Assembly: GCF_001316245.1 (NCBI RefSeq)
Contig: NZ_BBDM01000002.1
Coordinates: forward strand, 62,001 to 126,000
Direction: 5' to 3'
Length of the DNA: 64,000 nt
Source: Vulcanisaeta sp. JCM 14467
GTDB taxonomy: Archaea; Thermoproteota; Thermoprotei; Thermoproteales; Thermocladiaceae
The position numbers were made by a program, and so were the translations under genes. Within the stretch, counting starts at the first letter, position 1; each line of letters begins with the position of its first letter. The notes beneath the pieces are model-generated. The model saw only the letters and a program-made list of their open reading frames with translations. It had not been told where the DNA came from and did not search any database. This document shows positions 1-64,000 of this stretch, piece after piece.

Positions 1-276
1 CTCTTGACGTAATTGAGCCAGTCTATTCTCCACCTCAGCAAATCGTTGTTGCGATCTAGATTGCAAATCACTAAGCACCTCATCCCTCAACCTCTCAATC
101 CTATCAATCATGAACCTAAGCAGCTCCCTCTTAACCTCCTCCTTATTGACGCTGGTCTCTCTACCCTCTAAGTACTCCATCAACTCCTCCTTGAACTCCA
201 ATAATCGTTGGTCAACGTACTCCTTAAGTTCTAAAATCCTCTTCTCCAACACCTCATTGGTCGTTCTCTTGGGCAT
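1..276 (-). CDS. Coiled-coil protein, partial at window edge
   Basis: An open frame starts with ATG at 276 and runs off the left edge after 92 codons. It begins MPKRTTNEVLEKRIL and is almost entirely charged helix rich in Glu, Arg, Lys and Leu, as in a coiled coil. It overlaps the end of the upstream gene by about 23 bases, suggesting one transcript. No catalytic motif is visible in the part present. It may be the N-terminus of a coiled-coil nuclease or scaffold like the protein at 53.0-53.8 kb, but that is a guess. Confidence 0.6.
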   Translation of the reverse strand, partial: MPKRTTNEVLEKRILELKEYVDQRLLEFKEELMEYLEGRETSVNKEEVKRELLRFMIDRIERLRDEVLSDLQSRSQQRFAEVENRLAQLRQE

Positions 277-666
277 TACTTGCCACCCTCTTCCTGATTA
301 TGTACGTTCCTCTATTATTGCTGTAGACTACCTCGAACCCCAACCTATGCAACTCGCCATGTAAGTAAAATGATAGGGCGATCATTGCGCCACTAACCTC
401 ATTCTCGGGCAAGTACTTGGCCAAGAACTGCCTAATCCTCGCAGTGGTCAACTTGTAGGTTCCATCATCCTTCGAACATTAACCTATACTTAGGCAGCTC
501 CTCTCTCACGAAACGCCTAAACAGCCTAATCGCAGTATCCAAATACTTCGGCGTAAAACCATCGCTTCGCTGCTTCACGCGGGCCTGCGGTGGGCCTGGG
601 CGCCCTTGAATCGCCCCCGAGGAATTCACCCCAGCGAGCCCGGGGTGCTCTACCTCAGGGGTTCAT
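254..666 (-). CDS. Small uncharacterised protein, reading frame broken twice
   Basis: The intact 3' frame (254-451) has no good start codon. Allowing single-base shifts at 469-470 and in the GGGG run at 658-661, one protein of about 137 residues can be read from an ATG at 666, about 27 bases after a TATA-like TTAAAAAT. It has a Gly/Pro-rich N-terminal part, a basic helix (RLFRRFVREELPKYRLMFE) and a compact alpha/beta C-terminus ending ASNAQENDQ. The shape suggests a small winged-helix-like nucleic-acid-binding protein, but I do not recognise a family. It sits just upstream of the coiled-coil gene at 1-276. Both shifts sit in short runs of one base and look like assembly indels. Confidence 0.45.
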
Positions 667-690
667 TGCTCCATAATTAATTTGAGGATT

Positions 691-700
691 ATTTTTAAGG
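691..700 (-). promoter_or_regulatory. TATA-like promoter for gene 254-666
   Basis: On the minus strand this reads CCTTAAAAAT, about 27 bases before the ATG at 666, which is the element's usual leaderless spacing. Confidence 0.4.
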
Positions 701-711
701 GCGGGTTTGGG

Positions 712-1232
712 CTAGAGTAGCCTGGCCCTGCAGGGTGTTGGCCAGCTGTACCTCCTGGCGAGGTTTTCATCTGCGTTGTAGCCCGATGCCCTTAGTATTG
801 CGTGGACTGCGTATGACGTCTTCCTCGCCTGTTTATGGAGCTTCCTCGCGATGGCCAACTCCTTGATGCCGTGGAGGTAAGCTATGTTCCTTACGATGCT
901 CTCGGCATTCATGGCCTTGAGTGGGACTGCCCTTGGGTCTGCATTGACTACCTGTACGTGTACCTAGGCAGGCCAAGCCTGGTGAGGAAGTATGAGACTG
1001 CGTCCATGTACTGGCTTGAGTATGCGGTCCAGGGCTTAATGCCCTGCTCAGCCAACCCGGCCAGGTGTGTTAATTCATCCGCCTTGATGATTGTGTACTT
1101 GATGTTGCCCACGCTCACGGTGCATGAGCCTGGATCCACGTCGATTATCGCGGCTCCAATCATTGCGGAACCGCCAAGTATTAGGGCCTTTAGTTCTGCG
1201 TGGAATACTACGGCGTCCCAATGCATTCCCAA
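712..1232 (-). CDS. Uncharacterised element protein (one frameshift)
   Basis: The frame 948-1232 starts MGMHWDAVVFHAELKA and ends at RYTYR. A single-base shift near 950 joins it to the frame that includes 712-912 through VQVVNADPRAVPLKAMNAE, giving about 173 residues. The N-terminal half looks like a small beta sheet (SCTVSVGNIKYTIIKADEL). The C-terminal half is a basic helical region with a helix-turn-helix look (IKELAIARKLHKQARKT). No known family is recognised. It overlaps the upstream gene by 25 bases and is probably co-transcribed with the HerA-like ATPase. It could equally be two small genes. Confidence 0.5.
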
Positions 1233-1504
1233 ACACCCTGGAGTAATGCGTTGAGTGACCTGTGGGTGAAGCCCGACTCCCTAATCACGCCAAGGTCCAC
1301 GCCGTAAGCCCTCGCACATTGGCTGAGTGTCGTGGCTAGTGGCTTTGGCTTTATTGCCGTGTCCACCGTGACTAACAACTCGTGGTACGGCTTCTTCTCT
1401 GCCGTCATATCTAGTAGTTGCTTGTTGGTTATGTGTAGGAACATTAGTGCTGAATGCGGCTGAGCCCAGTGGGGCGGCATTAAACCGCCCATGTTCTTGT
1501 TCAC
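1208..1504 (-). CDS. Uncharacterised small protein downstream of HerA-like ATPase
   Basis: The 98-codon frame starts at a GTG that overlaps the stop of the ATPase gene (GTGA), a coupling arrangement that supports translation. The protein begins MNKNMGGLMPPHWAQ and has an alpha/beta pattern with an Asp/Thr-rich strand (LLVTVDTAIKPKPLATTL). No family is recognised. The coupling suggests that it works with the ATPase at 1501-2544. Confidence 0.55.
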   Translation of the reverse strand: MNKNMGGLMPPHWAQPHSALMFLHITNKQLLDMTAEKKPYHELLVTVDTAIKPKPLATTLSQCARAYGVDLGVIRESGFTHRSLNALLQGVWECIGTP

Positions 1505-2544
1505 GTCGTAGACTCATTCCTCCCAAAATAAGCCTTGAACCCGACCTCCCTAAACAGCACGTTCTCTGGCTTGTGGAACATGGTTGGGAAGACTATGAAT
1601 AGTTTGTTCATTGAGATGAACTCCTCCGGAACATCGAATATTGACTGCGTGATTAGGGCGAAGTAACGCCTATAATTCCTGCCAATCCTAACCGAGGTCG
1701 TTAGTGTTGACTCGCCTAGGCGGAAGTATAAATGGGCTTCGTCGATTATGAATATCAGGTTTCTAGCGTCAACCGCATTCGCGGTCGCCAGGAATGAGAG
1801 TACGTAGAACCACCTCTGGACTGGGGTTAACCACCTGAGGTCTATGCCTATTGACCTGCCCCTCAACTCACCCTTGAACAGCCTGTTGATTAATGGGTGT
1901 GTTTTCTGGAATATCCAGTGGTTGAAGTAAGAGAGCCTCCTTATGAGGCCCCTTGCCGAGTTGACCTCGTCCTCCCTGGCGATGGCGCCGGACTTGATGG
2001 CGTCGCTTAGGTACTTGATGATGTCGGTGATTGAGATTGGGGGCTTGGCCTGCTGTTGCCCCTCCTGGCCCTCCTCGCCTTGCTTGGTTAATTCGTTGTA
2101 TGTAAACATGAACATGTACTCCATGGCGGGCGTCATCACGTAACTAAGCCTAGGGAACCTCATGGTCAAGACCTCACTCAGCACATCGAGGATTTCAATG
2201 CCATCTAAATGGTCAAAGGGGTTGAAGGGGTACGGGGCGTGGTAGTCCGTGAATCCCTCGTAGTTACCAGCGACATCAAACACAACCACCGCGTAGTCGC
2301 TCGGCACATTCATCAACGCATTCATGACAAGCCTAGTCTTACCAACACCCTTAGGGCCAACAATGAAGGCGTCAGTCTCGTTAAGAACCATGAAGTGGAA
2401 GAGGTGCTTGGCGGGCTCGTTGATCATCATTTTAAATGTTAATGCGCCTATCTGGGCCTGTCCATTAACCTGATCCACCACTTGACCAACCTGATTCGCC
2501 TGACCCACCTGAGGCTGGTTTACCCTCCTCCAGAACATCACCAC
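1501..2544 (-). CDS. HerA/TraG-like P-loop ATPase
   Basis: This 347-residue protein has a Walker A motif GPKGVGKT near residue 63, a Walker B motif LIFIIDEAHLYF near residue 265, and a later ALITQS segment like the sensor strand of HerA/FtsK-class motors. The N-terminal 35 residues are Gln/Val-rich and low in complexity. Proteins of this class pump or couple DNA and protein through membranes, for example the VirD4 or VirB4 motors of type IV secretion. It is the second such motor in the element, the other lying at 8117-10202, so the pair may act as coupling and assembly ATPases. The start is GTG; ATG a few codons in is possible. The 5' end overlaps the upstream gene by 80 bases. Confidence 0.8.
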   Translation of the reverse strand: MVMFWRRVNQPQVGQANQVGQVVDQVNGQAQIGALTFKMMINEPAKHLFHFMVLNETDAFIVGPKGVGKTRLVMNALMNVPSDYAVVVFDVAGNYEGFTDYHAPYPFNPFDHLDGIEILDVLSEVLTMRFPRLSYVMTPAMEYMFMFTYNELTKQGEEGQEGQQQAKPPISITDIIKYLSDAIKSGAIAREDEVNSARGLIRRLSYFNHWIFQKTHPLINRLFKGELRGRSIGIDLRWLTPVQRWFYVLSFLATANAVDARNLIFIIDEAHLYFRLGESTLTTSVRIGRNYRRYFALITQSIFDVPEEFISMNKLFIVFPTMFHKPENVLFREVGFKAYFGRNESTT

Positions 2545-3391
2545 TGTGGCTGAGGCTCTTTAAAAGGCTAAGCGCCTTTGTCGTGATCCTAACCGTCAAG
2601 TCACCCGGGTTGTATGTCATGTACCCTATCGTGATTGCCTTGAGCACTGCGTCCTGGCTCCTGAGCATGTCAGTGAGTGACTTCAGCGTAGCCACGCCGC
2701 CCAGGTCCCTCACGAGGACCTCCACTGCGTTGACCACGTCATCATCGATTTTTGGCTCCCTGGGCTCTGCCAGGTTGAAGGGTCTCGCTGGGTACTCAAT
2801 GAACCTCCTACTCACGCCAATGACCTCGACCTTGCTGTTGAAGTCCGTCGTCTCCCTGAGTTCGTCAGTCCTTGGTACCCTGATCAATCTCCTCACTATT
2901 TCGTCGAAGATGTAGAACCTGTTTGGGTCGAAGACGCTGCTGTGTATCGCCACGTCAACGCCCAAGGCCTTCAATTGGGCCAGGGCGTCGGTGAGCCTTG
3001 GCCATAGGTCTGAGTAGAACTCGGTGTTTACCCTCAGGGCTGACGCCAGGGCTAAACCAATAATCGTCGATAACGGCTCGATAGTCGGTATCGGCGCTGA
3101 GTACAGGCTGGTCCTTAGTTCACCGACATCGTAGTTGTTGGTCAGCTCGACCGAGGCGGGTAGCGCAAACCCGCAGTTCTCAAGGACGTCGCTTAGCCTA
3201 GTCACGTGCGTTGCATCGCAGTTAATGCCCAACTCATGAAACACCCTATTAATCAACGCCCTACCCAGTGGCGTCAACCCAGCATTGGGCACACCGTCAA
3301 GGGGCTTCGCATTGCCACTCAATCTGAAGGTTACTCCCCTCTCGATGCCTTGATAGTCCAGTCTCCCCAGGATTAATTTAATCATCGCCAT
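2465..3391 (-). CDS. Uncharacterised protein with C-terminal winged-helix-like region
   Basis: The frame encodes 308 residues and starts ATG GCG ATG at 3391, about 20 bases after CCTTAAATT. The first 200 residues are mixed alpha/beta without a recognised motif. Residues about 220-280 resemble a winged helix (VATLKSLTDMLRSQDAV then YNPGDLTVRITTKALSLLK), and the tail is Gly/Ser-rich. It precedes the HerA-like ATPase and overlaps it by 80 bases in another frame. Both overlapping ends are low in complexity, so one boundary may be wrong. A role as an ATPase partner is only inferred from position. Confidence 0.6.
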   Translation of the reverse strand: MAMIKLILGRLDYQGIERGVTFRLSGNAKPLDGVPNAGLTPLGRALINRVFHELGINCDATHVTRLSDVLENCGFALPASVELTNNYDVGELRTSLYSAPIPTIEPLSTIIGLALASALRVNTEFYSDLWPRLTDALAQLKALGVDVAIHSSVFDPNRFYIFDEIVRRLIRVPRTDELRETTDFNSKVEVIGVSRRFIEYPARPFNLAEPREPKIDDDVVNAVEVLVRDLGGVATLKSLTDMLRSQDAVLKAITIGYMTYNPGDLTVRITTKALSLLKSLSHSGDVLEEGKPASGGSGESGWSSGGSG

Positions 3392-3470
3392 TAACCACTG
3401 GGGCTAATTTAAGGGGACCAACAACAATTACCAATATAATTAAAATTAATTTATTGAATTAATCACTCCA

Positions 3471-6400
3471 CTACGGCTGCTGGCCCTGCGTTGGTTGATT
3501 AGGCTGCGCCCGGCCCTGCAGTTGTTGCTGCATTTGCTGGATTGCTGATTGTGTGTTGTGCGCCCAGTCGGCCGTTGCCACTGCCTTCGCGGTGAGTGCC
3601 AGGGCCCTCAGCTCCTCTGCTGCCCTTAGGAGTGGTTCCCTCATTGTTGTGTCTAGGTCGATTGCGGTGTTGCCGAAGGGCATTTTTAGTGTGGTCGAGC
3701 CAACCAGCTTCTCCAACTCCTCGGCCACCCTCAGGAGTTGTGGTAGTGCGTTGATGTTTATGTTCTTCGTATTGCCAATGCTCGCCAGTGCCGCTAGCAC
3801 CTTGTTCGCCATGTCGATGAGCCTGTCAACTGGCTCCAGCACTGCCCTCAACCTCTCGATTTCCCTGTTTAGGTCCTGAACCCTCTTGTAGTCGCCGGCC
3901 TGCCATGCCCTGGCTAGCTCGTTCTGTAGCTCGTCAAGGCGTTGCCTGGCGTCTCCGTAGGCGGTGTCCAGGGTGTGTAGTGCTTCCTCGATGTGGTTGT
4001 TTATGCTGAAGTCCAGGGTGTCCACGACGTGCTTGAGTAGGTCCACCTCCATCTTTGGCATGTACTTCGTGATTAATTGGATTGCCTTGTCATCATCCAT
4101 GGACCAGGGCGATATTAACTCGCCCGGCTTGGCGAGTCTGGATCCCTCGCTCTCGTAAACCGCCTTCCTGACTTCTCTGAAGAATTCTCTGAATGCCGCT
4201 GTGTCGTTTGCGTTGATTATCTTCGCCGCGAGTTCAGGGGCCTTCTCCTCGATTTTGTCGATGTCGAGTTTCTCGTGGGTGTACAACTGCCTTAGGTCCC
4301 TGGCCAATTGCCTGAGTTCCTCAAGCTCCTCCCTAGTGAGTTCTCCCTTGACGAATTTCTCATTCAAGTCCTTGAGGTGCTCCGCAATTGCGTCGCTGAA
4401 TTTATCACCGAGGACTTCCTGGAGCATGGATAGTAACGCGGCCCCTGGGGTCATCCTCATGGTGAGTGCCCTGTCTATGACTGCCTTGGCCGTGTGGGTG
4501 TTGGTCGCTGGCTGCGGTAGTTTGCCCGGCTCCGCCTTGCCGACTGCGACCTCGGCGAAGTGGTGGTCCTCAGTGATTGCTAGGTGGAGTGCCATTGCCT
4601 TGTCTGCTATGCCGTCCTTTATGGCTATCTCGGCTAGTCTCGGGAATACCTTGTTGAAGGACTCCCGGCCAAGGGCTGTGGATCCCTCCCTAATGAACGT
4701 GCCCAACTCGGCAATGAGTCTCTGGTACTCCCTGTAGTCCCCGGCCCTCTCCCTGACCCACTCACCGTAGTTCAAGGACCTTAGGGTGTCAATGGCTGTC
4801 TGGCGTATGACCTCGGGTCCCTAGACGCTGCCTGGAGTGCCCTCTGCTCTAGGGCTTCCCTGTACCTTGCGTTTACGAATGGGCTTAACTCACTGGTTAA
4901 TTCCTTAATGCTTAGTTTGTTGATTAGCATTAACTCGTCATTGCTTGCCCCCTGGTTGATTGCCTTGTTTAGCCTGTCGATGTGCCTGGCCCACCAATCA
5001 TTTATTGTTGTGATTGCCCTGTAGTTGTCCCTGAAGTAATCCATGAGTGGCTTGAGTGCGTCGTAGCTCAGGACAACGCTGTTCCTCATCGTGTGTAGCA
5101 CGTCGGTGATTGTCCTTAAGTCAGCCCTGGCCTGCTCCTTAACGGCTGGATCCCTCATGTACCTGGGCAGTGCCTGCCTCAAGTGAGTACTCAATGCGTT
5201 GTTTAGGATCTCCTTCACCTTCTCGTGCTCGATGTCCATTGCCCTCGCTAGATCCAGCGTTGCGGACCAATCACCCCTGAACAACGCCTGCACTGCCCTT
5301 GCCGCTTCCCTGACAGACCTCATTGACTCCTCCGCCTTCTCGTGTGATTGGATGATGTAGGGGGCTAGGGCTGCTGCGACTAGTTTTGCCGTGTCCACTG
5401 CGTTCATGCCGCCGTGTCTCAGGCGTACTGTTAATTCCTCTGCCAGGTCTAGCCCGACCCTCCTGGACGTGATGAGTGCTGGGTGTAGGTCCCCACACTG
5501 GCGAGTGGTGCCATTATGATTGCATTCATCAAGTCGGTCAGTAACTCCCCCTTGTTCACCCTCTTTATGTCGCCCCTCCTGGCTTCGTAGACATGCATGT
5601 CACGGTCCAGGGTCTTCGTGGATAGCTCCTCGTAGAGGAACCTCCTGTCCATCTCGGTGGTCATCCTGAGCGCCCTATACGCCCTCCTGAAGTCCCTACT
5701 CCTAAGCGCGCTTAGGAGTTCTTTCTTTCCCTCCTCACTGAGGAGCTTCATCCCAGTCACCTCGTAGAGCCTACCCCTCATGCCCAACTCCCTGGCCCTT
5801 GGGTACTCCACTGCGGCCTTGGCAAGGACTGCCCCGGCCCTGGCTAGCCTGGTCCTCCACACCCTCCCCTCCTGCTCGTAGGTTAATGCCTTGTCCTCCG
5901 CCAGTTCTTTTGCGACTCGTAGTCCCGTGCTCAGGGGTGACGTCAATATCCTGAGTGGGGTTAGGCGTGGTACTATTTCCCTCCCCACAAACGCCTTGGT
6001 GTCGTGGAATGCCTTAGTGATTGGGTTTACCAGTCTCGCAACCCTCCTGTGCCTGCTCACCCAGTGCCCAACCCTCTCCTGGATCGCCCTAGTCCTACTG
6101 CCCACCGCCTTCCTCACCCTCCTCGTTATTCTGTTTAGGATCCTGCCCATACCGCCTATGCGTAGGTACAGTACTAGTGATAGGTCGTAGATGACATTGT
6201 TCATGACCGCCCATGCTGGTGCCATCGGTGTTGGGAATCCTGCGATCCACATGGCCCCGTCCAGAAGCCCAAAGATCATGACTGACTCCGCCAGCCACCT
6301 TGGTACGAATCCACCCACTGCGAAGAACAGCTTCCTGAAGTACGACCAACCACTCAGCAATTCCTGGCTCCCAACGACTATTGAGTTAATGACCCAGGAG

Positions 6401-7362
6401 ATGCTCGGCGTCAAGCCAAGTGGGACCTTGGCGTACCAGGGATTGCCGATGTTGCCGGTTATCGTTATTGAGCCTGGGACTACCACTGTCTTATTGGCGT
6501 AGTTGGTGCATGTTATCTCGATTTCTTTTTGTTCGTAGCCGGTTGGCGCCGGGCTTGGTAGTTTTAGGGTTAGGTTTTTGCCGACCCCCGTGATGTTCCT
6601 ACCAATGGTTATCTCCTCATTGAGCTTGTTGATTAGTGCCTTTAACTCGTCCTCCTCACTGCCTATGTTTACTTCCCTGTAGAGGGTGGTGTTTAGGACT
6701 GTGTATTGGCACGTGGTTGAGTTACCTACCTTGCTCGGTAGTTGGACTTGGGCGTTGCTTGCGAAGTACCAGAGCAGTGCCGATGTAGTGCCTGGGTAGC
6801 AGATGGTTTCGTTTAAGCCCGTCCTTGGGTTGGTTATGTTTATGCAGTGCTCCGGCGGTATGCTTATTGTGAAGTTTATTGTGACGGTGTTGTTACTGGT
6901 CTCGACGGTGGATTGGGTTGGTGGGCTTAGCCACTTCCAGGCTCCCGTGTAAACCACTGTATTGTTTATGGTTGCCGTTATTACACTGAAGGGTGGGTTC
7001 CCGAAGTAGATGACCTCGGCGTATGTGGCGTTGCTGTTGAGGTACTGCGGTGAGTCGCATGGTTCGGTGGCGCTCTTGTTGTCGATATATGTGAGCAATA
7101 GGCAGCCGTGGCCTGGGTTTATCGAGAGCCACAGGAATGTCACGTTGCTAATGCTTGGGATGCCAAGGGCGTTTACTGGGGTTTCCGAGTCAGTGAATGC
7201 TGTGAAGTTAGTCACTGGGTACTCAATCAGCACCATTGCCTTCCCAACAACCGTGTAGTTGATGCCGTATAGGGTGCCGGAGACCAGGTATGGGTATGTG
7301 GAGTTTAGTATTAGGAAGGCCCTCACCTTGGTCCTTGGTGCGTTGTTCTGTAGCCACTGCAT
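3471..7362 (-). CDS. Very large membrane and coiled-coil protein of the transfer locus (two frameshifts)
   Basis: Three open frames (5449-7362, 4781-5407, 3471-4775) join into one protein of about 1,297 residues if one base is restored at 5481-5483 and one at 4815-4817. The bridging peptides read naturally (SVGTYTPALITSRRVGLDL; SRDPEVIRQTAIDTLRSL), and both sites are short C/G runs. Residues 1-320 are a Thr/Asn/Cys-rich region with many N-x-S/T sites and look extracellular. Hydrophobic segments follow around residues 325-400, then long basic and charged helices with coiled-coil character and a Gln/Pro-rich tail. The layout suggests a scaffold spanning the membrane with a large cytoplasmic arm. 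The start overlaps the upstream stop (TAATG). No homologue is recognised; three separate genes remain possible. Confidence 0.6.
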
Positions 7363-8012
7363 TAGGCATTCGTCTCATTCATCACCTTGGCCTTGGTGAA
7401 GGCCAGTGCGTCGTGGGCTGCTATCGTTGCTATGAACATGATTGCCAAAGTCAATATGAACAAAGCAACACCAGCCGCCCTCGTCCTGTCGAAGACCATT
7501 AGGAGCACGGCAATGCCGATGACTACCGGCGCCACTGCGTAGCTGAACCAGGCTAGGTAGGCTATGGTGTGCAACACGGCAATCATTACCTGGCTTACGT
7601 GCATCACTGCGAATACCACGTCCATTATTGGGTCTATGATGAAGCCCATGTTCTGCAGGACCTCGAACTCCTGGAGCGGGAGCACGCCAATGCCTAGGCT
7701 GCTTATTGACGCAATGATGTTCAGTATGAACATCCCAATTGCCCACGCGAGCCCAGCCTTGGCCGTTGCCATGAACATCAAGCCCCAACCCTCCTCGGCC
7801 ACCTCAACCTCGCGGTAAAGCACGAGATATGTTGGGGATCCAGGCGATGCTATGCCGAAGAGTGCCGGTAGGAAGTAGGCCAGTACTAGGGCCGCACCCA
7901 CCGCAATGAACCTCCTCACCTCGATGCCTCCCCTTATTACACCGTAGGCGATTACCGCGATTGCCTCAATGGCTATGGCGTACTCAAGTAATTCGGCTGG
8001 TAGGTACATCAT
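7362..8012 (-). CDS. Polytopic membrane protein of the transfer locus
   Basis: The 216-residue product is very hydrophobic, with about five or six membrane segments (near residues 10-28, 34-53, 83-107, 127-150, 152-175 and 178-198). It starts MM about 22 bases downstream of the promoter at 8030-8038 and is coupled to the giant protein gene through a TAATG overlap. Polytopic proteins of this size beside VirB4-type ATPases are often channel components (VirB6/CedA-like), but no diagnostic motif is visible. The membrane location is confident; the channel role is inferred from its neighbours. Confidence 0.65.
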   Translation of the reverse strand: MMYLPAELLEYAIAIEAIAVIAYGVIRGGIEVRRFIAVGAALVLAYFLPALFGIASPGSPTYLVLYREVEVAEEGWGLMFMATAKAGLAWAIGMFILNIIASISSLGIGVLPLQEFEVLQNMGFIIDPIMDVVFAVMHVSQVMIAVLHTIAYLAWFSYAVAPVVIGIAVLLMVFDRTRAAGVALFILTLAIMFIATIAAHDALAFTKAKVMNETNA

Positions 8013-8029
8013 GGTTTAAAAAGTAATTA

Positions 8030-8038
8030 GTTAAAAGG
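8030..8038 (-). promoter_or_regulatory. BRE/TATA promoter CCCCTTTTAA for the membrane-protein operon
   Basis: On the minus strand the sequence reads CCCCTTTTAA, about 22-25 bases before the ATG pair at 8012/8009, consistent with a leaderless transcript covering the membrane protein and giant scaffold genes. Confidence 0.5.
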
Positions 8039-8116
8039 GGTGTGTGGTGTTAATGGTTTAATGACTGTAGGCGGTTCTAAAGGCTGAACTGCCAATAGCC
8101 ACGTGTGCCCCCGCAG

Positions 8117-10202
8117 TCACTGGATCCCCTTGACGCTTGGCTCTAGCTCTGCGTAGATTAACCTCTTGATTGGGCCCGTTATGAGTAGTGCCTTTGCGGT
8201 TAATCCCTGCATGTGCGGTGGCAGTCCCGTGGTCAGCCACCTGACGTCCTCCTGGGTCAGGTTTAGGACTTGGCTTACCGAGGCTACGTAGGCGTCGTTT
8301 CCGCCTAGCACGATGATTAGTGGTATGTTTTGTAGGATGTCGTTGCTTATCCCCGTTATTGTCTGTGTTATGTAGATCACGCCAAGACCGAACTTCCTGA
8401 CCCCACGCACTAGTAACTCGGCTAGTGGTGAGTTGAGTACGTAGTATGCCTCGTCAATCACGAGCAACTGCTGCAGTCGCTCCCCAATGTTCATGCTCAT
8501 GACGTGGGTGTACACGTGGTCTGCGGCAATGCCCATTGTGAAGGCTAGTACGTCTGGGCTTTGCCTGACCGAGGTGAAGAGTAGGGCCTTGTTGTTTAGG
8601 AGTTCACTTACTGGTATTATCTCTACATCCTTGAGGTAAGACATTAATCGATCAAGGGCTAGGGCGACTGAATCATCATCAGTGCTTGCCCTCAGGTACT
8701 CCATTGCCTTGAAGAAGTCCCTGTAAAGGCCATTGTTGTAGATGGCCCTCAGGTCTGGGAGTAGGGCCCTCGGGTCTGCACCGAGGATGCTGAATGCATT
8801 GAGTAGGTGGTAGATCCTCTCCACGTCGGTTAATCCATCGAGTTCGAATATGTTTATGAACTTCTTGGAGATGTCGATCGGCTCAATGCCTTGGTAGTCT
8901 CAGGTACTCACCGTGTGGGTCTAGGATGACCACCTTAATGCCCGAGCCCATTAGGCGGTATAGCACCGACATTATGAGCCAAGACTTGCCACCGCCAGTC
9001 GGCCCGAAAATGCCCATGTGCCCACTCGGTTGTGCGTCTAGGTCAATCACGACCTCATTCCCCTCCCTATCACGCCCAAGCTTTACTCTAGCCCTTGATG
9101 ATGGCGATAGGAGCCTGCCCCCGTGGAATACTGGCACGATTGCAATGTCGTGGCTCAACTCGTCAATGCTTGGCATTGACCAGAGTGGTAGTTGTCCCCT
9201 TAGCCAGGTCATGAACATATTAGTATCGGGTAAATCCCTATCGCTTAGGATGGCTACCCTCACTGGCTCCTCTGCGTTTTGTGTAATGCGGTCCAGGACC
9301 ACCCTCCACTTACTCACTGAGGCGAGGGCTTTGCCCCTTTCCTGGACTACCAACCTCTCGTACTCCCTGGCGACCTTTGTTGATGTTACTGCCCTGAACT
9401 CTGGGTTTCCGCTTATTATGAGTGCGTAGTTCTGTAGGTAATTCGCCATTGCCGAGGCGACTGCCCTAACATCGTCGTCACTTGGCATTGTGTAGATTTT
9501 GCTCGACGCCGAAAGTCTCCTGGTGAAGGCGCCTAGCCTACCGCCCTTGATTACTGAGTAGTTGCTCAGGGACTTGGCGGTGATAACACTAATCACTATT
9601 GCGGTTGCAAGCCCGTAGATCCCAAAGAGTATGAAGAGTACTATTGAAATTAGTATCAACACAATAATGAGTCTCGCTTTTCCTGGCGTTGTTGGGAAGC
9701 CAATGAGTTTCCTAAGCTCGTCACCGTTTAACTGCCTCAGTACGAAGTACTGCCTCAGGAGGTTCTCCTTGGCGGTTAGCCAGTTCATGAAGTCCTGCAG
9801 CTCCGCCTCACTCCTAACAACCCTCGACAGCCTGATGTATTTGTCACTGCCGAGCCTGATGAATGTTACTATTTCATTAACGTTGAGATTAAGTCTCCTT
9901 AGGAGTTCGTCGATCAAGCCCACGTATTGTGGGCCGGTTAGCCTGCTTATGTCGAACATCGGCTCGGCACTGTAAAAGACATGAGCTGTCTTACCCCTCA
10001 CGTCATAGACATAGTCCTCAAAGACCATTAGTCTAGGCGCTAGGTTTGGGTACACCAGCGTGAGTATTGACTCGACTAGCCACTCCCTGAAGTCCCGGTA
10101 CAGGAGTGCAACTGCGAGGAGTAGGATCAATGGCCTGTAGGCTAGGGCTGCCGCGGCTATGCCGATTAGGGCTGCCAGGAAGACCCTTGTGCTTTTGACC
10201 AT
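8117..10202 (-). CDS. Membrane-anchored VirB4/HerA-type ATPase (CedB-like), one frameshift
   Basis: The first frame (8883-10202) has two hydrophobic stretches near residues 7-35 and 176-212 and a Walker A motif GPTGGGKS near residue 400, followed by VVILDPHGEYL. Its reading is cut by one extra base near 8895. The frame then continues YQGIEPIDISKKFINIFEL into 8117-8824, which carries the Walker B motif LLVIDEAYYVL and a TQTITGIS segment. Merged length is about 694 residues. DPHGEY after the P-loop is characteristic of HerA/VirB4 ATPases. Membrane anchoring and neighbours fit a CedB/TedB-like motor driving DNA transfer. The start at 10202 lies 24 bases from its TATA box. The break could inactivate the gene if it is real. 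Confidence 0.8.
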
Positions 10203-10221
10203 CGAATTAGGCGGTTAACAG

Positions 10222-10230
10222 CCTTAAAAG
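10222..10230 (-). promoter_or_regulatory. TATA box for the VirB4/HerA-type ATPase gene
   Basis: On the minus strand it reads GCCTTTTAAGGC, centred about 24 bases before the ATG at 10202. It lies at the very end of the upstream gene. Confidence 0.5.
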
Positions 10231-10735
10231 GCACGCCTAATGAACCTCGGCAGCCACGCAAACCTGTTGCTGGGCCTCCTCACGTATTGGCCCTCGATTA
10301 TTGCCCTCAATTCCTCCGGCTCATGGTGATTCCCTGGCTTTGTAACGTTTGGAGTAATTGGTTAATGTCAACCCTCCCAGTGTCCAGGTAGTTCCTAATC
10401 AAGCCATCATCACAGTAAATTAGGTTGCACTGGGAGAGCATTATGACCACGGCCTCAATACTCAATCCCCTCGACAACGCCTCATTGAGTAGTGAAGCTA
10501 TTGAGTCCTGAGTAAAGTACCTGCTTAATCGCATGAGCACATTTCTACAGTAGTCCTGGAGCGGCTCTGCGCACCTGCTAGCCCAGGATTTGGCGAACTT
10601 GGATAGCTCCCTGTTAATGACCTCCTCGGTGTTTATGGGCCTAACCCTTACCTCCCTAATCCTGCGCTTTCCTAAAATCAATTCCTCAACCTCCCGATCC
10701 AGGTCGCCTACTCCACCCCTACCAAGTGGTTTCAT
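10224..10735 (-). CDS. Uncharacterised helical protein (one frameshift)
   Basis: The frame starts at ATG 10735, overlapping the previous stop (ATGA), and encodes a helical protein with paired cysteines (ASRCAEPLQDYCRNVL; SQCNLIYCDDG). The listed frame ends at 10307 after ITMSRRN, but a single-base shift there continues MEPEELRAIIEGQYVRRP to a stop at 10224, giving about 170 residues with a basic tail. No family is recognised. It sits between a Pro-rich protein and the CedB-like ATPase and is probably part of the same machinery. Confidence 0.55.
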
Positions 10736-11093
10736 CTAGATCCACCGTTAAGCTTCATCCCCAGCCACTTCCTGAAGGCGTTTGCGTAGTCCTCCCCAAC
10801 CCTCTCCTCGATCAGCTTAACCCAATCCTCAGGCTTATGCTCTTGAGGGGCTCCTCGAAGCCTAGGGCATCCGCAATAATGGCCCTCTCGATTGGGGATA
10901 GCATGTTCAGCTCCGTAAGGATGCCCCTAACAACCGCATGACCACTGGGTATTTGGGGTAGAGGTTGGGGCTGCATTGGCTGGGCCTGTGGTGGGGTTGG
11001 CGGCACCTCTACGGAAGGCCTCGCCTGATCTGCTGGGTCGATTTGTTGATCCCTCTGTCTCCTAGACCTTAGGAAGTTCTCTATTGGGTTCAT
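10732..11093 (-). CDS. Small Pro-rich adaptor-like protein (one frameshift)
   Basis: The likely start is ATG 11093, about 25 bases after CCTTTTAAAG. The N-terminus is basic (NPIENFLRSRRQRDQQ), a Pro/Gln-rich linker follows, and then a helical domain (GILTELNMLSPIERAIIADALGF). A one-base shift near 10845 continues EHKPEDWVKLIEERVGEDY to a stop that overlaps the next start (ATGA). Total length is about 120 residues. No family is recognised. The linker suggests a protein that tethers partners. Confidence 0.5.
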
Positions 11094-11127
11094 CAATTTG
11101 AGCAACTAACCGCTTTAAAAGGGGCTG

Positions 11128-11941
11128 TTAATTAACGCGCCCCGTTAAGACCGCCCTAACCTGCCTAGCTAGGGTATTTGCCATGTTATTGAGGGCCCTC
11201 TTGAAGTGATCGAGTGAGCCCCTTGATTCGTAAAGGACAGCCGGCCTTAGGCCTGTGGTTAGGTAGTGGGCTGTGGCTCATGGGAATCACAAAAACATCC
11301 CCATTATGCGCAAACTCCCTAATGCGGCCCCCAATGTTGTCCTGGCCCATGGCCTTGTTCAGAACTATGTTAATGATCTTCCTATACCTCAACCTGGTCA
11401 GCATTGGCAGTATGTAGGCATTATCGACCTCCCTAAGCACGTACTCGCTGTAGGCTGCGTACTCCAGGACCACGTTTATTATGTGGGCGATGAGTAGTGG
11501 GGGTATCACGACGGGCATTGTGTTGTTTGCGGGTAGGTCGATTAGGACGAGTTGGGAGTCCGTGGTCATGACCAGGTAATTCACTAGGTAGACCCACCTG
11601 TCGAATGCCTCGTTATTGCCCACAGTCATTTGGTAGCTTCTAACATTGCCTGGCGGCACAACGAAGACGCTCGGTAGGTAGCTCGACCTAATCACCAGTT
11701 GGTTCAAGTCGCCCACCGAACCGACCAAGTAGTCGAAGACCCCAGGCCTATCCGCAATGCCCAGAATCCTCGACGATGTTTGGCTCGAGTCAATGCCAAG
11801 GTCGATGAGCAGTACGTTTGTTTTAAGGGATTGGCTCAGGAGTATGGCTAGGTTGGCGGCAAGCGTTGACTTACCAGTCCCGCCCTTAGCGCCGCTGAAG
11901 AATGTCACCACCACATGGCGGGGCTTAAGCATACCCATCAC
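11128..11941 (-). CDS. ParA/MinD-type ATPase (one frameshift near the C-terminus)
   Basis: The protein has the deviant Walker A motif of the ParA/MinD family, KGGTGKST, near residue 19, followed by LIDLGIDSS (Walker A') and LVLIDLPAN (Walker B). Such ATPases segregate plasmids or position membrane machines. The open frame runs to 11186, but its last residues look wrong. Removing one base of a CCC run near 11263 restores HYLTTGLRPAVLYESRG and a normal helical end at 11128, about 270 residues in all. The start near 11938 lies about 25 bases after TTAAAAAC. Lying between the ATPase and the pilin-like gene, it could serve either partition or the transfer apparatus. Confidence 0.8.
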
Positions 11942-11959
11942 CGAAATTTAGTTGGTTCG

Positions 11960-11969
11960 TTTTTAAGGG
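11960..11969 (-). promoter_or_regulatory. BRE/TATA promoter CCCTTAAAAA for the parA gene
   Basis: The minus strand reads CCCCCTTAAAAAC, about 25 bases before the ATG at 11938. It is a clear example of the element's shared promoter form. Confidence 0.55.
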
Positions 11970-11989
11970 GGTGGTTGGTGGTTTGGCTT

Positions 11990-12445
11990 TTACGGCGTTG
12001 GGCTTGCTGCGTGTTGTAGCGCCGTGTGTAGTAAGTTCCATATCTGCACAAACTCGCCCTGGAAGATTTGCCATGCCGTGGATGCCGGGTCCACGCCTTT
12101 GACCCCCACCAACTGGAATATGAGTAGTACGGCGTACATGGCCAGCCAAAAGCCGAGGGAGCCAAATATTATCTTCTTCCCGTGGCTGAAGACCTCGTTT
12201 AGTGCGGCTGTCCTCCCCCAACTCGTGAAGTGGAACATGTACTCGGCGAAGTGGTACATTATCGACACCACGGCGACTATGAACGCAATGCCCATCCCCA
12301 ACTCCACGTACCCAATTATTGGGCTTAGGATGCCGGTGGCAATTTCATTGCCGAGTTGACTGGCGCTGGGCAACCCAGTGATGTTCCCAGTGGCGTTCCC
12401 TGCCTGAAGTATTATGCCCAGTGTTACGTGTATTGGACCCATCAA
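11990..12445 (-). CDS. Small membrane protein, possible pilin or VirB-like component
   Basis: The 151-residue product has an exported-looking N-terminus (PIHVTLGIILQAGNATGNIT) and two to three hydrophobic helices near residues 38-62 and 88-112, separated by a polar turn with SHGKK. Conjugative pilins of the Ced and Ted systems are small two-helix membrane proteins, so this is the best candidate for the pilin subunit here, although it is longer than the known ones. It has its own promoter at 12462-12471 and sits between parA and a polytopic VirB6-like protein. The pilin role is inference. Confidence 0.55.
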   Translation of the reverse strand: MMGPIHVTLGIILQAGNATGNITGLPSASQLGNEIATGILSPIIGYVELGMGIAFIVAVVSIMYHFAEYMFHFTSWGRTAALNEVFSHGKKIIFGSLGFWLAMYAVLLIFQLVGVKGVDPASTAWQIFQGEFVQIWNLLHTALQHAASPTP

Positions 12446-12461
12446 TTGCTTGGCCGGCTTT

Positions 12462-12471
12462 ATTTTTAAGG
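12462..12471 (-). promoter_or_regulatory. BRE/TATA promoter CCCTTAAAAATA for the pilin-like gene
   Basis: On the minus strand CCCCCTTAAAAATA lies about 22 bases before the ATG at 12445, giving this gene its own leaderless promoter. Confidence 0.55.
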
Positions 12472-12474
12472 GGG

Positions 12475-13456
12475 TTAGAGTGGTAGTACGTCGACTATGA
12501 CCTCGTCGAGTATTCGGTAGAGTGCGTATGATGCGGCCAGTGCCATTGCCAGGACTACGTCCACTGTCACGTCGTAGGTCTGCATGGTTAGGGCTTGTTG
12601 GTAGCCCTGGTTGAAGAGGACGCTGAGGAAGCCAACGAACTGGGATATGTCCGTGGTCCAGCCCTTCGTGAGCGCCCCAAGCTCCGCCAGTGGCTTGGTT
12701 AGGGCTGCAACCGTGTATGCCGTGAGTAGTGGGCCTACTATGGCGACTATGATGAGGAAGGCGACTATGAATGTTCCTATTGACCTGGTCTGCCTAACAA
12801 TGACCAAGCCAATACCCAGCGGTAACAACCACCAGGCGTTGTAGGCTATGAGGTTCAGTGCGTATATGAATCCTAAATTGATGATTGTGTAAGTTATCAT
12901 CTGCTGGAGGTACCAGGTGGATTGTTGGGCGTACCAGCCGAGGGGCGACGTCCATGGGAGTACTGACAAACCCACGACACCACCCCAGAAGTGCCCGTAC
13001 CAAGCAGTCACGTTGTCGAAGTACTGCCTAGCCATTAGGTAGCCCCACTGGAGCATGCTCTTCGGGTCAGTGGCGTTTGGTAGGTAGTTGGCGAGTGCCG
13101 TGCCGTTGTTGATGGGCACTGCCGAGGCGATTTCATGCGTCAGCGTGGGTAGGAAGGTCCCTGGGGACTCGAGGAGTGCGTAGAGGATTGCCAACATGGC
13201 GGATCCAACGACCACGTCCATGATTTCGTCAATGCCCTCCCTACGGATGTCCGGGGTTGGGCCTGCCAAGTACTTGATGATGCCGTGCATCAACACGGCC
13301 ACGGCAATGCCCCGTAGAGTGTGGTCCCCAATATCGTGGGCACTAACTGGAGTAGACCCATCAAGCCCTAGCCCAACTAACTTATTAAGGGGCTGGCTCA
13401 ATGTCTCGGCAAAATCAACCGCAGACCGCCTAATAGGACTGCCTGGAGTTTTCCAT
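12475..13456 (-). CDS. Polytopic membrane protein, VirB6/CedA-like channel candidate
   Basis: The frame to 13401 starts at a weak TTG. A one-base shift at the start of GAAAA would extend it to an ATG at 13456 (reading KTPGSPIRRSAVDFAETLSQ). The protein has six or more membrane helices (near residues 45-65, 135-150, 170-200, 200-230 and 270-300 of the longer form) and an Asn/Thr-rich outer loop. A polytopic protein next to a small pilin-like membrane protein, ParA and a VirB4-type motor is the arrangement expected for a VirB6/CedA-type DNA channel. Membrane topology is seen in the sequence; the channel role is inferred. Confidence 0.65.
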
Positions 13457-13484
13457 GGGAAAAACCGGAGTTATTTTGTGGGTT

Positions 13485-15161
13485 TTAGCCGCAGTTGAGC
13501 CTTAGGTTGATGTGGCTCCTTAGGTTGCTCGGTAGTAGATTCCTCACTAGGTCGGCCACCAGGTACTGCACCGCCTCGCAGATCACCCCCACATCCCCGC
13601 TCTCAACCGCCCTAAGCAGGTCCCTAATGCCATTGCCTACCGCCAGTAGTGCGTTAACGGTGTTTGGGTTGCCCAGTAACTCCATTAAATGCTTGATTGT
13701 TGTTTCATTCCCGTTATAGGTTTCAATGACCCCGAGCAGTGCGTTGGCAAACCCCTCATCGCCAAGGTGCCTCGTTAATTCATCGAGGAGTCTCGCGTAA
13801 CTACCCATGCCCAGAGTATTAGCCAACACGCTCGATAAAACCAACGAAGCCTCAAGCATCGCCCTAGCATCATTTCTCAACGAAGCTCTAGATAACTCAC
13901 TGATGTGAGTGCATGTATCCTCACTGCAGGCAAACTCGAAGCTCCTCCTAAACACCACGTCGGCCTTCGTCTCAGCACCCTCGGTATCCTCAGCCCCACC
14001 CTCCTCATTCTCAGTTACCTCACTTACTCCCTTACCCATCCCTACCTCCCCACTGCCTTGCCCTGGGCCCGCATCCTTAATGAGAGGTCTTACGGCGTCG
14101 GCAATAACCGCATTGGTCCCATGCGTTGGCTCCCTAGCCTGCACCGTGGTGCTTGGCGCCTTCGCTCGATGACCTCGCCATACCTCTCACTTATCAACTC
14201 CACAACCCTATCAACCTCACCAACCTCCAGGTACCTCAGCACCTTAGTCACCAAGTCCCTGGCACCGCCCTCATTACCCCCATTGACGAGCTCAACAACG
14301 GTCCTGGCGAGCATCTCGAGACTCCTCTTACCAAGTATGGCTAGGGGCTTTAGGTTGCTTGAGTCGATGTTCAGCTTGTTCGATATGGCGTTTATGTACA
14401 GCCTAACCATGGGCCCGGGCTTCCCCTCACCATCCCTCGACCTCCTCATGTTATCGATAATGACCATGACCTCGTCAGCATTCCTCACCAAATCCCTCAA
14501 CTCCTTGATGAATTGGTCATTGAGCACGGCGGATAGGTACCTATGGATTTCACGCCCACTCAACCCTGTTATCCTGGCCAACTCATCCACGAGGAGCATT
14601 ATGTCCCTCCTCTGCTCAAGCCCCTCAATAAACCTGAGCGCCCCATCCTTACCATCCCTCCTTGTGATCTCGAGGACTCTGTGCTTTATGTAGTCCTCAA
14701 CGAAGCTAAGCCTAACCTCACTATGCCTCCTACCACCATAGACGATACAGAATAGCGCCGCGGCCGCCTTAGCCAAAAAAAAGCTAGGAACGGCTCATTA
14801 AACTCACCCAAGTCCCAAACCTCGGCCCTAACGCCTCAAGCACATCCCTCCTCCCATTACTGTACATGAATAGCGCCGCCTCGGCAACGCAGGTCGGTGC
14901 CAAGATGACCTTAACGCCTAGGACTGTCGCAACGACCACCGGGTTCAGTAGCATGTTTCCGCGGGAGGCCAAGTCCTCGAGGTGCCTCTCAACGACGATC
15001 CTCTCCTCAGGGGTGTGGCCGCATGGGCATGGGTGCCATTTAGGCAGGACGTAACTCCTAATAACATCAATAAGCCTATAATCACGCCTACCCACAACCC
15101 TAAGCCCAAGTCTCTCAACAACCTTACTAACCTCCTGAGCGACATTGGCGCTGGTAGCCAT
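13485..15161 (-). CDS. Large uncharacterised helical protein (two compensating frameshifts)
   Basis: Three frames (14784-15161, 14090-14776, 13485-14144) join by single-base shifts near 14783 and 14148 into one protein of about 558 residues. The joints read well (WVSLMSRSSFFLAKAAAA; IERRRQAPTVQAREPTHG). The first part carries a CPCGH motif near residue 45, a possible metal site. The middle is helical and charged. The C-terminal part is helical with an acidic Glu/Gly-rich linker and ends NLRLNCG. No family is recognised. Separate genes are possible, but the 54-base overlap and lack of starts argue for one. Confidence 0.5.
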
Positions 15162-15218
15162 TTAATAAAGGAGGATGGAGCGATTTATAAGGCTGCCTTA
15201 CCCAAGGATCTCTCCGCG

Positions 15219-15340
15219 GCTCGTGGACGGATCTCACTTGTAGAAGGTCTTATTGAATTCTTTACATAGTTGACGAGGGTTCACGATGTCACCTTAGGTG
15301 AGATCGTGGGGCTCGTGGGAGAGCCACGGTTCTACACTTG
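15219..15340. repeat. Nested inverted repeats in an intergenic region
   Basis: The gap between two genes holds a near-perfect palindrome at 15282-15308: CACGAT, two bases, CACCT, one base, AGGTG, two bases, ATCGTG. Next to it GGCTC (15310-15314) pairs with GAGCC (15321-15325). TGTAGAA (15239-15245) pairs with TTCTACA (15330-15336). The motif GGCTCGTGG occurs near both 15219 and 15310. Such density suggests a protein-binding control site, an origin of replication or transfer, or a structured RNA. Confidence 0.5.
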
Positions 15341-15349
15341 AAGTATGTA

Positions 15350-16123
15350 TTACTGAGCCCCGAGTATTAGTTCCCTTAGTTTGTCGAGTAGTTCCTCCCT
15401 CCCCATTATGCTTAGGTAATTCCTCGTGTCCTCCTCGCCCGCATTTATGAGTATTAGGTACGTCATCGCCAGATCAATCAGTGTCTTGGTTGGGTAGTTC
15501 CTACCAGCCGCCCTAGCCATCCTACTGACCTCAACGTAGGCCTGGTACGCCTCATCGATTGTGAAGACGCCCTGGGCATTCCACTCACTGATTGCCCGAC
15601 CAATGAACTGCCTAATCAACCAATCCCTACCAAAGACCTCATTAATCGCCTCCTCAACAATGGACCTCTCACCCAGGTAACTAACGCACCCCACATCCAA
15701 CACGCACTCAAGGACCCTCAAAAGCCTCGACGGACCCTCCCTCCACCTAGCCATGAGCAGGCCAATGAGCCTGTACACCTGGGACCTATGGACGCTGAAT
15801 CCCCTCTTGGCAAAGACCCTCATAGCCCCATCAACCAACTCATTAATCGCATCCTCAACGCCCCTAAACTCATCGACACTACTCGCCATGTCAGCCCCAA
15901 ACTTCCTGATTAAACCAACTATTTTAGGGTTGGGCAAAACTTTCGCACCACTATACACACTAGTATTACTGAAGGCCCTCGGGTCATACCTGGCCGGCCT
16001 AAGCTCAGTGCCCTCGATTAATGCGTACTCACTAAGCACCAGGCCAGTGCCCAACTCGACTAGGTAACCCTCATCATTCACCACAACCCTCGCCCCAGAC
16101 TCATCGGGTTGACCACTCATCAA
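15350..16123 (-). CDS. Possible divergent TFB-like (cyclin-fold) transcription factor
   Basis: The 257-residue protein begins with a region that parallels the B-finger and linker of archaeal TFB: EGYLVELGTGLVLSEYALIEGTELRP, here split as EGYLVELGTGLVL and EYALIEGTELRP, compare the family pattern GLVLEE..ID.GPEWRAF. The N-terminal zinc cysteines are absent. The rest is helical and could form two cyclin-like repeats (residues about 75-150 and 165-250). If correct, it could direct the element's own promoters. The match is by eye and weak. The start is ATG ATG at 16123, about 20 bases after a TATA-like TTATTAATCCC. Confidence 0.4.
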   Translation of the reverse strand: MMSGQPDESGARVVVNDEGYLVELGTGLVLSEYALIEGTELRPARYDPRAFSNTSVYSGAKVLPNPKIVGLIRKFGADMASSVDEFRGVEDAINELVDGAMRVFAKRGFSVHRSQVYRLIGLLMARWREGPSRLLRVLECVLDVGCVSYLGERSIVEEAINEVFGRDWLIRQFIGRAISEWNAQGVFTIDEAYQAYVEVSRMARAAGRNYPTKTLIDLAMTYLILINAGEEDTRNYLSIMGREELLDKLRELILGAQ

Positions 16124-16242
16124 TCAATGATTCTCACTGGGATTAATAAGGTACTAAATTTACCAGTGAATGAAGGTTGATAATTATAAATTTAACAAAG
16201 GCAATACGGATTATATAACCCAATATATGACTAATTAGCACC

Positions 16243-17216
16243 TCAATGAAGGCCATCATCACTTATCGAGTACTTCGTTTCGAAGCCTGGTGGTAGGCCT
16301 GGGACGTCTAGGCTCTTAGGACTCCCTCGTTCTTGGCTTTCGAGGCCCTGACCATGAGCCACCTGGCATTCACGGTGTGGGCGAGGACGTTCCCACCCAC
16401 TGGTAGTTTGACCTCGATGAAGCCTGCCGGTGATGTCATTACCTGGTTCGTGTAAACCACCAACATCCCAGCCCTAATGGTTAAACGCCTAAGCCAGTCT
16501 AGGACGTAGTGGAGGCGTTGCTGCCTCTCCGCCAACCTCTCCCTACCCCTGAATTGCGCTCGGTAGAGGGCTGTTATTGAGTCAACGATGATTACTTTAG
16601 CATTGTTGCTTAGGACGAGGTCCGCGAGCCTAAGCTTAATGAAGTCCTCGAGGTCGTCAACGGTCGCCGGATTGTAAACATATAAATAATTATTAATTAA
16701 TTTGTCGTAATCGATGCCAAATCGATTACACATATTCCTAATTAAATTAGAATAAAGGTACTGGTCAATGGTCTTCTCAGTATCCACGTAAACGACTCTG
16801 AAGCCGAATTGACTAACTGAGGCAATGGCCGTCTGCAGGGCCATGATGGTCTTACCAGCGAATTCGCCGGCGAATTCGTGATGATGCAAATCTAAGCCAC
16901 CAATTGCGTTGTCCAAGCCCTCAACGCCGGTCTTCAGAGTGGGCACCTTACCCAGGGCCTCAATCCTCTCCTTCGCGGTAGTCGCAATTGGCGACTCGGC
17001 CAGTAACTCCCTGGCCGCGTTGATTAAACGCCTCGGGAGCTCCGTGTCTGGTGAGCCGAGTAGTTCCTGAAGCTCCTCCGCGTTGAAGAGTAGTATATGC
17101 CTGATCGTCTTGACGCCAGCACTTAACAACCTATCAACGGTCTGCCTACTGAAGCCAAGCTCAACCAATTTATCAAGCTCTGAATCACCAACCGAATCAG
17201 CCCTCCTCCTAGGCAC
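16243..17216 (-). CDS. RadA-like RecA-family recombinase paralogue (one frameshift)
   Basis: The order of parts is that of archaeal RadA: an N-terminal helix-hairpin-helix region (LVELGFSRQTVDRLLSAG), then GVEGLDNAIGG, an ATP-binding core and Walker B VIIVDSITALY. The P-loop reads AGEFAGKT where RadA usually has GEFGSGKT. It fits the [AG]x4GK[ST] pattern only with Ala first. The open frame stops at 16308, but one base restored at 16311-16312 gives a normal RadA end (LDVPGLPPGFETKYSISDDG) to 16243. The GTG at 17216 lies 24 bases after CCTTAAAAGG; a TTG at 17264 would extend it. It may handle transferred DNA. Confidence 0.75.
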
Positions 17217-17253
17217 ATTACCCAGCGAGACCAGCCTTTTAAGGGGTGGCTGG

Positions 17254-17735
17254 CTAGAGCTCAATGCACACGTCGAATTCGACCTCGTAATCCCCGTAGT
17301 CCCTGACTATCCTAATGCAGCTTATCCGAACTGGATCTTCAATTGGCTTCAACCCGTCCCTTATACTCGTAGTCACACCACCCTGATGCCGAGCCTCGAT
17401 AGGGCGTCATTGATGTATTGTCCCGCTAAGCATTGCCTTGGGTAGCGCCAGAAGGGTTTCCCACTGCCGACTGCCCTCAGCTCGATTACGCCTATCAACG
17501 TTGGTCTCGCCGACACCGCGGACTCGATGTTTAGTATGGTCTCGAGCCTAATGAGGCCTTGGCTGATGGCGCTTTTGTATGCCCTGACTACGTTGGGTGG
17601 CTTGGCAATCCTCTCAACGACCAATGCATAACGCCCGGACTCAACCAGGTTGACTATGTTTTGGGCGTTGTCGGGAGGCCAGACAAAACTTCGATCCCAG
17701 CAGAATTGTCGCTTGACCCTGCCGTCAATCAACAC
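17254..17735 (-). CDS. Uncharacterised alpha/beta protein (one frameshift)
   Basis: The frame starts GTG TTG at 17735, five bases after the upstream stop. It runs to 17373, where a one-base shift in GTGGTGTGA lets it continue VTTSIRDGLKPIEDPVRIS to a stop at 17254, about 160 residues. It has a repeated small-strand character and conserved-looking Trp/Arg (FVWPPDNAQNIVNL). No family is recognised. It precedes the RadA-like gene and probably shares its transcript. Confidence 0.5.
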
Positions 17736-17740
17736 GTTGT

Positions 17741-17917
17741 TTAGGCTATTTGAGTCTCCTGACTGTCGAAGTGCATTGGGCTTGTTGAGGCCGCTAGGAT
17801 TAAGTCCCTAGTGATTAAGGCTATGGAGCCGACGCCGATGACGACCTGAGCCGGAGGCCTGAAGCCGTAGACGTAAATTGGTCTCTTCCTAAGTAAGCCA
17901 ATTGTTAGTGTGAGCAT
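17741..17917 (-). CDS. Small uncharacterised protein, first gene of the leftward operon
   Basis: The longer frame reaches 18082, but the ATG at 17917 lies about 25 bases downstream of a clear TATA box (CCTTTTAAGC, 17937-17946) and gives 58 residues beginning MLTLTIGLLRKRPIYVYG. It is hydrophobic, with a Gly-rich strand (AQVVIGVGSIALI). It has the right position to be the first gene of the leftward operon from the divergent control region. No family is recognised. Confidence 0.5.
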   Translation of the reverse strand: MLTLTIGLLRKRPIYVYGFRPPAQVVIGVGSIALITRDLILAASTSPMHFDSQETQIA

Positions 17918-17944
17918 CACTTGGTTGTTTTGCGGGCTTAAAAG

Positions 17945-18206
17945 GCGTGCCCGGATGCCGTATTGCACGGTTACGGTTAGCCATAATGCATTGTTCGTGA
18001 ACCACGAACATAAGGGGCGTGAGCCACGCAACGCATGGTCTCGGTAAACCATAACGCACGTGGGTGTTGGTGAGGGAGTCATTAGCCGGTGCGTGGCTTC
18101 TCATGTGTTGTGGTCTCGCCTCACCATGCGTTATTGGTTGTGGGGGTTGTATGACCCTCCCGTGGTTTCCGTAACTCACGGTTTCGAAAAGCCGTAATTC
18201 ACATTA
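17945..18206. promoter_or_regulatory. Divergent intergenic control region rich in inverted repeats
   Basis: This gap separates the leftward and rightward gene blocks. It holds an 8-base palindrome TGTTCGTG/CACGAACA (17992-18010) and GCGTG/CACGC (18017-18029). An inverted pair consists of CAACGCATGGT near 18029 and ACCATGCGTTAT near 18123. There are related copies ACCATAACGCAC, CATAATGCAT, CGTAACTCACGG and CGTAATTCACA. It looks like a multi-site operator or a replication or transfer origin. Confidence 0.5.
17992..18010. repeat. Palindrome with 8-base arms
   Basis: TGTTCGTG and CACGAACA flank a three-base loop. This is the longest perfect palindrome in the divergent region and a plausible binding site for the ribbon-helix-helix protein encoded at 18240. 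Confidence 0.6.
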
Positions 18207-18239
18207 ATGGCCCTTTTAAAGCCTGCCTCCAACTGTGTC

Positions 18240-18575
18240 GTGAGGTATAGGAGTGTGAGTATTAGGGAGGATGTGTATAGGAGGCTTGAGGGCTTCGCCT
18301 CAATGAGGGGCTTGTCAATGAGTGATGCAATTGCCGAGCTACTCAGTGAGCACCAGTCACTAAGCGAGATCAAGGAATTACTCAGGCAATGCCTCGATAA
18401 GTTGGGTAAACAAACAACAACCACGCTGACGAGTCAGCAACCAATCAATACTCACGGGTCTGCTAGGGAGTCTGGGGAGACTACTGAGGCTCCATTAATT
18501 GGCTTTGAGGATAATCCCTGGGTTCAAATCATCCGTGCCAGGGTGGTTGGCGGTGAAGGTGGAGAAGGACGTTGA
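18240..18575 (+). CDS. Ribbon-helix-helix (CopG/Arc-like) regulator
   Basis: The likely start is GTG 18240, 24 bases after CCTTTTAAAG, although an ATG lies in frame at 18207. Residues 1-40 (RYRSVSIREDVYRRLEGFA then MSDAIAELL) show the beta-strand plus two-helix pattern of ribbon-helix-helix DNA-binding proteins. The remainder is a Thr/Gln-rich linker and a Gly-rich tail. It is the first gene of the rightward block and lies next to the repeat-rich control region, so autoregulation is likely. Confidence 0.65.
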   Translation: MRYRSVSIREDVYRRLEGFASMRGLSMSDAIAELLSEHQSLSEIKELLRQCLDKLGKQTTTTLTSQQPINTHGSARESGETTEAPLIGFEDNPWVQIIRARVVGGEGGEGR

Positions 18576-19137
18576 GGAGTTGGTTGTTGAGAGACTCAAG
18601 GTGAAATTCTCTGGTAAGTCTGGTTCGTGGGTTAGGAGGGCTCTTAGGAGGTTTGAGGGTGGCTCGGTTAGGCAGGTTGGCGATGGCGTCTGGGTTGTGA
18701 GTGGTGACCCGAGGCTCGGTGATAAGTACCCAACCTACGTGGTTAGGTTCAAGGACGGTAGGTACTACTGCTCGTGCTTCGAGACCAGTTGGGGATTACG
18801 CAGGAAAGCCGAGGTCTGCACGCATATCGCTGCTGTGATCCTATACAGGGAGTACTCAAAGTTAACTCAACCAATATACGCAGCAGTACTGACAATGGAA
18901 TGCGACGGCGACTACCACCTTGAGACCCTGGACAAGGACGTAAAGGTTGTTAAGCAGGTTAGGGCCTTAAGCACCGACCTACTCAAGCCGAGGTATAAAG
19001 TGACGTACATCATAACGAGTGAGGAGCCGAAGACCGTGAGGGTTAGGTACGTGTGTGGTGGTGAAATGGGTGAGCAGGAGGTGACGCTGAGTAGGGTGTT
19101 GAGGTACTTGGTTGAGTTGGTTGTGGGTGGGGTTTGA
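18553..19137 (+). CDS. SWIM zinc-finger protein
   Basis: The protein contains YYCSCFETS followed about 18 residues later by VCTHIAAV, the CxC...CxH signature of the SWIM zinc finger, preceded by the typical strand pair (YVVRFKDGR). SWIM domains bind DNA or proteins and occur in element-borne and recombination-linked proteins. The open frame reaches back to 18499, but GTG at 18553 is a better start given overlap with the upstream gene. The C-terminal half has beta structure (KVTYIITSEEPKTVRVRYV). It is translationally linked to the RHH gene. Confidence 0.7.
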   Translation: MKVEKDVEELVVERLKVKFSGKSGSWVRRALRRFEGGSVRQVGDGVWVVSGDPRLGDKYPTYVVRFKDGRYYCSCFETSWGLRRKAEVCTHIAAVILYREYSKLTQPIYAAVLTMECDGDYHLETLDKDVKVVKQVRALSTDLLKPRYKVTYIITSEEPKTVRVRYVCGGEMGEQEVTLSRVLRYLVELVVGGV

Positions 19138-19148
19138 CTGTGGTTTGC

Positions 19149-19310
19149 CTACTTCCGTGTCTCTCCGTCGTCGACCACCTCTATGATTACGTGGACCAAC
19201 TTCCCATAGAGACTGACCCCACCCCTCACCTCCTTCGGTATCGGTATGTACTCCAGGTAGTCCTTGGCCATCCTCCTCCGTGAAACCCTCGTGTAGTACT
19301 CAATCCTCAC
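19149..19310 (-). CDS. Small AbrB-like protein
   Basis: A 53-codon frame, too short for most gene finders, starts at GTG 19310, about 25 bases after a TATA-like CTTATAAGG. It reads MRIEYYTRVSRRRM, then YIPIPKEVR and LYGKLVHVIIEVVDD, the swapped-hairpin AbrB pattern (IPKEVR, then a short loop, then a strand). It is divergent from the AbrB-like gene at 19427 and shares the control region with direct repeats. It is probably an element regulator or an antitoxin-like protein. Confidence 0.5.
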   Translation of the reverse strand: MRIEYYTRVSRRRMAKDYLEYIPIPKEVRGGVSLYGKLVHVIIEVVDDGETRK

Positions 19311-19353
19311 CCGCCATTAAGGGCACGGTGCCTTATAAGCGTTATGTCTTGCC

Positions 19354-19388
19354 TTGAGAACTCATTATATGCTTATTGAGAACTCATT
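19354..19388. promoter_or_regulatory. Operator: two direct repeats TTGAGAACTCATT
   Basis: Exact 13-base copies lie at 19354-19366 and 19376-19388, a 22-base period or about two helical turns. Each contains the partial palindrome GAGAACTC. They sit between the TATA boxes of the divergent AbrB-like genes at 19310 and 19427, so one or both products probably bind here. Confidence 0.6.
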
Positions 19389-19426
19389 GAGTTAAACTTA
19401 TATGCCTGGGTGTTTCGGGTGTTTTG

Positions 19427-19717
19427 ATGCCTGGCCTTCCGTATAGGGCTAGGGTTTACGTGAATAACCAGGTGCTTGTGCCGGCCTCCGTGGTTAGGAC
19501 CCTGGGTATTGAGGGTGTTAGGTACGTGGATGTTACGATTAGGTTTAGGGGCTTCACAATTGAGTTGAGGGGTGTTAGGTTGTTGAGGGCTGGGAACACG
19601 GCTAGTAGGCAGTTCACGATTCCGAGGGAGGTCAGGGAGAGGTATGGGATTGGGCCGATGGACATGGTTGAGGTATTGGACATAAGGCCCTCAGGTGGGT
19701 CCCGTGAGGTTCATTGA
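19427..19717 (+). CDS. AbrB/SpoVT-type regulator with two AbrB-like repeats
   Basis: The start ATG 19427 lies about 27 bases after ACTTATATG. The protein has two related halves, VYVNNQVLVPASVVRTLGI and SRQFTIPREVRERYGIGP followed by MVEVLDI. The second is a textbook AbrB motif. A tandem pair of swapped-hairpin units would make a self-contained DNA-binding protein. It faces the small AbrB-like gene across the direct-repeat operator. Confidence 0.65.
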   Translation: MPGLPYRARVYVNNQVLVPASVVRTLGIEGVRYVDVTIRFRGFTIELRGVRLLRAGNTASRQFTIPREVRERYGIGPMDMVEVLDIRPSGGSREVH

Positions 19718-19729
19718 CGGCGGTGAACT

Positions 19730-19969
19730 ATGAGGACGTTAGTTAGGTGGAGGAGTGTGAGAACCATTAGAGGTAGAAGCATCTTCCGTGCGTTCGGTGA
19801 ACAGGAGGAGTTGCGTGATGAGCCTGTGCATTGGCTGTCTCGTTAGGGAGCGTTCCTCGAGTGCCCTCGCCATGCTATTGCGTTCAGTGCCGTGTACATC
19901 GGCCCGTACCCGACAAGCCTGATTAGTGCCCACCTAGCAACCTGGTTTGCCGTGTGGTTGGGCTTTTAA
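19730..19969 (+). pseudogene. Small membrane-like ORF interrupted by an in-frame TAG
   Basis: An ATG at 19730 opens a frame of 38 codons ending HWLSR, then TAG, and the same frame continues for 40 codons (AIAFSAVYIGPYPTSLISAH and on to WFAVWLGF) to TAA at 19969. The second half looks like a membrane helix. Either it is a gene with a nonsense mutation, or the two halves are unrelated and a 64-codon minus-strand frame (19739-19933) is the real gene. I prefer the plus strand because its neighbours run that way. Confidence 0.3.
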
Positions 19970-19993
19970 GCTGGGGTGGCCGCTTGTTGGTTG

Positions 19994-20314
19994 ATGGGTA
20001 GGTTGGTGATACTCAACGCCCTACCGCTCAATGCGTTTGGCGCGGGGGAGTTCATGCTGAGGGTTAGGAGGGTTGGTTTTGGGGAGTTGCCGGCGTTGGC
20101 TGGGGCGCACGGCTCGGTCATTCACTACGTGAGGCATCGGGCGACGGTTTCGCTGCTTAGTAAGTACCTACCCTTGAATCCAAGCCTGAACCCTGACAAG
20201 TACGAGGTTGGCGACACATTGTTGGTCGTGGTCCTCAAGAGCCCGCAGCGTGGGCAGGAGGTGGATACCCTCACTGAGGGTGATGTTGAGTTGTTCTTGG
20301 TGAGTTTGGTTTGA
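19994..20314 (+). CDS. DUF1874 / AcrIII-1-like ring nuclease family protein
   Basis: From ATG 19994, 25 bases after CTTTTAAGC, the protein has about 106 residues. It follows the DUF1874 plan seen in SIRV1 gp29 and STIV B116: an N-terminal VILNALPLNAF strand (gp29: VYLANAFSINML), then VRHRATVSLLSKYL (gp29: IGHDSTIQLINSL) with the catalytic-type His kept, then a KYEVGDTLLVVVLKS strand. AcrIII-1 proteins degrade cyclic tetra-adenylate and so switch off type III CRISPR defence. Here the Ser of the first motif is Pro, and the Arg after the last strand is offset, so activity is uncertain. It would act in the host cytoplasm to protect the element. Confidence 0.65.
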   Translation: MGRLVILNALPLNAFGAGEFMLRVRRVGFGELPALAGAHGSVIHYVRHRATVSLLSKYLPLNPSLNPDKYEVGDTLLVVVLKSPQRGQEVDTLTEGDVELFLVSLV

Positions 20315-20387
20315 AACACCCGGCCAATTAGTAATTAATTAAAAATTAAAGTGGCTTAGTGATTTGAGGGTGGTTTCCGTGGTGGTA

Positions 20388-20762
20388 CTAAGTGGGTTTT
20401 TCAACCTCATGCAACGCCCTCCGCTTAACGTCCTCAATAGCCCTCCTGGCGAAATCCCTAACCTCCCTTGGCGCCAAACCTAAAAGTATCATTATCGTGC
20501 CTTCATCGAGGTATAGGAAATAAAGGGCGTAGCCGTCGCCGTAGCCCCTAAACCACAGTCCCTCGAACCTATGCATCGTTGTTTTGAGCCACTTTGGGAA
20601 TTCCCTAAGTGGTAATTCCCAGTCGCCAATGACTAGGTTGATGGCTCCGTCGTCCCAGAACTTGACGCCGAACTTAATCCTCACCTCGTAACCACTTAAC
20701 GCCCTCATGGCGTAGAACGGGCCCCACTCCACATCCCTAATGATTAAGCCCATCGCCATCAC
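20388..20762 (-). CDS. Uncharacterised protein, downstream member of a gene pair
   Basis: The 124-residue product is alpha/beta and Trp-rich (WELPLREFPKWLKTTMHRF; LWFRGYGDGYALYFLYLDEG), ending in a charged helix. Its start overlaps the upstream stop by four bases, so the pair is translationally coupled. The two products share a general layout (strands, a helix with W and F, then a C-terminal helix) and could be distant paralogues. No family is recognised. Confidence 0.55.
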   Translation of the reverse strand: MMAMGLIIRDVEWGPFYAMRALSGYEVRIKFGVKFWDDGAINLVIGDWELPLREFPKWLKTTMHRFEGLWFRGYGDGYALYFLYLDEGTIMILLGLAPREVRDFARRAIEDVKRRALHEVEKPT

Positions 20763-21109
20763 CTCTGGTATTCCCCAGCCCTGGCTATCCTTTCGATTTC
20801 CTCATTTATTTCACGCATTACGTCCTTGGGTATTGGGTACTTGCTGTCTATTATCCTCAACGTCCACATCACCCAGCCGTAGTCCTCCAACATGTAGGCT
20901 ATGGATACGCCGTTGTGCCTAACCATAAAGTCTTTTAGGTCCAGCACGAAGTCCCTTATCGCTATGAACCACGGCTCCCACCCCACCCTTATCCTCCTGC
21001 TCCCGATTACCAACCAGCGGCCGTCCATGTCCTCCCTAACGCCGATTGCGACTTTGATTGTTTTCCCACCTTGGGGAGGAACCCCAGGGGTTATTTTACC
21101 CGTACTCAT
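20759..21109 (-). CDS. Uncharacterised protein, upstream member of a gene pair
   Basis: The 116-residue product begins MSTGKITPGVPPQGGKT and contains RWLVIGSRRIRVGWEPW, a helix (IAIRDFVLDLKDFM) and a charged C-terminal helix. It is coupled by a 4-base overlap to the gene at 20388-20762. No known domain is recognised. It is probably an element accessory gene; transcription converges on the DUF1874 module. Confidence 0.55.
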   Translation of the reverse strand: MSTGKITPGVPPQGGKTIKVAIGVREDMDGRWLVIGSRRIRVGWEPWFIAIRDFVLDLKDFMVRHNGVSIAYMLEDYGWVMWTLRIIDSKYPIPKDVMREINEEIERIARAGEYQR

Positions 21110-21137
21110 CAGGTAACCCAGGCAGTGGGGGGCAGGG

Positions 21138-21627
21138 TTAATAAGGGCTTTGGCGCCGAGCCAGGCAATCCCTGGCTATGGCTACCCTCCTCACGGGCCA
21201 AGCCCTATCGCTAACCTTGATGGGTTGTATCATTTCGTTGATTACCGTGAGTGGGTCGTAGTCCCTACTAAGCACGATGCACCTGCCCCTTTTGAGGCAC
21301 TCCCTTGCTGCCCTTATCTCGCTGGTTCGTCCTCGGCGAGGATGAAGCCAGGCCCAACTCCCTGAGCCACCTGACCCTAGACTCAGCCACTGCCTTATGC
21401 TCGGGCCTCGAGTAGTCAATGACGAAAATGATACTGGGTTTCAAGTAGCCGTAGTCGATGGCGAGCCTAACATTGGCGAGGAAAGCCCTCGGGTCCTTGA
21501 GACCATACGTAATGCTGGCCAGATCAATCATTAGGTAATCGTAAAGACCATTAACCAAGTCGGGCAATAAGCCCCTCACGACCTCCCTAATACACCTCGA
21601 GTAAACTCTCCTAAGCTTGGGGTCCAC
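21138..21627 (-). CDS. PIN/NYN-like nuclease (two frameshifts)
   Basis: The start is GTG 21627, 24 bases after CCTTAAATT. The first frame carries MIDLASITYG and a Rossmann-like SIIFVIDYSRPEH strand. After single-base shifts near 21344 and 21325 it continues GFILAEDEPA and EIRAARECLKRGRCIVLSRD to the stop at 21138. This order (acidic strand, helix, strand ending in Asp, later SRDYDPL) matches PIN/NYN-domain ribonucleases. It is the last element-type gene before the broken MFS gene, and could be a toxin or RNA-processing enzyme. Confidence 0.5.
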
Positions 21628-21647
21628 GGTGATAATGGCAATACTGA

Positions 21648-21656
21648 ATTTAAGGG
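21648..21656 (-). promoter_or_regulatory. TATA box for the PIN/NYN-like gene
   Basis: The minus strand reads CCCCTTAAATTC, about 24 bases before GTG 21627. Confidence 0.45.
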
Positions 21657-21789
21657 GTTGGTGTTGGAGTGTTGCACTTTAGGTTGTTTAGGAGTCGGTA
21701 CGTGGTGTCCCTGGGCTGGTTTGGAGGGGATAGAGGAAGAGGAAGAAGTGGCATAGTTTTTGTGCTGTTATGCATAGTTTGAATTTTAG

Positions 21790-22126
21790 GAGGTGCCCTA
21801 AACCCAGCACTAAGTCCCATGAAGAGACTAGCCACGTATTCAACCCACATGGAGTTGGCAATGCCAGAGATTAATGATGAGGCCGCTAAGCCAATCAGTG
21901 ATGTTGTCACGACATACCTAGGGCCCACCTTATCGGAGATCACGCCAGCAGGTACCTGAACCACCACGTAGCCTATGAAGAAGAGGGAGAAGACGATACT
22001 ATCCTCAACAATGCTTGGCTTCAATGACGAGTACGCAGAGACTATGCCCCACGCCAACCTGGAAAAGTAACTCATGAAGAAGGATGCTGATGCGACTCCG
22101 ATTATGTAAATGTCCCTGGCCCTCAT
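21790..22126 (-). pseudogene. Truncated MFS transporter (N-terminal fragment)
   Basis: From ATG 22126 the frame encodes about 108 residues of a major facilitator: a first helix (DIYIIGVASASFFMSYFS), a second helix with VVVQVPAGVISDKVGPR (the loop 2-3 signature GxxxDxxGxR) and a third helix. After MGLSAG similarity stops, and the frame runs on as low-quality sequence to 21650. The loss of the remaining nine or so helices marks a deletion or insertion, probably the right edge of the element. Confidence 0.6.
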
Positions 22127-22166
22127 GCTCGAGACATTACTATGCGCGTGGTATAAGTCATTTTCC

Positions 22167-23278
22167 CTAGAGTGTTCGTGCTGCAGCCGCATAAATCGGG
22201 TCGGCAATCACGTACTCATCACCCCTCTTCTCGACGATCCCCATACCCACCGGGTTACTCAATAGACTGCTCAATGATGCATCATTCACATACCTACCCT
22301 CAATAACCTCCAACCTACTCTTGATCACGCTCCACGTTGCAGGTCCTTCACCGAGGATTTTGAGTATGGTCCTATACCTAACGCTCCTCACTACATTCAA
22401 TAGGTTAATTAGTTCATTGCGTGCCATCTCCACAGCCATTTTCTTCACCGTGTCGAAGTCGGCAATTCCCCTGACGGCGTAGCTATAACCGAAGTAGGTC
22501 AACCAACCAATTATCCCGTCAAACTCATTAATCGCCCTCATGAGTACGTCATCACTGGCTTAACATTAACCTCACTAAACCCCTTATTGAGGAATTCATA
22601 GGCCTCATCAGCTTAACCTCCTCGTCCTAACCTCAATATAGGCCCTGCCAAAGAGTGGCGCCCTTGGGTCATGAAGGCCAAGAAAGCCATATAATAGGCC
22701 AACCTGCGAGCCCGTAAGTACGAAGTTCACGTACCTGAGATTATCGTAGGCGTATGCCATCAACCTATCAAACCTAAGCCAATTAACCCTTCGAAACTCC
22801 TGAGCCTCATCAATGGCAATCACGACCTTACTACCGATCTCCTCAGCCAACTCATTAATCCTAATTAGTAGCTCAGAGATGCTTAATTTCTCAGGCCCCT
22901 AAACCTAACCTCAACCTTAACAGGACTGAGACCTATGATTAACCCAGCCACACCCTTAAGCACATTGGCTATCCTCTCCCTAAGCCCTGCCTCGCGTTTC
23001 AGAAAATCCTCAAGGGCATTGGCCCACACGGAGGCCAGGTCGGCATAGTTTGGGTATGCGCTTAACCTAACGTCGAGGTAGATATACGGCAACCCAGCCT
23101 TCCTGAGGGCCACATTCATTAGTGACGTTTTACCACTCCTCCTAATGCCTGTAATGATCGTGAGCCTAGAGACCTTGATCGCATTGATTAATTGATTAAG
23201 CTCGACCCTAAAGTCGAATAGGTCCTCCTCATTGACCTTAGGTTCCGGTGAAAAGAGCGCTAAGTAACTAGGTATAAC
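22167..23278 (-). CDS. Archaeal AAA ATPase (ATPase_2 with C-terminal domain), broken by several indels
   Basis: Four frame segments join into one protein. The first has a P-loop (TIITGIRRSGKTSL, just upstream of 23119). Then come PYIYLDVRLSAYPNYADL, a Walker B (VVIAIDEAQEF) with VLTGSQ, and a C-terminal winged-helix and DUF234-like part (ILKILGEGPATWSVIK). This is the archaeal ATPase family (PF01637), common in crenarchaea. Joints near 22885, 22608 and 22550 each need one base. No clear start codon remains before the P-loop; the frame is open from 23278. It may be a decaying gene or an indel-damaged reading. Confidence 0.65.
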
Positions 23279-23363
23279 CTAGTTAATTTAGTTTTTCCAC
23301 GGTGTAATTGCGTATTAAACGTTTAACTAAGTATAAAAGCATGCGGTGTTGACGTAGAGGACG

Positions 23364-24783
23364 ATGGCAAAGCAAAGGAGTGCTGAGTTAATGAGGAATG
23401 CCACAAGCTTCCTTGGATCGCTATACAACTCCTTGGCTGGGCAAGCACCTGCCTATAGTGTAGCGGGTGGTGCAGCACTCATAATGGGTAGCGCCTACGC
23501 AGCGGCACCGCTGGCGATGTTACTCACGTTACTTGGCGTCCTAGCATCGTCTACTCAATATTCGTACTTGCCCGCAAATACCCACACGCAGCCAGTTTCT
23601 ACGCGTACGTAACGAACACGATTAATTCCAGGACTGGCTTCATCAATGGAATAATATACACCGTGTTCTACAGCATTGTTGGCGTGGCTCAGTCGCAATA
23701 GCCTTCGCATACCTCGGGACCGAGGGCATATACGCAGTGACTGGTCACGTTATAAACCCATTGATCCTACTGCCAATACCCATTGTATTGGCCCTGGTAC
23801 CTGCAGTCCTCGGGATTAGGCCTAGCATAAGGACGGAGATGATGCTGACAAGTATTGAAATTGCGATACTGCTGATATTCGTGGTACTCTCATTCATAGC
23901 CAACATGGGTAGGCTCTCGGCATTCCCATTCACAGTTCAGGGAACCTTCGCAAAAACGCCAACGGGCATACTGGCGGCTTTATCGGGTGGCTTAATCTTT
24001 GCAATAACCTACTTCATGGGCTTCGAGGTTAGTACGCAAATATCCGAGGAGGTTAGGGACCCAAGGAGGAGCGTGCCCGTGAGCACGATGTGGGCCACAG
24101 TATTCATGGGGATACTCTACATACTGGTCACATACGCAATACTACTCAACATAGGCTACACGCAGAGCGCAATCACGAACTTCGTGAATCAAGCCGAGGG
24201 CATGGGACCGAACCCAGTATACATGCTGATAGGGCATTACCTCGGCACGGCCGGCTTAATACTATTTGCGGCGAGCGTCATGTTAAGCGTATTCGGTTGC
24301 TACCTAGCCACACTGAATGCAACGGCAAGGATGCTTTACGGAATGGCAAGAGATGGGTTATTACCTGCCTGGCTAGCGGAGACACACCCAAGGTATAAGA
24401 GCCCGCACAAGGCCCTATACCTAAGCACTGCGGTGGCTATACTAACAATAGCCCTAGCCTACGTGGCAGCCTACGCCAGTGGTTACGTTAAGCCCCTGGA
24501 GCTGACGTACAACGCCATGGAGGATGCCTACGCAATAGACTCGCTTTACTACGTAATAAGCCTAATACTCGTCGCCGCAGGAGCCCTAAAACTAACCACT
24601 TGGGGCGGTAGGGTGGTCATAGGGATTGGTATCGCCATACTGGCAATAACCCTCTACTACTCAATAGTCAGTACTTGGTACCTGGCAATACTAATAGCCT
24701 CAATAATACTCACCATAGCAATATCCTACGTGATAAACACGAGGATAAAGAGCATAAAGCTAACCGTATGCCCATATTGCTGA
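23364..24783 (+). CDS. APC-family amino acid permease (two frameshifts)
   Basis: The first frame begins MAKQRSAELMRNATSF and has the helix 1 pattern APAYSVAGGAALIMGSAYA. Single-base shifts near 23552 and 23690 connect it through SIFVLARKYPHAASFYAYV and VAIAFAYLGTEGIYAV to a long frame with helices to 24783, about 473 residues and 12 predicted membrane segments. The GFEVSTQISEEVRDPRRSVP segment is the conserved APC loop after helix 6. Substrate is probably an amino acid or amine. It has its own promoter region before 23364. Confidence 0.75.
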
Positions 24784-24858
24784 TTTAAATCGTGAATTTT
24801 ATCATTTAAATAGTAAAAAGTATTATTTTAATATTATTTTAAAATCGCTCCTCTCTCC

Positions 24859-26182
24859 TTACCTCTCATGAGTATTAAGTATGTTATTGACGCAGCTATG
24901 AATGATATGAAGTAGCTAATATCGGCACCACCTAGGGCATTGGCTATTGGGCCTACATATGGTACTAACCCTCCAGTGGCTGCGTATAGGTTCATGAATG
25001 GTACCGAGATCAGTAGGCCGATTACGTATGCCAGCAGTGCCCTCCAAATGACCCTTGGGCTATCCTCAACCAGCTCCAGTCCCTAATCCTGTACACGTAG
25101 AACATGACCAGCAGTATGCCTATCCAGGGAGTTATCCAGTAGTCGAGGAATAGTAGGAAGCCCTCGTAGTAACCAACAAAGTTTAGGCCGCCGAGCACGG
25201 CCATTAACGTGCCGACTATGGCGCCGGCCACTAGTGCCTGCCACCTCCTGGCCTTATTATATATTGCGAGGCTGATAGGGAGTTTGTGTATATGTTGAGG
25301 ACGTTAGCTGCCAGGGCGCCTAGGAATAGTGCTGCCACGGCTATTACTGCGTAGCGAAGCCGTAACTACCCATGAACTGGACGAGCACTGTCGGTAAACC
25401 GCTTGTGTTACCCGTGGCCGCAGCCACGGCAAAGCCCACAACCTCACTCCATAGGCTCGCCAGTAACCCGCCGAGTGTCGCGTAGGCTATTACCCTGGCC
25501 CTACTGGTGTTCTCGGTAGGTAGCGTGAGTAGTCGCTTGCGTAGGGTCCCCAGGACATTATGTAGCTGAATACCGTGGCCAGGGCTATTGCGAAGTTGAA
25601 TGGGTTGAAGGTCGCCGTCCTCAAGTAGGCACTGAGTAGGTGGGGCTTCGTTAGTGATAGGGCCAGTGAGACTGCGAACATTATGCCTAGTACTATGGAT
25701 AGTATGTACTCGGACCTATGTATTATGTCGTAGCCGAAGAGGGCGATTATGAATTGGGTGATTACGGTTATGAGTATTGCCGCATAAAGTGGTATCCTGG
25801 GGTCTACGTAGTTTATTATGTAGCCACCAATTATTGCGTTTACCGAGAACCAACCAAGCGTACTAACCCAATTGGTTATCGCAAAGGGTAAATTCCCAAC
25901 CCTGCCATAGGCAGCCCTGGAGATCATTATCTGCGGGTAGCCGTACGTCGGACCCATGGCGGCTAGGAGCCCAACCAGTAGGCCTCCGAGCACATTACCG
26001 AGCGCCAATGCCAGGGCTAACCAGGGTATTGGTAGGCCCAGCGTGTATAGTATTGGGCCGAGCGCGTAGTCTGCCACGGTTAGGTTACTTGCGAACCAGA
26101 GTGTGAACTGGTACATCGTTTTACCGTGCCTCATTGATTCGGGTATGTGCTCTATACCGAGTCTTTCCATTACCGATGTCAT
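24859..26182 (-). CDS. NCS1-type nucleobase:cation symporter (several frameshifts)
   Basis: The first frame starts at 26182 and has the N-terminal NCS1 features (GLEH-like IEHIPESMRHGKTMYQF, then WFASNLTVADYALGPILY and YPQIMISRAAYGRVGN). It breaks after SDYSRYLPRTPVGPG. Following single-base shifts at about 25500, 25350, 25235 and 25077 the protein continues with the later helices (ARVIAYATLGGLL; ALFLGALAANVLNIYTNS) to the stop at 24859. It would transport uracil, cytosine, allantoin or a related compound. Four breaks in one gene could mean real decay rather than sequencing error. Confidence 0.7.
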
Positions 26183-26309
26183 TGGGCATGGAAGAGCAAA
26201 GGAATGGGAAGTAAGTGTTACATGGCAAAAACATTCGTTAAACCAATATGGGGCGGTTAAGTGGGCTTGGCAGAAAATGCCTTAAGTCAATGCTTAGACA
26301 AGACCTTCT

Positions 26310-26927
26310 GTGGATTATTACGGGGATTACCTGTCGATCTATGGTGATAGGTATGGGGTGATTAACTACGGTGGTAAGGACGTCATTGATGTTGGAGCAT
26401 TCATTGGCGATACGGCTATTTACTTCGTTAGGAGGGGTGCGAGGAGGGTTGTGGCTATTGAGCCCCATCCTAAGGCGTTTACTGAGTTAATTAGGAATAT
26501 TAAATTGAGTGGGCTAAGCAATGTCGTCATACCCATTAATGCAGCCCTGGGCAGTACTCCGGGCATTACCTGCGTGCCGATGGACCTGGACCTAGGGAGT
26601 ATAATGGCTATGTACTTCGGTCCATCAACAGGTTCGTGTAATGACGGTTTTAGGGTTAGGTTAATAACGCTGAGCGAGGTCCTTAGAGAGACTGGAGTGG
26701 GTGCTGATGTTCTTAAGATGAATTGCGAGGGTTGTGAGTATGACGTAATACTTAGTGATTACGGCCACGTCAGGCTCTTCAGGGAGTTAATCTTTGAATA
26801 CCATAGGTGGGTTACCGGCATACCCATTAATGAATTACTCGCCGTGTTAAGTAGGGACTTTGAGTGTCGCTTCGTTGGGCGTGCGCATGAGGATTATGGT
26901 TATGTTTATTGTCGGCGAATAACTTAA
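26310..26927 (+). CDS. FkbM-family methyltransferase
   Basis: The 205-residue protein has the SAM-binding motif VIDVGAFIGDTAIYFVRRG near residue 25, then VVAIEPHPKAFTEL and VLKMNCEGCEYDVI, the DxEG-type motif of FkbM proteins. These methylate sugars or small molecules by O-methylation. It starts at GTG 26310, about 27 bases after CTTAAGT, and is short at the N-terminus compared with many family members. The next gene starts within about 20 bases and may share a transcript. Confidence 0.75.
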   Translation: MDYYGDYLSIYGDRYGVINYGGKDVIDVGAFIGDTAIYFVRRGARRVVAIEPHPKAFTELIRNIKLSGLSNVVIPINAALGSTPGITCVPMDLDLGSIMAMYFGPSTGSCNDGFRVRLITLSEVLRETGVGADVLKMNCEGCEYDVILSDYGHVRLFRELIFEYHRWVTGIPINELLAVLSRDFECRFVGRAHEDYGYVYCRRIT

Positions 26928-26943
26928 AACCAACAAAATACTA

Positions 26944-27978
26944 GTGCTTTATGGTGTAATGATAGAGCTAAGTGAGAAGATTGGGGGTCGTGTTTATCAA
27001 TTAAGGTTTTTCATGCCCATGGAGCCGGGGCACGTATTTTCATACGTTGTTAGGCTGAATAATGAATGCGTAATGATTGATGCAGGTTACCCAAGCAATG
27101 ACCTACTTAATCCATTAATTAATACGTTGAAGGCAATACCCAACTGTAGGGTAACCACCTTATTCATAACGCACATGCACATTGACCATACAGGCCTAGC
27201 AAATGACCTGCGCAGTAAACTAGGCCTAAGCGTTGCCATGCATAGGAGGGATTACGAACAAGTCATTAAGATGCTGAGCAGTGATTTAATCACTAGGGAA
27301 TTTCTAGAGCTGCTGCAGTATTACGGTGTCCCTGAGACGGAAGTGGAGATGTACAGGAGGGTCATGAATGGCATATCCAGCAGGAGGAGACTAAGTGATG
27401 TGCGGCCTGACATAATCATTGACGGTGAGGAGGAACGCATAGAGGGTGTTCGCGTATTACTAACGCCGGGCCACTCGCCGGGTCACGTATCAATCGTGGT
27501 TGATGAGTACGGCATTGCCTTCACGGGCGACTTAATATTACCGACAATAACAACCCACGTAGGACTAACCGCGATAAACCCCGGCAACCCACTGTCCGAC
27601 TACCTCACTTCATTACTTAAGATAAGGAGTATAGGGCCTAGGTGCTTATACCCAGGGCATGAGGGTGAGATATGCAATGTTGGTAGTAGAATAAGTGAGT
27701 TGATTGAGCATAGGGTCTCGAGACTATGCGAAGTACTAAATGCATTGAGGAGCAATGAGTTAACGATATTCGAGGTAACTAAGGCATTGAAGTGGATGGA
27801 CAACAAGGGTTATGCGGATCTAGACCCAATGAATAGGTACATGGCCCTCACGGAGACTGCAGCCCTAATTAAGTACCTGGAGTCACTGGGAATTGTTAGG
27901 GAAGGTAATTATCATAGGTATGAAATCGTTAAGGAAGCCCCATGCGACACGCAGCGGCTTATACCACAATTAGGTTAA
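26944..27978 (+). CDS. Metallo-beta-lactamase-fold hydrolase
   Basis: The 344-residue protein carries the MBL metal motif THMHIDHTG near residue 77, then LTPGHSPGHVSIVVD and FTGDLIL, with a later GHEG. These place two metal ions in a hydrolase fold. A C-terminal winged-helix-like region (LTIFEVTKALKWMDNKG, then KYLESLGIV) is typical of LACTB2-like MBL proteins. Substrate is unknown. GTG 26944 or ATG 26959 could be the start. Confidence 0.8.
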   Translation: MLYGVMIELSEKIGGRVYQLRFFMPMEPGHVFSYVVRLNNECVMIDAGYPSNDLLNPLINTLKAIPNCRVTTLFITHMHIDHTGLANDLRSKLGLSVAMHRRDYEQVIKMLSSDLITREFLELLQYYGVPETEVEMYRRVMNGISSRRRLSDVRPDIIIDGEEERIEGVRVLLTPGHSPGHVSIVVDEYGIAFTGDLILPTITTHVGLTAINPGNPLSDYLTSLLKIRSIGPRCLYPGHEGEICNVGSRISELIEHRVSRLCEVLNALRSNELTIFEVTKALKWMDNKGYADLDPMNRYMALTETAALIKYLESLGIVREGNYHRYEIVKEAPCDTQRLIPQLG

Positions 27979-28003
27979 AATTGCTCAAAAATAAAAACCA
28001 TTA

Positions 28004-29353
28004 ATGAGCCTTGAGGATATCGAGGAGTTCATACTCAGTAAAATCAGGGAGTCCAGACTGCCGGGCCTGAGCATCGGCATTATTAAGGACGGCGAGTTGA
28101 TATATGCCAGGGGCTTTGGCTTTAGAGATATTGAGAGGGGCCTACCTGCAACGCCACGGACGATCTATGGTATAGGCTCAATAACCAAGTCCTTCACCGC
28201 ATTGGCGATACTGAAGCTCGTTGAGGATGGTAGGCTAAGCTCGATGACCCAGTGGACAGGTACGTGCAAGTCAGGCTAAACCCAAGGGGATCAGTCACAA
28301 TACACCACCTACTAACCCACAGCAGTGGCTTACCGGCCTCGGCTACGCGGAAGCCTACATAAATGGGGTCCTCGGTCTTGACAGCAATTGGTTACCATTA
28401 TCCACGCCAGAGGATGTGCTCACATTCATGAGGGATGCGGCTGACTGGGCTGTGGCAAGGCCTGGCGAGAGGTTCTTTTACTTAAATGAGGGTTACGTAA
28501 TCCTAGGCCTAATAATCAGGAGGGTTAGTGGCATGCCTATAAGGACTTCGTTAGGGAGAGAATACTTAAGCCGCTCGGCATGGACAGGACATACTTCAAA
28601 GCCGATGAGGTGCTTAAGGATCCTGAGGTGGCTACGCCGTATATAATCGATAGAAAGGGGAGAATTATTAGGAGTAGGTTTCCATTCGGAATAACGTCTG
28701 ACGGCGGATTACTGAGTAATGTCATTGACATGAGCAAGTACGTAACAATGCTCATAAACAGAGGCGAATACAACGGCACGAAAATACTCAGCAAGGAATT
28801 ACTCGAAACCGCAGAGAAGGGTTACATAGACGTTCCCTGGAGGATAATTGGTGATGAGAAGTACGGCTATGGGTTAATAATAAGCCAGAATTTTTATGGG
28901 AGGAAATTAATTGAGCACAGTGGTAATGTTGGTGTTTACACGGCAGACATGGCTACGTACAGTGACAGGATTGGCGTCGTGATAATGGCTAATGCCGAGG
29001 GTTATTCCCTATCGAAGATGGGGATCTACGTACTAGGTAGGTTACTTGGTCATGACCCATATGAATTACCGGCATTTAAGCTCGAGAATATTAATAAGAG
29101 GCTTGAGGGGACGTACGAGACTTACGGCGGCACTGTTAAAGTTTCGATACAGAGGCAAGGTGATTTCCTCATAATGAAGAGCACAACTAAGTACACAGAG
29201 GAGGTTACGATTCTCGTTCCTGAAGAGCTGGGGAGAGATTATGCAAGGTTTTACACGTTAATGAATGGTGCTAAAGTGCCGGCTGAATTCCTCATCGAGA
29301 AAGGTAGGGTGGTCCTTATCTATGAGAGGTTTAAGTTTATAAAACGGGAATGA
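28004..29353 (+). CDS. Serine beta-lactamase-like hydrolase (PF00144), frameshifted
   Basis: The first frame has the class C/PBP nucleophile motif SITK near residue 65. After shifts near 28243, 28330 and 28540 the chain continues through LLTHSSGLP, YLNEGY (the YxN motif) and LIEHSGNVG (the HxG-type motif). About 450 residues result, with a C-terminal lipocalin-like beta domain. Family members are esterases or D-amino peptidases. It starts 25 bases after the MBL gene stop and may be co-transcribed. All three breaks are single-base. Confidence 0.7.
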
Positions 29354-29411
29354 TAGGCAGGAGTTAATTTCGTAGAAAGGTTTTTAAAGAACACCAATAT
29401 ACGGTACCCGT

Positions 29412-29546
29412 ATGATTAGAATAAAGTTTAACAGAAATAACATCAGAAGGAATATCTCGAACGATAATACCGATAGATATATGTATATGGATAATGTCCA
29501 GGAATACACCAGATACTATGCATTTATACGGCGAACACCAATGTAA
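29412..29546 (+). CDS. Possible small protein
   Basis: A 44-codon frame begins at ATG 29412, about 25 bases after GTTTTTAAAG, and ends at TAA 29546. It is Asn/Arg/Tyr-rich and has no recognised domain. The promoter spacing is good, but coding character is weak. Confidence 0.3.
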   Translation: MIRIKFNRNNIRRNISNDNTDRYMYMDNVQEYTRYYAFIRRTPM

Positions 29547-29579
29547 CAGTACTACTTAAATTTACCTAGCCATAAGCAG

Positions 29580-29957
29580 TTGTTCGTGATTGTTAACAAC
29601 ATAAATAACGTCCCTGCAGAAGACGTTTCAAAATTATTAAGGGGTACGAAAGGCTTCTACGTTCAGTGGTTAATAACTAAGGACCACGGTTCTTCCAAAT
29701 TCGCTGTTAGGAGATTTATGGTTAAGCCTGGCGGTGTCATGCCTCTGCATAATCATAAGTATGTTGAGGCTGTTGTCATCTTGAAGGGTAAGCTTAGGAT
29801 AAGGACTGATGGAAATGTTTACGAGCTTGGTCCTGGGGATTTCTTCTTTACGGGTCCGTATGAGCCTCATGCAATTGAGAATGTTGGTAATGAGGAGGCT
29901 GAGTTCATATGCGTTATTTCATATGAGGATGACATGACGTTAAAACCCCTGGAATAG
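29580..29957 (+). CDS. Small cupin protein
   Basis: The 125-residue product has both cupin motifs: PLHNHKYVEAVVILKGKLRI near residue 55 and GPGDFFFTGPYEPHAIEN near residue 87. The His and Glu positions would bind a metal. The start is TTG 29580, or GTG two codons later, about 25 bases after ACTTAAATT. Small archaeal cupins of this kind may be isomerases or dioxygenases, or sugar-binding; the substrate cannot be told. It stands alone between a sORF and the aminotransferase. Confidence 0.75.
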   Translation: MFVIVNNINNVPAEDVSKLLRGTKGFYVQWLITKDHGSSKFAVRRFMVKPGGVMPLHNHKYVEAVVILKGKLRIRTDGNVYELGPGDFFFTGPYEPHAIENVGNEEAEFICVISYEDDMTLKPLE

Positions 29958-30082
29958 TACTTGATTTTGAATTTTGTTCTCGCATTTTGTGTTTAAAAAC
30001 GTAAGTTATATAGTGGTAACTAGTCTGCTGTAGATTATTTGTTGAAAAATAGTTATTAAGAGGCTATTATAACACTCAATTA

Positions 30083-31294
30083 ATGAATCCAATAAATGAC
30101 TACCTCAAGGATGTGGTTCGGGAACTACAGGGTGAGAAGGCATTCACGTACCTGGCTAAAGCACGTGATGTTGCTGAGAGGAAGGGTATTAAGATTATTT
30201 CCTTCGGCATCGGCCAGCCCGACATACCGACCTTCGACAACATAATAAACGCAGCCAAGAAGGCCTTGGATGAGAAGTTCACGGGATACACCGAGACTGA
30301 GGGCGTTAGGGAGCTTAGGGAGGCCATTGCTGACTACCTTAATTATAGGTACCACGCTGGTGTTAGGCCTGACGAGGTCATAGTCACCACGGGGACTAAG
30401 ACTGCGATCTTCCTAGCCATGGCAGCCTACGTAAGGCCTGGGGACGAGGTCATAATACCGGACCCCACGTACCCTGCCTATCCAGAGCTTACGAAGTTCT
30501 TTGGTGGTAAGCCCGTTTACGTGTCCATGAGGTTTAACCCAGAGGATGGGTTTAGGCTTGACCTGGAGGCCATAGAGAGTTCAATAACTCCTAGGACCAG
30601 GGCTATAGTGATAAATAATCCACACAACCCAACGGGGGCGATCTTCAAGCCTGAGGAGGTGTCCAAGCTCCTTGAGATTGCCAAGGACCATGGGTTATTG
30701 GTCATTGTTGATGAGATATATGATAACTTCGTTTATGAGCAGGGCGCCTTCAAGAGCGTGTTAGAGCTCGAGCCTGAGTGGAGGAACTACATACTATACA
30801 CCAACGGCTTTAGTAAGACCTTCTCAATGACTGGTTGGAGACTCGGCTACCTAGTGGCGAGTAGGGAGGTCATTGATCCAATAAGGAGGTTGGCAGCCAA
30901 TACGTACAGTTGCCCGCCCAGTATTGCCCAGAGGGCTGGTGTTGAGGCTCTTAGGGATGAGGCGTCGTGGAGGAGTTCCAGGGCGATGATTGAGTTATTC
31001 AGAAGGAGGAGGGATGTTATGTATGAGGAGTTGAGGAAGATACCCGGTATCGAGGTTTGGAGGAGTACAGGCGCATTCTATATGTACCCCAGGGTTAAGA
31101 AGATCCTCGATAAGCTTGGCATGGATGTCGAGAAATTCGCAGATTGGCTGCTTGAGAATTATGGGGTTGTCATACTGCCGGGCACTGCGTTCTCGGAGAC
31201 TCACATGGTAGGGAATACGTGAGGTTGAGCTTCGCACTTGATGAGAAGTTGATTAAGGAAGGCATAGAGAGAATTAGGAAGGCTGTGGAGCTGA
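30083..31294 (+). CDS. Class I/II PLP aminotransferase (frameshift near C-terminus)
   Basis: The protein shows the full fold I pattern: FGIGQPDIPT, the TGYTETEG turn, NNPHNPTGAI, DEIYDNFVY and the PLP lysine in NGFSKTFSMTGWRLGY. These match archaeal aspartate/broad-range aminotransferases. At 31212 one base is missing; after it the chain continues GREYVRLSFALDEKLIKEGI and RIRKAVEL, and should end about 31294. In the present sequence the shifted frame runs on to 31497 antisense to the next gene, so another indel probably hides the stop. Length about 403 residues. Confidence 0.8.
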
Positions 31295-31306
31295 GTCATC
31301 ACAGCC

Positions 31307-31792
31307 TCAGCAATTCAGTAGGTTCTGAATCTGGTCAGGGGACATGGAAATACCCAGGTCATTCATCACGTTCGTTATTATCCTCAACGTTAAATCATCA
31401 CTCAACCTACTTGCGATGCTCCTCAATTCCTCAGCATACCTACATGGATCCTTCACGAAATCCTCATTACCATACGCCAGGAACAACTCCCTCCTAACCC
31501 CTCCACAAATGACGCGCACAAAGACGTTGTTGAGCCCATGCTCATGAACCACACCACCATAGATTGAGGAGTACCTCGTATAAACCTCAAACCTAACCTG
31601 CCCATAATTACCGGGTCCCCTAAAGATTGGCCCCTCGATTATTAATGAGTCGAGTAACCCATCATCACGAATAATAAACTCAACAGTCAACTCCAACTCA
31701 TGAAACCAAAACTGCACAATCACACAGTCAAAGGCATCCAAATACCTAGAACACCTAACCCCACCGACACCACAGACCCCGACCACAATCAA
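31307..31792 (-). CDS. Uncharacterised protein
   Basis: The 161-residue frame begins MIVVGVCGVGGVRC and is mostly beta in the first two thirds (ELTVEFIIRDDGLLDSLIIE; QVRFEVYTRYSSIYG), with a helical C-terminus (CRYAEELRSIASRLSDD). It contains five or six cysteines. It converges on the aminotransferase. No family is recognised. Confidence 0.55.
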   Translation of the reverse strand: MIVVGVCGVGGVRCSRYLDAFDCVIVQFWFHELELTVEFIIRDDGLLDSLIIEGPIFRGPGNYGQVRFEVYTRYSSIYGGVVHEHGLNNVFVRVICGGVRRELFLAYGNEDFVKDPCRYAEELRSIASRLSDDLTLRIITNVMNDLGISMSPDQIQNLLNC

Positions 31793-32150
31793 TATTAACT
31801 AACCATTATTTAATGCTAATCACCGCACGATACTTTACATATAGCAAATAAATCAGCAATTCAGAAAATATGGCGCTTCCAAGAGAAACACCGGAGAAAC
31901 CTTTAAATAAGAGTAAAGATATACAAAAACACAGTAAAATATCAGGCAGGCCCACTATCGTGGGCTAAAACCAAATCACCTCTTTTCCTTTTTGCATCCT
32001 TAAATACAGGGCAATAATTAGTTTCTTAACTTTACATTACTATTTTATGTTCTACAAGGGAATAATTGCAATAAAATATAGATACCTATAAAGTCTTTAT
32101 CCAGAACATACTAAAAAGATTTAAATTAATCCCCAGCAAGAAGCAACCAT
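31793..32150. other. Intergenic region with possible small RNA
   Basis: This AT-rich gap holds a candidate small RNA at 31915-31995 and the promoter of the next gene (AAAAAGATTTAAATT, near 32112-32126). No other open frame is convincing. Confidence 0.4.
31915..31995 (+). ncRNA. Candidate small structured RNA
   Basis: A TATA-like CCTTTAAATAAG lies at 31890-31901. Downstream, GCCCAC and GTGGGC form a hairpin with a four-base loop (31951-31966), followed by TCTTTTCCTTTTTG, a T-rich run that could end transcription. No C/D or H/ACA boxes are evident. The gap is otherwise empty. Confidence 0.3.
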
Positions 32151-32948
32151 ATGAGTTTCACAGAGGTTAGTCTTGGGGATGTTGTTGGGATAATTAGGGA
32201 GTTAAGGATGCTTAGGGATTCGATTAGGAATAGGATTACAGTTAAGGTCCCCAGGGACCACATAATTGGTGGTGTTGACGTCCTAGCCAAACCCATGTTT
32301 ACTGACGGCTTTATTGTTTCCTTTAAGGTTGGTTCCCGTGAGTATAGGGTTTGGTGGTCAAGTATTGAGGAGTCACTGAGTGGTAGGGGTGGTTATTGGG
32401 GTGATTACAGGGTCGTTACCAGTAAGGAGCCCTACATAGAGTTTCTCAACCCTGACGGTAGTACTGCGGCTAAGGTGAGGATTAGTGAGGACTTAATAAG
32501 TAGGTTAGGTAACCTGTTGAACGCAGCATTTCTGCTGAGCGTTGTTGATTGGTTTATTGAGGATGACGTTAGGGGAATCGCTAACATAGCCAACATATTC
32601 ATACCAGAGGATTACTCCGAACTCAGGTACATAAGCGATTTCGTGGAGACAATCCATGCTAAGTTGAGTGAGTTGAATATAATTAAGGAACTTGAGGATG
32701 GTGTTAGGAAAATAGAACTTGAATGCCACACAAACAACCATGCGAATAGGGAAATAGTCGACGTAATACCAGTGGGCAAGTACTACCTATGCCCAGACTG
32801 CCTGAGGAGGGCTGAGAAGTACGTGGATGAGGTACTCAGCAGGTGGAGGGACGTGAAGATAAGGGTACCGCTAGAAACATGGCAGGGATTGCAAAAGGGT
32901 ATAGAGCAGACAAAGGATATAATACAGGCAGTAATGAAGGCCATATAA
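32151..32948 (+). CDS. Uncharacterised protein with a single CxxC
   Basis: The 265-residue product is helical and beta mixed. It has KYYLCPDCLRRAEKYVDEVL near residue 205 preceded by LECHTNNH, which together could form a zinc site (C..H..CxxC). The C-terminus is a helix (WQGLQKGIEQTKDIIQAVMK). No family is recognised. The ATG lies about 30 bases after GATTTAAATT. Confidence 0.6.
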   Translation: MSFTEVSLGDVVGIIRELRMLRDSIRNRITVKVPRDHIIGGVDVLAKPMFTDGFIVSFKVGSREYRVWWSSIEESLSGRGGYWGDYRVVTSKEPYIEFLNPDGSTAAKVRISEDLISRLGNLLNAAFLLSVVDWFIEDDVRGIANIANIFIPEDYSELRYISDFVETIHAKLSELNIIKELEDGVRKIELECHTNNHANREIVDVIPVGKYYLCPDCLRRAEKYVDEVLSRWRDVKIRVPLETWQGLQKGIEQTKDIIQAVMKAI

Positions 32949-33463
32949 TCCAGGGTAAAACATGTTATTGAACTCTTTAAAAACCACGATCAAGCTTGAC
33001 CACCAGGTAACCATTAACAATGAAGGATATAGGAAATTATTATGATAGTGCTCATACCACCTATGCTACCTTCCATGCCTACGCATCATGAAGAACGACC
33101 AACACTGTCATGATTGGTGCTACGAAATCCAATCAAGCCTAGCACCGCAGTTATCCTCCATAAATTATAAGGCGCACAAGAATCCTCATCAATTTAATCT
33201 TACTCGACGCAATAACTCAACGGCGTTTCTTCAACATTTACGACAAAGCCGTAACCCATCGCAACAATTTTGAAACTATCTCTCATACACTTTGATTAAG
33301 CGGCAAATCCAATGCTGGTGAATCAAACTTGTTGATTAAGCCCTGACTATTGGACCTAACGCTCTCCGCAATATAGAACTACCATATCTTAACTCCAACA
33401 TTATTAAAACCAATAATTACGCACTGAAAACCTTAAAAAAATCCCAATAAGGAAAGCATCATA
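32949..33463. other. Intergenic region upstream of tRNA
   Basis: About 510 bases with no convincing gene. A 61-codon frame at 33088-33273 has poor composition and no promoter. The only clear signal is the tRNA promoter (CCTTAAAAAAAT, 33431-33442), about 25 bases before the tRNA. Confidence 0.5.
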
Positions 33464-33562
33464 GCGGGGGTAGCTCAGCCTGGCTGGAGCGCCCTGGGGC
33501 AGGAAGCCCCGCGTATGGCTCATAACCGGGAGGTCCCGGGTTCAAATCCCGCCCCCGCACCA
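33464..33562 (+). tRNA. tRNA-Met (CAT) with 22-base intron
   Basis: The acceptor stem GCGGGGG/CCCCCGC is perfect and the T arm (TCCCGGGTTCAAATCCCG) and CCA end are encoded. The anticodon loop is CTCATAA. The 5' anticodon strand is split: CCC ends at 33494 and GG resumes at 33517, so positions 33495-33516 are an intron between tRNA positions 29 and 30, not the canonical 37/38. The intron contains a GGGGC/GCCCC hairpin able to form a bulge-helix-bulge. After removal the stem is CCCGG/CCGGG. Confidence 0.85.
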
Positions 33563-33650
33563 GTTCGTGCTTGGTTTATTACTTTCGTAGGTCCTTGTAT
33601 TGATTGCGCATGAGTAGAGCTTAAAATGCCGCGTTGGGGATCTGCATTGT

Positions 33651-34190
33651 ATGGGTGGTGCTGGCTGGAACATTAGAGATGCTGCTTTGCTTGGTTTTGT
33701 TGGTGCGATACTCACGTTGATTCCGTATTACGTCAACATAGCGGGTCTGGTTCTGGTGCTTGTGGCGTTGTACATGTTAGCTAGGGCTTATGGTAATGAC
33801 AATATCTGGAGGTACGCACTGTATGCGGTAGTCACGGCTATCGTTGGTTCGGTGTTGGTGATGGGTATTGGGTTCACAGTAATCCTCACCACAATACTAT
33901 CCTTCCCACGGCCAGTTTCACCCACCTCATTTAGTCACGCAGTCCTCACCACGGTTATTGCGATACTCGCGGCGGCCTACGTGGTCATGGTCATAAGTGG
34001 TTACTTCTGGAGGCATGGTTATGGTGAGCTTGCCAGGAGTAGTGGTGTGGAGAGGTTTGAGAGGGCTGGTTGGTGGTTATTTATTGGGGCTGCCACGGCC
34101 ATTGTGCTTGTGGGTATTGCGCTCTACGTGGTTGGTATGATATACGTGATCCTGGGCTTTAACGAGTTAATGAGTAGGTCACAACCTTAA
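33651..34190 (+). CDS. DUF996-like membrane protein
   Basis: The 179-residue protein has four or five hydrophobic helices (near residues 10-28, 30-45, 53-83, 98-118 and 142-170). The start AALLGFVGAILTLIPYYVNI and the segment YMLARAYGNDNIWRYAL fit the archaeal DUF996 integral membrane family. Function is unknown. It converges by four bases on the phospholipase-D gene. Confidence 0.6.
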   Translation: MGGAGWNIRDAALLGFVGAILTLIPYYVNIAGLVLVLVALYMLARAYGNDNIWRYALYAVVTAIVGSVLVMGIGFTVILTTILSFPRPVSPTSFSHAVLTTVIAILAAAYVVMVISGYFWRHGYGELARSSGVERFERAGWWLFIGAATAIVLVGIALYVVGMIYVILGFNELMSRSQP

Positions 34191-35266
34191 GACCAATCCC
34201 TAATTACCCTGGTTCTCCTCCTGCCTCTTGACGTGGATGCTACGATGATTAATACTAATATTATCAATGTAATTAGGTAGAGGGTTTCATTGGTATTACC
34301 GGTTAATTGGGTATTCTGAGTATTCATGGATTGGCTGGTTCCCGTGGTTGATGTGCCATACCACTGTTGTATTACGGCAATTACATCATGAGCCACCTGG
34401 GGATTCTCAATTATTATGCCCAATTCCCTATTTTCGTGGAGTGACGTGTAGTCAGGTTGATGCTGCCTACGTATACGTAGTTGCCCACGACTATTGCCTT
34501 GGCTGTTAAGTCATTAATCATTACCGCGCCCAATTCATTAACTACGTAGTAATTCTCGCCGTGGCTTCCAACTAGTATGAGCCTATTATTGTGTTCCTGG
34601 ATTAGGCCGTATAGACTTGATGATGGGTATAACTCCTCGAGGGCCATGTATAGTGTGCCTGGTTGGCTTAATAAATCGCTTAGGTACTCGTAGGAGTTTA
34701 TGGGCGAGACTACAATCCCTGGGTAATTGATTTGCGTTATTGAGACGTTGTGGTAGTCGTCGAGTATTATGTTTGCGAAGACGCTTGCTATACTTGAGTT
34801 ATTAATGATTAAGTCAATGCCTAGGTCATGCTCGAAGCCGTAGTAGGTTGGGTTTATTGATCCTATGATCACGGTCTCATTATCGATCACGAAGACCTTA
34901 CTATGGACATAATCAAAACCGTAATTAAACGAGACATGGACACCGGCACCCCTCAACTCACTCACCACCGCATACTCCTCCTCGGGAACACCACCATAGA
35001 CATTACCCGAGAGAACTACGTAAACCGCAACACCCCTCTGGGCCAGGCTTGCTAATTCATTGACGAGAGGTTGATAAGTGAGTTCATAAGCCTCGACATA
35101 GATGCAACACCTTGCTTCATTAATCACGCTGAGGATGTATGATGAATTAGTTGGCGATACTACAATGGCTACTTGGCTCGAGTTAATCGCCACGTACCAA
35201 CTGGGCATGGACTAGGATGGGCAGTGCCACGATTATAAACAGTGCAATAATTATGGCACTCCTCAT
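34187..35266 (-). CDS. Exported, membrane-anchored phospholipase-D-like protein (two frameshifts)
   Basis: Read from ATG 35266, 25 bases after GGTTTAAAAT, there is a signal peptide (RSAIIIALFIIVALPILVHA). A one-base shift near 35208 leads into WYVAINSSQ and the PLD fold. The first HKD motif is VHSKVFVID with GSINPTY. The second is TAKAIVVG with GSINLTT, lacking its His. Another shift near 34440 joins LHENRELGIIIENPQVAHD to a Thr-rich stalk and C-terminal helix (LYLITLIILVLIIVAST). It would face outside the cell. With one degenerate HKD motif it may dimerise or be a non-specific nuclease or phospholipase. Confidence 0.7.
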
Positions 35267-35375
35267 CAAACACTAATCACCAACGGGCATTTTAAACCCA
35301 ATACTGAAAACACGGCACACAATAATGGGAATCCCAGGAAAAATGCTTTTAAAGCAGACAAAAATAGCCGAAACT

Positions 35376-35450
35376 GGGCCGTAGCTCAGCCAGGTAGAGC
35401 GGCGGCTCTTAACCCGTAGGTCGTGGGTTCGAATCCCACCGGGCCCGCCA
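35376..35450 (+). tRNA. tRNA-Lys (CTT) with two single-base deletions
   Basis: The anticodon loop CTCTTAA, the T arm (GTGGGTTCGAATCCCAC) and the CCA end are clear. The 3' acceptor strand CGGGCCC needs GGGCCCG, but the 5' strand reads GGGCCG. The 3' anticodon strand CCCGT needs five bases, but only GCGG precedes the loop. Both sites lack one base in a C or G run (35379-35380 and 35404-35405). TATA TTTTAAAG at 35347-35354. Confidence 0.8.
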
Positions 35451-35685
35451 AGGCATATTTAATCATTCTCTCGATAATAATCATCGTAACCATTCCCATG
35501 TTCATTGAGAATCCTTTCTATAAGGTTCTGAGCATAGGTTAAGGTTACGATTAAGGACCATGCTAAGCAGGTTCTTACCGCGAGTTCAGGTTTTGCGAAT
35601 AGATTAGCGAGATACTTTACCTTAATCATAGTCATGGTTTAGACAAAAATAATATTTTTAAGGCAAAGATGATTGCAATAATTGT

Positions 35686-35904
35686 ATGAGCGTTAGTAGG
35701 AGAATTGGTGGCACGTTGCTCATAATGTTTGGCGTGTTTGTGGCGGGAGGCAGTATGTATGGATTTTTCAAATTCTTAGCAATCTATGGAGCGTACAAAT
35801 TACTTGGCGGCGTCGTTGGCTGGCTTGAGCTTTCAGCAGTAATGATTTATTTTGGCGTAAAATTAGTGAGGACGAAGCAATGTACTAGACGTAATGACTG
35901 CTAA
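35686..35904 (+). CDS. Small membrane protein
   Basis: The 72-residue product has two hydrophobic segments (RIGGTLLIMFGVFVAGGSMYG; LLGGVVGWLELSAVMIYFGV) and a charged Cys-containing tail. ATG 35686 lies about 30 bases after ATTTTTAAGG. Function is unknown. Confidence 0.5.
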   Translation: MSVSRRIGGTLLIMFGVFVAGGSMYGFFKFLAIYGAYKLLGGVVGWLELSAVMIYFGVKLVRTKQCTRRNDC

Positions 35905-36240
35905 CGTGCTATATACCAACATATTAATTACCAACGTCTCATTCATTAATAACGTTAATGCAACGTACGAGGCACCACCAGGTTAAGTGAACATAATATA
36001 TGTGGTAATGTGGTGAATAGTTCGTTAGTATTTCCAGGACTGAAATGAATGCCGTCACTGTAATCCTACTCAATGTCACCGTTACCATACTCATCAATCC
36101 AAGATCGACACCCAACATACCGCATATACTACCGTGCAACTGGACCGTGATAAAGACACCACTGACGCCAGGGCAGGCATTAACGCTACCGGCGCCAACG
36201 AGCATATTACTCGCTAAGGAGTGGTAACACACCACATGAG
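35897..36240 (+). pseudogene. Remnant of an exported beta-rich protein
   Basis: Several plus-strand frame pieces look like parts of one secreted protein: VLYTNILITNVSFINNVNAT, then AVTVILLNVTVTILINP, then PCNWTVIKTPLTPGQALTLP. These Thr/Asn/Val-rich strands are typical of archaeal pilin or sensor exodomains. No start or single frame survives, so it is likely a decayed gene. The rest of the gap to 36483 shows nothing clear. Confidence 0.3.
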
Positions 36241-36483
36241 GCTTCAGGACTACCCACCATACACACTAACATGGAAGCTTCTGGGTCTGGTACACAATGG
36301 AGCCTATGAAGAACGTAACCAGCCTACCCTGGCCAGTGAGTTAGCCCCCATCAACCCTGGCAAACCCATGAAACAATTCTACGCAAAGGAAGCAAACCAC
36401 CCCATGGCCTAGGTTAGCCCCTTATTAAACACTGCCATGCTAAACCAAAGGCTTTTTAGTATCAAACCTATTAATGGACTAGC

Positions 36484-36866
36484 ATGGAGGATAGGGTTAG
36501 GCGCCACGCCAAGTTGACCATTAGCATGTATGAGAAGGGCCTGAGACTGCCAGGAGGGGTAATGCGGTTCAGGTCAGCGAGAAGTTCTATAAGGCCGTGG
36601 AGGAGGGCATAAAGGCACTGGCCATCGCTAAGGACACCGAGGAGACGAGGAGAGCGTTGAAAAGGCGTGGCTGGAGTACCAAGCTCCTTGGTAGGGCTGC
36701 TGCAAGGCTTGGGCCTGTCGTTAGGCATGCCTGGTTGTCTGGTTATTACTTACACGTGGAGGGGTTCCACGAGGCGAGGCTTGACGTAACCGACGTGGAG
36801 ACGTTGCTGGAGGATATTGAGCCATTAATCCAGGAGTTTCCTAACCTCCTGGACCAGGGGCCGTAG
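36484..36866 (+). CDS. PaREP1-family protein (one frameshift)
   Basis: ATG 36484 opens MEDRVRRHAKLTISMYEKGL. A one-base shift near 36560 joins RGNAVQVSEKFYKAVEEGIK and then LGRAAARLGPVVRHAWLSGY and LHVEGFHEARL. The pattern of helix with FYKAVEE, helix with AA..L and the LHVxGFHE motif is that of PaREP1, a helical family expanded in Thermoproteales. Function is unknown; some members resemble HEPN proteins. About 128 residues. Confidence 0.65.
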
Positions 36867-36973
36867 GCATTGCCTGGGTCTGGCTTGATCAACCATGCTT
36901 TGTAATACCACGGCGATAATGAGGATGGGCCCAAGGCTGTAATCCCTACTGCAGGAAGTAAGTACCGGACTAA

Positions 36974-37186
36974 TTACAGCTTGTTTGCTCCGCAAAACAG
37001 TGATGGGTAAGCCCACGGAATAACACTGGGCCTAAAACCCAATGATGCCCACAATCCCTGTGCCTTCCTGAAATAAACAATAAAGAGCAGAATATCAACA
37101 AAGGGGAATACGAACATAAGTACGGCGGCTATCACGAGTCCAATAACGAACCATCTATTCCTACGAACCCACTCCCAACCATACAT
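36974..37186 (-). CDS. Possible small membrane protein
   Basis: The 70-codon frame begins MYGWEWVRRNRWFVIGLVIA and has one long or two short hydrophobic helices (residues 13-45) with a basic N-terminus. The second half is less convincing. No family is recognised. Confidence 0.4.
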   Translation of the reverse strand: MYGWEWVRRNRWFVIGLVIAAVLMFVFPFVDILLFIVYFRKAQGLWASLGFRPSVIPWAYPSLFCGANKL

Positions 37187-37543
37187 CTAAATAACCTAAC
37201 CCAAGAAAGACAAAACCAGACCACAAGACATTCACTACTGAGGTAATTATCGCTATGTCGAAATAAATCAAGAACATGCTTTATTAGCCTGGTTTTGGTT
37301 GCTTATTTGTGATGAGGGCCCAGTACCTGATTGGTGAGGTGAATGACCACTGCTGACCTGGGTAAGGGCTTTAAGCCCGTGCTTATTTTTGTCCTTGATG
37401 ACGAGAGAGGGCTTGCTGAGCGGTGCTGATCACCTGGCAAGTCTGACACCTTTGGCTTAATCATTCATTGACTGTGATGATTCCCTAGACCCTGAGCCCT
37501 GATGATGGACATCCTTACTGAGTTTGAGGGATTTAAAATGGCA
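37187..37543. other. Intergenic region with degraded coding traces
   Basis: Plus-strand pieces such as VLIFVLDDERGLAE (around 37380-37420) suggest a decayed protein, but stops occur in all frames. No RNA or repeat is evident. Confidence 0.3.
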
Positions 37544-38473
37544 TTATGTTGTTATGCCTCCACTTGTTATGTACTCTGATATTCCATCGCCGAGCAATGC
37601 GAGTCCGATGACCACGATAGTTATTACTACGCCAGGTATTATTGCATACCACCAGGCAGGGGCTGGGAAGTATTGGAAGCCCTCTGACACGAGCCTACCC
37701 CACTCCGGGTATGGTGGTGGTACTCCGAAGCCCAGGAAGCTTATTATTGAGTAGGCCAGTATGACATTGCCTAGGTCGATGGTTGCGTAGGAGATTATTG
37801 GTGTTAGTACGTTGGGGAATATGTGCCTAAATATTATGCCCATGGTGCCTGTCCCAGAGAGTTTAGCCGCATCTACGAAGTATTGGGTCTTTATCCTGAG
37901 GGTCTCAGCCCTGAAAAGTCTTGCGTACGTGGGCCACCAAACAACAACTAGGGCTATTGCTGCATTAATAGCGCCTCTACCTATTGCTGCCTCTACGGCT
38001 AGGGCCAGTATTATTGCGGGGAATGCTAGGAACATGTCGGTGACCCTCATGCCCGTCTCATCGACGTACTTACCAAAGTACCCGGATATCATGCCTATCA
38101 AACCACCAATTAGTATTGCTGACCCAACAACGAGTATTGATATAAGGGCTTCAGTCGGCGCACCATACAGTATCTCGCTGAATAGGTCCCTGCCTAGGTT
38201 ATCAGTGCCGAAGATATGCTTAAGTGAGGGTGGTTGGAAGGCCGCGGCGTAATTTACGGCAAATGGGTTATACGGCAATAATGCCCATCCTATGGCTGGA
38301 TTATGAAATACCATTCCTAGTAATTGAAGTATGCCCTCAATTATTGACCAGCCATAAAATGCTATCGTAATTATGAAGCCTACCAATGTTGGTGGGTTAT
38401 GACGCATGTAAGTCATAAATAATCTTAATGATGAGATCCTACGTTCGCTAATTACAACGGTTTGTGTCGCCAT
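37544..38473 (-). CDS. dppC: ABC transporter permease, DppC-type
   Basis: The 309-residue permease has an N-terminal helix, then HIFGTDNLGRDLFSEILYGA, the N-terminal signature of DppC/OppC subunits, five further helices, and the EAA-type loop AAKLSGTGTMGIIFRHIFPN that docks to the ATPase. It is the last gene of the transporter cluster and starts nine bases after the DppB gene. In crenarchaea such systems import peptides or oligosaccharides. Confidence 0.85.
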   Translation of the reverse strand: MATQTVVISERRISSLRLFMTYMRHNPPTLVGFIITIAFYGWSIIEGILQLLGMVFHNPAIGWALLPYNPFAVNYAAAFQPPSLKHIFGTDNLGRDLFSEILYGAPTEALISILVVGSAILIGGLIGMISGYFGKYVDETGMRVTDMFLAFPAIILALAVEAAIGRGAINAAIALVVVWWPTYARLFRAETLRIKTQYFVDAAKLSGTGTMGIIFRHIFPNVLTPIISYATIDLGNVILAYSIISFLGFGVPPPYPEWGRLVSEGFQYFPAPAWWYAIIPGVVITIVVIGLALLGDGISEYITSGGITT

Positions 38474-38482
38474 ATTAATCGC

Positions 38483-39496
38483 CTACTCAAGCTTAATCCT
38501 AGGATCTACAACCGCATATAATATATCGGCCACTAAGTTTGCAATTACAACACCAATAGCCACGATGAAGGTTCCAGCCATTACTAATGGATAATCCTGT
38601 TGGTATAACGCCTGTGTTAATAACCACCCCATACCTGTCCATGAAAATACATCCTCAATAACAACCGCGCCAGCAAGCAATGAGGCAAATGTTAGTGCTA
38701 ATACCGTTATTGCAGGTATGAGGGCATTCCTTAGCATGTGCTTAAATACCACGTCCCTCTCCCTTAATCCCTTCATTATTGCTGTCCTTATGAACGGTTT
38801 TGCCGCGATATCAATCATGCTATTCCTTATCAATCTCGAAATTATGCCGAATGCTACAAGCGCCAGTGCCGTAGCCGGTAGGATTAAATGCCTTAGGCTT
38901 GACCAGAAATATGGCCAATCACCCTCAATTAGCGCATCGACCGTAGGCATACCGGTAATTAGCTTTGGTGGAGATAATAATGGGTTAGCCAGGCCTGTTG
39001 CTGGTAATAATTTCAGTCCATAGGCTATGGCCAATTGAAGGAGCATTGCGACGAGAAATGGCGGCATTGACCAAGTCACTAGGTAAAATGCTCTAATTGT
39101 ATAATCAGTCGGTGTATTTTTATGCACTGCAGCTATTGCACCCGTTAATATGCCTAGGATTATTATTACTATCATGGCTGCTATGGTTAATTCAAGTGTT
39201 CTTGGGAAGTATGTATCAATTAATTGTATTATTGGTTGATGATACATGGGGTCCTCACCCCAATTACCCTGGATCACAGCTAGTAAGAAGTAGTAGAATT
39301 GAACGTAAACAGGATCATTTAAGTGATACTCTTTAGTTATTGCTTCGACTATCGATGGTACAGGGTGTGGACCAGCCCACGCAACCGCTGGATTTGGTGT
39401 TATTATGTGCGTGATTATGAACATTATGAAGATTACCCCGAGCACGGTTATAACCATGTTTATACCTCTTCTAATTAGAAATGAGGCAAGTCCCAT
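38483..39496 (-). CDS. dppB: ABC transporter permease, DppB-type
   Basis: The 337-residue permease begins SFLIRRGINMVITVLGVIFI, the normal DppB start, has six membrane segments, and carries the EAA loop IRTAIMKGLRERDVVFKHML. It ends VVDPRIKLE, the conserved DPR tail. It follows the binding-protein gene and precedes DppC on one transcript, and should form a heterodimeric channel with DppC. Confidence 0.85.
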   Translation of the reverse strand: MGLASFLIRRGINMVITVLGVIFIMFIITHIITPNPAVAWAGPHPVPSIVEAITKEYHLNDPVYVQFYYFLLAVIQGNWGEDPMYHQPIIQLIDTYFPRTLELTIAAMIVIIILGILTGAIAAVHKNTPTDYTIRAFYLVTWSMPPFLVAMLLQLAIAYGLKLLPATGLANPLLSPPKLITGMPTVDALIEGDWPYFWSSLRHLILPATALALVAFGIISRLIRNSMIDIAAKPFIRTAIMKGLRERDVVFKHMLRNALIPAITVLALTFASLLAGAVVIEDVFSWTGMGWLLTQALYQQDYPLVMAGTFIVAIGVVIANLVADILYAVVDPRIKLE

Positions 39497-39555
39497 TATT
39501 ATAGAAATATTATGATAATTTTTAAGTTTAACTCACTTCAAATAGCATTAGTAAT

Positions 39556-41580
39556 TTATGAGCTACCTGTTGTTGTATATATTGATGTGTAATTTATGCA
39601 TGTGCCTGTGCCATTGTAGAAGTACATTGTTGGGTAGTAGAAACCAGTAATTAATGGGTTAATTAGAACACCACATACATACTTGTACGTGAAGCCGTAG
39701 AATGCCGGTTCATATAACCATATGTATGGCACATCCTTATATACCTGTGTATATATCTGCTTCATCATTTCTACCCTCTGTGTTATGTTTGTTGTGAATA
39801 CGGCCTCCGTAGTTAATGTATTAACTAATGAGTTGTTATACCAAGCCTCATTACCCGCAATACCTCCAAAGTCAACATTGAGTATGAACCAAGCCTCCTG
39901 AGCCACTGGGTCCCACCAATCTGGGTACCAATCAAGTAGGAAGAAACCTGGATACTGCGGTGAGGTTGGTGGGTTCTCCATAGCGGAAACCAGGTAGCTC
40001 ACGGGTACGCCCTCAAGTATTACATTAACGCCAATATTACTTAGCATCTGCTGTATCATCTGTGCTTCCTGCGTGAATGTAAGGTCAGTACTTATGTACC
40101 ATAGGTGCACGGTTAATGGCTTACCGTTCGGATTAATCACAGTTCCATTCGGTAATGTTAATTGGAATCCGGCGCTCGCTAGTAATTCAATTGCCTTATT
40201 AGGATCATACGGGTACAGTGGTAAATTACCTGGGTTATAATATGGATTAGATGGATATGGCGGTATTGGGCCTAGGTATGGCGTACCGAATCCCTTCAAC
40301 ACGGTATTAATTATTTCCGTAGTATTAATCGCATATGCAAAGGCCTCCCTTACCACAGTCAAGTTATACGGGTATCTCTGTGTATCAAATACAAGAAATA
40401 CATCACCACCTGACCATACTGGTCCGTACATCACTATATTGGGTATTGATAATATGGCTGAGAGGTATATTGGCGGTGGCGACTCATGTGGACTTGGGTC
40501 AATTGCTTGTGCAGCACCTGTCTTAAATGCGAGTATCTCCTCATCGAAACTTGTGTAGTACTTAATGACAATATTCTTTATATGGGCTGGAGCCAGCATG
40601 AAGTTTGGTGGATTCTTTGCTGCCCAATAATTCGGATTGGCTGTTAGTACGATTTCCTCGCCAGGTATGTACTGGGCCAATGTATATGGACCACTACAAA
40701 GCATGTGAGTACTTAGGTAGGACGTTGTTTGGTCAGGTTGTACACCACCATTTTGATCAACGAATGTTGGATCAACGATCATAGCCCATGAACCAGCCAT
40801 TACGCCAAGGAAGTCATAATAAGGTGCTAGCAGGTTGAATTGTATTTCATATGGTCCCTTAACCACCGCTGCCTGGTTTGGGTATTCCATGAGTTTTACT
40901 ATTGATTGGTTGTGTACGTTGAAGTTGCTTAGTACGTTGGCTAGGGCATTGGCGCACTCCTCCTCATAACCAGTCAGGTTAGTCTGCGGATTCGGAAACT
41001 GAAGACCAAAAATCTGCTCCATAGCACGACAAACACCCCAGGGAGCGGCATAACCAGTTATGCTGGCTACTGTACCATTATATAACAAGTCGAGGAAGTT
41101 GAATGCGCCGAACTGGTTCATTACTATTGACCTGTATATGCTGAACCAAACCGTTGTTGCGTTTATCTGGTCACCGTTCTGGAAGTATGCTCCCTGCCTT
41201 ATGTAGAAGGTCCAGTTAAGGTAGTTATTCGATACGGTCCAGTTATAGGCTAGGGCAGGTAAGAAGGATGATGGGTCAGTACCGTTGTATATAACCAATG
41301 TTTGATAGCACGAATATAGTATTTCCATGTCCTGTGTGTACGCAGCTATTGCTGGATCGAGGCTATCTGGCGGTGTTGTTTCTGCGACGACCAATGTATT
41401 ATTCGATGGTGGTGTTACTGTGGTTGTTGGAGTAACAGTCGTGACATTTGATGGTGTTACTGGCTTTGACACCTTAGTGGGTGGTTTATAGAGCATATAG
41501 GCTGCAACGCCGACCACTATTACCACTATTATAACGGCAATTGCTATTGTAACGCTCTTTGACAACCCCTTCCTCGGCAT
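39556..41580 (-). CDS. dppA: Extracytoplasmic solute-binding protein (SBP_bac_5)
   Basis: The 674-residue protein has an N-terminal membrane helix (VTIAIAVIIVVIVVGVAAYM) without a lipobox, a Thr/Pro/Ser-rich stalk typical of archaeal binding proteins, and then a family 5 binding domain (PDSLDPAIAAYTQDMEIL; FYIRQGAYFQNGD; REAFAYAINTTEII). A long Tyr-rich C-terminus follows. It has its own promoter (TACTTAAAAAC, about 41608-41617). Family 5 proteins bind peptides, nickel or, in archaea, cello- and other oligosaccharides. Confidence 0.85.
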   Translation of the reverse strand: MPRKGLSKSVTIAIAVIIVVIVVGVAAYMLYKPPTKVSKPVTPSNVTTVTPTTTVTPPSNNTLVVAETTPPDSLDPAIAAYTQDMEILYSCYQTLVIYNGTDPSSFLPALAYNWTVSNNYLNWTFYIRQGAYFQNGDQINATTVWFSIYRSIVMNQFGAFNFLDLLYNGTVASITGYAAPWGVCRAMEQIFGLQFPNPQTNLTGYEEECANALANVLSNFNVHNQSIVKLMEYPNQAAVVKGPYEIQFNLLAPYYDFLGVMAGSWAMIVDPTFVDQNGGVQPDQTTSYLSTHMLCSGPYTLAQYIPGEEIVLTANPNYWAAKNPPNFMLAPAHIKNIVIKYYTSFDEEILAFKTGAAQAIDPSPHESPPPIYLSAILSIPNIVMYGPVWSGGDVFLVFDTQRYPYNLTVVREAFAYAINTTEIINTVLKGFGTPYLGPIPPYPSNPYYNPGNLPLYPYDPNKAIELLASAGFQLTLPNGTVINPNGKPLTVHLWYISTDLTFTQEAQMIQQMLSNIGVNVILEGVPVSYLVSAMENPPTSPQYPGFFLLDWYPDWWDPVAQEAWFILNVDFGGIAGNEAWYNNSLVNTLTTEAVFTTNITQRVEMMKQIYTQVYKDVPYIWLYEPAFYGFTYKYVCGVLINPLITGFYYPTMYFYNGTGTCINYTSIYTTTGSS

Positions 41581-41685
41581 AAATTACTAAGTTAATATAT
41601 TAGTTTTTAAGTATTGCTCTTCTTCAATTTTTTTATGAAATATCTATTTATAAATATCTAAAATACGAGGGAACATTTACAGGGA

Positions 41686-42669
41686 TTATTTCTTTACGTA
41701 CAGCCAACATGCAACTTTAATTCCATTCTTAACCTCAACAATTGGTGGTTCTCTCTCACGACATATGTCCATCCTGAATGGGCATCTTGGATAGAATCTA
41801 CAACCCTTTGGCGGATTAACGAGACTACCAACCTCGCCGGTTGGTGGCTTTAACTCAGACTTGCCAATGTCTGGTACTGACTCAATAAGTGCCTGCGTAT
41901 ACGGATGTAGTGGTTCCTTAAGGACTGAACCTGTATCCCCTATCTCCAGTATCTTGCCCATATACATAATCATTATTAAGTCGCTCATGTACTTAGCAAC
42001 GGCTACATTATGTGTGATAAGTAGGTACGTTAGGTTATGACGATTCTGTAGATCAACGAGGAGGTTAAGTACCTGGGCCTGCGTTGACGCATCCAATGCT
42101 GATGTTGGTTCATCAAGTACTACGAATTCCGGGTTCGTGATTAATGCCCTCGCAATGGCAACCCTCTGTCTCTGCCCACCAGATAACTCGCTTGGTCTTC
42201 TCGTGGCCAACGATGAGTAATCTAACCCAACCTCACCCATTATTTTGGCTACAGCCTCATCTAGCTCCTTGCCCCTGACACCCCTATTCTTAAGTGGCTC
42301 ACCTATAATGTCTTTAATCCTCATCATTGGATTAAGGCTTGAGTATGGGTCCTGAAAAACCATCTGTAACTTAGCCCTAATATTTCGTAAATCCCTCCCC
42401 CTCGCCTTAGTGATGTCAATGTCGTGGAAATAAATCCTACCTGAGGTGGGTTGCTCAAGGGTAACTAGAAGCCTACCCAGTGTTGTCTTACCGCTACCTG
42501 ACTCACCGACAAGGGCCGTGGTTTTTCCCGTGGGTATTTCTATGCTAACATCATCAACAGCCCTAACAAAGAGTGGCTTCTCTCTTAAGATCCTGTTTAT
42601 TATGCCGTAATTCTTCGCAAGAAATACCTTGACTAAGTTCTCAGTCCTAATCAATACGTCACTGCCCAT
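41686..42669 (-). CDS. dppF: ABC transporter ATPase, DppF-type
   Basis: The 327-residue ATPase has Walker A GESGSGKTT, signature SELSGGQRQRV and Walker B EFVVLDEPTSALD. It ends with the Opp/Dpp C-terminal motif CRFYPRCPFRMDIC, which marks oligopeptide-type ATPases and may hold an iron-sulphur cluster. Its start overlaps the end of the DppD gene by 11 bases, indicating coupling. Confidence 0.88.
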   Translation of the reverse strand: MGSDVLIRTENLVKVFLAKNYGIINRILREKPLFVRAVDDVSIEIPTGKTTALVGESGSGKTTLGRLLVTLEQPTSGRIYFHDIDITKARGRDLRNIRAKLQMVFQDPYSSLNPMMRIKDIIGEPLKNRGVRGKELDEAVAKIMGEVGLDYSSLATRRPSELSGGQRQRVAIARALITNPEFVVLDEPTSALDASTQAQVLNLLVDLQNRHNLTYLLITHNVAVAKYMSDLIMIMYMGKILEIGDTGSVLKEPLHPYTQALIESVPDIGKSELKPPTGEVGSLVNPPKGCRFYPRCPFRMDICREREPPIVEVKNGIKVACWLYVKK

Positions 42670-43633
42670 ATAGGAAACACCTCACGTATATGTCATTAAC
42701 TTTAGTAAGATTTGGAACCGCCTTACTACATATGTCCATCCTGAATGGGCATCTTGGATGGAATCTACAACCGGGTGGTGGATTTAGTAGGTTGGGTACG
42801 GAACCACCTATTATCGGTAGCTTTCCCTCGGTCTTGCTAATTCTTGGTATGCTGCTAAGCAACGCCTGTGTATATGGATGCTTCGGTTCGTGCATTACGC
42901 TTTTTACCGAGCCTAACTCCATTAATTGACCAGCATATAGTACCATTACTGAGTCAGCTATTATTGACGCAACTGCTATGTCATGCGTTATGAACAGTAT
43001 CGATATGCCATACTCCCTCTTTAAATCCTTAAGTAACCTGAGGATTTGTGCCTGGACAGTTACGTCTAACGCCGATGTTGGTTCATCAGCAATAAATAAC
43101 TTAGGTCTCATGAGCAGCCCCATCGCTATCATAACCCTCTGTATCTGCCCACCGGATAGTTGATGTGGGTATCTTTCAATTATTAATTCAGGATCAGGCA
43201 TTCTAACATCCTTAAGCACACTAATTATTTCACTAATTGCCTTATTCTCATCAAATATATTGCCTTCCCTCTCATACCTAATTCTAACGGCTTCCATCAA
43301 TTGATCCTTAACCTTAAATACAGGATTTAGGCTTGTGGCTGGTTCCTGAAAGACCATGAATATGCCCGTACCCCTTATTTTCCTCATTTCATCACTGCTC
43401 AATTTTAATAAATCAATATTGTCAAATATTATGGATCCACTAACATACTTAGCATTGGGCGGTAATAACCTAGCTATCGCTAAAGCTAATGTCGATTTAC
43501 CACTACCTGATTCACCGACGACGGTGAGTGATTCGCCCTTATCTATATTAAAAGTTATATCATTAAGTGCGTTGACAATACCAAATGGTGTTCTATAAAT
43601 TATGCTTAAATCCTTAACTTCGAGGAGTGCCAT
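42659..43633 (-). CDS. dppD: ABC transporter ATPase, DppD-type
   Basis: The 324-residue ATPase has Walker A GESGSGKST, signature HQLSGGQIQRV, Walker B FIADEPTSALD and the C-terminal CRFHPRCPFRMDIC motif. It opens the cluster on the minus strand. DppD and DppF would form the ATPase heterodimer driving the DppB/DppC channel. Confidence 0.88.
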   Translation of the reverse strand: MALLEVKDLSIIYRTPFGIVNALNDITFNIDKGESLTVVGESGSGKSTLALAIARLLPPNAKYVSGSIIFDNIDLLKLSSDEMRKIRGTGIFMVFQEPATSLNPVFKVKDQLMEAVRIRYEREGNIFDENKAISEIISVLKDVRMPDPELIIERYPHQLSGGQIQRVMIAMGLLMRPKLFIADEPTSALDVTVQAQILRLLKDLKREYGISILFITHDIAVASIIADSVMVLYAGQLMELGSVKSVMHEPKHPYTQALLSSIPRISKTEGKLPIIGGSVPNLLNPPPGCRFHPRCPFRMDICSKAVPNLTKVNDIYVRCFLYGQ

Positions 43634-43696
43634 ACCTAATTGGTTAAGTTTATGGTTTTAATTATTTTAAAGTCTTACTTAACATTCTTAATCTAA

Positions 43697-44119
43697 ATGA
43701 TGAACATTAATAGATGTGTTAGGCCCGTGATTAAAAAGACTATTATTAAGGGCACGATTATATTGGCAGTATTTTCATTATTTCTCGAAATCTCGCCGTC
43801 GAAAATAATAAATTACATAATCTTTATAGTATTATGGTATGTAATGCTCAGCATGTATATGCTTTGGAAGCGAGTACATGAATATTGCATAGAAAGTAAT
43901 TCGATAAAGGTAAGAGGATTTACGGGAATTAAAACCATAGACTTAGGACAGGTAATTGATTGCTTCGTGTCACAGGGAATATTAGCAAGGCGTTTCAATT
44001 GTGGGTCAATATACCTAATTTTGCGAAATGGAAAGGTTATAATCATGAGGGATGTACCTCAACCGAATGTCTATTACGAAATCATATGTAAGGGAATAAA
44101 TAATGCATTAAACACATAA
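43697..44119 (+). CDS. Membrane-flanked PH-like domain protein
   Basis: The 140-residue protein has two N-terminal membrane helices (residues about 18-35 and 40-58), then a beta-rich domain (CIESNSIKVRGFTGIKTIDL; CGSIYLILRNGKVIIMRDVP) with the layout of bacterial/archaeal PH-like (YdbS-type) domains, which usually follow a helical hairpin. Function is unknown. It is divergent from the transporter cluster. Confidence 0.5.
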   Translation: MMNINRCVRPVIKKTIIKGTIILAVFSLFLEISPSKIINYIIFIVLWYVMLSMYMLWKRVHEYCIESNSIKVRGFTGIKTIDLGQVIDCFVSQGILARRFNCGSIYLILRNGKVIIMRDVPQPNVYYEIICKGINNALNT

Positions 44120-44148
44120 TGTCTATAAAGCCGTTATTTCTCATTTAA

Positions 44149-45585
44149 TTGATGAGCATTCCGGAGGATGCTATGATCAAGGCACTTGACCTAGCCTTAA
44201 ACAGTGGCTCTACATATGCTGAGGTTAGGTATCAGGTTGATTCTGTTAGGTTTGTCAATGTTAGGAATGGGACCCTCCAGTCGTTGAGTAGTTATTCCTA
44301 TGGTGGTGTCTCGGTTAGGGTTTTAATTGACGGTATGTGGGGCTTCGCGGCGACGAGTAGTACTGATTGGGACTCAGTTAAGGATGCCGTTGGCAGAGCC
44401 GTCTCCCTGGCCAGGGCTGTGGCTAGGCTTAGGAGGAGGAAGGTTTCCATCAGCCGTGAGAGGCTTGCCAGGGTTAGTTATGACGTTAGTGAGAAGAATA
44501 AGGTTGAGGACTTAACGAATGAGTACCTGGTCAAGTACCTCATCGAGCTTGACAGCCACGCCAGGGTTGAGCCTAGGATTAGGGTTAGGAACCTGTCCCT
44601 GGGCGTGACCATTACTGAGAAGTTGTTGATTACGAGTGATGGTGCTTATGTCAGGAGTAGGGTTCCGAGGGTTTACCTATTTAGTTCGTTGATTGCCTAT
44701 GATCCGCAGGTTGGTAGTGCCCAAAGGAATATTGAGTTCGGTGGCTCGGGTGGTTTCGAGGTGTTGAGCGACGTTGAGGATGAGGTTGATAGGGAGGTCA
44801 GCGTCATTAGGGACGTGCTCGATAAGGCGAGGCCCCTGCCTCATGATGATGTCATGGACGTGGTATTAAGTCCCGAGTTGGCTGGTATAATGGTTCATGA
44901 GAGCATTGGCCACCCGCTGGAGTTGGATAGGATCATGGGTAGGGAGGGTGCTGAGGCTGGTGAGTCCTATGCTAGGCCGGATTACCTGGGTAGTTTTAGG
45001 ATTGGTAGTGAGTTGGTCACGATAATTGATGACCCAACAATACCCAATAGCTACGGCTTCTACCTGGTCGATGAGGAGGGTGTTACGGCTAGGCCCAGGT
45101 ATCTGGTCAGGAATGGCGTGATTAATGAGTTCCTCATGAATAGGGAGTACGCCTCATACATAGGGCTTAGCAGCAACGCAGCGGCTAGGGCCAGCGAGTT
45201 TGATAAGGAGCCAATACCAAGGATGGCCAACACCTACCTGGCACCAGGTAATTGGAAGCCCGAGGAAATAATCAGGGAGACGAGGAGGGGCCTATACATT
45301 GTCTCATACACTGAGTGGAATATTGATGATAGGCGTTGGTTTGGGCGTTACGGTGGTTTTGAGGCTTACTACATCGAGAATGGGGAGTTGAGGTACATGG
45401 TTAGGGAGCCGTTCATCGAGGTTGATACGAAGACGTTGTGGAGCAATGTGGATGCGGTGGCGAACGACCTAAGATTCTTCCCAGGAACCTGCGGTAAGGG
45501 TAATCCCGAGCAGGGAGTCCCTGTTTACCTCGGCGGGCCAACCTTCAGGGTGAGTAATGTCAGGGTTTTGAAGGCTCCGCGTTAA
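44149..45585 (+). CDS. tldD: TldD metalloprotease subunit
   Basis: The 478-residue protein has the TldD zinc motif HESIGH in GIMVHESIGHPLELDRI, and the later FLMNREYASYIGLSSNAAAR and GYVYCR-type end region. TldD pairs with TldE/PmbA to degrade unfolded or modified peptides. Here the partner gene converges tail to tail, with the two stop codons overlapping at 45582-45585, so they are not co-transcribed. Length and motif are complete. Confidence 0.92.
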   Translation: MMSIPEDAMIKALDLALNSGSTYAEVRYQVDSVRFVNVRNGTLQSLSSYSYGGVSVRVLIDGMWGFAATSSTDWDSVKDAVGRAVSLARAVARLRRRKVSISRERLARVSYDVSEKNKVEDLTNEYLVKYLIELDSHARVEPRIRVRNLSLGVTITEKLLITSDGAYVRSRVPRVYLFSSLIAYDPQVGSAQRNIEFGGSGGFEVLSDVEDEVDREVSVIRDVLDKARPLPHDDVMDVVLSPELAGIMVHESIGHPLELDRIMGREGAEAGESYARPDYLGSFRIGSELVTIIDDPTIPNSYGFYLVDEEGVTARPRYLVRNGVINEFLMNREYASYIGLSSNAAARASEFDKEPIPRMANTYLAPGNWKPEEIIRETRRGLYIVSYTEWNIDDRRWFGRYGGFEAYYIENGELRYMVREPFIEVDTKTLWSNVDAVANDLRFFPGTCGKGNPEQGVPVYLGGPTFRVSNVRVLKAPR

Positions 45586-46923
45586 CCCTTCGATAGGTTC
45601 AGGTCCTTGACCAATACGTAGGGTGCCGTGCCTGGTAATGGCGAGTCCCACCAATGGACCGGCTTGGCCTCTTTGCTTGAGTCCATGAAGTTCCTTAGGA
45701 GGATTCTAAAGGAGTCGGCAATCCTCAGTCCACGTAGCCTGGCGCTTAACCTGCCATTCCTCACTAGGAAGGCTGCGTCCCTAATGACCGTTGAGAACAG
45801 CCCATCCTTGACGTTTTGGAACCTCGTGTACCAGTTATTAGTGATTATAACGCCGTTCCCAACCTCCGCGGCTATGGCCTCGACATCACTGGGTAGATGA
45901 CCAGTGCCTATCGCTATATGCCTTGGCCTTGGACGTAACCAGTTGCCGACGGCGTGGCCCGTGCTTACAGTGCCGAACTTAGCAGCAGTCCTATTATTAT
46001 GAAGCAACCCAGTTAGGACGCCCTTCCTTATTATTTCGAGGTTTGTCGTTTTATTACCCTCGTAATCAAAGGACTCTGAGCCAAAGGCGGCTGGGTCGTT
46101 AGATAGGTCTGTTATTGTTAATCCCTCGCTAGCTATTGAATTACCTATGTCGCTCTTCGATATGCCAGACATCTCAGTTATCACGGAATAGGCGTTAAAC
46201 CACACCGCGGTCATTAAACCATATAGGTGCGCAGAGACCAATGCCCATGACCACGTTATACCTACCACTGCTAATGCTCTCCTCAGGTAGGTCCTTAACT
46301 AGCCTGACTAAGTGACCTGCCTCACTACCCGCTTCCCTGGGCTTGAAACCATCAAGCGTGTTTGATATGGATACCGAGGTGGCTGTTAATTCATTTATGA
46401 ATGCTCTAATCGTGAGCGTCACAAACGAAGCCCTATCCTCAAGCTCAAGCCCTGAACTATCGACATAATAAACCTCACTAATGCCAAACGTCATTGCCCC
46501 TGCATTCCTCTGCGAGCCCTCACTGAGCGAGGCTTGTATTGCATCATTTAAACCATCAACTAGTTTATCGGTCTCGCTCTCAATCCTACTGTCGTACTTA
46601 CCGACCAACTGGTTTGGTCTTTCACCATGGGTTAGTGGTACGTAGAATTCATCCTCAGGTATATTACTTAACTCCTTGATTAACTCCTGGATCTTATTCT
46701 TAATCGTGCTTATGTCGTCCGTCGAAAGTGATGCTGTTAAGTATCGTCTTGACTTAGCGACGCACATCATCGTTTCATGGGTAATCCAGCTATTGGCTAT
46801 TGTTGGTTCGTTATTAGCGAACCTAATCATAGACCAACGAACCCTCCTATAAATGATTACGGCATCATCAACTAAGTCCCTGACACCCCTAATAACATTG
46901 CCTAAGTCACTTGGTGTATTCAC
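45582..46923 (-). CDS. pmbA: TldE/PmbA subunit (one frameshift)
   Basis: Two frames (46195-46923 and 45582-46268) join by a one-base shift near 46240, the joint reading YNVVMG then ALVSAHLYGLMTAVWFNAYS. The protein has about 447 residues and lacks the HExxxH motif, as expected for the non-catalytic TldE/PmbA partner. The C-terminal part has NLEIIRKGVLTGLLHNNRTA and the GNWLRPRPRHIAIG segment typical of the family. Confidence 0.85.
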
Positions 46924-47006
46924 ATGCGTATTAATTAAGCCGGCATTAAATGCATTCCCCTGCGTTGTGCAATACTTAAATAATAGGCAGGGTACTTAAT
47001 CGATAT

Positions 47007-47243
47007 ATGGAGGTCACAACACAGTTAAAGGCTAGTAATACAAAGTGCGTCGCAGTAAATAGGAAGTTACTTAAGACCCTCGCAATGACCCAGTTGGGTC
47101 TGGCGGCGTTACTTGCTTTGTTCTCAACCGTAATTGACCCACCATCGCTGGTTAACATCCTTATCGCAGTCTCAGTAGCCATTACTGAAGGCTCATCTAT
47201 AGGGGTTGTATGGCGTTACCTGAGGAATGGATGCTTTACCTAA
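47007..47243 (+). CDS. Small membrane protein
   Basis: The 78-residue product has two hydrophobic segments (MTQLGLAALLALFSTVID; LVNILIAVSVAITEGSSIGV), with a basic first part. ATG 47007 lies about 30 bases after TACTTAAATAA. It converges on the nucleotidyltransferase gene. No family is recognised. Confidence 0.5.
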   Translation: MEVTTQLKASNTKCVAVNRKLLKTLAMTQLGLAALLALFSTVIDPPSLVNILIAVSVAITEGSSIGVVWRYLRNGCFT

Positions 47244-47596
47244 CTGCCATTACCCTCGCTAATTTCGATTACCCTTTCAGATAGCTCAAGGTAATATTTA
47301 CTTTCATCCTCATTAACGATATGCAACTCCACCGGCGCGTCCCAGGGCAGCCCGTAAACGTCCATTGCCCTGGCAAGTATATCCCTATAGAGCCTCATCC
47401 TGTTAACACCTGCGTTTCCCGGTATTACTATTAGAATGTCGATATCACTAAGCACCGTCGTCCTACCCTCGGCAACACCACCAATCACAAAGACCCTGGC
47501 ACCAGGTACTAAGTCTTTAGTAGCCCTCATCACGGCTACTGCGTACTCCCTCCACCGCCTCAGATGCTCGAAGTGGTACCTAACCCAACTTGACAC
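47240..47596 (-). CDS. Minimal nucleotidyltransferase (MNT, HEPN partner)
   Basis: The protein has the polymerase-beta nucleotidyltransferase motif VIGGVAEGRTTVLSDIDILI (G[GS]x9-13DxD). It starts at GTG 47596 or TTG 47605 and overlaps the HEPN gene by about 17 bases. HEPN/MNT pairs act as toxin-antitoxin modules in which the MNT protein AMPylates the HEPN RNase. The gene order HEPN then MNT is the usual one. Confidence 0.8.
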   Translation of the reverse strand: MSSWVRYHFEHLRRWREYAVAVMRATKDLVPGARVFVIGGVAEGRTTVLSDIDILIVIPGNAGVNRMRLYRDILARAMDVYGLPWDAPVELHIVNEDESKYYLELSERVIEISEGNGS

Positions 47597-47994
47597 TGCT
47601 AACAACCTTGTCCAGTAATTTTATTAATTCCTTAGCTGTGGCGAGGGCGTTAGATACGTCGTTAATGTCATAGCTAATCTCGCCATACCTACTCGGTATA
47701 TGCCTCCTCAAGCATCACTAGGACATCCCTATTATTAACCACGAAACTCCTCAATTCATGAGCTAGCTCATTAAATCCCTGGGACTCAAGACCTTTAGCA
47801 AGCATGCCGATTAATTCCCTAATACCATGACCCCTAATCCTAAATCCAAGCAACTCGAAGTATATAGCCTTCACGTAGAGTTGAATGGCCTGGTCAATCA
47901 GGAACATTGCCAGGTCATAATCGTCAGTATTCTCGGCTGTTCGGAGCATATTCAATGCCCTCCTCTTCAATTTATTAACGTAAGTACCACTCAT
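47580..47994 (-). CDS. HEPN-domain protein (one frameshift)
   Basis: The helical 101-codon frame (YVNKLKRRALNMLRTAENTD; AMFLIDQAIQLYVKAIYFEL; RIRGHGIRELIGMLAKGL) has the HEPN pattern. A one-base shift near 47690 continues RYGEISYDINDVSNALATAK to a stop at 47580, the normal HEPN end. The catalytic RxxxxH motif is not exact; RIRGH is closest. It probably forms a toxin-antitoxin pair with the MNT gene. Confidence 0.75.
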
Positions 47995-48020
47995 TACTAA
48001 GAATGCCTAGACTGATTATT

Positions 48021-48578
48021 CTAATTTCTTACCAACGCAATTATCAATGGGAACGACTTAAGAAACTCAACACTGAAGTACGGAGATAACACATTGGTCA
48101 GGCAAGCCCTATCACATGAGTGACCACCCATAGGGCCGACCCTATCCGCATCAGCCTCAACGACTATAAAGACAGAGCCCGGCTTCAATGATTCATAGAC
48201 ATTCCTAATTGAGGATTCATGATCACCCCAGTGATGCAGGGTAAACATGGCAACAGCCGCGTCAAACCTGCCGGTTGTGATTGGTAAGGCCCAACTACTA
48301 CCATTAACGAAGTCCGGTCTCCAAAACCTTCTTGCCCTCTTGAGCATTGGTAGGCTCACGTCAACACCAACCACGTAGTAACCACGCCTACTGAGTATGT
48401 CAGCCAGCCTACCCGTGCCCGGGCCTATCTCGAGTATCCTGGCTGGCGATCTCACATACCTACTGATAATATTCGCGGCTAATCGGTAGCCCCACAGCAA
48501 CAGTAGCTCCAGGAACCTGTACATCCTAGCTGTTTGCTCGTCAAATTGCTCAAAATAACCGTAACCTCTATCCATCAA
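48021..48578 (-). CDS. Class I SAM-dependent methyltransferase
   Basis: The 185-residue protein has SAM motif I ILEIGPGTGRLADILSRRGY, motif II VVGVDVSLPMLKRAR, and FDAAVAMFTLHHWGD (motif IV region), as in UbiE/Methyltransf_11 enzymes. The late MGGHSCDRACLTNVL segment has two cysteines. Substrate unknown. It stands alone, divergent from trmO. Confidence 0.8.
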   Translation of the reverse strand: MMDRGYGYFEQFDEQTARMYRFLELLLLWGYRLAANIISRYVRSPARILEIGPGTGRLADILSRRGYYVVGVDVSLPMLKRARRFWRPDFVNGSSWALPITTGRFDAAVAMFTLHHWGDHESSIRNVYESLKPGSVFIVVEADADRVGPMGGHSCDRACLTNVLSPYFSVEFLKSFPLIIALVRN

Positions 48579-48735
48579 GATTACGCACTTTTAAGGGATA
48601 AAATATTAACTTGCTTGATGACTTAAAGTAATCCATTAAGGCCCTAATTGCTTGAGGTGGTACGTGCAGTAAGGGCTATCAGATCATGGTATTTTTCACA
48701 ACATTAGGTATTGCGATAGGCAAATAATACTTAAA

Positions 48736-49377
48736 GTGGCGTATTCAATACGAATTCCCGTGAATACTAAGGAAGTTGTAAACACAATCAAGGCTAATGG
48801 GGCATTGAACGAATTAATAATGGAGATACTAAGGGATCCCGAAGCCTATAATGAGCTGTCCAGGTACTTCGTGGCGGGCAGTAATGGTTTATTCCTAAGG
48901 CCGATAGGGATTGTTAGGCATGGGTATAGTGATGATTACGTGAGGTCCTCAGTCTCAGGTGTTGATGGGGTGATCGAGGTCTTTGAGGAGTTCGCAGATG
49001 GACTGAGGGGTATTGATGGATTTTCACACTTAATATTGATTTCATTATTTAACAAGGTCACTGAGGAGCAGCGGAAGGTACTTGTGGTCAGGCCGAGGAG
49101 GCTCGTGAGGTTTGGTTTGGCACTTAATGAATTGCCCGAGGTTGGTGTCTTCGCAAGTGATTCACCACATAGGCCTAACCCAATTGGGCTTAGTATTGTT
49201 AGGCTGATTAGTAGGGATGGTAGGTTCCTCAGGGTTTCAGGGCTTGACCTGTTTAATGGCACGCCAATACTGGATATTAAGCCGTACACGCCTGATAGGT
49301 CCGTTAGTGTTAATGATTTGAGGATGCCGGATTGGTATGTTAGGCTTTGGGTGAGGATTGGTGGCAGCGTTATTTAG
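48736..49377 (+). CDS. trmO: TrmO-like tRNA N6-methyladenosine methyltransferase
   Basis: From about residue 55 the protein has the TrmO/TsaA (UPF0066) domain: LRPIGIVRHGY, GFSHLILISLFNK, SPHRPNPIGLSIVRL and LDIKPYTPDRS. TrmO adds the N6-methyl of m6t6A37 in tRNA. The first 55 residues are an extra helical region not typical of the family. It is followed closely by another tRNA-37 gene (taw1), which supports a tRNA-modification cluster. GTG 48736 is the start. Confidence 0.85.
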   Translation: MAYSIRIPVNTKEVVNTIKANGALNELIMEILRDPEAYNELSRYFVAGSNGLFLRPIGIVRHGYSDDYVRSSVSGVDGVIEVFEEFADGLRGIDGFSHLILISLFNKVTEEQRKVLVVRPRRLVRFGLALNELPEVGVFASDSPHRPNPIGLSIVRLISRDGRFLRVSGLDLFNGTPILDIKPYTPDRSVSVNDLRMPDWYVRLWVRIGGSVI

Positions 49378-49439
49378 TTAAACAAGGCTCTAGATAAAAG
49401 TTTATATTTCTAAATTTAGGACATTAGTTCCTGATAGTA

Positions 49440-50542
49440 ATGGAGAGGATTGAGCAGGTGGTTAGGGAGTCGCTAAAGTATCACGTAATTGGTGAGGTTA
49501 ATGGAAGGATCAGAATCCGCATAACCAACGAAACAAGGGCCAAGTTGATAAAGGCTAGTTACGGCATTTACAACCACTCAACAGTCGAGTTATGCCACTG
49601 GACGAAGAGCGCCCTCGTGAAGGGACAAAGCTGCTACAAGTTTAAGTTCTACGGGGCGCCGGCTGGCGGTTCCCACAGGTGTGCCGAGTTCAGCCCGGTG
49701 GGTATGATATGCAGTAATAGGTGCGTCTACTGCTGGAGGCCGACTGAGTCCTTTGACTCCTTCATACCCAGTGAGGACCTGGTTGATGACCCAGAGGAGC
49801 TCGTGCAGGGAATCCTTAGGGAGAGGTATAGGTTATTGACGGGCTACTTCGGGAACCCGAAGTCGAAGGATAGGGCTAAGGAGTCCCTGGTCCCAACCCA
49901 CTGGTCAATATCGCTGTCCGGGGAACCGACACTCTACCCGAAGCTGCCGCAGTTGGTTAAGTACTTGAGGAGCCTACCAAGTACTAGGTCGGTCTTCATA
50001 GTCACGAATGGAGAGCACCCAGAAATGCTCGAGAGACTTCAGCGTGAGGATGCATTGCCGACACAGCTATATCTATCGTGCAACGCGCCGAATAAGGAGT
50101 TGTTCTATAGGATTAATGTGCCTGTCATGTATAGGGAGGATGCATGGGAGAGATGGTTGAGGAGCCTTGAGCTACTCGGTAAGTTGAATACGAGGACGGT
50201 CATCAGGATAACCCTGATCAGGAGCCTGAACTATGACTTCAAGTACATACCAGAATTCGCAAAACTAATGCTCATTGGAAACCCACACTTCATTGAGGTT
50301 AAGTCCTACATGCACCTAGCCACTCAACCTTCAGGTTAAAGAGGAGTGATATGCTTAGGCATGAGGAGGTTAGGGAGTGGGCCATGAAGTTGCTTGAGGA
50401 GATTAATAGGCTTGGTGGTAATTTCAGGTATATGGATGAGGATGAGCCGAGTAGGATTGTTGTCCTGCAGAACATGAGTAGGTACGTGGATAGGTGGATT
50501 GTTAGGCCAGAGGAGCAGCGTAAGTATAGTAATTATGTGTAA
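49440..50542 (+). CDS. taw1: 4-demethylwyosine synthase TYW1/Taw1 (one frameshift)
   Basis: The radical SAM motif CSNRCVYCW (CxxxCxxC) is present near residue 88, along with the N-terminal conserved Cys of the second cluster (ELCHWTKS, SCYKFKFYG, SHRCAEF) and ISLSGEPTLYPKLPQL. The frame ends at 50339 through a one-base shift after MHLATQPSG (expected MHLG..). It continues LKRSDMLRHEEVREWAMKLL to 50542, about 368 residues. Taw1 builds the tricyclic base of wyosine in tRNA-Phe. It is convergent with the glutamine amidotransferase. Confidence 0.88.
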
Positions 50543-51377
50543 TTACTGAAACCTCCACGATTCATCAAACTTAATCATTCCATCACCATAGATGTAGTAC
50601 TTATGGTACTCACCATTACTTAATACACGGCAATTACCGACAAAATTCGGACTGTAGAAGTCAATCACGGTTGATGATGCGTATACAAAGCCCCCAGGTA
50701 ATTCACACTGGTAAAGCCTGTAATACCTCTCCCTAAATATTTTCTTCTCATCATCAACAACCCTATAATAACTACCAACTATGAGCGTAACCAAGCCATC
50801 CCTAACCAGGGCAATGCCCAGGTTGGCCCCAGTCCTCACGAACCTAAGTAGCCAGGCAAGGTCATCCCTATTAATATCGTCCTTAACCCGCCTAGCGAGG
50901 GCTAGGTTGGCTATGTATGTATCGTTAAACCTACCCGCATACTCCTTATCAATACCAACCTCCCTAGCGATATCGTCCCTATAAAACGAGCCATTATGGA
51001 TCATGTAAAGCTCATAGCCGTCAGTCGTTTCAGCCCTGACTGGGTGCGTCGAGAATATGTTAATTGGAGTACCCGTGCTTGCAGCCCTGGCATGCATCAT
51101 CGCCAAGACCGCATCATCACCACCTACATTACTTAGGAAGCCCTCAATGACATCCACGGCATTATCCACGAAGATGGGCTTAACACTCCTATGATAAAGC
51201 GCTGATGACTTACCAACTGAGAAGGAAAACACCCCAACCATCACTGTGCCTCTCCTCGCTAAGGAAATCCCTACCGTAGGGATCCATGGAAGCCGCCCTC
51301 ACCAGGCTGGCACCAATACTGGTCAGGACCTCCCTGGCATTACTGAACCTACCAAAGGCAACAGCAAGCCTACACAT
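50543..51377 (-). CDS. Class II glutamine amidotransferase (one frameshift)
   Basis: The true start is ATG 51377, giving MCRLAVAFG with the N-terminal nucleophile Cys2 and later HSDGWG. A one-base shift near 51237 leads into the rest (SFSVGKSSALYHRS; LAMMHARAASTGTPIN; YMIHNGSFYRD). These match GATase_6/YafJ-type Ntn hydrolases, which release ammonia from glutamine. About 278 residues. Substrate is unknown. Confidence 0.8.
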
Positions 51378-51473
51378 ACCTGCATAACCGAGCCTATGGG
51401 AAATTAATAAACATTTTGTGTTCTACAATTGAACATAAAACTTATTAGGAGGTGTTCCAGGTAAACAATTATT

Positions 51474-52414
51474 ATGTTTACTATAGCATTCATCTCAGCG
51501 AGCGGTGGCGCTGGAAAAACAACACTGGCAATAAACACCGCAGCATCCTTAACTATTGACGGGCGTAAGGTCCTTTTCATCGATTTCGACCCATCGGCAA
51601 TGGCAACCCGCGTATTACTAGGTAGGACATTCGATGATTGTAACCTAAAGACCCTAATGAAGAAACTCGCTGATTACAGCAGGGGCTACTCAAGGAATAT
51701 ACCATAGTTAGCGAGTGCTTACATCAGCATAAAATACCGGGAAACACAGCGGCATTTCACGTATTACCCGGGGGCAACTTAGACGAAATTAGTAATGACA
51801 TCAAGAATGTGCCAAACTGGGGATCACTACTTAAGGTACTCATTGATAGGATAATGGAGGAGATGAGTTATGACTTTGACGTGATAATTCTTGACTCGCC
51901 CAATTGGGTATATCAATTCTTCGAAATGACCTTCTCACTGGCGCCACTCTATGTAGCCATCACTAGACCCGGCATTCAAGAGGTCACTAAATTCCTAGAC
52001 TTCCTCAGGCAAATCGTGGATATGCTATATAATCAAAAAGTGTTTGTACCAAGTAATAGGAAGTACGATAGCCTAATATCATACATAGTCAACCAGTATA
52101 GATCAACAATGAAGGCCCAGGACGTGATAAAGGCCTGGCGCGAAGTCAAGGAATTAGTGAGCAAGGCCTTTCCACATATTCGACCGTTAACCAATGAGAA
52201 GCCCGATAAGTACTACGGTAAGGAAAGTACGGAATTCGTAGGTTTTAAACACGTAGATGACATCTCCCTGGACTCATACGTAGAGGAGGGCCCGTTGTAT
52301 GCCAGGGCGTATAAGGATGAAGACAAGATGAAACCTATAAAACAGTTTAAGGCATACTACGAGTCATTAATGCAATTCATCACGGAAATGTCACCCGTCG
52401 AAGTAGCCCATTAA
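51474..52414 (+). CDS. ParA-like ATPase (one frameshift)
   Basis: The protein begins FTIAFISASGGAGKTTLAIN, a P-loop of the ParA/SIMIBI type lacking the usual deviant lysine position (ASGGAGKTT). Walker A' FIDFDPSAMATR and later DFDVIILDSP (Walker B) follow. A single-base shift near 51705 joins TIVSECLHQHKIPG. The C-terminal 150 residues do not look like plain ParA. Its stop is 10 bases before the nuclease gene, so they form a two-gene operon. About 314 residues. Confidence 0.75.
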
Positions 52415-52424
52415 GGGTGCTAAA

Positions 52425-52778
52425 ATGAAAAGGATATGCAAGGAAAAGGAATACACATCAATAATAGCCAATCGCTTAAAATGCAATGAACCACACCCAA
52501 TAGAGCTTGGGTTCATCAGCGTAAAACCCGATTTAATATGCAATGGAATAGCATACGAAATCGAGTGCGAGGACAAGGTTCACTATGGCATTGGACAAGC
52601 CCTAGCCTACCAATACGGCGGCTACAGGGCCGGGCTCATCGTAATCGTTAATGACTGGGACAACGATAGGCTGGACCAATTAATTAACTTCCTCCGGTGG
52701 GTCAGCAACAGGCTGGGTATTGAAACCCTCATCTTTAGGTGCATGGATTATGAATGCGATTTTGCAAGAGTTAAGTAG
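52425..52778 (+). CDS. PD-(D/E)XK-like nuclease paired with ParA-like ATPase
   Basis: The 117-residue protein has VKPDLICNGIAYEIECEDK, with the Asp and E-x-E/x-x-K spacing of the restriction-endonuclease-like fold, then a helix with GIGQALAYQYGG and a LIVIVND strand, as in small Holliday-junction-resolvase-like or archaeal REase-like enzymes. It starts 10 bases after the ParA-like gene. Function of the pair is unknown. Confidence 0.65.
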   Translation: MKRICKEKEYTSIIANRLKCNEPHPIELGFISVKPDLICNGIAYEIECEDKVHYGIGQALAYQYGGYRAGLIVIVNDWDNDRLDQLINFLRWVSNRLGIETLIFRCMDYECDFARVK

Positions 52779-53045
52779 CACTAAGCAATTAAAAACTCAG
52801 CAACAAGTCACGTAAATAAAACCCAAGAAATAACGCCGTCAAAGCACGGCTTATCCACGACATATAGATCGAAGAATCTGATGAACAACTTAACGATAGT
52901 ACTGCGCGAGTTGGGTCGGGCGCGCGCACAGTTTTCGTAATCATTCAGTTCCTAATCAATGTTCAATTTCCCTAGGCATATAACCTATGTATTAACCAAC
53001 ACGGCTATACATAGGCAATATATTAGCAATAGAACTAAATACTTA

Positions 53046-53804
53046 TCAATACCATTTCTCGTACTCCCTACCAAGGATTAAGTAAATCCCCTGCTCCCTG
53101 GCCTTCTCGGTTAGGTACTGCGTCACGTCACTTGGTGCGTTCTCTACGGCTAGTACCTTTAGGTATGTCTTCTTCCCCGTGAATTTCTCGGCCACAGTAA
53201 CCGAGGCGTTTAGCTTCTCAAGTTCCTTATTGGTCTCCTCAATGCTCCTTAGTGTCATGGTTACCTCACCCACGACCAGTGGGTCTGGGCAGAATATGTC
53301 GACCTCCTTATAGCCATCGATGGGTAGTGTCACGTTAACCAGGACCTCACAATCAAAGCCCCTCTCCCTGAGTATCGTCCTAACCACATTGGCTGTGTAG
53401 TACTCAAACCCGCCACCCAATGCATTCCTAATCTCAAGTAGTGCGCCGCGCAACCACCTTAATTCCCGCCACATCATTTCCTGATTCTCAAGGAGCTGCT
53501 TATCCACCTCCAGCAATTTATTTACCACCTCCAATAATTTTCCCTGGATTTCCCATAACCTATTTTGACCCTCAAACAACCTATTCTGGCCCTCCCAGAG
53601 TCTCTCCTGATTCTCGAGTAATTGCCTCATAATCTCAAGAATCTTCCCTTGACCATTCACAAGCTCACGAACGGCACTTGTCAACTCCCTAATTGAGGAT
53701 TGTAAATCCGTGATGCCCAGTAAACCCACTACTGCTAACCTGAACTCAGCATCCTCCTCCAGCGCCCTCAGTAAACGCTCCTTATCCTCTTGGCTTAAGC
53801 CCAT
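53046..53804 (-). CDS. Coiled-coil PD-(D/E)XK nuclease-like protein (DUF3782 type)
   Basis: The 252-residue protein has a helical N-terminus, then heptad repeats with near-identical units (LLENQERLWEGQ, RLFEGQ, RLWEIQ, KLLEVVN, KLLEVDK, LLENQEMMW) over residues 55-115. A nuclease-like domain follows (GGGFEYYTANVV, VDIFCPDPLVVGEVT). This matches DUF3782-type archaeal proteins, common in thermophilic crenarchaea. A DNA-processing or defence role is possible but unproven. Confidence 0.7.
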   Translation of the reverse strand: MGLSQEDKERLLRALEEDAEFRLAVVGLLGITDLQSSIRELTSAVRELVNGQGKILEIMRQLLENQERLWEGQNRLFEGQNRLWEIQGKLLEVVNKLLEVDKQLLENQEMMWRELRWLRGALLEIRNALGGGFEYYTANVVRTILRERGFDCEVLVNVTLPIDGYKEVDIFCPDPLVVGEVTMTLRSIEETNKELEKLNASVTVAEKFTGKKTYLKVLAVENAPSDVTQYLTEKAREQGIYLILGREYEKWY

Positions 53805-54396
53805 TGCGCCTATGGGTTATTTCCTGCTCTGGTATTAAAACCTAGTTTTGTATTAGGTCGATGAGTAGTAATGATATTAGGTTATGGTGATAACTCACTA
53901 TTGTTTATGACTCTTTATTAATATGCATTGGTTGGGATGACGTTATTGTTTATGATTATTCACTAATAAAATCATAGATAGAAAGTCTGTTTTATCATTC
54001 CCCACAGGCGGTGCCGTAGTGATGACATACATAATCGTAGCCCTAATGAAGCCCATAGTCAGCAACTTCACCATCTTCCTACTCATGGACTTCCTACTCA
54101 ACATATTCATCGGCATTCAATACCTCGCCATGGACACCTTCAAGGGTGAGTTATGGCCGACAGAGCGTAGGAGTACGTTTGTCAGTCTCGTTAGGACCAT
54201 ATCAATTGGCTCCCTAATACCGAGACCATTTGGGCAGTCTCGGCACCATTAAACCAATTCCTAATACTAAACATGGCCGTCTGGACCATGAGACTCACAG
54301 CGGCCATTGCCTGGTTTATCTGAGGTGTTGAGACGAGTAAGGGCGTGAGTATTGTAGTTACATCGGGTGAGACGTAGGTTTAATGGATTGAAAGGG
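53805..54396. pseudogene. Region with MFS transporter remnant
   Basis: The plus-strand frame 54019-54252 encodes two membrane helices and the MFS segment FKGELWPTERRSTFVSLVRT, like sugar-transporter helices 10-11. Its neighbours do not continue in any frame; a short further piece follows to about 54330. It is a decayed MFS gene. The remaining sequence to 53990 is AT-rich and holds nothing clear. Confidence 0.5.
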
Positions 54397-54942
54397 TCAT
54401 TGGTTTAAATTCACGTAGATATTACCACCATTTACCGTACTAAATACTACGGCGGGCCCACCATACGCTGACAAGCTGAAGTGGGCGCTGTAGCAGAATA
54501 TTTGCGGTGTTCCCGGTGAATAGGCGCTACCACCTAGGTTCACAGTTACTGGGCCGGTCATTGTACTATTTATCATATAAATCAATAGTGTTATCTCACC
54601 CGTGCTCCTCGGCGGTATTATTATCGATGGTTGTAGATTGCACTGCGCAGAGCCGATTATTGTTGTGCCACTCAGTATTAATTGGTTGTTTCCGTTATTG
54701 GTAACGCTTATTGTTATCACGTCCACGTCATTTGCCCTACTCACTGTGGCGCTGACGCTTACGTAGCTCGGGTTAGTATTGCTGCTGACGCTTGAATTGC
54801 CCATTAATGAGTATATGGTTTGTTCAATATTATTCACGTTGAAGTGGAATGACGCTAGCACAGCTATTACCAAGATAACCAAAGTAATTGCCAAGAATAT
54901 ATGTAAAGGATCCATATCACCTCTATTTACTTTGTAATTCAT
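54397..54942 (-). CDS. Pilin-like exported protein
   Basis: The 181-residue protein starts with a short charged segment (NYKVNRGD) and one long helix (PLHIFLAITLVILVIAVLASF), then a beta-rich domain of about 130 residues (VSVSATVSRANDVDVITISV; TIIGSAQCNLQPSIII). This is the layout of archaeal type IV pilins with a class III signal peptide; the exact cleavage site is unclear. Two cysteines lie in the exodomain. Confidence 0.55.
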   Translation of the reverse strand: MNYKVNRGDMDPLHIFLAITLVILVIAVLASFHFNVNNIEQTIYSLMGNSSVSSNTNPSYVSVSATVSRANDVDVITISVTNNGNNQLILSGTTIIGSAQCNLQPSIIIPPRSTGEITLLIYMINSTMTGPVTVNLGGSAYSPGTPQIFCYSAHFSLSAYGGPAVVFSTVNGGNIYVNLNQ

Positions 54943-55107
54943 TAAACGAATCGCAAGTACTTCCCTTTTTAAGTTTTTTCTTTATTTTTTCTAAGAATAC
55001 TGGTTTTCTTTCAATTCTTATTTTAAATCTCAACACCTAATTTAAAGATAATAAAAGATAATGATAGGGAACATAAAGAATAAAACACAACACAAAAACA
55101 CAAACAT

Positions 55108-56456
55108 ATGAACCCAGGCATAAGAATACCCATAGCCTTCATAGACCCAGCAATAGGCGACCTAGGCGCACCACCAGGCTCAATGGAGTACCTAAAGAAT
55201 GAGAGGAACAACTTCCTAAACGCCCTAAGGTCCTCATACCCAGGCGTCAACTTCGTCCCATACGACATCAGGGATACACTGGACATACAGGTATTCCTAA
55301 ACACCGAGGGAAACGCCGCAGGCTACCTAGTCATAGCCCTAAACTCGGCAATGGGCTTCATAGACCCAATAATCAGGAGCGGCAAGCCCACGGTCATCAT
55401 CGCCGACGCCTACGCAGGAGCCGGCGAGTATGTGCTCGGGCTAAGCAAGGCAATGAGCGAGGGCTACCCAGTCATTGGCATTGCAACCCGAGACATAACG
55501 AGCCAGGCCGCCCTATCCAAGGTCAAGTACCTAATAGCCCTAGCCAGACTCAGGTCAAGCAAGGTCCTATTCATCGTATCACCAAGCCTCAAGTCCCACC
55601 TCTACTGGCAGTTTGGCCCCAACACGGACATGTACAGCGTGCTTAGGTTGATACAGTCAATAACTGGCGTCACGCCGATCATGATGGACGCCAATGAGTT
55701 TAGGGCGAGGTTCTTCGACAAGGTCAGTGATGAGGAGGCGGGTAAGTGGGCGGATAGGTGGGTCAAGAATGCTGAGGTGATCAACGACGACTCGATGGAC
55801 GAGATTAGGAATTCGGCTAGGCTATACGTGGCAATGAGGAATGCGGCCAGGGAATTGGGCGTGGATGCGATCGCCGTGGACTGCATCGTACTCTACAACA
55901 CAGGTCTCCTAAGGGCATGGCCATGCCTAGGCTACATGCAGCTCTGGTACGACGGGGTCATGCCCGTGTGCGAGGCAGACCCATACGCGGCAATCCCAAT
56001 ACTAATCGCCAAGTACCTATCAACAGGAATGGCTTCACAGTGAACGTGGGGATTGATGAGGAGAGGGGTGAATTCATATACCACCACTGCTACGCACCAA
56101 CAAACCCACACGGCGGAGACAAGCCCGAGGTGCCCTACATAATAACGAAGGCACACCTAGGCACAAAGCACGCATCAATACACGTCAAACTCCCAACAAA
56201 CGAACCAATAACCGTGATCGGCTTCAACCCAGAGGAAAGACTACTAACAATCCACGTATCCAGGTCAATAGGCAACGAATACTCACCACAGGCATGCGCC
56301 ACGAAACTCATAGGCAGCGGCAACGCAACCAACGTAGCCCACAACTGGCACTGGCGCGGCGGTTGGCATAGGGTCGTGATCTACGGAGACTATAGGAAAG
56401 AACTCGAGGAATTCGCCAAACTACTCGGGCTCAAGGTCCTCCACGAGGACCTATAA
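55108..56456 (+). CDS. L-fucose/L-arabinose isomerase-like protein (one frameshift)
   Basis: The frame 55108-56043 begins MNPGIRIPIAFIDPAIGDLG, followed by NTEGNAAGYLVIALNSAMGF and the SSKVLFIV strand. A one-base shift near 56025 continues NGFTVNVGIDEERGEFIYHH to 56456 with PITVIGFNPEERLLTIHVS and HNWHWRGGWHRVVIYGDYRK. The layout (nucleotide-fold domains, then a beta C-terminal domain with His/Glu) resembles archaeal FucI/AraA-like sugar isomerases. About 450 residues. The substrate is not certain. Confidence 0.65.
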
Positions 56457-56729
56457 CTGCAAAACCCTCCTAACCCACTCACTGGTCTCGTGAATAATCG
56501 GCGGCCTCCAGTAGTCGCCAGTCAACGCCTTAAACAAACCAATTATCCAGACCAGGAACACACCAAGCCCATAAAGCACCTTCAGGACCAGTGGTATCAC
56601 TATCGTGAACGCGAAGATTATGGAGACAATCTCCACAATGACCCAGGCAACAATAACCACGATGGTGAGCCCAATGGACTCAACAGCCCAATACCTAACA
56701 TAATCATCTAGGCCTAACCAACAGGGCAA
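56451..56729 (-). CDS. DUF4870-like small membrane protein
   Basis: The 92-residue frame has two membrane helices and the family pattern DDYVRYWAVESIGLTIVVIV then GLFKALTGDYWRPPIIHE. DUF4870 proteins usually begin with another helix, and here only a weak TTG start remains, so the N-terminus may be missing. It overlaps the isomerase gene end by six bases, convergently. Confidence 0.5.
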   Translation of the reverse strand: MPCWLGLDDYVRYWAVESIGLTIVVIVAWVIVEIVSIIFAFTIVIPLVLKVLYGLGVFLVWIIGLFKALTGDYWRPPIIHETSEWVRRVLQL

Positions 56730-56866
56730 TCACAGCCCAAAACCTACTACCCTCAAAAACACCCATCAGCAATCGCACACCATAAACCCCTTATAAACAA
56801 TTGCCCATAATACACCCATTAATGGCAACAGTAAGCATTTATTAAACTAAATTTAATAATAAACAC

Positions 56867-57238
56867 GTGCCCAGAAGAACTAAGAAGGAGGAAAGTAAGG
56901 AACAAGCCACAGCATCAATAACCACATTCCTCTACGGCACAGAGGAAAAACCAAAAGCCGAGGCAAAACCCACGGCCAAACCAACTGAGGCAAGAACAAC
57001 CGAGACCAAGACCACCGAGAAAGCCACACCACAACAAACAGGCGGAGTCGAGGACATGGTACTAAACCACATAATGAACAGGGGAGTAATCACAAAAGAC
57101 GAACTAATGGCCTGGGGCAAGTCCAAGGGCTTAAGAGTTGCCGACATACTAAGGGCAATCGAAAACCTAAGCAGCAAGGGCAGGATAAGGAAAAGACTCA
57201 ACGACAAGGGCAACCTAATCTACGAATACGTAAAATAA
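56867..57238 (+). CDS. Basic protein with C-terminal winged helix
   Basis: The 123-residue protein has a Lys/Glu/Thr/Pro-rich N-terminal arm (RRTKKEESKEQATAS) of about 60 residues, then a winged-helix-like domain (MVLNHIMNRGVITKDELMAW; VADILRAIENLSSKGRIRKR). It starts at GTG 56867 after AAATTTAATAAT. It may be a DNA-binding or chromatin-associated crenarchaeal protein, similar in layout to small helix-turn-helix factors. Confidence 0.6.
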   Translation: MPRRTKKEESKEQATASITTFLYGTEEKPKAEAKPTAKPTEARTTETKTTEKATPQQTGGVEDMVLNHIMNRGVITKDELMAWGKSKGLRVADILRAIENLSSKGRIRKRLNDKGNLIYEYVK

Positions 57239-57908
57239 TACCCAAGTAAGACAACAATATCAACCCCACACCCCACCAAACCCCCTTATTAAGCCAAGAA
57301 CAACCCACAACCAGACCTAGGAGACACTAACCATAAATCCACAATGAGCCCAAAGTACATCACCCCGGCAAGGCCAGGCGAAACCTTGAGGATGACCCAC
57401 CACAACCACTCCAACCTATCGGCTAGTCCCAATAGAACCTAGCATTCAATCATTAATAATGCCAACACGATCATTATGAAAGAGAACCAAACACCCAATA
57501 AGCACAAAAGAACTAAACCCTAACACGCACCAACTCACAACCCTCAACTCATTAATCATTTTACGACATACTACGACATATATCTACCCATGAATATCCT
57601 ATACGCCCTTCTCTCCTCATCATTACCAGTACAATAGTGTGCCAAAACTTTTATGCTAAAACTTATGCCTATTAAGTTCATAATCTCGTTAAATTCCTTA
57701 ACGCCATTTGGTCTCTTTACCTCGTTAAAGGTATTCCTCATAAACCAACCATATCACATTAATAGCCTTTAATGAGAAAGGAGGTAATTAGCATGGTGAG
57801 GATTGTTGTGAAACGATATGATAAGCGTCTTCGTACTTCATTCGGTTATTAATATTTACGAGGAGGAGAACAAAAGGCAAATAAGTGGTATTATTTAGCT
57901 CTTAAATA
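57239..57908. other. Intergenic region with a possible small minus-strand gene
   Basis: About 670 bases with no long frame. A 56-codon minus frame at 57571-57741 is the only candidate gene. ACGACATA is repeated at 57563-57580. No tRNA or terminator is clear. Confidence 0.4.
57571..57741 (-). CDS. Possible small protein
   Basis: ATG 57741 opens a 56-codon frame (RNTFNEVKRPNGVKEFNEIM, then ISFSIKVLAHYC) ending at TAG 57571. Composition looks like protein, but promoter spacing is about 35 bases and no family is recognised. Confidence 0.35.
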   Translation of the reverse strand: MRNTFNEVKRPNGVKEFNEIMNLIGISFSIKVLAHYCTGNDEERRAYRIFMGRYMS

Positions 57909-58610
57909 ATGGATAGGGTAAAGGTGATCTTGATCGTGATGTTGGCGCTTGCCGTGATTCTAGTGATAATTACTGCCTTCTCGGCCTATGAAAGCAATGA
58001 ATTAGCGATTAATTATCAGGAATTGCTCTCTAAGTATGAGACGTTACAGGAGAGGTATGAGGCCTTAAACAATAGCTACACTAAGTTATTAACTAATTAT
58101 ACAAATATGGAAAGTCAATATGGCCCATTATTGTCTCAGTATCAATCGTTACAGAATAATTACTACGCACTTCAACAGGATTACAGCGTATTACAGCAGG
58201 AATATGAGAACGTATCTAACCTAGTAAATGCGGTAATGTATGGTGAATCAGAGTATGATAATGTAACGATAAATTCAGGAGAATTTTATTATATCGGTCT
58301 CGCGTTCGTACCTTATGGTTGCACACTCTACGGTAATATATACGTATCATCGAACAACGGACCTGTCGTAGTATATATCATGGATTGGCTCAACCTTACG
58401 AATTATTACGCGGATCAGGTGGCTGGGTATAATTATCCGTGGTCTTATGTTTATGAGTGGGAGGGTTCGTCGATTAGTGAGTCCATAGTTCTATCGAATA
58501 ATGAGTATAATAATGATTATTACGTTGTTGTTATTTATAATAATAATGTGGTTCCGGTGACGGTATATGAGGATTTCGAAGCAACGCACTTAGTATGCAG
58601 TGGTGGTTAG
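57909..58610 (+). CDS. Membrane-anchored coiled-coil exoprotein
   Basis: The 233-residue protein has one N-terminal helix (VILIVMLALAVILVIITAF), then about 80 residues of coiled coil with Tyr/Gln/Asn heptads (YQELLSKYETLQERYEALNN), and a beta-rich C-terminal domain with Tyr/Asn-rich strands (EFYYIGLAFVPYGCTLYGNI). It would sit outside the cell as a stalk plus head. Its stop overlaps the kinase stop (58607-58610), convergently. Confidence 0.65.
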   Translation: MDRVKVILIVMLALAVILVIITAFSAYESNELAINYQELLSKYETLQERYEALNNSYTKLLTNYTNMESQYGPLLSQYQSLQNNYYALQQDYSVLQQEYENVSNLVNAVMYGESEYDNVTINSGEFYYIGLAFVPYGCTLYGNIYVSSNNGPVVVYIMDWLNLTNYYADQVAGYNYPWSYVYEWEGSSISESIVLSNNEYNNDYYVVVIYNNNVVPVTVYEDFEATHLVCSGG

Positions 58611-60746
58611 GGTTGCTTTAGCTTTTTACTACCCCTGAATCCCCAATATGCGAGTAGTGACATTAGGTAGAGTATGAATAGTGCTATGGCGAGTATTGTC
58701 GTCCATGGGTAGCTGCTGCCATTATCGTGAGTATTACTGCAATGAGCCAGGTCGTTGTGTACCACCTTGGCTTGAGCACTATTGCTATTACGGCCAGTAT
58801 CACGGAGAATATTGAGATCGATAATGCCTGCATCCCAACCGCAAACAATAGGAAACCAACCGAAAATGCTATGGAAACCACCGTAAGAAGATCTTGAGCT
58901 AAATCATGACTTGCCGCTCTTTGTTGTGGTGGTGCTTGTTTCTTCATTATTTTTCTTAAATAATTGGCGACGTTCTTATGTCCATTCTCTTCAGCGTAAT
59001 CCAGGGGGGTCTTGCCAATATTGTCCTTTACATTAATATCGGCTTTATTCTCGATTAAGTACTTAACAATGTCAAGGTAACCATTCTTGGCTGCGAAGTG
59101 AAGTGGGGTCTTACCGGTATTATCTCTCGCATTTATATCTGCTCCATTCTCGATTAAGTATTTCACGATATCAAGGCGGTTTCCTAAAACAGCGTAATGA
59201 AGCGGCGTCATGCCATAAGTGGGGTCTTTTACATTAACGTTGGCGCCCGCCTTAATTAAATCAATAACTTTGCTTAAATCACCATTTTTAACTGCGTCGA
59301 GCAATTGTTGGTCGAGACTTATCGTTGGAGGTGGTTGTGATGGTTGAGGTGATGGAGGTGCTCGTGGAGTGCGTCTTGGTGGAGGTGATGGGGTTATTGA
59401 TGGGGCTAGTTTGGGGAAGATTTTTATGAGGATTCTCCTTCTTAGCTCGGGGATCCCGTGTAGGTAACCCTTTTCAATGGCTTCTCGATCGATCCCTAGT
59501 CTTTCAAGCGTATCGATTATTATGTCGACTATTAAGTCCTCAACCTCATCTAGAGAGCATCCCTGGGCCTCGGCATCCTTAAGCATGTAATAAATGACTG
59601 AGTCTATATGGGCGACAATGCTTGTTTGAGTAAATCCTAGCCTGTTCTCCCTATACTTTATCTCGAAATCTCTGAGCTCTAGTATTCCGTTGGGGAATGT
59701 ACATGGTATTTTTGGCGGGGGTGCCTTTTGCCTAGTTTGGTGGTAGTACTTTTCGAGGGCCTTTGCGAAATCCATTACACTGGGTCTTGGTAATCCTTCA
59801 CAATTGAAGGCTTGGTCGAAGAGGTTAACAAGGTCCTGGGGTAATTCGTTTAAGTTTGGTGCGTACTTAGATCGAGGTCTTATAACAATGTTCCTCTTTG
59901 GACCAAAGTATGGCGATATACATTCTCTAATATTATCTTCAATTGTATTGCTCTCTCTAGTTGGTACTGTACCTGCAAATGGGTGGAAACCGTTCATCAA
60001 CAATTTGAAGATTAATACGGCGAGAGAGAACATGTCCGTATTTACATTCCTCTTATCGGCACCAACTATTCCCTTCAAGACCTCTGGTGCTGTGTACTCA
60101 CCGACGCCGACCTCGCTTGGGTAAATACGCCCAGTGTCTGGGTCCCTTATGAAGAAGGAGTCGGTGTCGATTAATGTTACGAAGCCATCGCTATTAACAA
60201 GCACATTCCTATCATTTAGGTCACCCACGAAGTGGCCGACAACGTGTAGATAACCTACGGCCTTAACCAGGTTAAGGCAACGCCAACCTTAAATAAGGAA
60301 ATATTCCTCTTAATTTCATTTAATCTATCAGGGGGTACGCCAAAATCCCTAAATTTATTAATCCATTCATAATCATAGGGTATCAATATACTTGATAACT
60401 CGACAGCACCTCTTATGTAAGGCATTACGAAGCCCATAAAGTTGCTATTTTCATCACGGACTATCCCGAGCGGCCATGCGAAGGTTATGTGGCCTGGCGT
60501 TGGTTCCTGTGGCTTGGCCTTGATCATTGCCTTGATCTTCTCCTCCCTAATCGAGAGCTCTCTTGGGTCGTTTGTGCGGTAGAGCTTGATTAATGCGTTG
60601 GGTAATTCACGCACTGAGTATATGACTGCCTCGCCACCACTACCAACCTCACCATCAATGGTGACTACATTAGGTAGCTTGTTGGTGCCCAGGTACTCAA
60701 CTGCATACGGCGCCCACTCAACCCTGAACTTACTACTCCTACTCAT
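58607..60746 (-). CDS. Ser/Thr kinase with ankyrin repeats and membrane tail (TerY-P-type operon)
   Basis: From ATG 60746 (overlapping the phosphatase stop by eight bases), the kinase has a glycine loop GEVGSGGEAVIY and a Lys in ALIKLYR. A one-base shift near 60265 leads to GHFVGDLNDRNVL (catalytic DxxxxN), LIDTDSFF (DFG position) and the APE-like APEVL. A Pro-rich linker follows, then three ankyrin repeats (TPLHYAVLGNRLDIVKYLIE; TPLHFAAKNGYLDIVKYLIE) and membrane helices. A further shift near 58720 extends it through ILAIALFILYLMSLLAYW to 58607. About 714 residues. It faces inward with a membrane anchor. Confidence 0.8.
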
Positions 60747-61532
60747 AGGCGCCAACCACCATTGTCAAGTCATCATCGTAGGCCGATGGATACCTCTCCT
60801 GCATGCTCCTGAGTAGGTTTAGCAACTCATCAACAGCCTTACCAACATCACTGCTACTCCTTAAGTAATCAATTACTGGCCTGTAGAATTTCTCGTATGG
60901 CTTCCCATCGATTATCGTTGGCCAAAGACCATCAGTCGCAACGGCGAATGCATCGCACCTACCACTCCTAACCTCAATCGCCCTATCCTAATCGCCTTCA
61001 TGACCTCCGGGCTCGTTATGAATTGGGTCTCGTTGAAGTACTCGCCCTTGACGGGCTCATTGAGGAGCTTGAGGCCACTACCGTCATCAATGATTACATA
61101 GCCATCACCGACACCAACGGAGAAGCACTCATGACTCCTCACGTATAGCGTCATGAATGTTGTGGCTAAGTCCTCAATATCTGCGTTGAGCTCCTTGGCC
61201 CTACGCTCAATGCCTTCCAGGGCAATCCTGAGGACAGCCCTCAACACCTCACCAGGCTCTTTACTCGCTAAGTCATTATTCCTCACGAAATTGATCGCCG
61301 AATCAACGGCGTATCTAGCGCCATCCCTCCCATACCTTGCTGAACCAGCTCCGTCAGCCACGAATACGAATGCCGAACCATCACCCACGAACCACCCCTT
61401 AACCCACTCATTACCCTCCTGATGGTTAGAAACCTGGGGATTGCCGATATATGCATTGAAGAAGTCCTGGAGAGGCTCACCCCTCCTCCTATGGGTAATG
61501 CCGATCAATGATACACCAATTATTTTAAGCAT
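60739..61532 (-). CDS. PP2C-type protein phosphatase (one frameshift)
   Basis: The first frame (60912-61532) has PP2C metal motifs FVFVADGAGSARYG and GVGDGYVIIDD. A one-base shift near 60985 continues EVRSGRCDAFAVATDGLWPT and ends DDDLTMVVGAYE, the usual metal-binding end. About 264 residues. It lies between the VWA and kinase genes, with only 24 bases before it and an eight-base overlap after it. It would reverse the kinase's phosphorylation. Confidence 0.8.
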
Positions 61533-61556
61533 GGCAAGCCCCTTAAGTCTTCATGC

Positions 61557-62515
61557 CTACACAACCTTAATCTGTGCCCAACCACTTATGTCAGGCAGCT
61601 TCTGCGTCTCTCCTGGTCTGCTTGTTGATGTTAGCTTAATGCTCGTTGAGAGCCACTGGAACATTGCACTCCACCTCTGCTCAGTGTCCTCAAGCCAGAC
61701 TGGTGGCCTGGTTGGGTCAACCCTACTCATTATGCAGTCCCTAAGGACCATGAAGCCAAGCACTAAATCGAGCTCCCCAGGCTTGCCAACAATAACGGGC
61801 CATAGGATGAACTTCTTATTATCAATGCCTGTCTTAAGCCTCGACACAACCGTATTATACAAGTCATTACTACAATATTTAGCTACATCGGCCATGGGCC
61901 TCTGGCGCAGCCTATTTATCACCTCATCGCTTAGGTAAACGGGCACTGTTCCTGCGTCCTTGTAGGTATATGCCGTAGGATTGCTCATATTTTGGTAGAG
62001 CGGTTGTTCCTGGATCATTTTCTTGACCTCATCATCAACTACTATGATGTGATTGCCAGGTAGGATTAGTAATTGGTCGGTGGGTGTGAATATGTCTGTT
62101 GGGTATCCATCGGTTATTAGCCAGATCCAGGGCCTGTAGTAATTAATGCCCTGCTCCTTATACTGCTGCTTCCTCCTCTCAACAGCCTCAACAGCCTTGA
62201 GCAGTGCGTGACCCATTGGCGTGAGACCTCCAGGGATTAATAATCCACTTACGTAATCAACATCAAGCTTCTCAACAGGTACGAAGTCCTGGACCAGCCT
62301 AACGCCGTTTTCATCATTACTACCACCAAAGGCCATTATGCAACCTCAACCCTCCTCCTGGCGATATCATCCTTAAGAATCTCCTCCTTAAGCAAACGAA
62401 GCCCAGAGACTAATCTAGAAATCCTTGGTGTCATTGAGCCTGAGACATCAACGAGGAGTAACAATGGTTGCTTAGGCTCCTGAGGATACGGAATCTCGGC
62501 GGGTATTGAGCTCAT
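61557..62515 (-). CDS. VWA-domain protein, TerY-like (one frameshift)
   Basis: ATG 62515 gives [20 protein letters not shown], with the MIDAS DxSxS motif. A one-base shift near 62343 joins it to the frame below with IMAFGG, a [11 protein letters not shown] loop (MIDAS Thr) and [11 protein letters not shown]. The arrangement of MIDAS Asp, Thr and late Asp matches TerY-type VWA proteins. The promoter reads CTTAAATAAT, about 27 bases upstream. Together with PP2C and kinase genes downstream it makes the triad. Confidence 0.8.
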
Positions 62516-62646
62516 AACCGTTAAGCAACTCCGAAGTGGATTATTTAAGTATTTTTAGATCTTCAGTAGTTTATTTTTATTAATTCCTCATTATCTTCCT
62601 CCTGTTGATGTTAATATTTTAGTGTGGCTTTTGTTTTTAGTGCTTA

Positions 62647-62895
62647 ATGGGTGGTTGTTGTTCTGGTGGTTCTATTTCTCCTGGCGAGGCTGCTAGGATT
62701 GCTTATAACCACGTTTATGACATGTATCGTTGGGAGTACCTTAACATGTATGGTGTGAATTTGAGGGTTGTTAGGACGTATAGGTATGGCTGTGCATATA
62801 ACGTGATAATCAACGTAATACTAACACCAATATCAATAGCCTTCGGCAGGAGGGGAACAATAAGGAAGACCCATAAGGTACAGGTAGACCCATGA
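62647..62895 (+). CDS. Uncharacterised small protein
   Basis: The 82-residue product starts MGGCCSGGSISPGEAARI and has a Tyr-rich middle (YNHVYDMYRWEYLNMYGVNL) and a hydrophobic segment (NVIINVILTPISIAFG). It is divergent from the VWA gene. The CC and GGS start may be a metal or acylation site. No family is recognised. Confidence 0.45.
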   Translation: MGGCCSGGSISPGEAARIAYNHVYDMYRWEYLNMYGVNLRVVRTYRYGCAYNVIINVILTPISIAFGRRGTIRKTHKVQVDP

Positions 62896-63031
62896 CGATA
62901 AACGTCATAAGTATGACGTGAATATAATGTAAATGAAAGTTAATCCTGATGTATGCACTGCGCTTACTATGTTAGTAAGTAAGTTTTAGAATGTTGATGC
63001 ATAAAGTCTTATATGTATGTGACGTATCTCA

Positions 63032-63083
63032 GCGTGATTAAGCTAGGAGTGCCAGAGGTGGGCTTTTGCCTAGCTCTAAACGC
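63032..63083 (+). ncRNA. Candidate structured small RNA
   Basis: Three nested stems are seen: GCGT/ACGC (63032-63035 and 63080-63083), AGCTAGG/CCTAGCT (63041-63047 and 63069-63075), and GCC/GGC (63051-63053 and 63061-63063). A TATA-like CTTATATG lies at 63008-63016, about 24 bases upstream. The rest of the gap 62896-63229 is AT-rich and empty. Confidence 0.35.
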
Positions 63084-63229
63084 ATTTATTAATGCTTAAT
63101 TAGTTAATAAAAAGATAGTGTAATGAGATTCGGGATTATATTTTTAAGTTCTAAGGTTGCTGTAATTTATACTAGCATAGTATTAAACAGTATATTTATT
63201 AGGCTCCGCATATATTTGTTAAAATATAA

Positions 63230-64000
63230 ATGAGTGTTATACGACGAAAAATAGAATGGAGCAATGCAATGGCAATATTATTAATTATTTGCCAAACTAT
63301 TGTCACATCTGCTATTGCGGAGGAATTTCAATTATTAATAACTAGGATACCAGTTACGGTATCCATATACAGTATCTGTTTTCTCGTTATTCTCGGTATA
63401 ATAATTATGCTTCTCATTCCTAGGCTGCTGGCTAGGCCTGTCTCTAATAAAAACCTTGTATTTTTAACGATAATATTTTCATCAATTCTTGCTGGTATAT
63501 CTATGGCGTTTTTAGTGGCTTATTACGTATTATTATTTCCTTCTTTATTATTTGAATTATCAATTGCTATCGAAGTTTCTGCAATGTTTAGTATTCCAAC
63601 TATTCCTCAGGTCTTTTTTTGCCGTGGTCTTTCCTGGGAGAGAAATTGAGGTAGTTGGTGGTAACCTCACCATAACTGCTATTGGTATTTTAGCAATGTC
63701 TATGGGAATTACGTTTTTAACAATACCAGCATTGCCACACAGTACTGTTAATTTCTCAGTAATTGCTGGACCAATATTCGGCTCAGGTTTAACATTAATT
63801 GCGACGGGGCTTCAGGAGTATTTTAGGAGTCTCGTCACTACGCCTATACTGAGGATCGAGGTCCTTAGTGAGCCTGCAATTAGGAAGCCAATACTGACTA
63901 CCTTCCCGGACTTCTGCGGTACTCAGCGTCCTCCTAACAATAATATCGTTGGTTATCTTAGGCTTGCGGTTAGGAATGTTGGTCGTGGTGCGGCTAAGGA
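63230..64000 (+). CDS. Membrane protein, partial at right edge (one frameshift)
   Basis: The first frame has four membrane helices (ILLIICQTIVTSAIAEEF; VSIYSICFLVILGIIIMLLI). One extra T in the run near 63612 breaks it. After it the chain continues VVFPGREIEVVGGNLTITAI, has a second pair of helices, and reaches the edge with RLAVRNVGRGAAK, like an immunoglobulin-like exodomain start. Function unknown. Confidence 0.55.

Follow-up and report, generated by a model that had tools for sequence, protein, structure and literature searches.

A block of DNA-transfer genes in the left part of the window (the whole stretch of 64,000 nucleotides that was analysed) raises the question of whether it is a fixed system of its host's chromosome or part of an element that still moves. 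Ted (Thermoproteales exchange of DNA) has been proposed to be conjugation machinery that hosts captured to exchange their own DNA, and the parts of Beltran et al. (2023) on which we draw describe it, Vulcanisaeta included, as domesticated and chromosomal (PMC9905601), so the machine itself is not new. What is new here is a Ted block within an insert that splits a host gene, uninterrupted in relatives, with further copies elsewhere; no account of a mobile element with Ted genes came up in a literature search that took in neither preprints nor the majority of subscription journals. We put at roughly three in four the probability that the block forms the central part of an integrated mobile element with a Ted-type conjugation machine, the element being about 27 kb long in this genome. 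The initial annotation, made from the sequence alone, had proposed either an element equipped with a Ted-like machine or an enlarged relative, and both the TedA, TedB and TedC homologues and the insert with its empty sites bear this out. The main caveat is the source genome (G000), a MAG of a Vulcanisaeta-type hot-spring archaeon that is 82% complete and has many frame breaks; it was compared with relatives labelled G002, G003, G004, G005, G007, G008, G010, G011 and others, among them P. calidifontis (G027), whose Ted locus served as reference.

Gene content of the Ted block

The block is a Ted system. Homologues of TedA, TedB and TedC were each found, and the named genes of the block, including the polytopic proteins, small membrane protein, ParA and RadA-like gene recognised in the initial annotation, all lie on the minus strand (Table 1). 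In 2-kb steps, GC content is 50.5-55.4% over positions 1-22000 versus 39.5-50.2% over 22001-64000.

Table 1. Features of the insert and the interrupted gene, in window coordinates (w, position on G000:C2 minus 62,000)
Feature	Position	Strand	Evidence
Insert, part within window	1..21801	.	G008 and G010 alignment of both flanks
MFS transporter gene, N-terminal half	21802..22207	-	MFS_1 profile positions 2-104
MFS transporter gene, C-terminal half	-5276..-5998		MFS_1 profile positions 167-347
Two conserved small genes (948-1232, 1208-1504)	948..1504	-	homologues in G007, G004, C13 copy
HerA-like P-loop ATPase of Ted loci	1501..2544	-	G027 match; 57-65% in G007, G004, G000b, G011
Conserved Ted-locus protein	2465..3391	-	27%, 9e-11 to G027:714900-715655; 65% in G007, 84% in C13 copy
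Giant membrane protein	3471..8012	-	four ORFs here: 3471-4775, 4781-5407, 5449-7362, 7362-8012
tedB (VirB4-like ATPase)	8117..10202	-	DUF87 2.7e-13; G027 TedB; frame break between 8824 and 8883
Two conserved small genes (10307-10735, 10812-11105)	10307..11105	-	homologues; also on C16 fragment
ParA/MinD-family ATPase (VirC1-like position in Ted loci)	11186..11941	-	Pfam CbiA 7.1e-11
tedC (VirB2/CedA1-type conjugative pilin)	11990..12445	-	profile A6 and Foldseek to 8dft
tedA (VirB6/CedA-type membrane channel)	12475..13401	-	hhalign and Foldseek
Conserved element genes (13485-14144, 14090-14776, 14784-15161, 15350-16123)	13485..16123	-	homologues in G007, G004, partly G000b
RadA/Rad51-like recombinase	16308..17264	-	Pfam Rad51 7.6e-28; 78-80% in G004 and G007
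Conserved element genes (17373-17735, 17741-18082)	17373..18082	-	homologues in other copies
Ribbon-helix-helix/antitoxin-like regulator	18207..18575	+	VAPB_antitox 1.8e-4 (under curated cut-off); 44-47% in G007 and G004
Right-end core gene, CxC...CxH pattern	18499..19137	+	69% in G007 and G004
Dispersed repeat "unit B" near right end	21163..21669	-	9-10 other matching places in own genome

The tedC product is a small, three-helix membrane protein. A profile of its family from which TedC itself had been left out (A6) returned 8dft as the only PDB match at E<=10 (E 1.5e-10), and in Foldseek, the structural comparison with TedC that the initial annotation had suggested, 8dft came first (prob 1.00, E 0.21). 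The clear signal needed the addition of Pyrobaculum and G010 sequences to the profile; a smaller profile (A3, 7 rows) gave 8dft as a non-significant second-best match (E 0.99), and the single pilin sequence had no match in the PDB. A signal peptide is part of the pilin annotated in P. calidifontis; judged by eye only, the window pilin starts in another way. The tedA product is a polytopic, TedA/VirB6-like protein of 308 aa, whose profile (A4) aligned with the Pyrobaculum TedA family (A9) in hhalign (prob 82.9%, E 9.2e-6, 244 columns); Foldseek placed TrwI/VirB6 (8rt9) first (prob 0.99, E 0.03) with nothing at E<=0.001, and a sequence search of the PDB with A4 alone yielded spurious matches only. 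On the minus strand tedA lies upstream of tedC, whereas in P. calidifontis it lies downstream.

Near tedC lies tedB, encoding a VirB4-like AAA+ ATPase, which starts at 10202 and is split here into two frames of one gene (ORFs 8883-10202 and 8117-8824), its counterpart in G007 being a single 701-aa ORF. Its matches to the P. calidifontis TedB (25%, 1e-20 and 38%, 4e-19) and to DUF87 agree with the DNA motor proposed from the sequence; the DPHGEY motif assigned to an ATPase at 8117 belongs to ORF 8883-10202, however, 8117-8824 being the other frame. At 1501, the HerA-like assignment was weak by Pfam (DUF87 E 0.013) but agreed with a comparison to P. calidifontis, whose Ted locus has a HerA-like gene (G027:719314-720216) matched at 31% over 278 aa (2e-31). 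Also alongside the Ted genes are ParA, with a weak match to its P. calidifontis counterpart (2e-4 over 21 aa), and a recombinase that matches G027:718226-719164 (40%, 8e-57) and is RadA/Rad51-type by Pfam; the Ted-locus recombinase is named Rad50 in the portions of Beltran et al. cited here (PMC9905601). What had been termed a giant scaffold is the membrane protein at 3471-8012, one 1444-aa ORF in G007, which has neither a Pfam nor a PHROG match and is probably a further envelope component. Pfam gave no match for the small genes at 948-1504 or for the right-end core gene, whose cysteine-histidine pattern we take to be SWIM-like, and nothing above cut-off for the genes at 13485-16123. In such a machine, the VirB4-like motor TedB would power both the building of the TedC pilus and the passage of DNA through the VirB6-like TedA channel, and the ParA, HerA-like, helicase and RadA-like proteins may prepare single-stranded DNA and recombine it, as Beltran et al. 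proposed for Ted.

TedB and the HerA-like protein also gave terminase-type matches in PHROGs, over their P-loop regions, as would be expected of an integrated virus or ordinary plasmid that uses HerA-type ATPases for packaging or replication. We regard this as extremely improbable, given the pilin and VirB6-like channel homologues and the lack of virion genes: of the 9 proteins compared with PHROGs, none had a capsid-type match. Scans of plasmid, phage and IMG/VR collections, which detect close relatives only, yielded no related contig, the initial scan of viral contigs having used the first 439 aa of TedB as the query; a TedB scan of genome contigs gave mostly HerA-type matches and one Ted homologue, in P. 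oguniense.

The block lies in an insert that splits a host gene

The Ted block is part of an insert of 27,077 bp (G000:C2:56,725-83,801, window -5275..21801), so that to the left of the window it continues up to contig position 56,725. The insert splits an MFS transporter gene, which is a single frame of 378-389 aa in 6 of the 11 other genomes of the genus (G004, G005, G007, G008, G010 and G011). In G008 and G010 both flanks align (window ..-5276 and 21802..), 86 bp stand where the insert would be, and the gene is uninterrupted; the right edge across the 8 loci compared falls at 21802 in 6, at 21801 in 1 and at 21907 in G011. The insertion into the MFS gene is thus exact, with uninterrupted sites present in relatives, and the conjugation machinery lies on an inserted, delimited element, as in integrative conjugative elements (ICEs). 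Because the gene is whole in relatives, the Ted machine appears still to be mobile in the genus. A misjoin of the block into the MFS gene during assembly might be feared in a MAG with repeats and many frame breaks; the MFS halves and flanks are, however, collinear with G008 and G010, and an analogous insertion occurs in the single-contig genome G004, which makes an artefact very unlikely.

Genes that needed more than one frame were as frequent in host DNA (4/6 at C9; 6/9 among the MFS-flank queries, a tally that includes some spurious ORFs) as in the window copy (4/13) and the second copy (6/11). Decay of the window copy was therefore rejected as unproven.

Further copies and distribution

Beyond the window, the same genome carries a second copy (TedB at C2:285-286 kb), whose left end appears to interrupt cutA, as well as one partial copy each on C13 and C16. 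In G004 the element lies inside a host locus that is element-free in G008, G000 C9, G010 and G003 C10 (n=4). At 74.5% identity, the window copy's TedB is closer to that of G007 than to that of the second copy in its own genome (59.4%). The pilin occurs in 6/12 genomes of the genus and 26/45 of the order, including 5/5 of genus g2, and is absent from several near-complete genomes (e.g. G028, G029, G031 and G032). In G004 and G007 the element lies at almost the same place, so vertical inheritance is possible there, and no fixed site is common to all genomes examined; a fixed chromosomal site in many Thermoproteales without integration signs, ATPases matching only chromosomal HerA or unrelated families and a membrane protein unlike a pilin had been named in the initial annotation as findings that would speak against its reading, and instead the ATPase matches Ted-locus genes and the pilin matches TedC. 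As for the defence genes it had suggested, none was recognised in the window part of the insert, but a pAgo-like gene adjoins the G004 copy, and restriction genes adjoin the second copy, provided that its link to cutA holds.

These data bear on the view that this is the domesticated chromosomal Ted of Beltran et al., serving host DNA exchange and relocated by ordinary chromosome rearrangement. The gene set is that of published Ted loci, G004 and G007 share a site, and the pilin is present throughout genus g2, as a fixed system would show. We nevertheless find this quite unlikely, as it sits poorly with an exact insert, collinear on both flanks, in a gene that is whole elsewhere, with two TedB copies and two partial copies in one genome, with own-genome copies less alike than those of different species, and with the absence of the pilin from several near-complete genomes. 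A mobile element fits the GC contrast, the conserved gene order of the copies and their sporadic presence in the genus, and on this reading the element itself would be moving between cells, or would have done so recently. Should Ted machines be carried by elements that enter genomes, gain copies there and decay, then some of them, at the least, remain selfish conjugative elements, and whether Ted has been domesticated becomes a question that can be tested lineage by lineage.

Ends of the insert and possible means of integration

All left junctions measured (4/4) have, at a distance of 10-122 bp, the 3' end of a gene from a dispersed family here called LGDG. Unit B is likewise dispersed; its full form encodes 193 aa (G000:C1:12420-13001), and it adjoins LGDG genes at C8, C6 and C4. 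LGDG has CCGCGGCCGCCCCCTYTGTGGG as its terminal motif. Its likeness to LAGLIDADG was by eye only, and we left it out of that family because one member gave LAGLIDADG_WhiA in Pfam at E 0.12, the next best Pfam matches were weak and to unrelated families (best E 0.003), and the profile met only designed helical proteins and chance matches in the PDB; nor did the family match any PaRep entry of Pfam, including PaREP2b.

The initial annotation had proposed a check of the left flank for att repeats and an integrase, and neither an att repeat nor a tyrosine integrase match was found. PF00589 has no match in the insert and one, on C8, in the whole 82%-complete genome; direct repeats of at least 10 bp at the ends, or of at least 13 bp over wider flanks, were absent, as was a tRNA target. 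Integration at a tRNA was considered because one adjoins the element in G004 and G007; it proved to be a host gene, as did a 69-aa neighbour and an 839-846-aa membrane protein, all also present in G008, G003 and G002 and partly in G010 and G000. The ARAGORN call of Thr for this tRNA is doubtful, the loop reading CAT by eye. No relaxase-type Pfam match occurred among the insert ORFs scanned; archaeal conjugative plasmids without recognisable relaxases are mentioned in the sections of Beltran et al. drawn on here (PMC9905601).

The proximity of LGDG 3' ends to left junctions, the right-end unit B of the window copy and the dispersal of both families would also suit Ted genes that are passive, non-transmissible cargo, carried from site to site within the genome as these repeats recombine or transpose. 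This is a doubtful though by no means far-fetched account, since several divergent copies keep the machine whole, a hint that it is under selection, and since the right ends of the copies in G007 and G004 showed no unit B. A conjugative element would integrate without a tyrosine recombinase, by means tied to the LGDG family whose 3' end marks the left junctions. More tentatively, it is possible that the Ted machines of Vulcanisaeta travel on a new class of ICE lacking a tyrosine integrase, namely long, cargo-bearing members of an LGDG mobile-gene family, with the LGDG 3' end as left end, unit B near the right end and, as further contents, a structured RNA specific to the element and exchangeable cargo, for example pAgo or restriction genes. 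In that case, domesticated Ted systems would derive from such elements or exist alongside them.

The RNA candidate lies inside the insert (G000:C2:59,996-60,415), with a homologue in G007 at about 125.6-125.9 kb. Rfam at gathering scores returned tRNAs only, and a four-sequence consensus lacked covariation support (covariation term +2.06). Over six stretches z ranged from -2.0 to -5.6, and either strand folded better than shuffled sequence. Together with the LGDG genes at the junctions, it offers a concrete handle on integration and transfer in a little-known order.

Relation to known systems

The P. calidifontis Ted locus, as given in the parts of PMC9905601 used here, shares with the window homologous TedC, TedA, TedB, HerA-like and RadA-like genes and one more, and its ParA is present with a weak match; here, in contrast, the machine sits in a multi-copy insert that splits a host gene and is joined by a 1444-aa-type membrane protein, a DEAD_2-type helicase and the RNA candidate. 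Ced of Sulfolobales has, by the literature, the same VirB4-, VirB6- and VirB2-like functional set but is chromosomal and UV-induced, and its components have no recognisable sequence similarity to those of Ted according to the same portions of Beltran et al. (PMC9905601). Integrated conjugative plasmids of Sulfolobus such as pM164, a pNOB8-type plasmid with observed excision, are likewise crenarchaeal integrated conjugative elements and can mobilise nearby chromosomal DNA, as stated in the parts of PMC9899855 consulted; unlike them, the element described here has no integrase match, and the plasmid collection searched contained nothing that matched its TedB. The paREP2 region of P. oguniense (485-530 kb), which is absent from P. 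arsenaticum and is not linked to conjugation in the sections of PMC3558965 drawn on, contains the TedB and TedC candidates of that species at 509.6-518.3 kb.

Identity of the Ted machine

The initial annotation had proposed a Ted-like machine, and, judged by homology, the block is a Ted machine, the DNA-exchange system of Thermoproteales with a VirB6-like TedA, a VirB4-like TedB, and a VirB2-like pilin, TedC. The gene at 8117-10202 is assigned to TedB by its sequence. A profile of family A6, to which the TedC candidate belongs (11 sequences, TedC itself left out), gave a single PDB match at E<=10, namely the P. calidifontis TedC pilus, 8dft (E 1.5e-10); a smaller pilin profile matched 8dft at E 0.99, and the lone candidate sequence retrieved nothing useful from the PDB. 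8dft was also the best Foldseek match of the predicted structure (mean pLDDT 69; probability 1.00, E 0.21, TM 0.50/0.65). The TedA candidate matched the Pyrobaculum TedA family in profile-profile comparison (82.9%, E 9.2e-6), and the two top Foldseek matches of its model (pLDDT 72) were TrwI/VirB6 of R388 (probability 0.99 and 0.98, E 0.03); neither model had a Foldseek match at E 0.001 or better. The P. calidifontis Ted locus contains homologues of the HerA-like gene (31%, 2e-31), the RadA-like gene (40%, 8e-57), and the gene at 2465-3391 (27%, 9e-11), as well as a weak match to ParA; its gene order differs from that of the window, where tedA lies upstream of tedC. The window recombinase is of the Rad51/RadA type according to Pfam, and PMC9905601 calls the recombinase of Ted loci Rad50. 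Over the stretch compared, the pilin of genome G027 is identical letter for letter to that of P. calidifontis.

Features of the Ted elements and related loci (G000 is the source genome, C its contigs, L extracted loci; positions without a contig are those of the window, negative ones lying to its left as C2 position minus 62,000)
Feature	Location	Size	Remarks
TedC candidate	11990-12445	151 aa	family A6
TedA candidate	12475-13401	308 aa	profile-profile and Foldseek
Structured region	about -2004..-1585 (G000:C2:59996-60415); L050:12634-13064; L044:8592-8902		GC-rich, conserved between element copies
LGDG members (examples)	G000 C6:24328-25836; C8:59202-60695		
Piece matching right-end core gene	G000 C8:37331-37438 (L190)	108 bp	between unit B and LGDG gene
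McrBC-like gene	G000 C1, first 13.9 kb (L215:1-14200 = G000:C1:1-14200)		PF10117, 5e-19
Type I methylase-like and specificity-like genes	G000:C1:1-14200		
Two radical-SAM-type ORFs	G000:C1:1-14200		one tested, 1e-4
pAgo-like gene	L048:16218-18790 (G004:994218-996790)	611 aa	PADLOC 1.1e-24
Adjacent TedB-like ATPase pair	L191:6418-10228 (G007:982418-986228); L192 (G004)	571 and 702 aa	

The insert in a transporter gene

The Ted block lies in an insert that separates two parts of one MFS transporter, the minus-strand ORF at 21650-22207 being the N-terminal part (profile positions 2-104) and window -5372..-5998 the C-terminal part (profile positions 167-347). Among 11 further members of the genus, six genomes (G004, G005, G007, G008, G010, and G011) have the gene in one frame (378-389 aa); it is broken into pieces in G002 and G003, gave weak matches only in G006 and G009, and had no match in G001. 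Alignment of eight loci placed the right edge at 21802 (n = 6), 21801 (n = 1), or 21907 (G011), with the left edge in the range -5276 to -5261, and in G008 and G010 both flanks are collinear over the 20 kb compared, with 86 bp where the source genome has 27,077 bp. No direct repeat of >=10 bp joining the insert ends was found, a tyrosine-integrase search of the whole source genome gave one match, on contig C8, and ARAGORN found no tRNA in locus L009 and one in the window, at 35375, away from the insert ends. Rfam adds an intron-containing tRNA at 33464-33559, missed by the ARAGORN bacterial run and likewise not at an insert end.

We consider the block to be a mobile element carrying a Ted machine, with a probability of roughly three in four; self-transmission is less certain, and the attribute "domesticated" does not apply to the Ted machine here. 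The element would work like an ICE but is without a recognised integrase and att sites and is therefore not filed as a classical one; we infer its transfer mechanism from homologous systems.

Further copies of the element

The source assembly (2.44 Mb, 25 contigs, 81.6% complete), whose C2:62001-126000 is the window, contains a second TedB copy at C2:285-286 kb; by tblastn, the gene order of the window copy recurs around it between about 268.6 kb and 294,438, where the contig ends. The left end of this copy 2 interrupts cutA, the reading of which stops at ...IIDGLKSLF; cutA homology to G001 extends as far as 268,554, with the terminal motif CCGCGGCCGCCCCC beginning at 268,577. The sole other cutA match in the genome, C1:13883-14125, corresponds to the C-terminal part, starting near ...GVEEGSEALLVIK. 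If the two pieces are halves of one gene, copy 2 also takes in the opening 13.9 kb of C1, so that C1:1-14200, ending at this piece, may be its right part. Alternatively, the C1 piece may belong to a second, damaged cutA rather than to the same gene; 17 residues are covered by both pieces in the alignments. C13 bears a partial copy (34.7-43.8 kb), with no TedA, TedB, or TedC found in the 20 kb examined, and C16 bears a fragment of the element (25.7-34.4 kb). In G003, pieces of TedB are spread over the short contigs C26, C27, C28, and C31, and C33 has an additional left-end piece.

The elements of G004 and G007 are collinear and lie at nearly the same place, adjoining a conserved tRNA-RecA-like-membrane-protein locus that is continuous without an element in G008, G000 C9, G010, and G003 C10. 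In G004, host sequence ends at 958,875-958,884 and restarts at about 999,700-1,000,100, some 41 kb later, and a search for two host ORFs that relatives have at this place found neither; in G007, host sequence ends on the left at 122,232-122,241, and right-side host sequence was not found within 97-180 kb. Projected onto the sequence of the relatives, the two left junctions are separated by about 135-147 bp, so the insertions may have occurred independently, or a single insertion may have been followed by loss. The pAgo-like gene, which has a 246-aa neighbor, lies directly right of the last G004 core gene. Both genomes also encode two TedB-like ATPases side by side, possibly a fixed chromosomal relative; the 18 kb examined there matched neither the TedC nor the TedA profile.

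Element ends and a structured region

The left junctions are associated with a dispersed gene family (A8), labelled here by its conserved LGDG motif, which also has a conserved TDG motif; the 3' end of an LGDG gene is near the junction in all four measured cases. The terminal motif lies 122 bp from the junction in the window copy, about 22 bp in copy 2, and about 10 bp in G007; in G004, the motif is absent and the junction is 37 bp from the LGDG stop codon. Searched as a 22-mer with <=2 mismatches, the motif occurs 13 times in the source genome and in 4 of the 12 genus genomes overall (reversed control, 0 occurrences). DNA similarity between LGDG copies starts within a few bases of it in most pairs compared and in some reaches up to about 23 bp further. 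With 25 candidates scored per genome, protein matches numbered at least 21-26 in each of seven genus genomes (Vulcanisaeta-type), at least 13 in G005, and at least 8 in G001, with 0 in G006, G009, and G011; Pfam and PDB gave no significant family. By this pattern of copies across genomes, the family has the look of a mobile one that does not depend on Ted. A Ted locus without the family occurs in G011, a genome outside those whose element ends were measured.

Near the right end of the window copy, positions 21163-21669 contain a further dispersed repeat, unit B. Undisturbed examples at C8, C6, and C4 have unit B immediately upstream of an LGDG gene and in the same orientation, so the window element seems either to have inserted between these two or to be carried between them as cargo. 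At the right ends of the G007 and G004 elements, a search for unit B found none. The core-gene piece on C8 is possibly the scar of another, lost element.

Between the LGDG gene and the helicase, the structured region is 82% identical between two copies in the source genome, versus 64-80% for the coding parts listed. It folds strongly, and no covariation support was found. A covariance model (R1) built from three copies and run on 46 genomes matched three places in the source genome, two in G007, one in G003, and, weakly, one in G044, mainly at Ted-element loci; three of these are the training copies, and the places on G000 C13, on G003 C33, and second in G007 are also among element genes. The G004 copy is too divergent for a match. 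The region, on either strand, could encode an RNA or act as an origin of transfer or replication, or do both.

Distribution and TedB phylogeny

Pilin profile matches occur in 26 of 45 genomes of the order, with 6/12 in the genus, 5/5 in genus g2, and 5/11 in genus g5; the g2 data fit a fixed system. The single contig of G038 carries three Ted loci, whose gene stretches match, and five TedB loci are present in G025. In a TedB tree (30 sequences, 620 columns), copies from one genome are not always grouped together. For example, the G025 copies on C1 and C7 pair with different G038 copies (96.0 and 97.7%), which are themselves 61.7% identical, and the window TedB shares 74.5% identity with that of G007 and 59.4% with copy 2; the two copies in G003 resemble each other closely (91.3%). 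The pattern fits two histories, several lineages resident for a long time or repeated acquisition. In P. oguniense, TedB and pilin candidates at 509.6-518.3 kb fall inside the 485-530 kb region that Table 5 of PMC3558965 lists as paREP2-associated and absent from P. arsenaticum. In the Pyrobaculum-type genomes G038 and G025 (L099, L100, and L102-L105), two stretches of about 223 bp, just before or at the TedB start, are in swapped order between Ted loci, with cross-matches of 83-88%.

Follow-up and report, generated by a model that had tools for sequence, protein, structure and literature searches.

The operon at positions 58607–62515 of the window, by which we mean the whole 64,000-nucleotide stretch of Vulcanisaeta sp. 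JCM 14467 (genome G000) analysed here, is by its sequences a TerY-P triad of the E. coli yegL–pphC–yegI type, since all three of its proteins, and the order of their genes, were tested and fit. We consider it probable that the operon encodes a phospho-switch of this type whose kinase carries, by fusion, a membrane or cell-surface module specific to Thermoprotei. TerY-P triads are widespread and the triad itself is of a known kind; the new part of the finding is a helical domain in the kinase tail. The parts of the locus are as follows:

61557–62515, minus strand: VWA protein of the YegL/TerY family, with an intact MIDAS and a 1-base deletion at ~62337
60739–61532, minus strand: PP2C-type phosphatase, PphC-like, with its metal-ligand motifs present and a 1-base deletion at ~60982
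58607–60746, minus strand: Hanks-type kinase of the TerY-P/YegI type with a composite tail and 1-base deletions at ~60273 and ~58712
59758–60659, minus strand: kinase domain, with VGSGGEAVIYSV, IKLYR, GDLNDRN and LIDTD
59398–59718, minus strand: ~100-residue four-helix domain of the kinase tail (CTFPNGILEL ... YLHG ... IFP)
58993–59304, minus strand: ankyrin repeats of the kinase, after a proline-rich linker
58640–58890, minus strand: four predicted membrane helices of the kinase, the last in frame after the ~58712 deletion
57909–58610, plus strand: coiled-coil neighbour gene, tail-to-tail with the kinase gene, the 3′ ends overlapping by 4 bases

The three triad genes form one minus-strand operon in the order VWA–PP2C–kinase, with 24 bases between the first two genes and an 8-base overlap (ATGAGTAG) between the last two; the minus-strand coordinates thus bear out the single operon and the spacing given in a first-pass annotation of this DNA, and the motifs quoted there (DVSGSM, ADGAGS, DDDLTMVVG, GDLNDRN, and LIDTD) all exist. 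Its gene spans are likewise confirmed, but they had been read through the four 1-base deletions without mention. The MIDAS residues of the VWA protein lie in DVSGSM, the threonine of GGLTPMG, and the aspartate of ITDGYPTD. In Pfam, the VWA domain is sub-threshold (2.5e-4), while the phosphatase matches PP2C_2 (1.3e-34) and the kinase matches both Pkinase (4.4e-11) and Ank_2 (8.5e-30). A second PP2C gene (L222) is found on contig 2 of the same genome, at 148286–148813, ~22 kb past the end of the window.

Family membership is clear for both partners of the kinase. The VWA protein is 45% identical to E. coli YegL over 130 residues (E 4.6e-32), although it carries an insert of ~90 residues relative to YegL, and the alignment reaches the C-terminal WLSxS...S.S.PG motif, conserved across the 58 rows in which it was located; the phosphatase is 30% identical to PphC (E 2e-23). 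A search with the VWA alignment, taking one genome per species, turned up at least 470 relatives. Of these, the best 80 all have DxSxS (80/80), as does the window, and VWA–PP2C–kinase follow in the same order and on the same strand at 72 of the 80 loci, bacterial and archaeal, the kinase being detected by a profile built on the window, G005, and YegI kinases; some of the other eight loci are cut by contig ends. The first-pass proposal of a TerY-P-like triad therefore stands: the VWA protein falls with YegL/TerY rather than with an unrelated family, and the three genes recur together elsewhere, as those 72 of the best 80 loci demonstrate. One Thermoplasmata locus (L055) has four consecutive TerY-like VWA genes ahead of the PP2C and kinase genes.

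Among 398 Thermoproteota genomes, strong VWA matches occur in the window genome, G020, and G005, plus the Vulcanisaeta genome G024, whose contig ends within PP2C; full triads are rare in this set and are found only in the window's family. In a concatenated tree obtained by a quick search, the window pairs with G005, from another genus of the same family (SH-aLRT 100), and the two share a deep branch apart from the rest. Both are long branches, and we are unsure of the exact position of the pair.

The differences lie in the tail of the kinase. Nearly all of the bacterial and euryarchaeal kinase tails compared have a C..H..CPWC knuckle; in the tails of the window, G020, G024, and G005 there is no CxxC, and so no zinc knuckle, and no OB-fold was detected in the window kinase. 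We count the zinc ribbon or OB-fold tail as a variant feature of TerY-P rather than a defining one, because the tail differs among described TerY-P systems (PMC11090510). The first-pass annotation had called both the ankyrins and the membrane tail of the kinase unusual. The membrane tail is not: membrane helices are predicted after the kinase domain in 56 of the 78 kinase ORFs compared, YegI included. The ankyrins are, being absent from every non-Vulcanisaeta locus among the 80 examined (the best 80 of at least 470 relatives), and their number varies between Vulcanisaeta species. The window kinase is unusual in its lost knuckle, its ankyrins, and its undescribed helical domain. The fusion of the latter two is not needed for triad function, because the triad kinase of G005 has neither.

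The kinase is the sole Ank_2 match in the window genome; in this lineage, ankyrins are repeatedly found linked to other kinases too. Hanks kinases of other kinds lie beside ankyrin repeats within the same order (L171 and L172 in G012; L204, 7589-6930 and 8394-7318, in G038), some of the G012 and G038 kinases being apparently fused to the repeats across frameshifts, and in Vulcanisaeta sp. JCM 16159 an ankyrin protein of six or more repeats (L024, 11940-12830) is encoded ~1.3 kb past the triad. Matches of the window kinase in PADLOC and NCBIfam (T4SS Ank effectors, MzaA, mad6, and PD-T4-6) were not taken as membership, since they are at the level of ankyrins or of kinases in general and those in NCBIfam fall far below the curated cut-offs.

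The helical domain was modeled confidently as four helices, with a pLDDT of 94. It has no match in NCBIfam; in Pfam it has none either, whether in the window stretch, for which none is reported, or in a stand-alone copy (L168:755-2194), and nothing significant was found in the PDB by sequence or by fold. It is undescribed and is present in 24 of 397 Thermoproteota genomes, which belong to the same order as the window or to one other family within the class, so that it is Thermoprotei-specific in the searches made. Most of the proteins bearing it (the window kinase; L168, L195–L211) are membrane proteins, with the domain usually at the N-terminal side; some run on into CAP-domain ectodomains (CAP is above the cut-off in L196 and L202), and one, in G038 (L204, 5034-2944), combines the helical domain with two CDC48_N (p97 N-terminal) domains. 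Twin CX3C cysteine motifs precede the domain in several of these proteins, for example CYRDCVKYHGDD..CYSICDALW.

Two further arrangements bear on the origin of the kinase tail: G016, a Vulcanisaeta genome with no detected triad, encodes a stand-alone protein composed of the helical domain, ankyrins, and four membrane helices, and in G038, from another family, a helical-domain gene has both an ankyrin gene and a kinase gene no more than ~3 kb away. Because of these, and because the domain is seen on other membrane proteins, the Vulcanisaeta kinase looks, from sequence comparison, as if a TerY-P kinase had been joined to an archaeal membrane module that already existed. A broader and rather speculative reading is that the helical domain could serve, on the cytosolic side, as the docking unit of a cell-surface signaling network in crenarchaea; kinases, ankyrins, and TerY-P triads would plug into it by fusion or gene linkage. 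Were it true, these archaea would control their surface proteins by reversible phosphorylation through this domain.

The gene adjoining the kinase also points toward the envelope. Its product has an N-terminal membrane helix, a long coiled coil, and a β-sandwich (GOLD/PPC-like) domain, for which Foldseek gave weak GOLD, carbohydrate-binding, and PPC-like matches that serve as a fold hint only. It adjoins the kinase in three species: that of the window, G020 in the same arrangement, and G024 in the direction of the kinase. The β domain is detectably homologous in only five genes; coiled-coil genes in G038, G040, and contig 16 of G000 were not accepted as homologues, being alike in architecture only. 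The link between this gene and the triad is suggestive, but partial and not obligatory, because homologues with the β domain also occur without the triad (G017 and contig 23 of G020). Downstream of the G005 kinase lies a gene whose product likewise has a single N-terminal membrane helix, plus a threonine-rich stretch, and matches nothing in Pfam.

The change in the kinase tail suggests a switch rewired to the cell surface. We infer both that the operon acts as a signaling switch and the steps that lead from its tail to the surface. With a topology predicted from a hydropathy count, the kinase would sit at the membrane, its kinase domain, helical domain, and ankyrins facing the cytosol. The place of the zinc knuckle would be taken by the helical domain, the ankyrins, and the coiled-coil neighbour, which would link the kinase to surface proteins, and the tail, judged by the company it keeps, would receive its input from membrane and surface proteins or pass output on to them. 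A signal at the envelope would lead to autophosphorylation of the kinase, which would then phosphorylate the VWA protein, possibly at the conserved serine-rich C-terminal motif; phosphorylated VWA may change its MIDAS-dependent partner, and PP2C would reset both kinase and VWA. According to PMC13232886, YegI is bound to the membrane and phosphorylates itself, and PphC removes the phosphate; by analogy with this and with the Sulfolobus VWA protein ArnB, a substrate of a Hanks kinase and of PP2A (PMC12852372), we would expect a membrane-bound sensor-kinase reset by PP2C, with the VWA protein as adaptor or substrate. The part that probably receives the signal has here given way to a module of a kind found on archaeal membrane proteins, a natural tail swap that offers a handle on the role of the tail, and the undescribed domain may couple serine/threonine phosphorylation to the archaeal envelope.

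Could the operon instead serve in defence against viruses, a role put forward for TerY-P within CoCoNuTs and for TerY-P-like (kinase–OB) systems that stand alone? A defence role is possible for TerY-P in general: Type II and III-A CoCoNuTs commonly contain the triads, TerY-P-like triads protect against phage (PMC11090510), and the patchy presence of the triad within the genus would suit such a role. Nothing at the window locus supports it, however. PADLOC and Pfam scans of the neighbours found no adjoining McrBC, HEPN, helicase, or other clear effector, the only two PADLOC matches among ten neighbours being at domain level; the kinase has neither a zinc ribbon nor a detected OB-fold, and the adjacent gene encodes a predicted exported membrane protein. 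We therefore regard defence as unlikely here, and the stress and defence link drawn in the first-pass annotation finds no support at this locus.

A slightly poorer candidate is a crenarchaeal regulator of motility or surface appendages of the ArnA/ArnB type. In the crenarchaeote Sulfolobus, the Hanks kinase ArnC adds phosphate to the VWA protein ArnB and PP2A takes it off (PMC12852372), and the window locus does have surface-linked neighbours; yet the VWA protein is far closer to YegL (E 4.6e-32) than to any solved VWA protein (best profile E 7e-6), no FHA domain was found in the operon proteins or the scanned neighbours, and the phosphatase is a PP2C, not a PP2A. The TerY-P switch with a surface-module tail remains our preferred reading.

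None of the three triad genes is open in the assembly, which has four 1-base deletions in them, called relative to the sister strain (G020, Vulcanisaeta sp. JCM 16159, contig NZ_BBDN01000002.1) or to the expected frame. The one in VWA at ~62337 leaves GCATAATGG in the window versus GCAATAATGG in the sister strain, the one in PP2C at ~60982 is at a GGG run, and the two in the kinase are at TTAACC (~60273) and at ~58712, where the last membrane helix is severed; the JCM 16159 copy of this membrane-helix part (L024) is continuous, unlike that of the window. Both VWA and PP2C are intact in the sister strain, and its kinase is frameshifted at another place. Within the window, a pmbA/tldD metallopeptidase gene (45582-46923) is likewise broken into two overlapping frames, and dN/dS between the two strains is 0.08 for VWA, 0.20 for PP2C, 0.04 for the kinase, and 0.17 for the ankyrin–membrane part. 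On this basis, the deletions are most likely sequencing or assembly errors, and the genes are very probably intact and under purifying selection. That the four frameshifts, spread as they are over three genes, are real and the operon is decaying into pseudogenes is highly improbable given this low dN/dS, the intact sister genes, and the likewise split conserved pmbA/tldD, and given that each of the four removes one base, in three cases within or next to a short single-base run, in a 25-contig draft whose low estimated completeness (82%; JCM 16159, 63%), in few contigs each, fits frameshift errors.

Among known systems, several resemble the window locus in part. A cluster in G003, from the same archaeal family (L169, G003:C9, 22-4663), has a VWA, an FHA-bearing kinase, and a PP2C gene in a row with an adjoining ankyrin protein of 498 residues on the opposite strand; compared with the window, its VWA, kinase, and PP2C are of other subfamilies and in another order, and the ankyrins are on a separate gene. 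The Sulfolobus ArnA/ArnB/ArnC/PP2A network shares an archaeal VWA protein under reversible serine/threonine phosphorylation, which for the window is a proposal, and differs in its VWA subfamily, its FHA partner, and its PP2A phosphatase. The TerY-P triads of CoCoNuTs and the TerY-P-like defence systems (Anantharaman 2012; Gao 2020), as PMC11090510 relays them, likewise combine VWA, PP2C, and a Ser/Thr kinase in an operon, but with a zinc ribbon or OB-fold as kinase tail, unlike the window, whose locus also has no nuclease, GTPase, or helicase partner. With E. coli yegL–pphC(yegK)–yegI, the window shares the three families, the VWA–PP2C–kinase order, the MIDAS, the WLSxS...PG end of the VWA protein, the active-site pattern GDxN ... 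LIDxDSF of the kinase, and the membrane helices that follow the kinase domain. Its VWA protein is set apart from YegL by the insert, and its kinase from YegI by the tail: where YegI continues from the C..H..CPWC knuckle into two membrane helices and another long segment, the kinase of the window lacks the knuckle and has the helical domain, the ankyrins, and four membrane helices.
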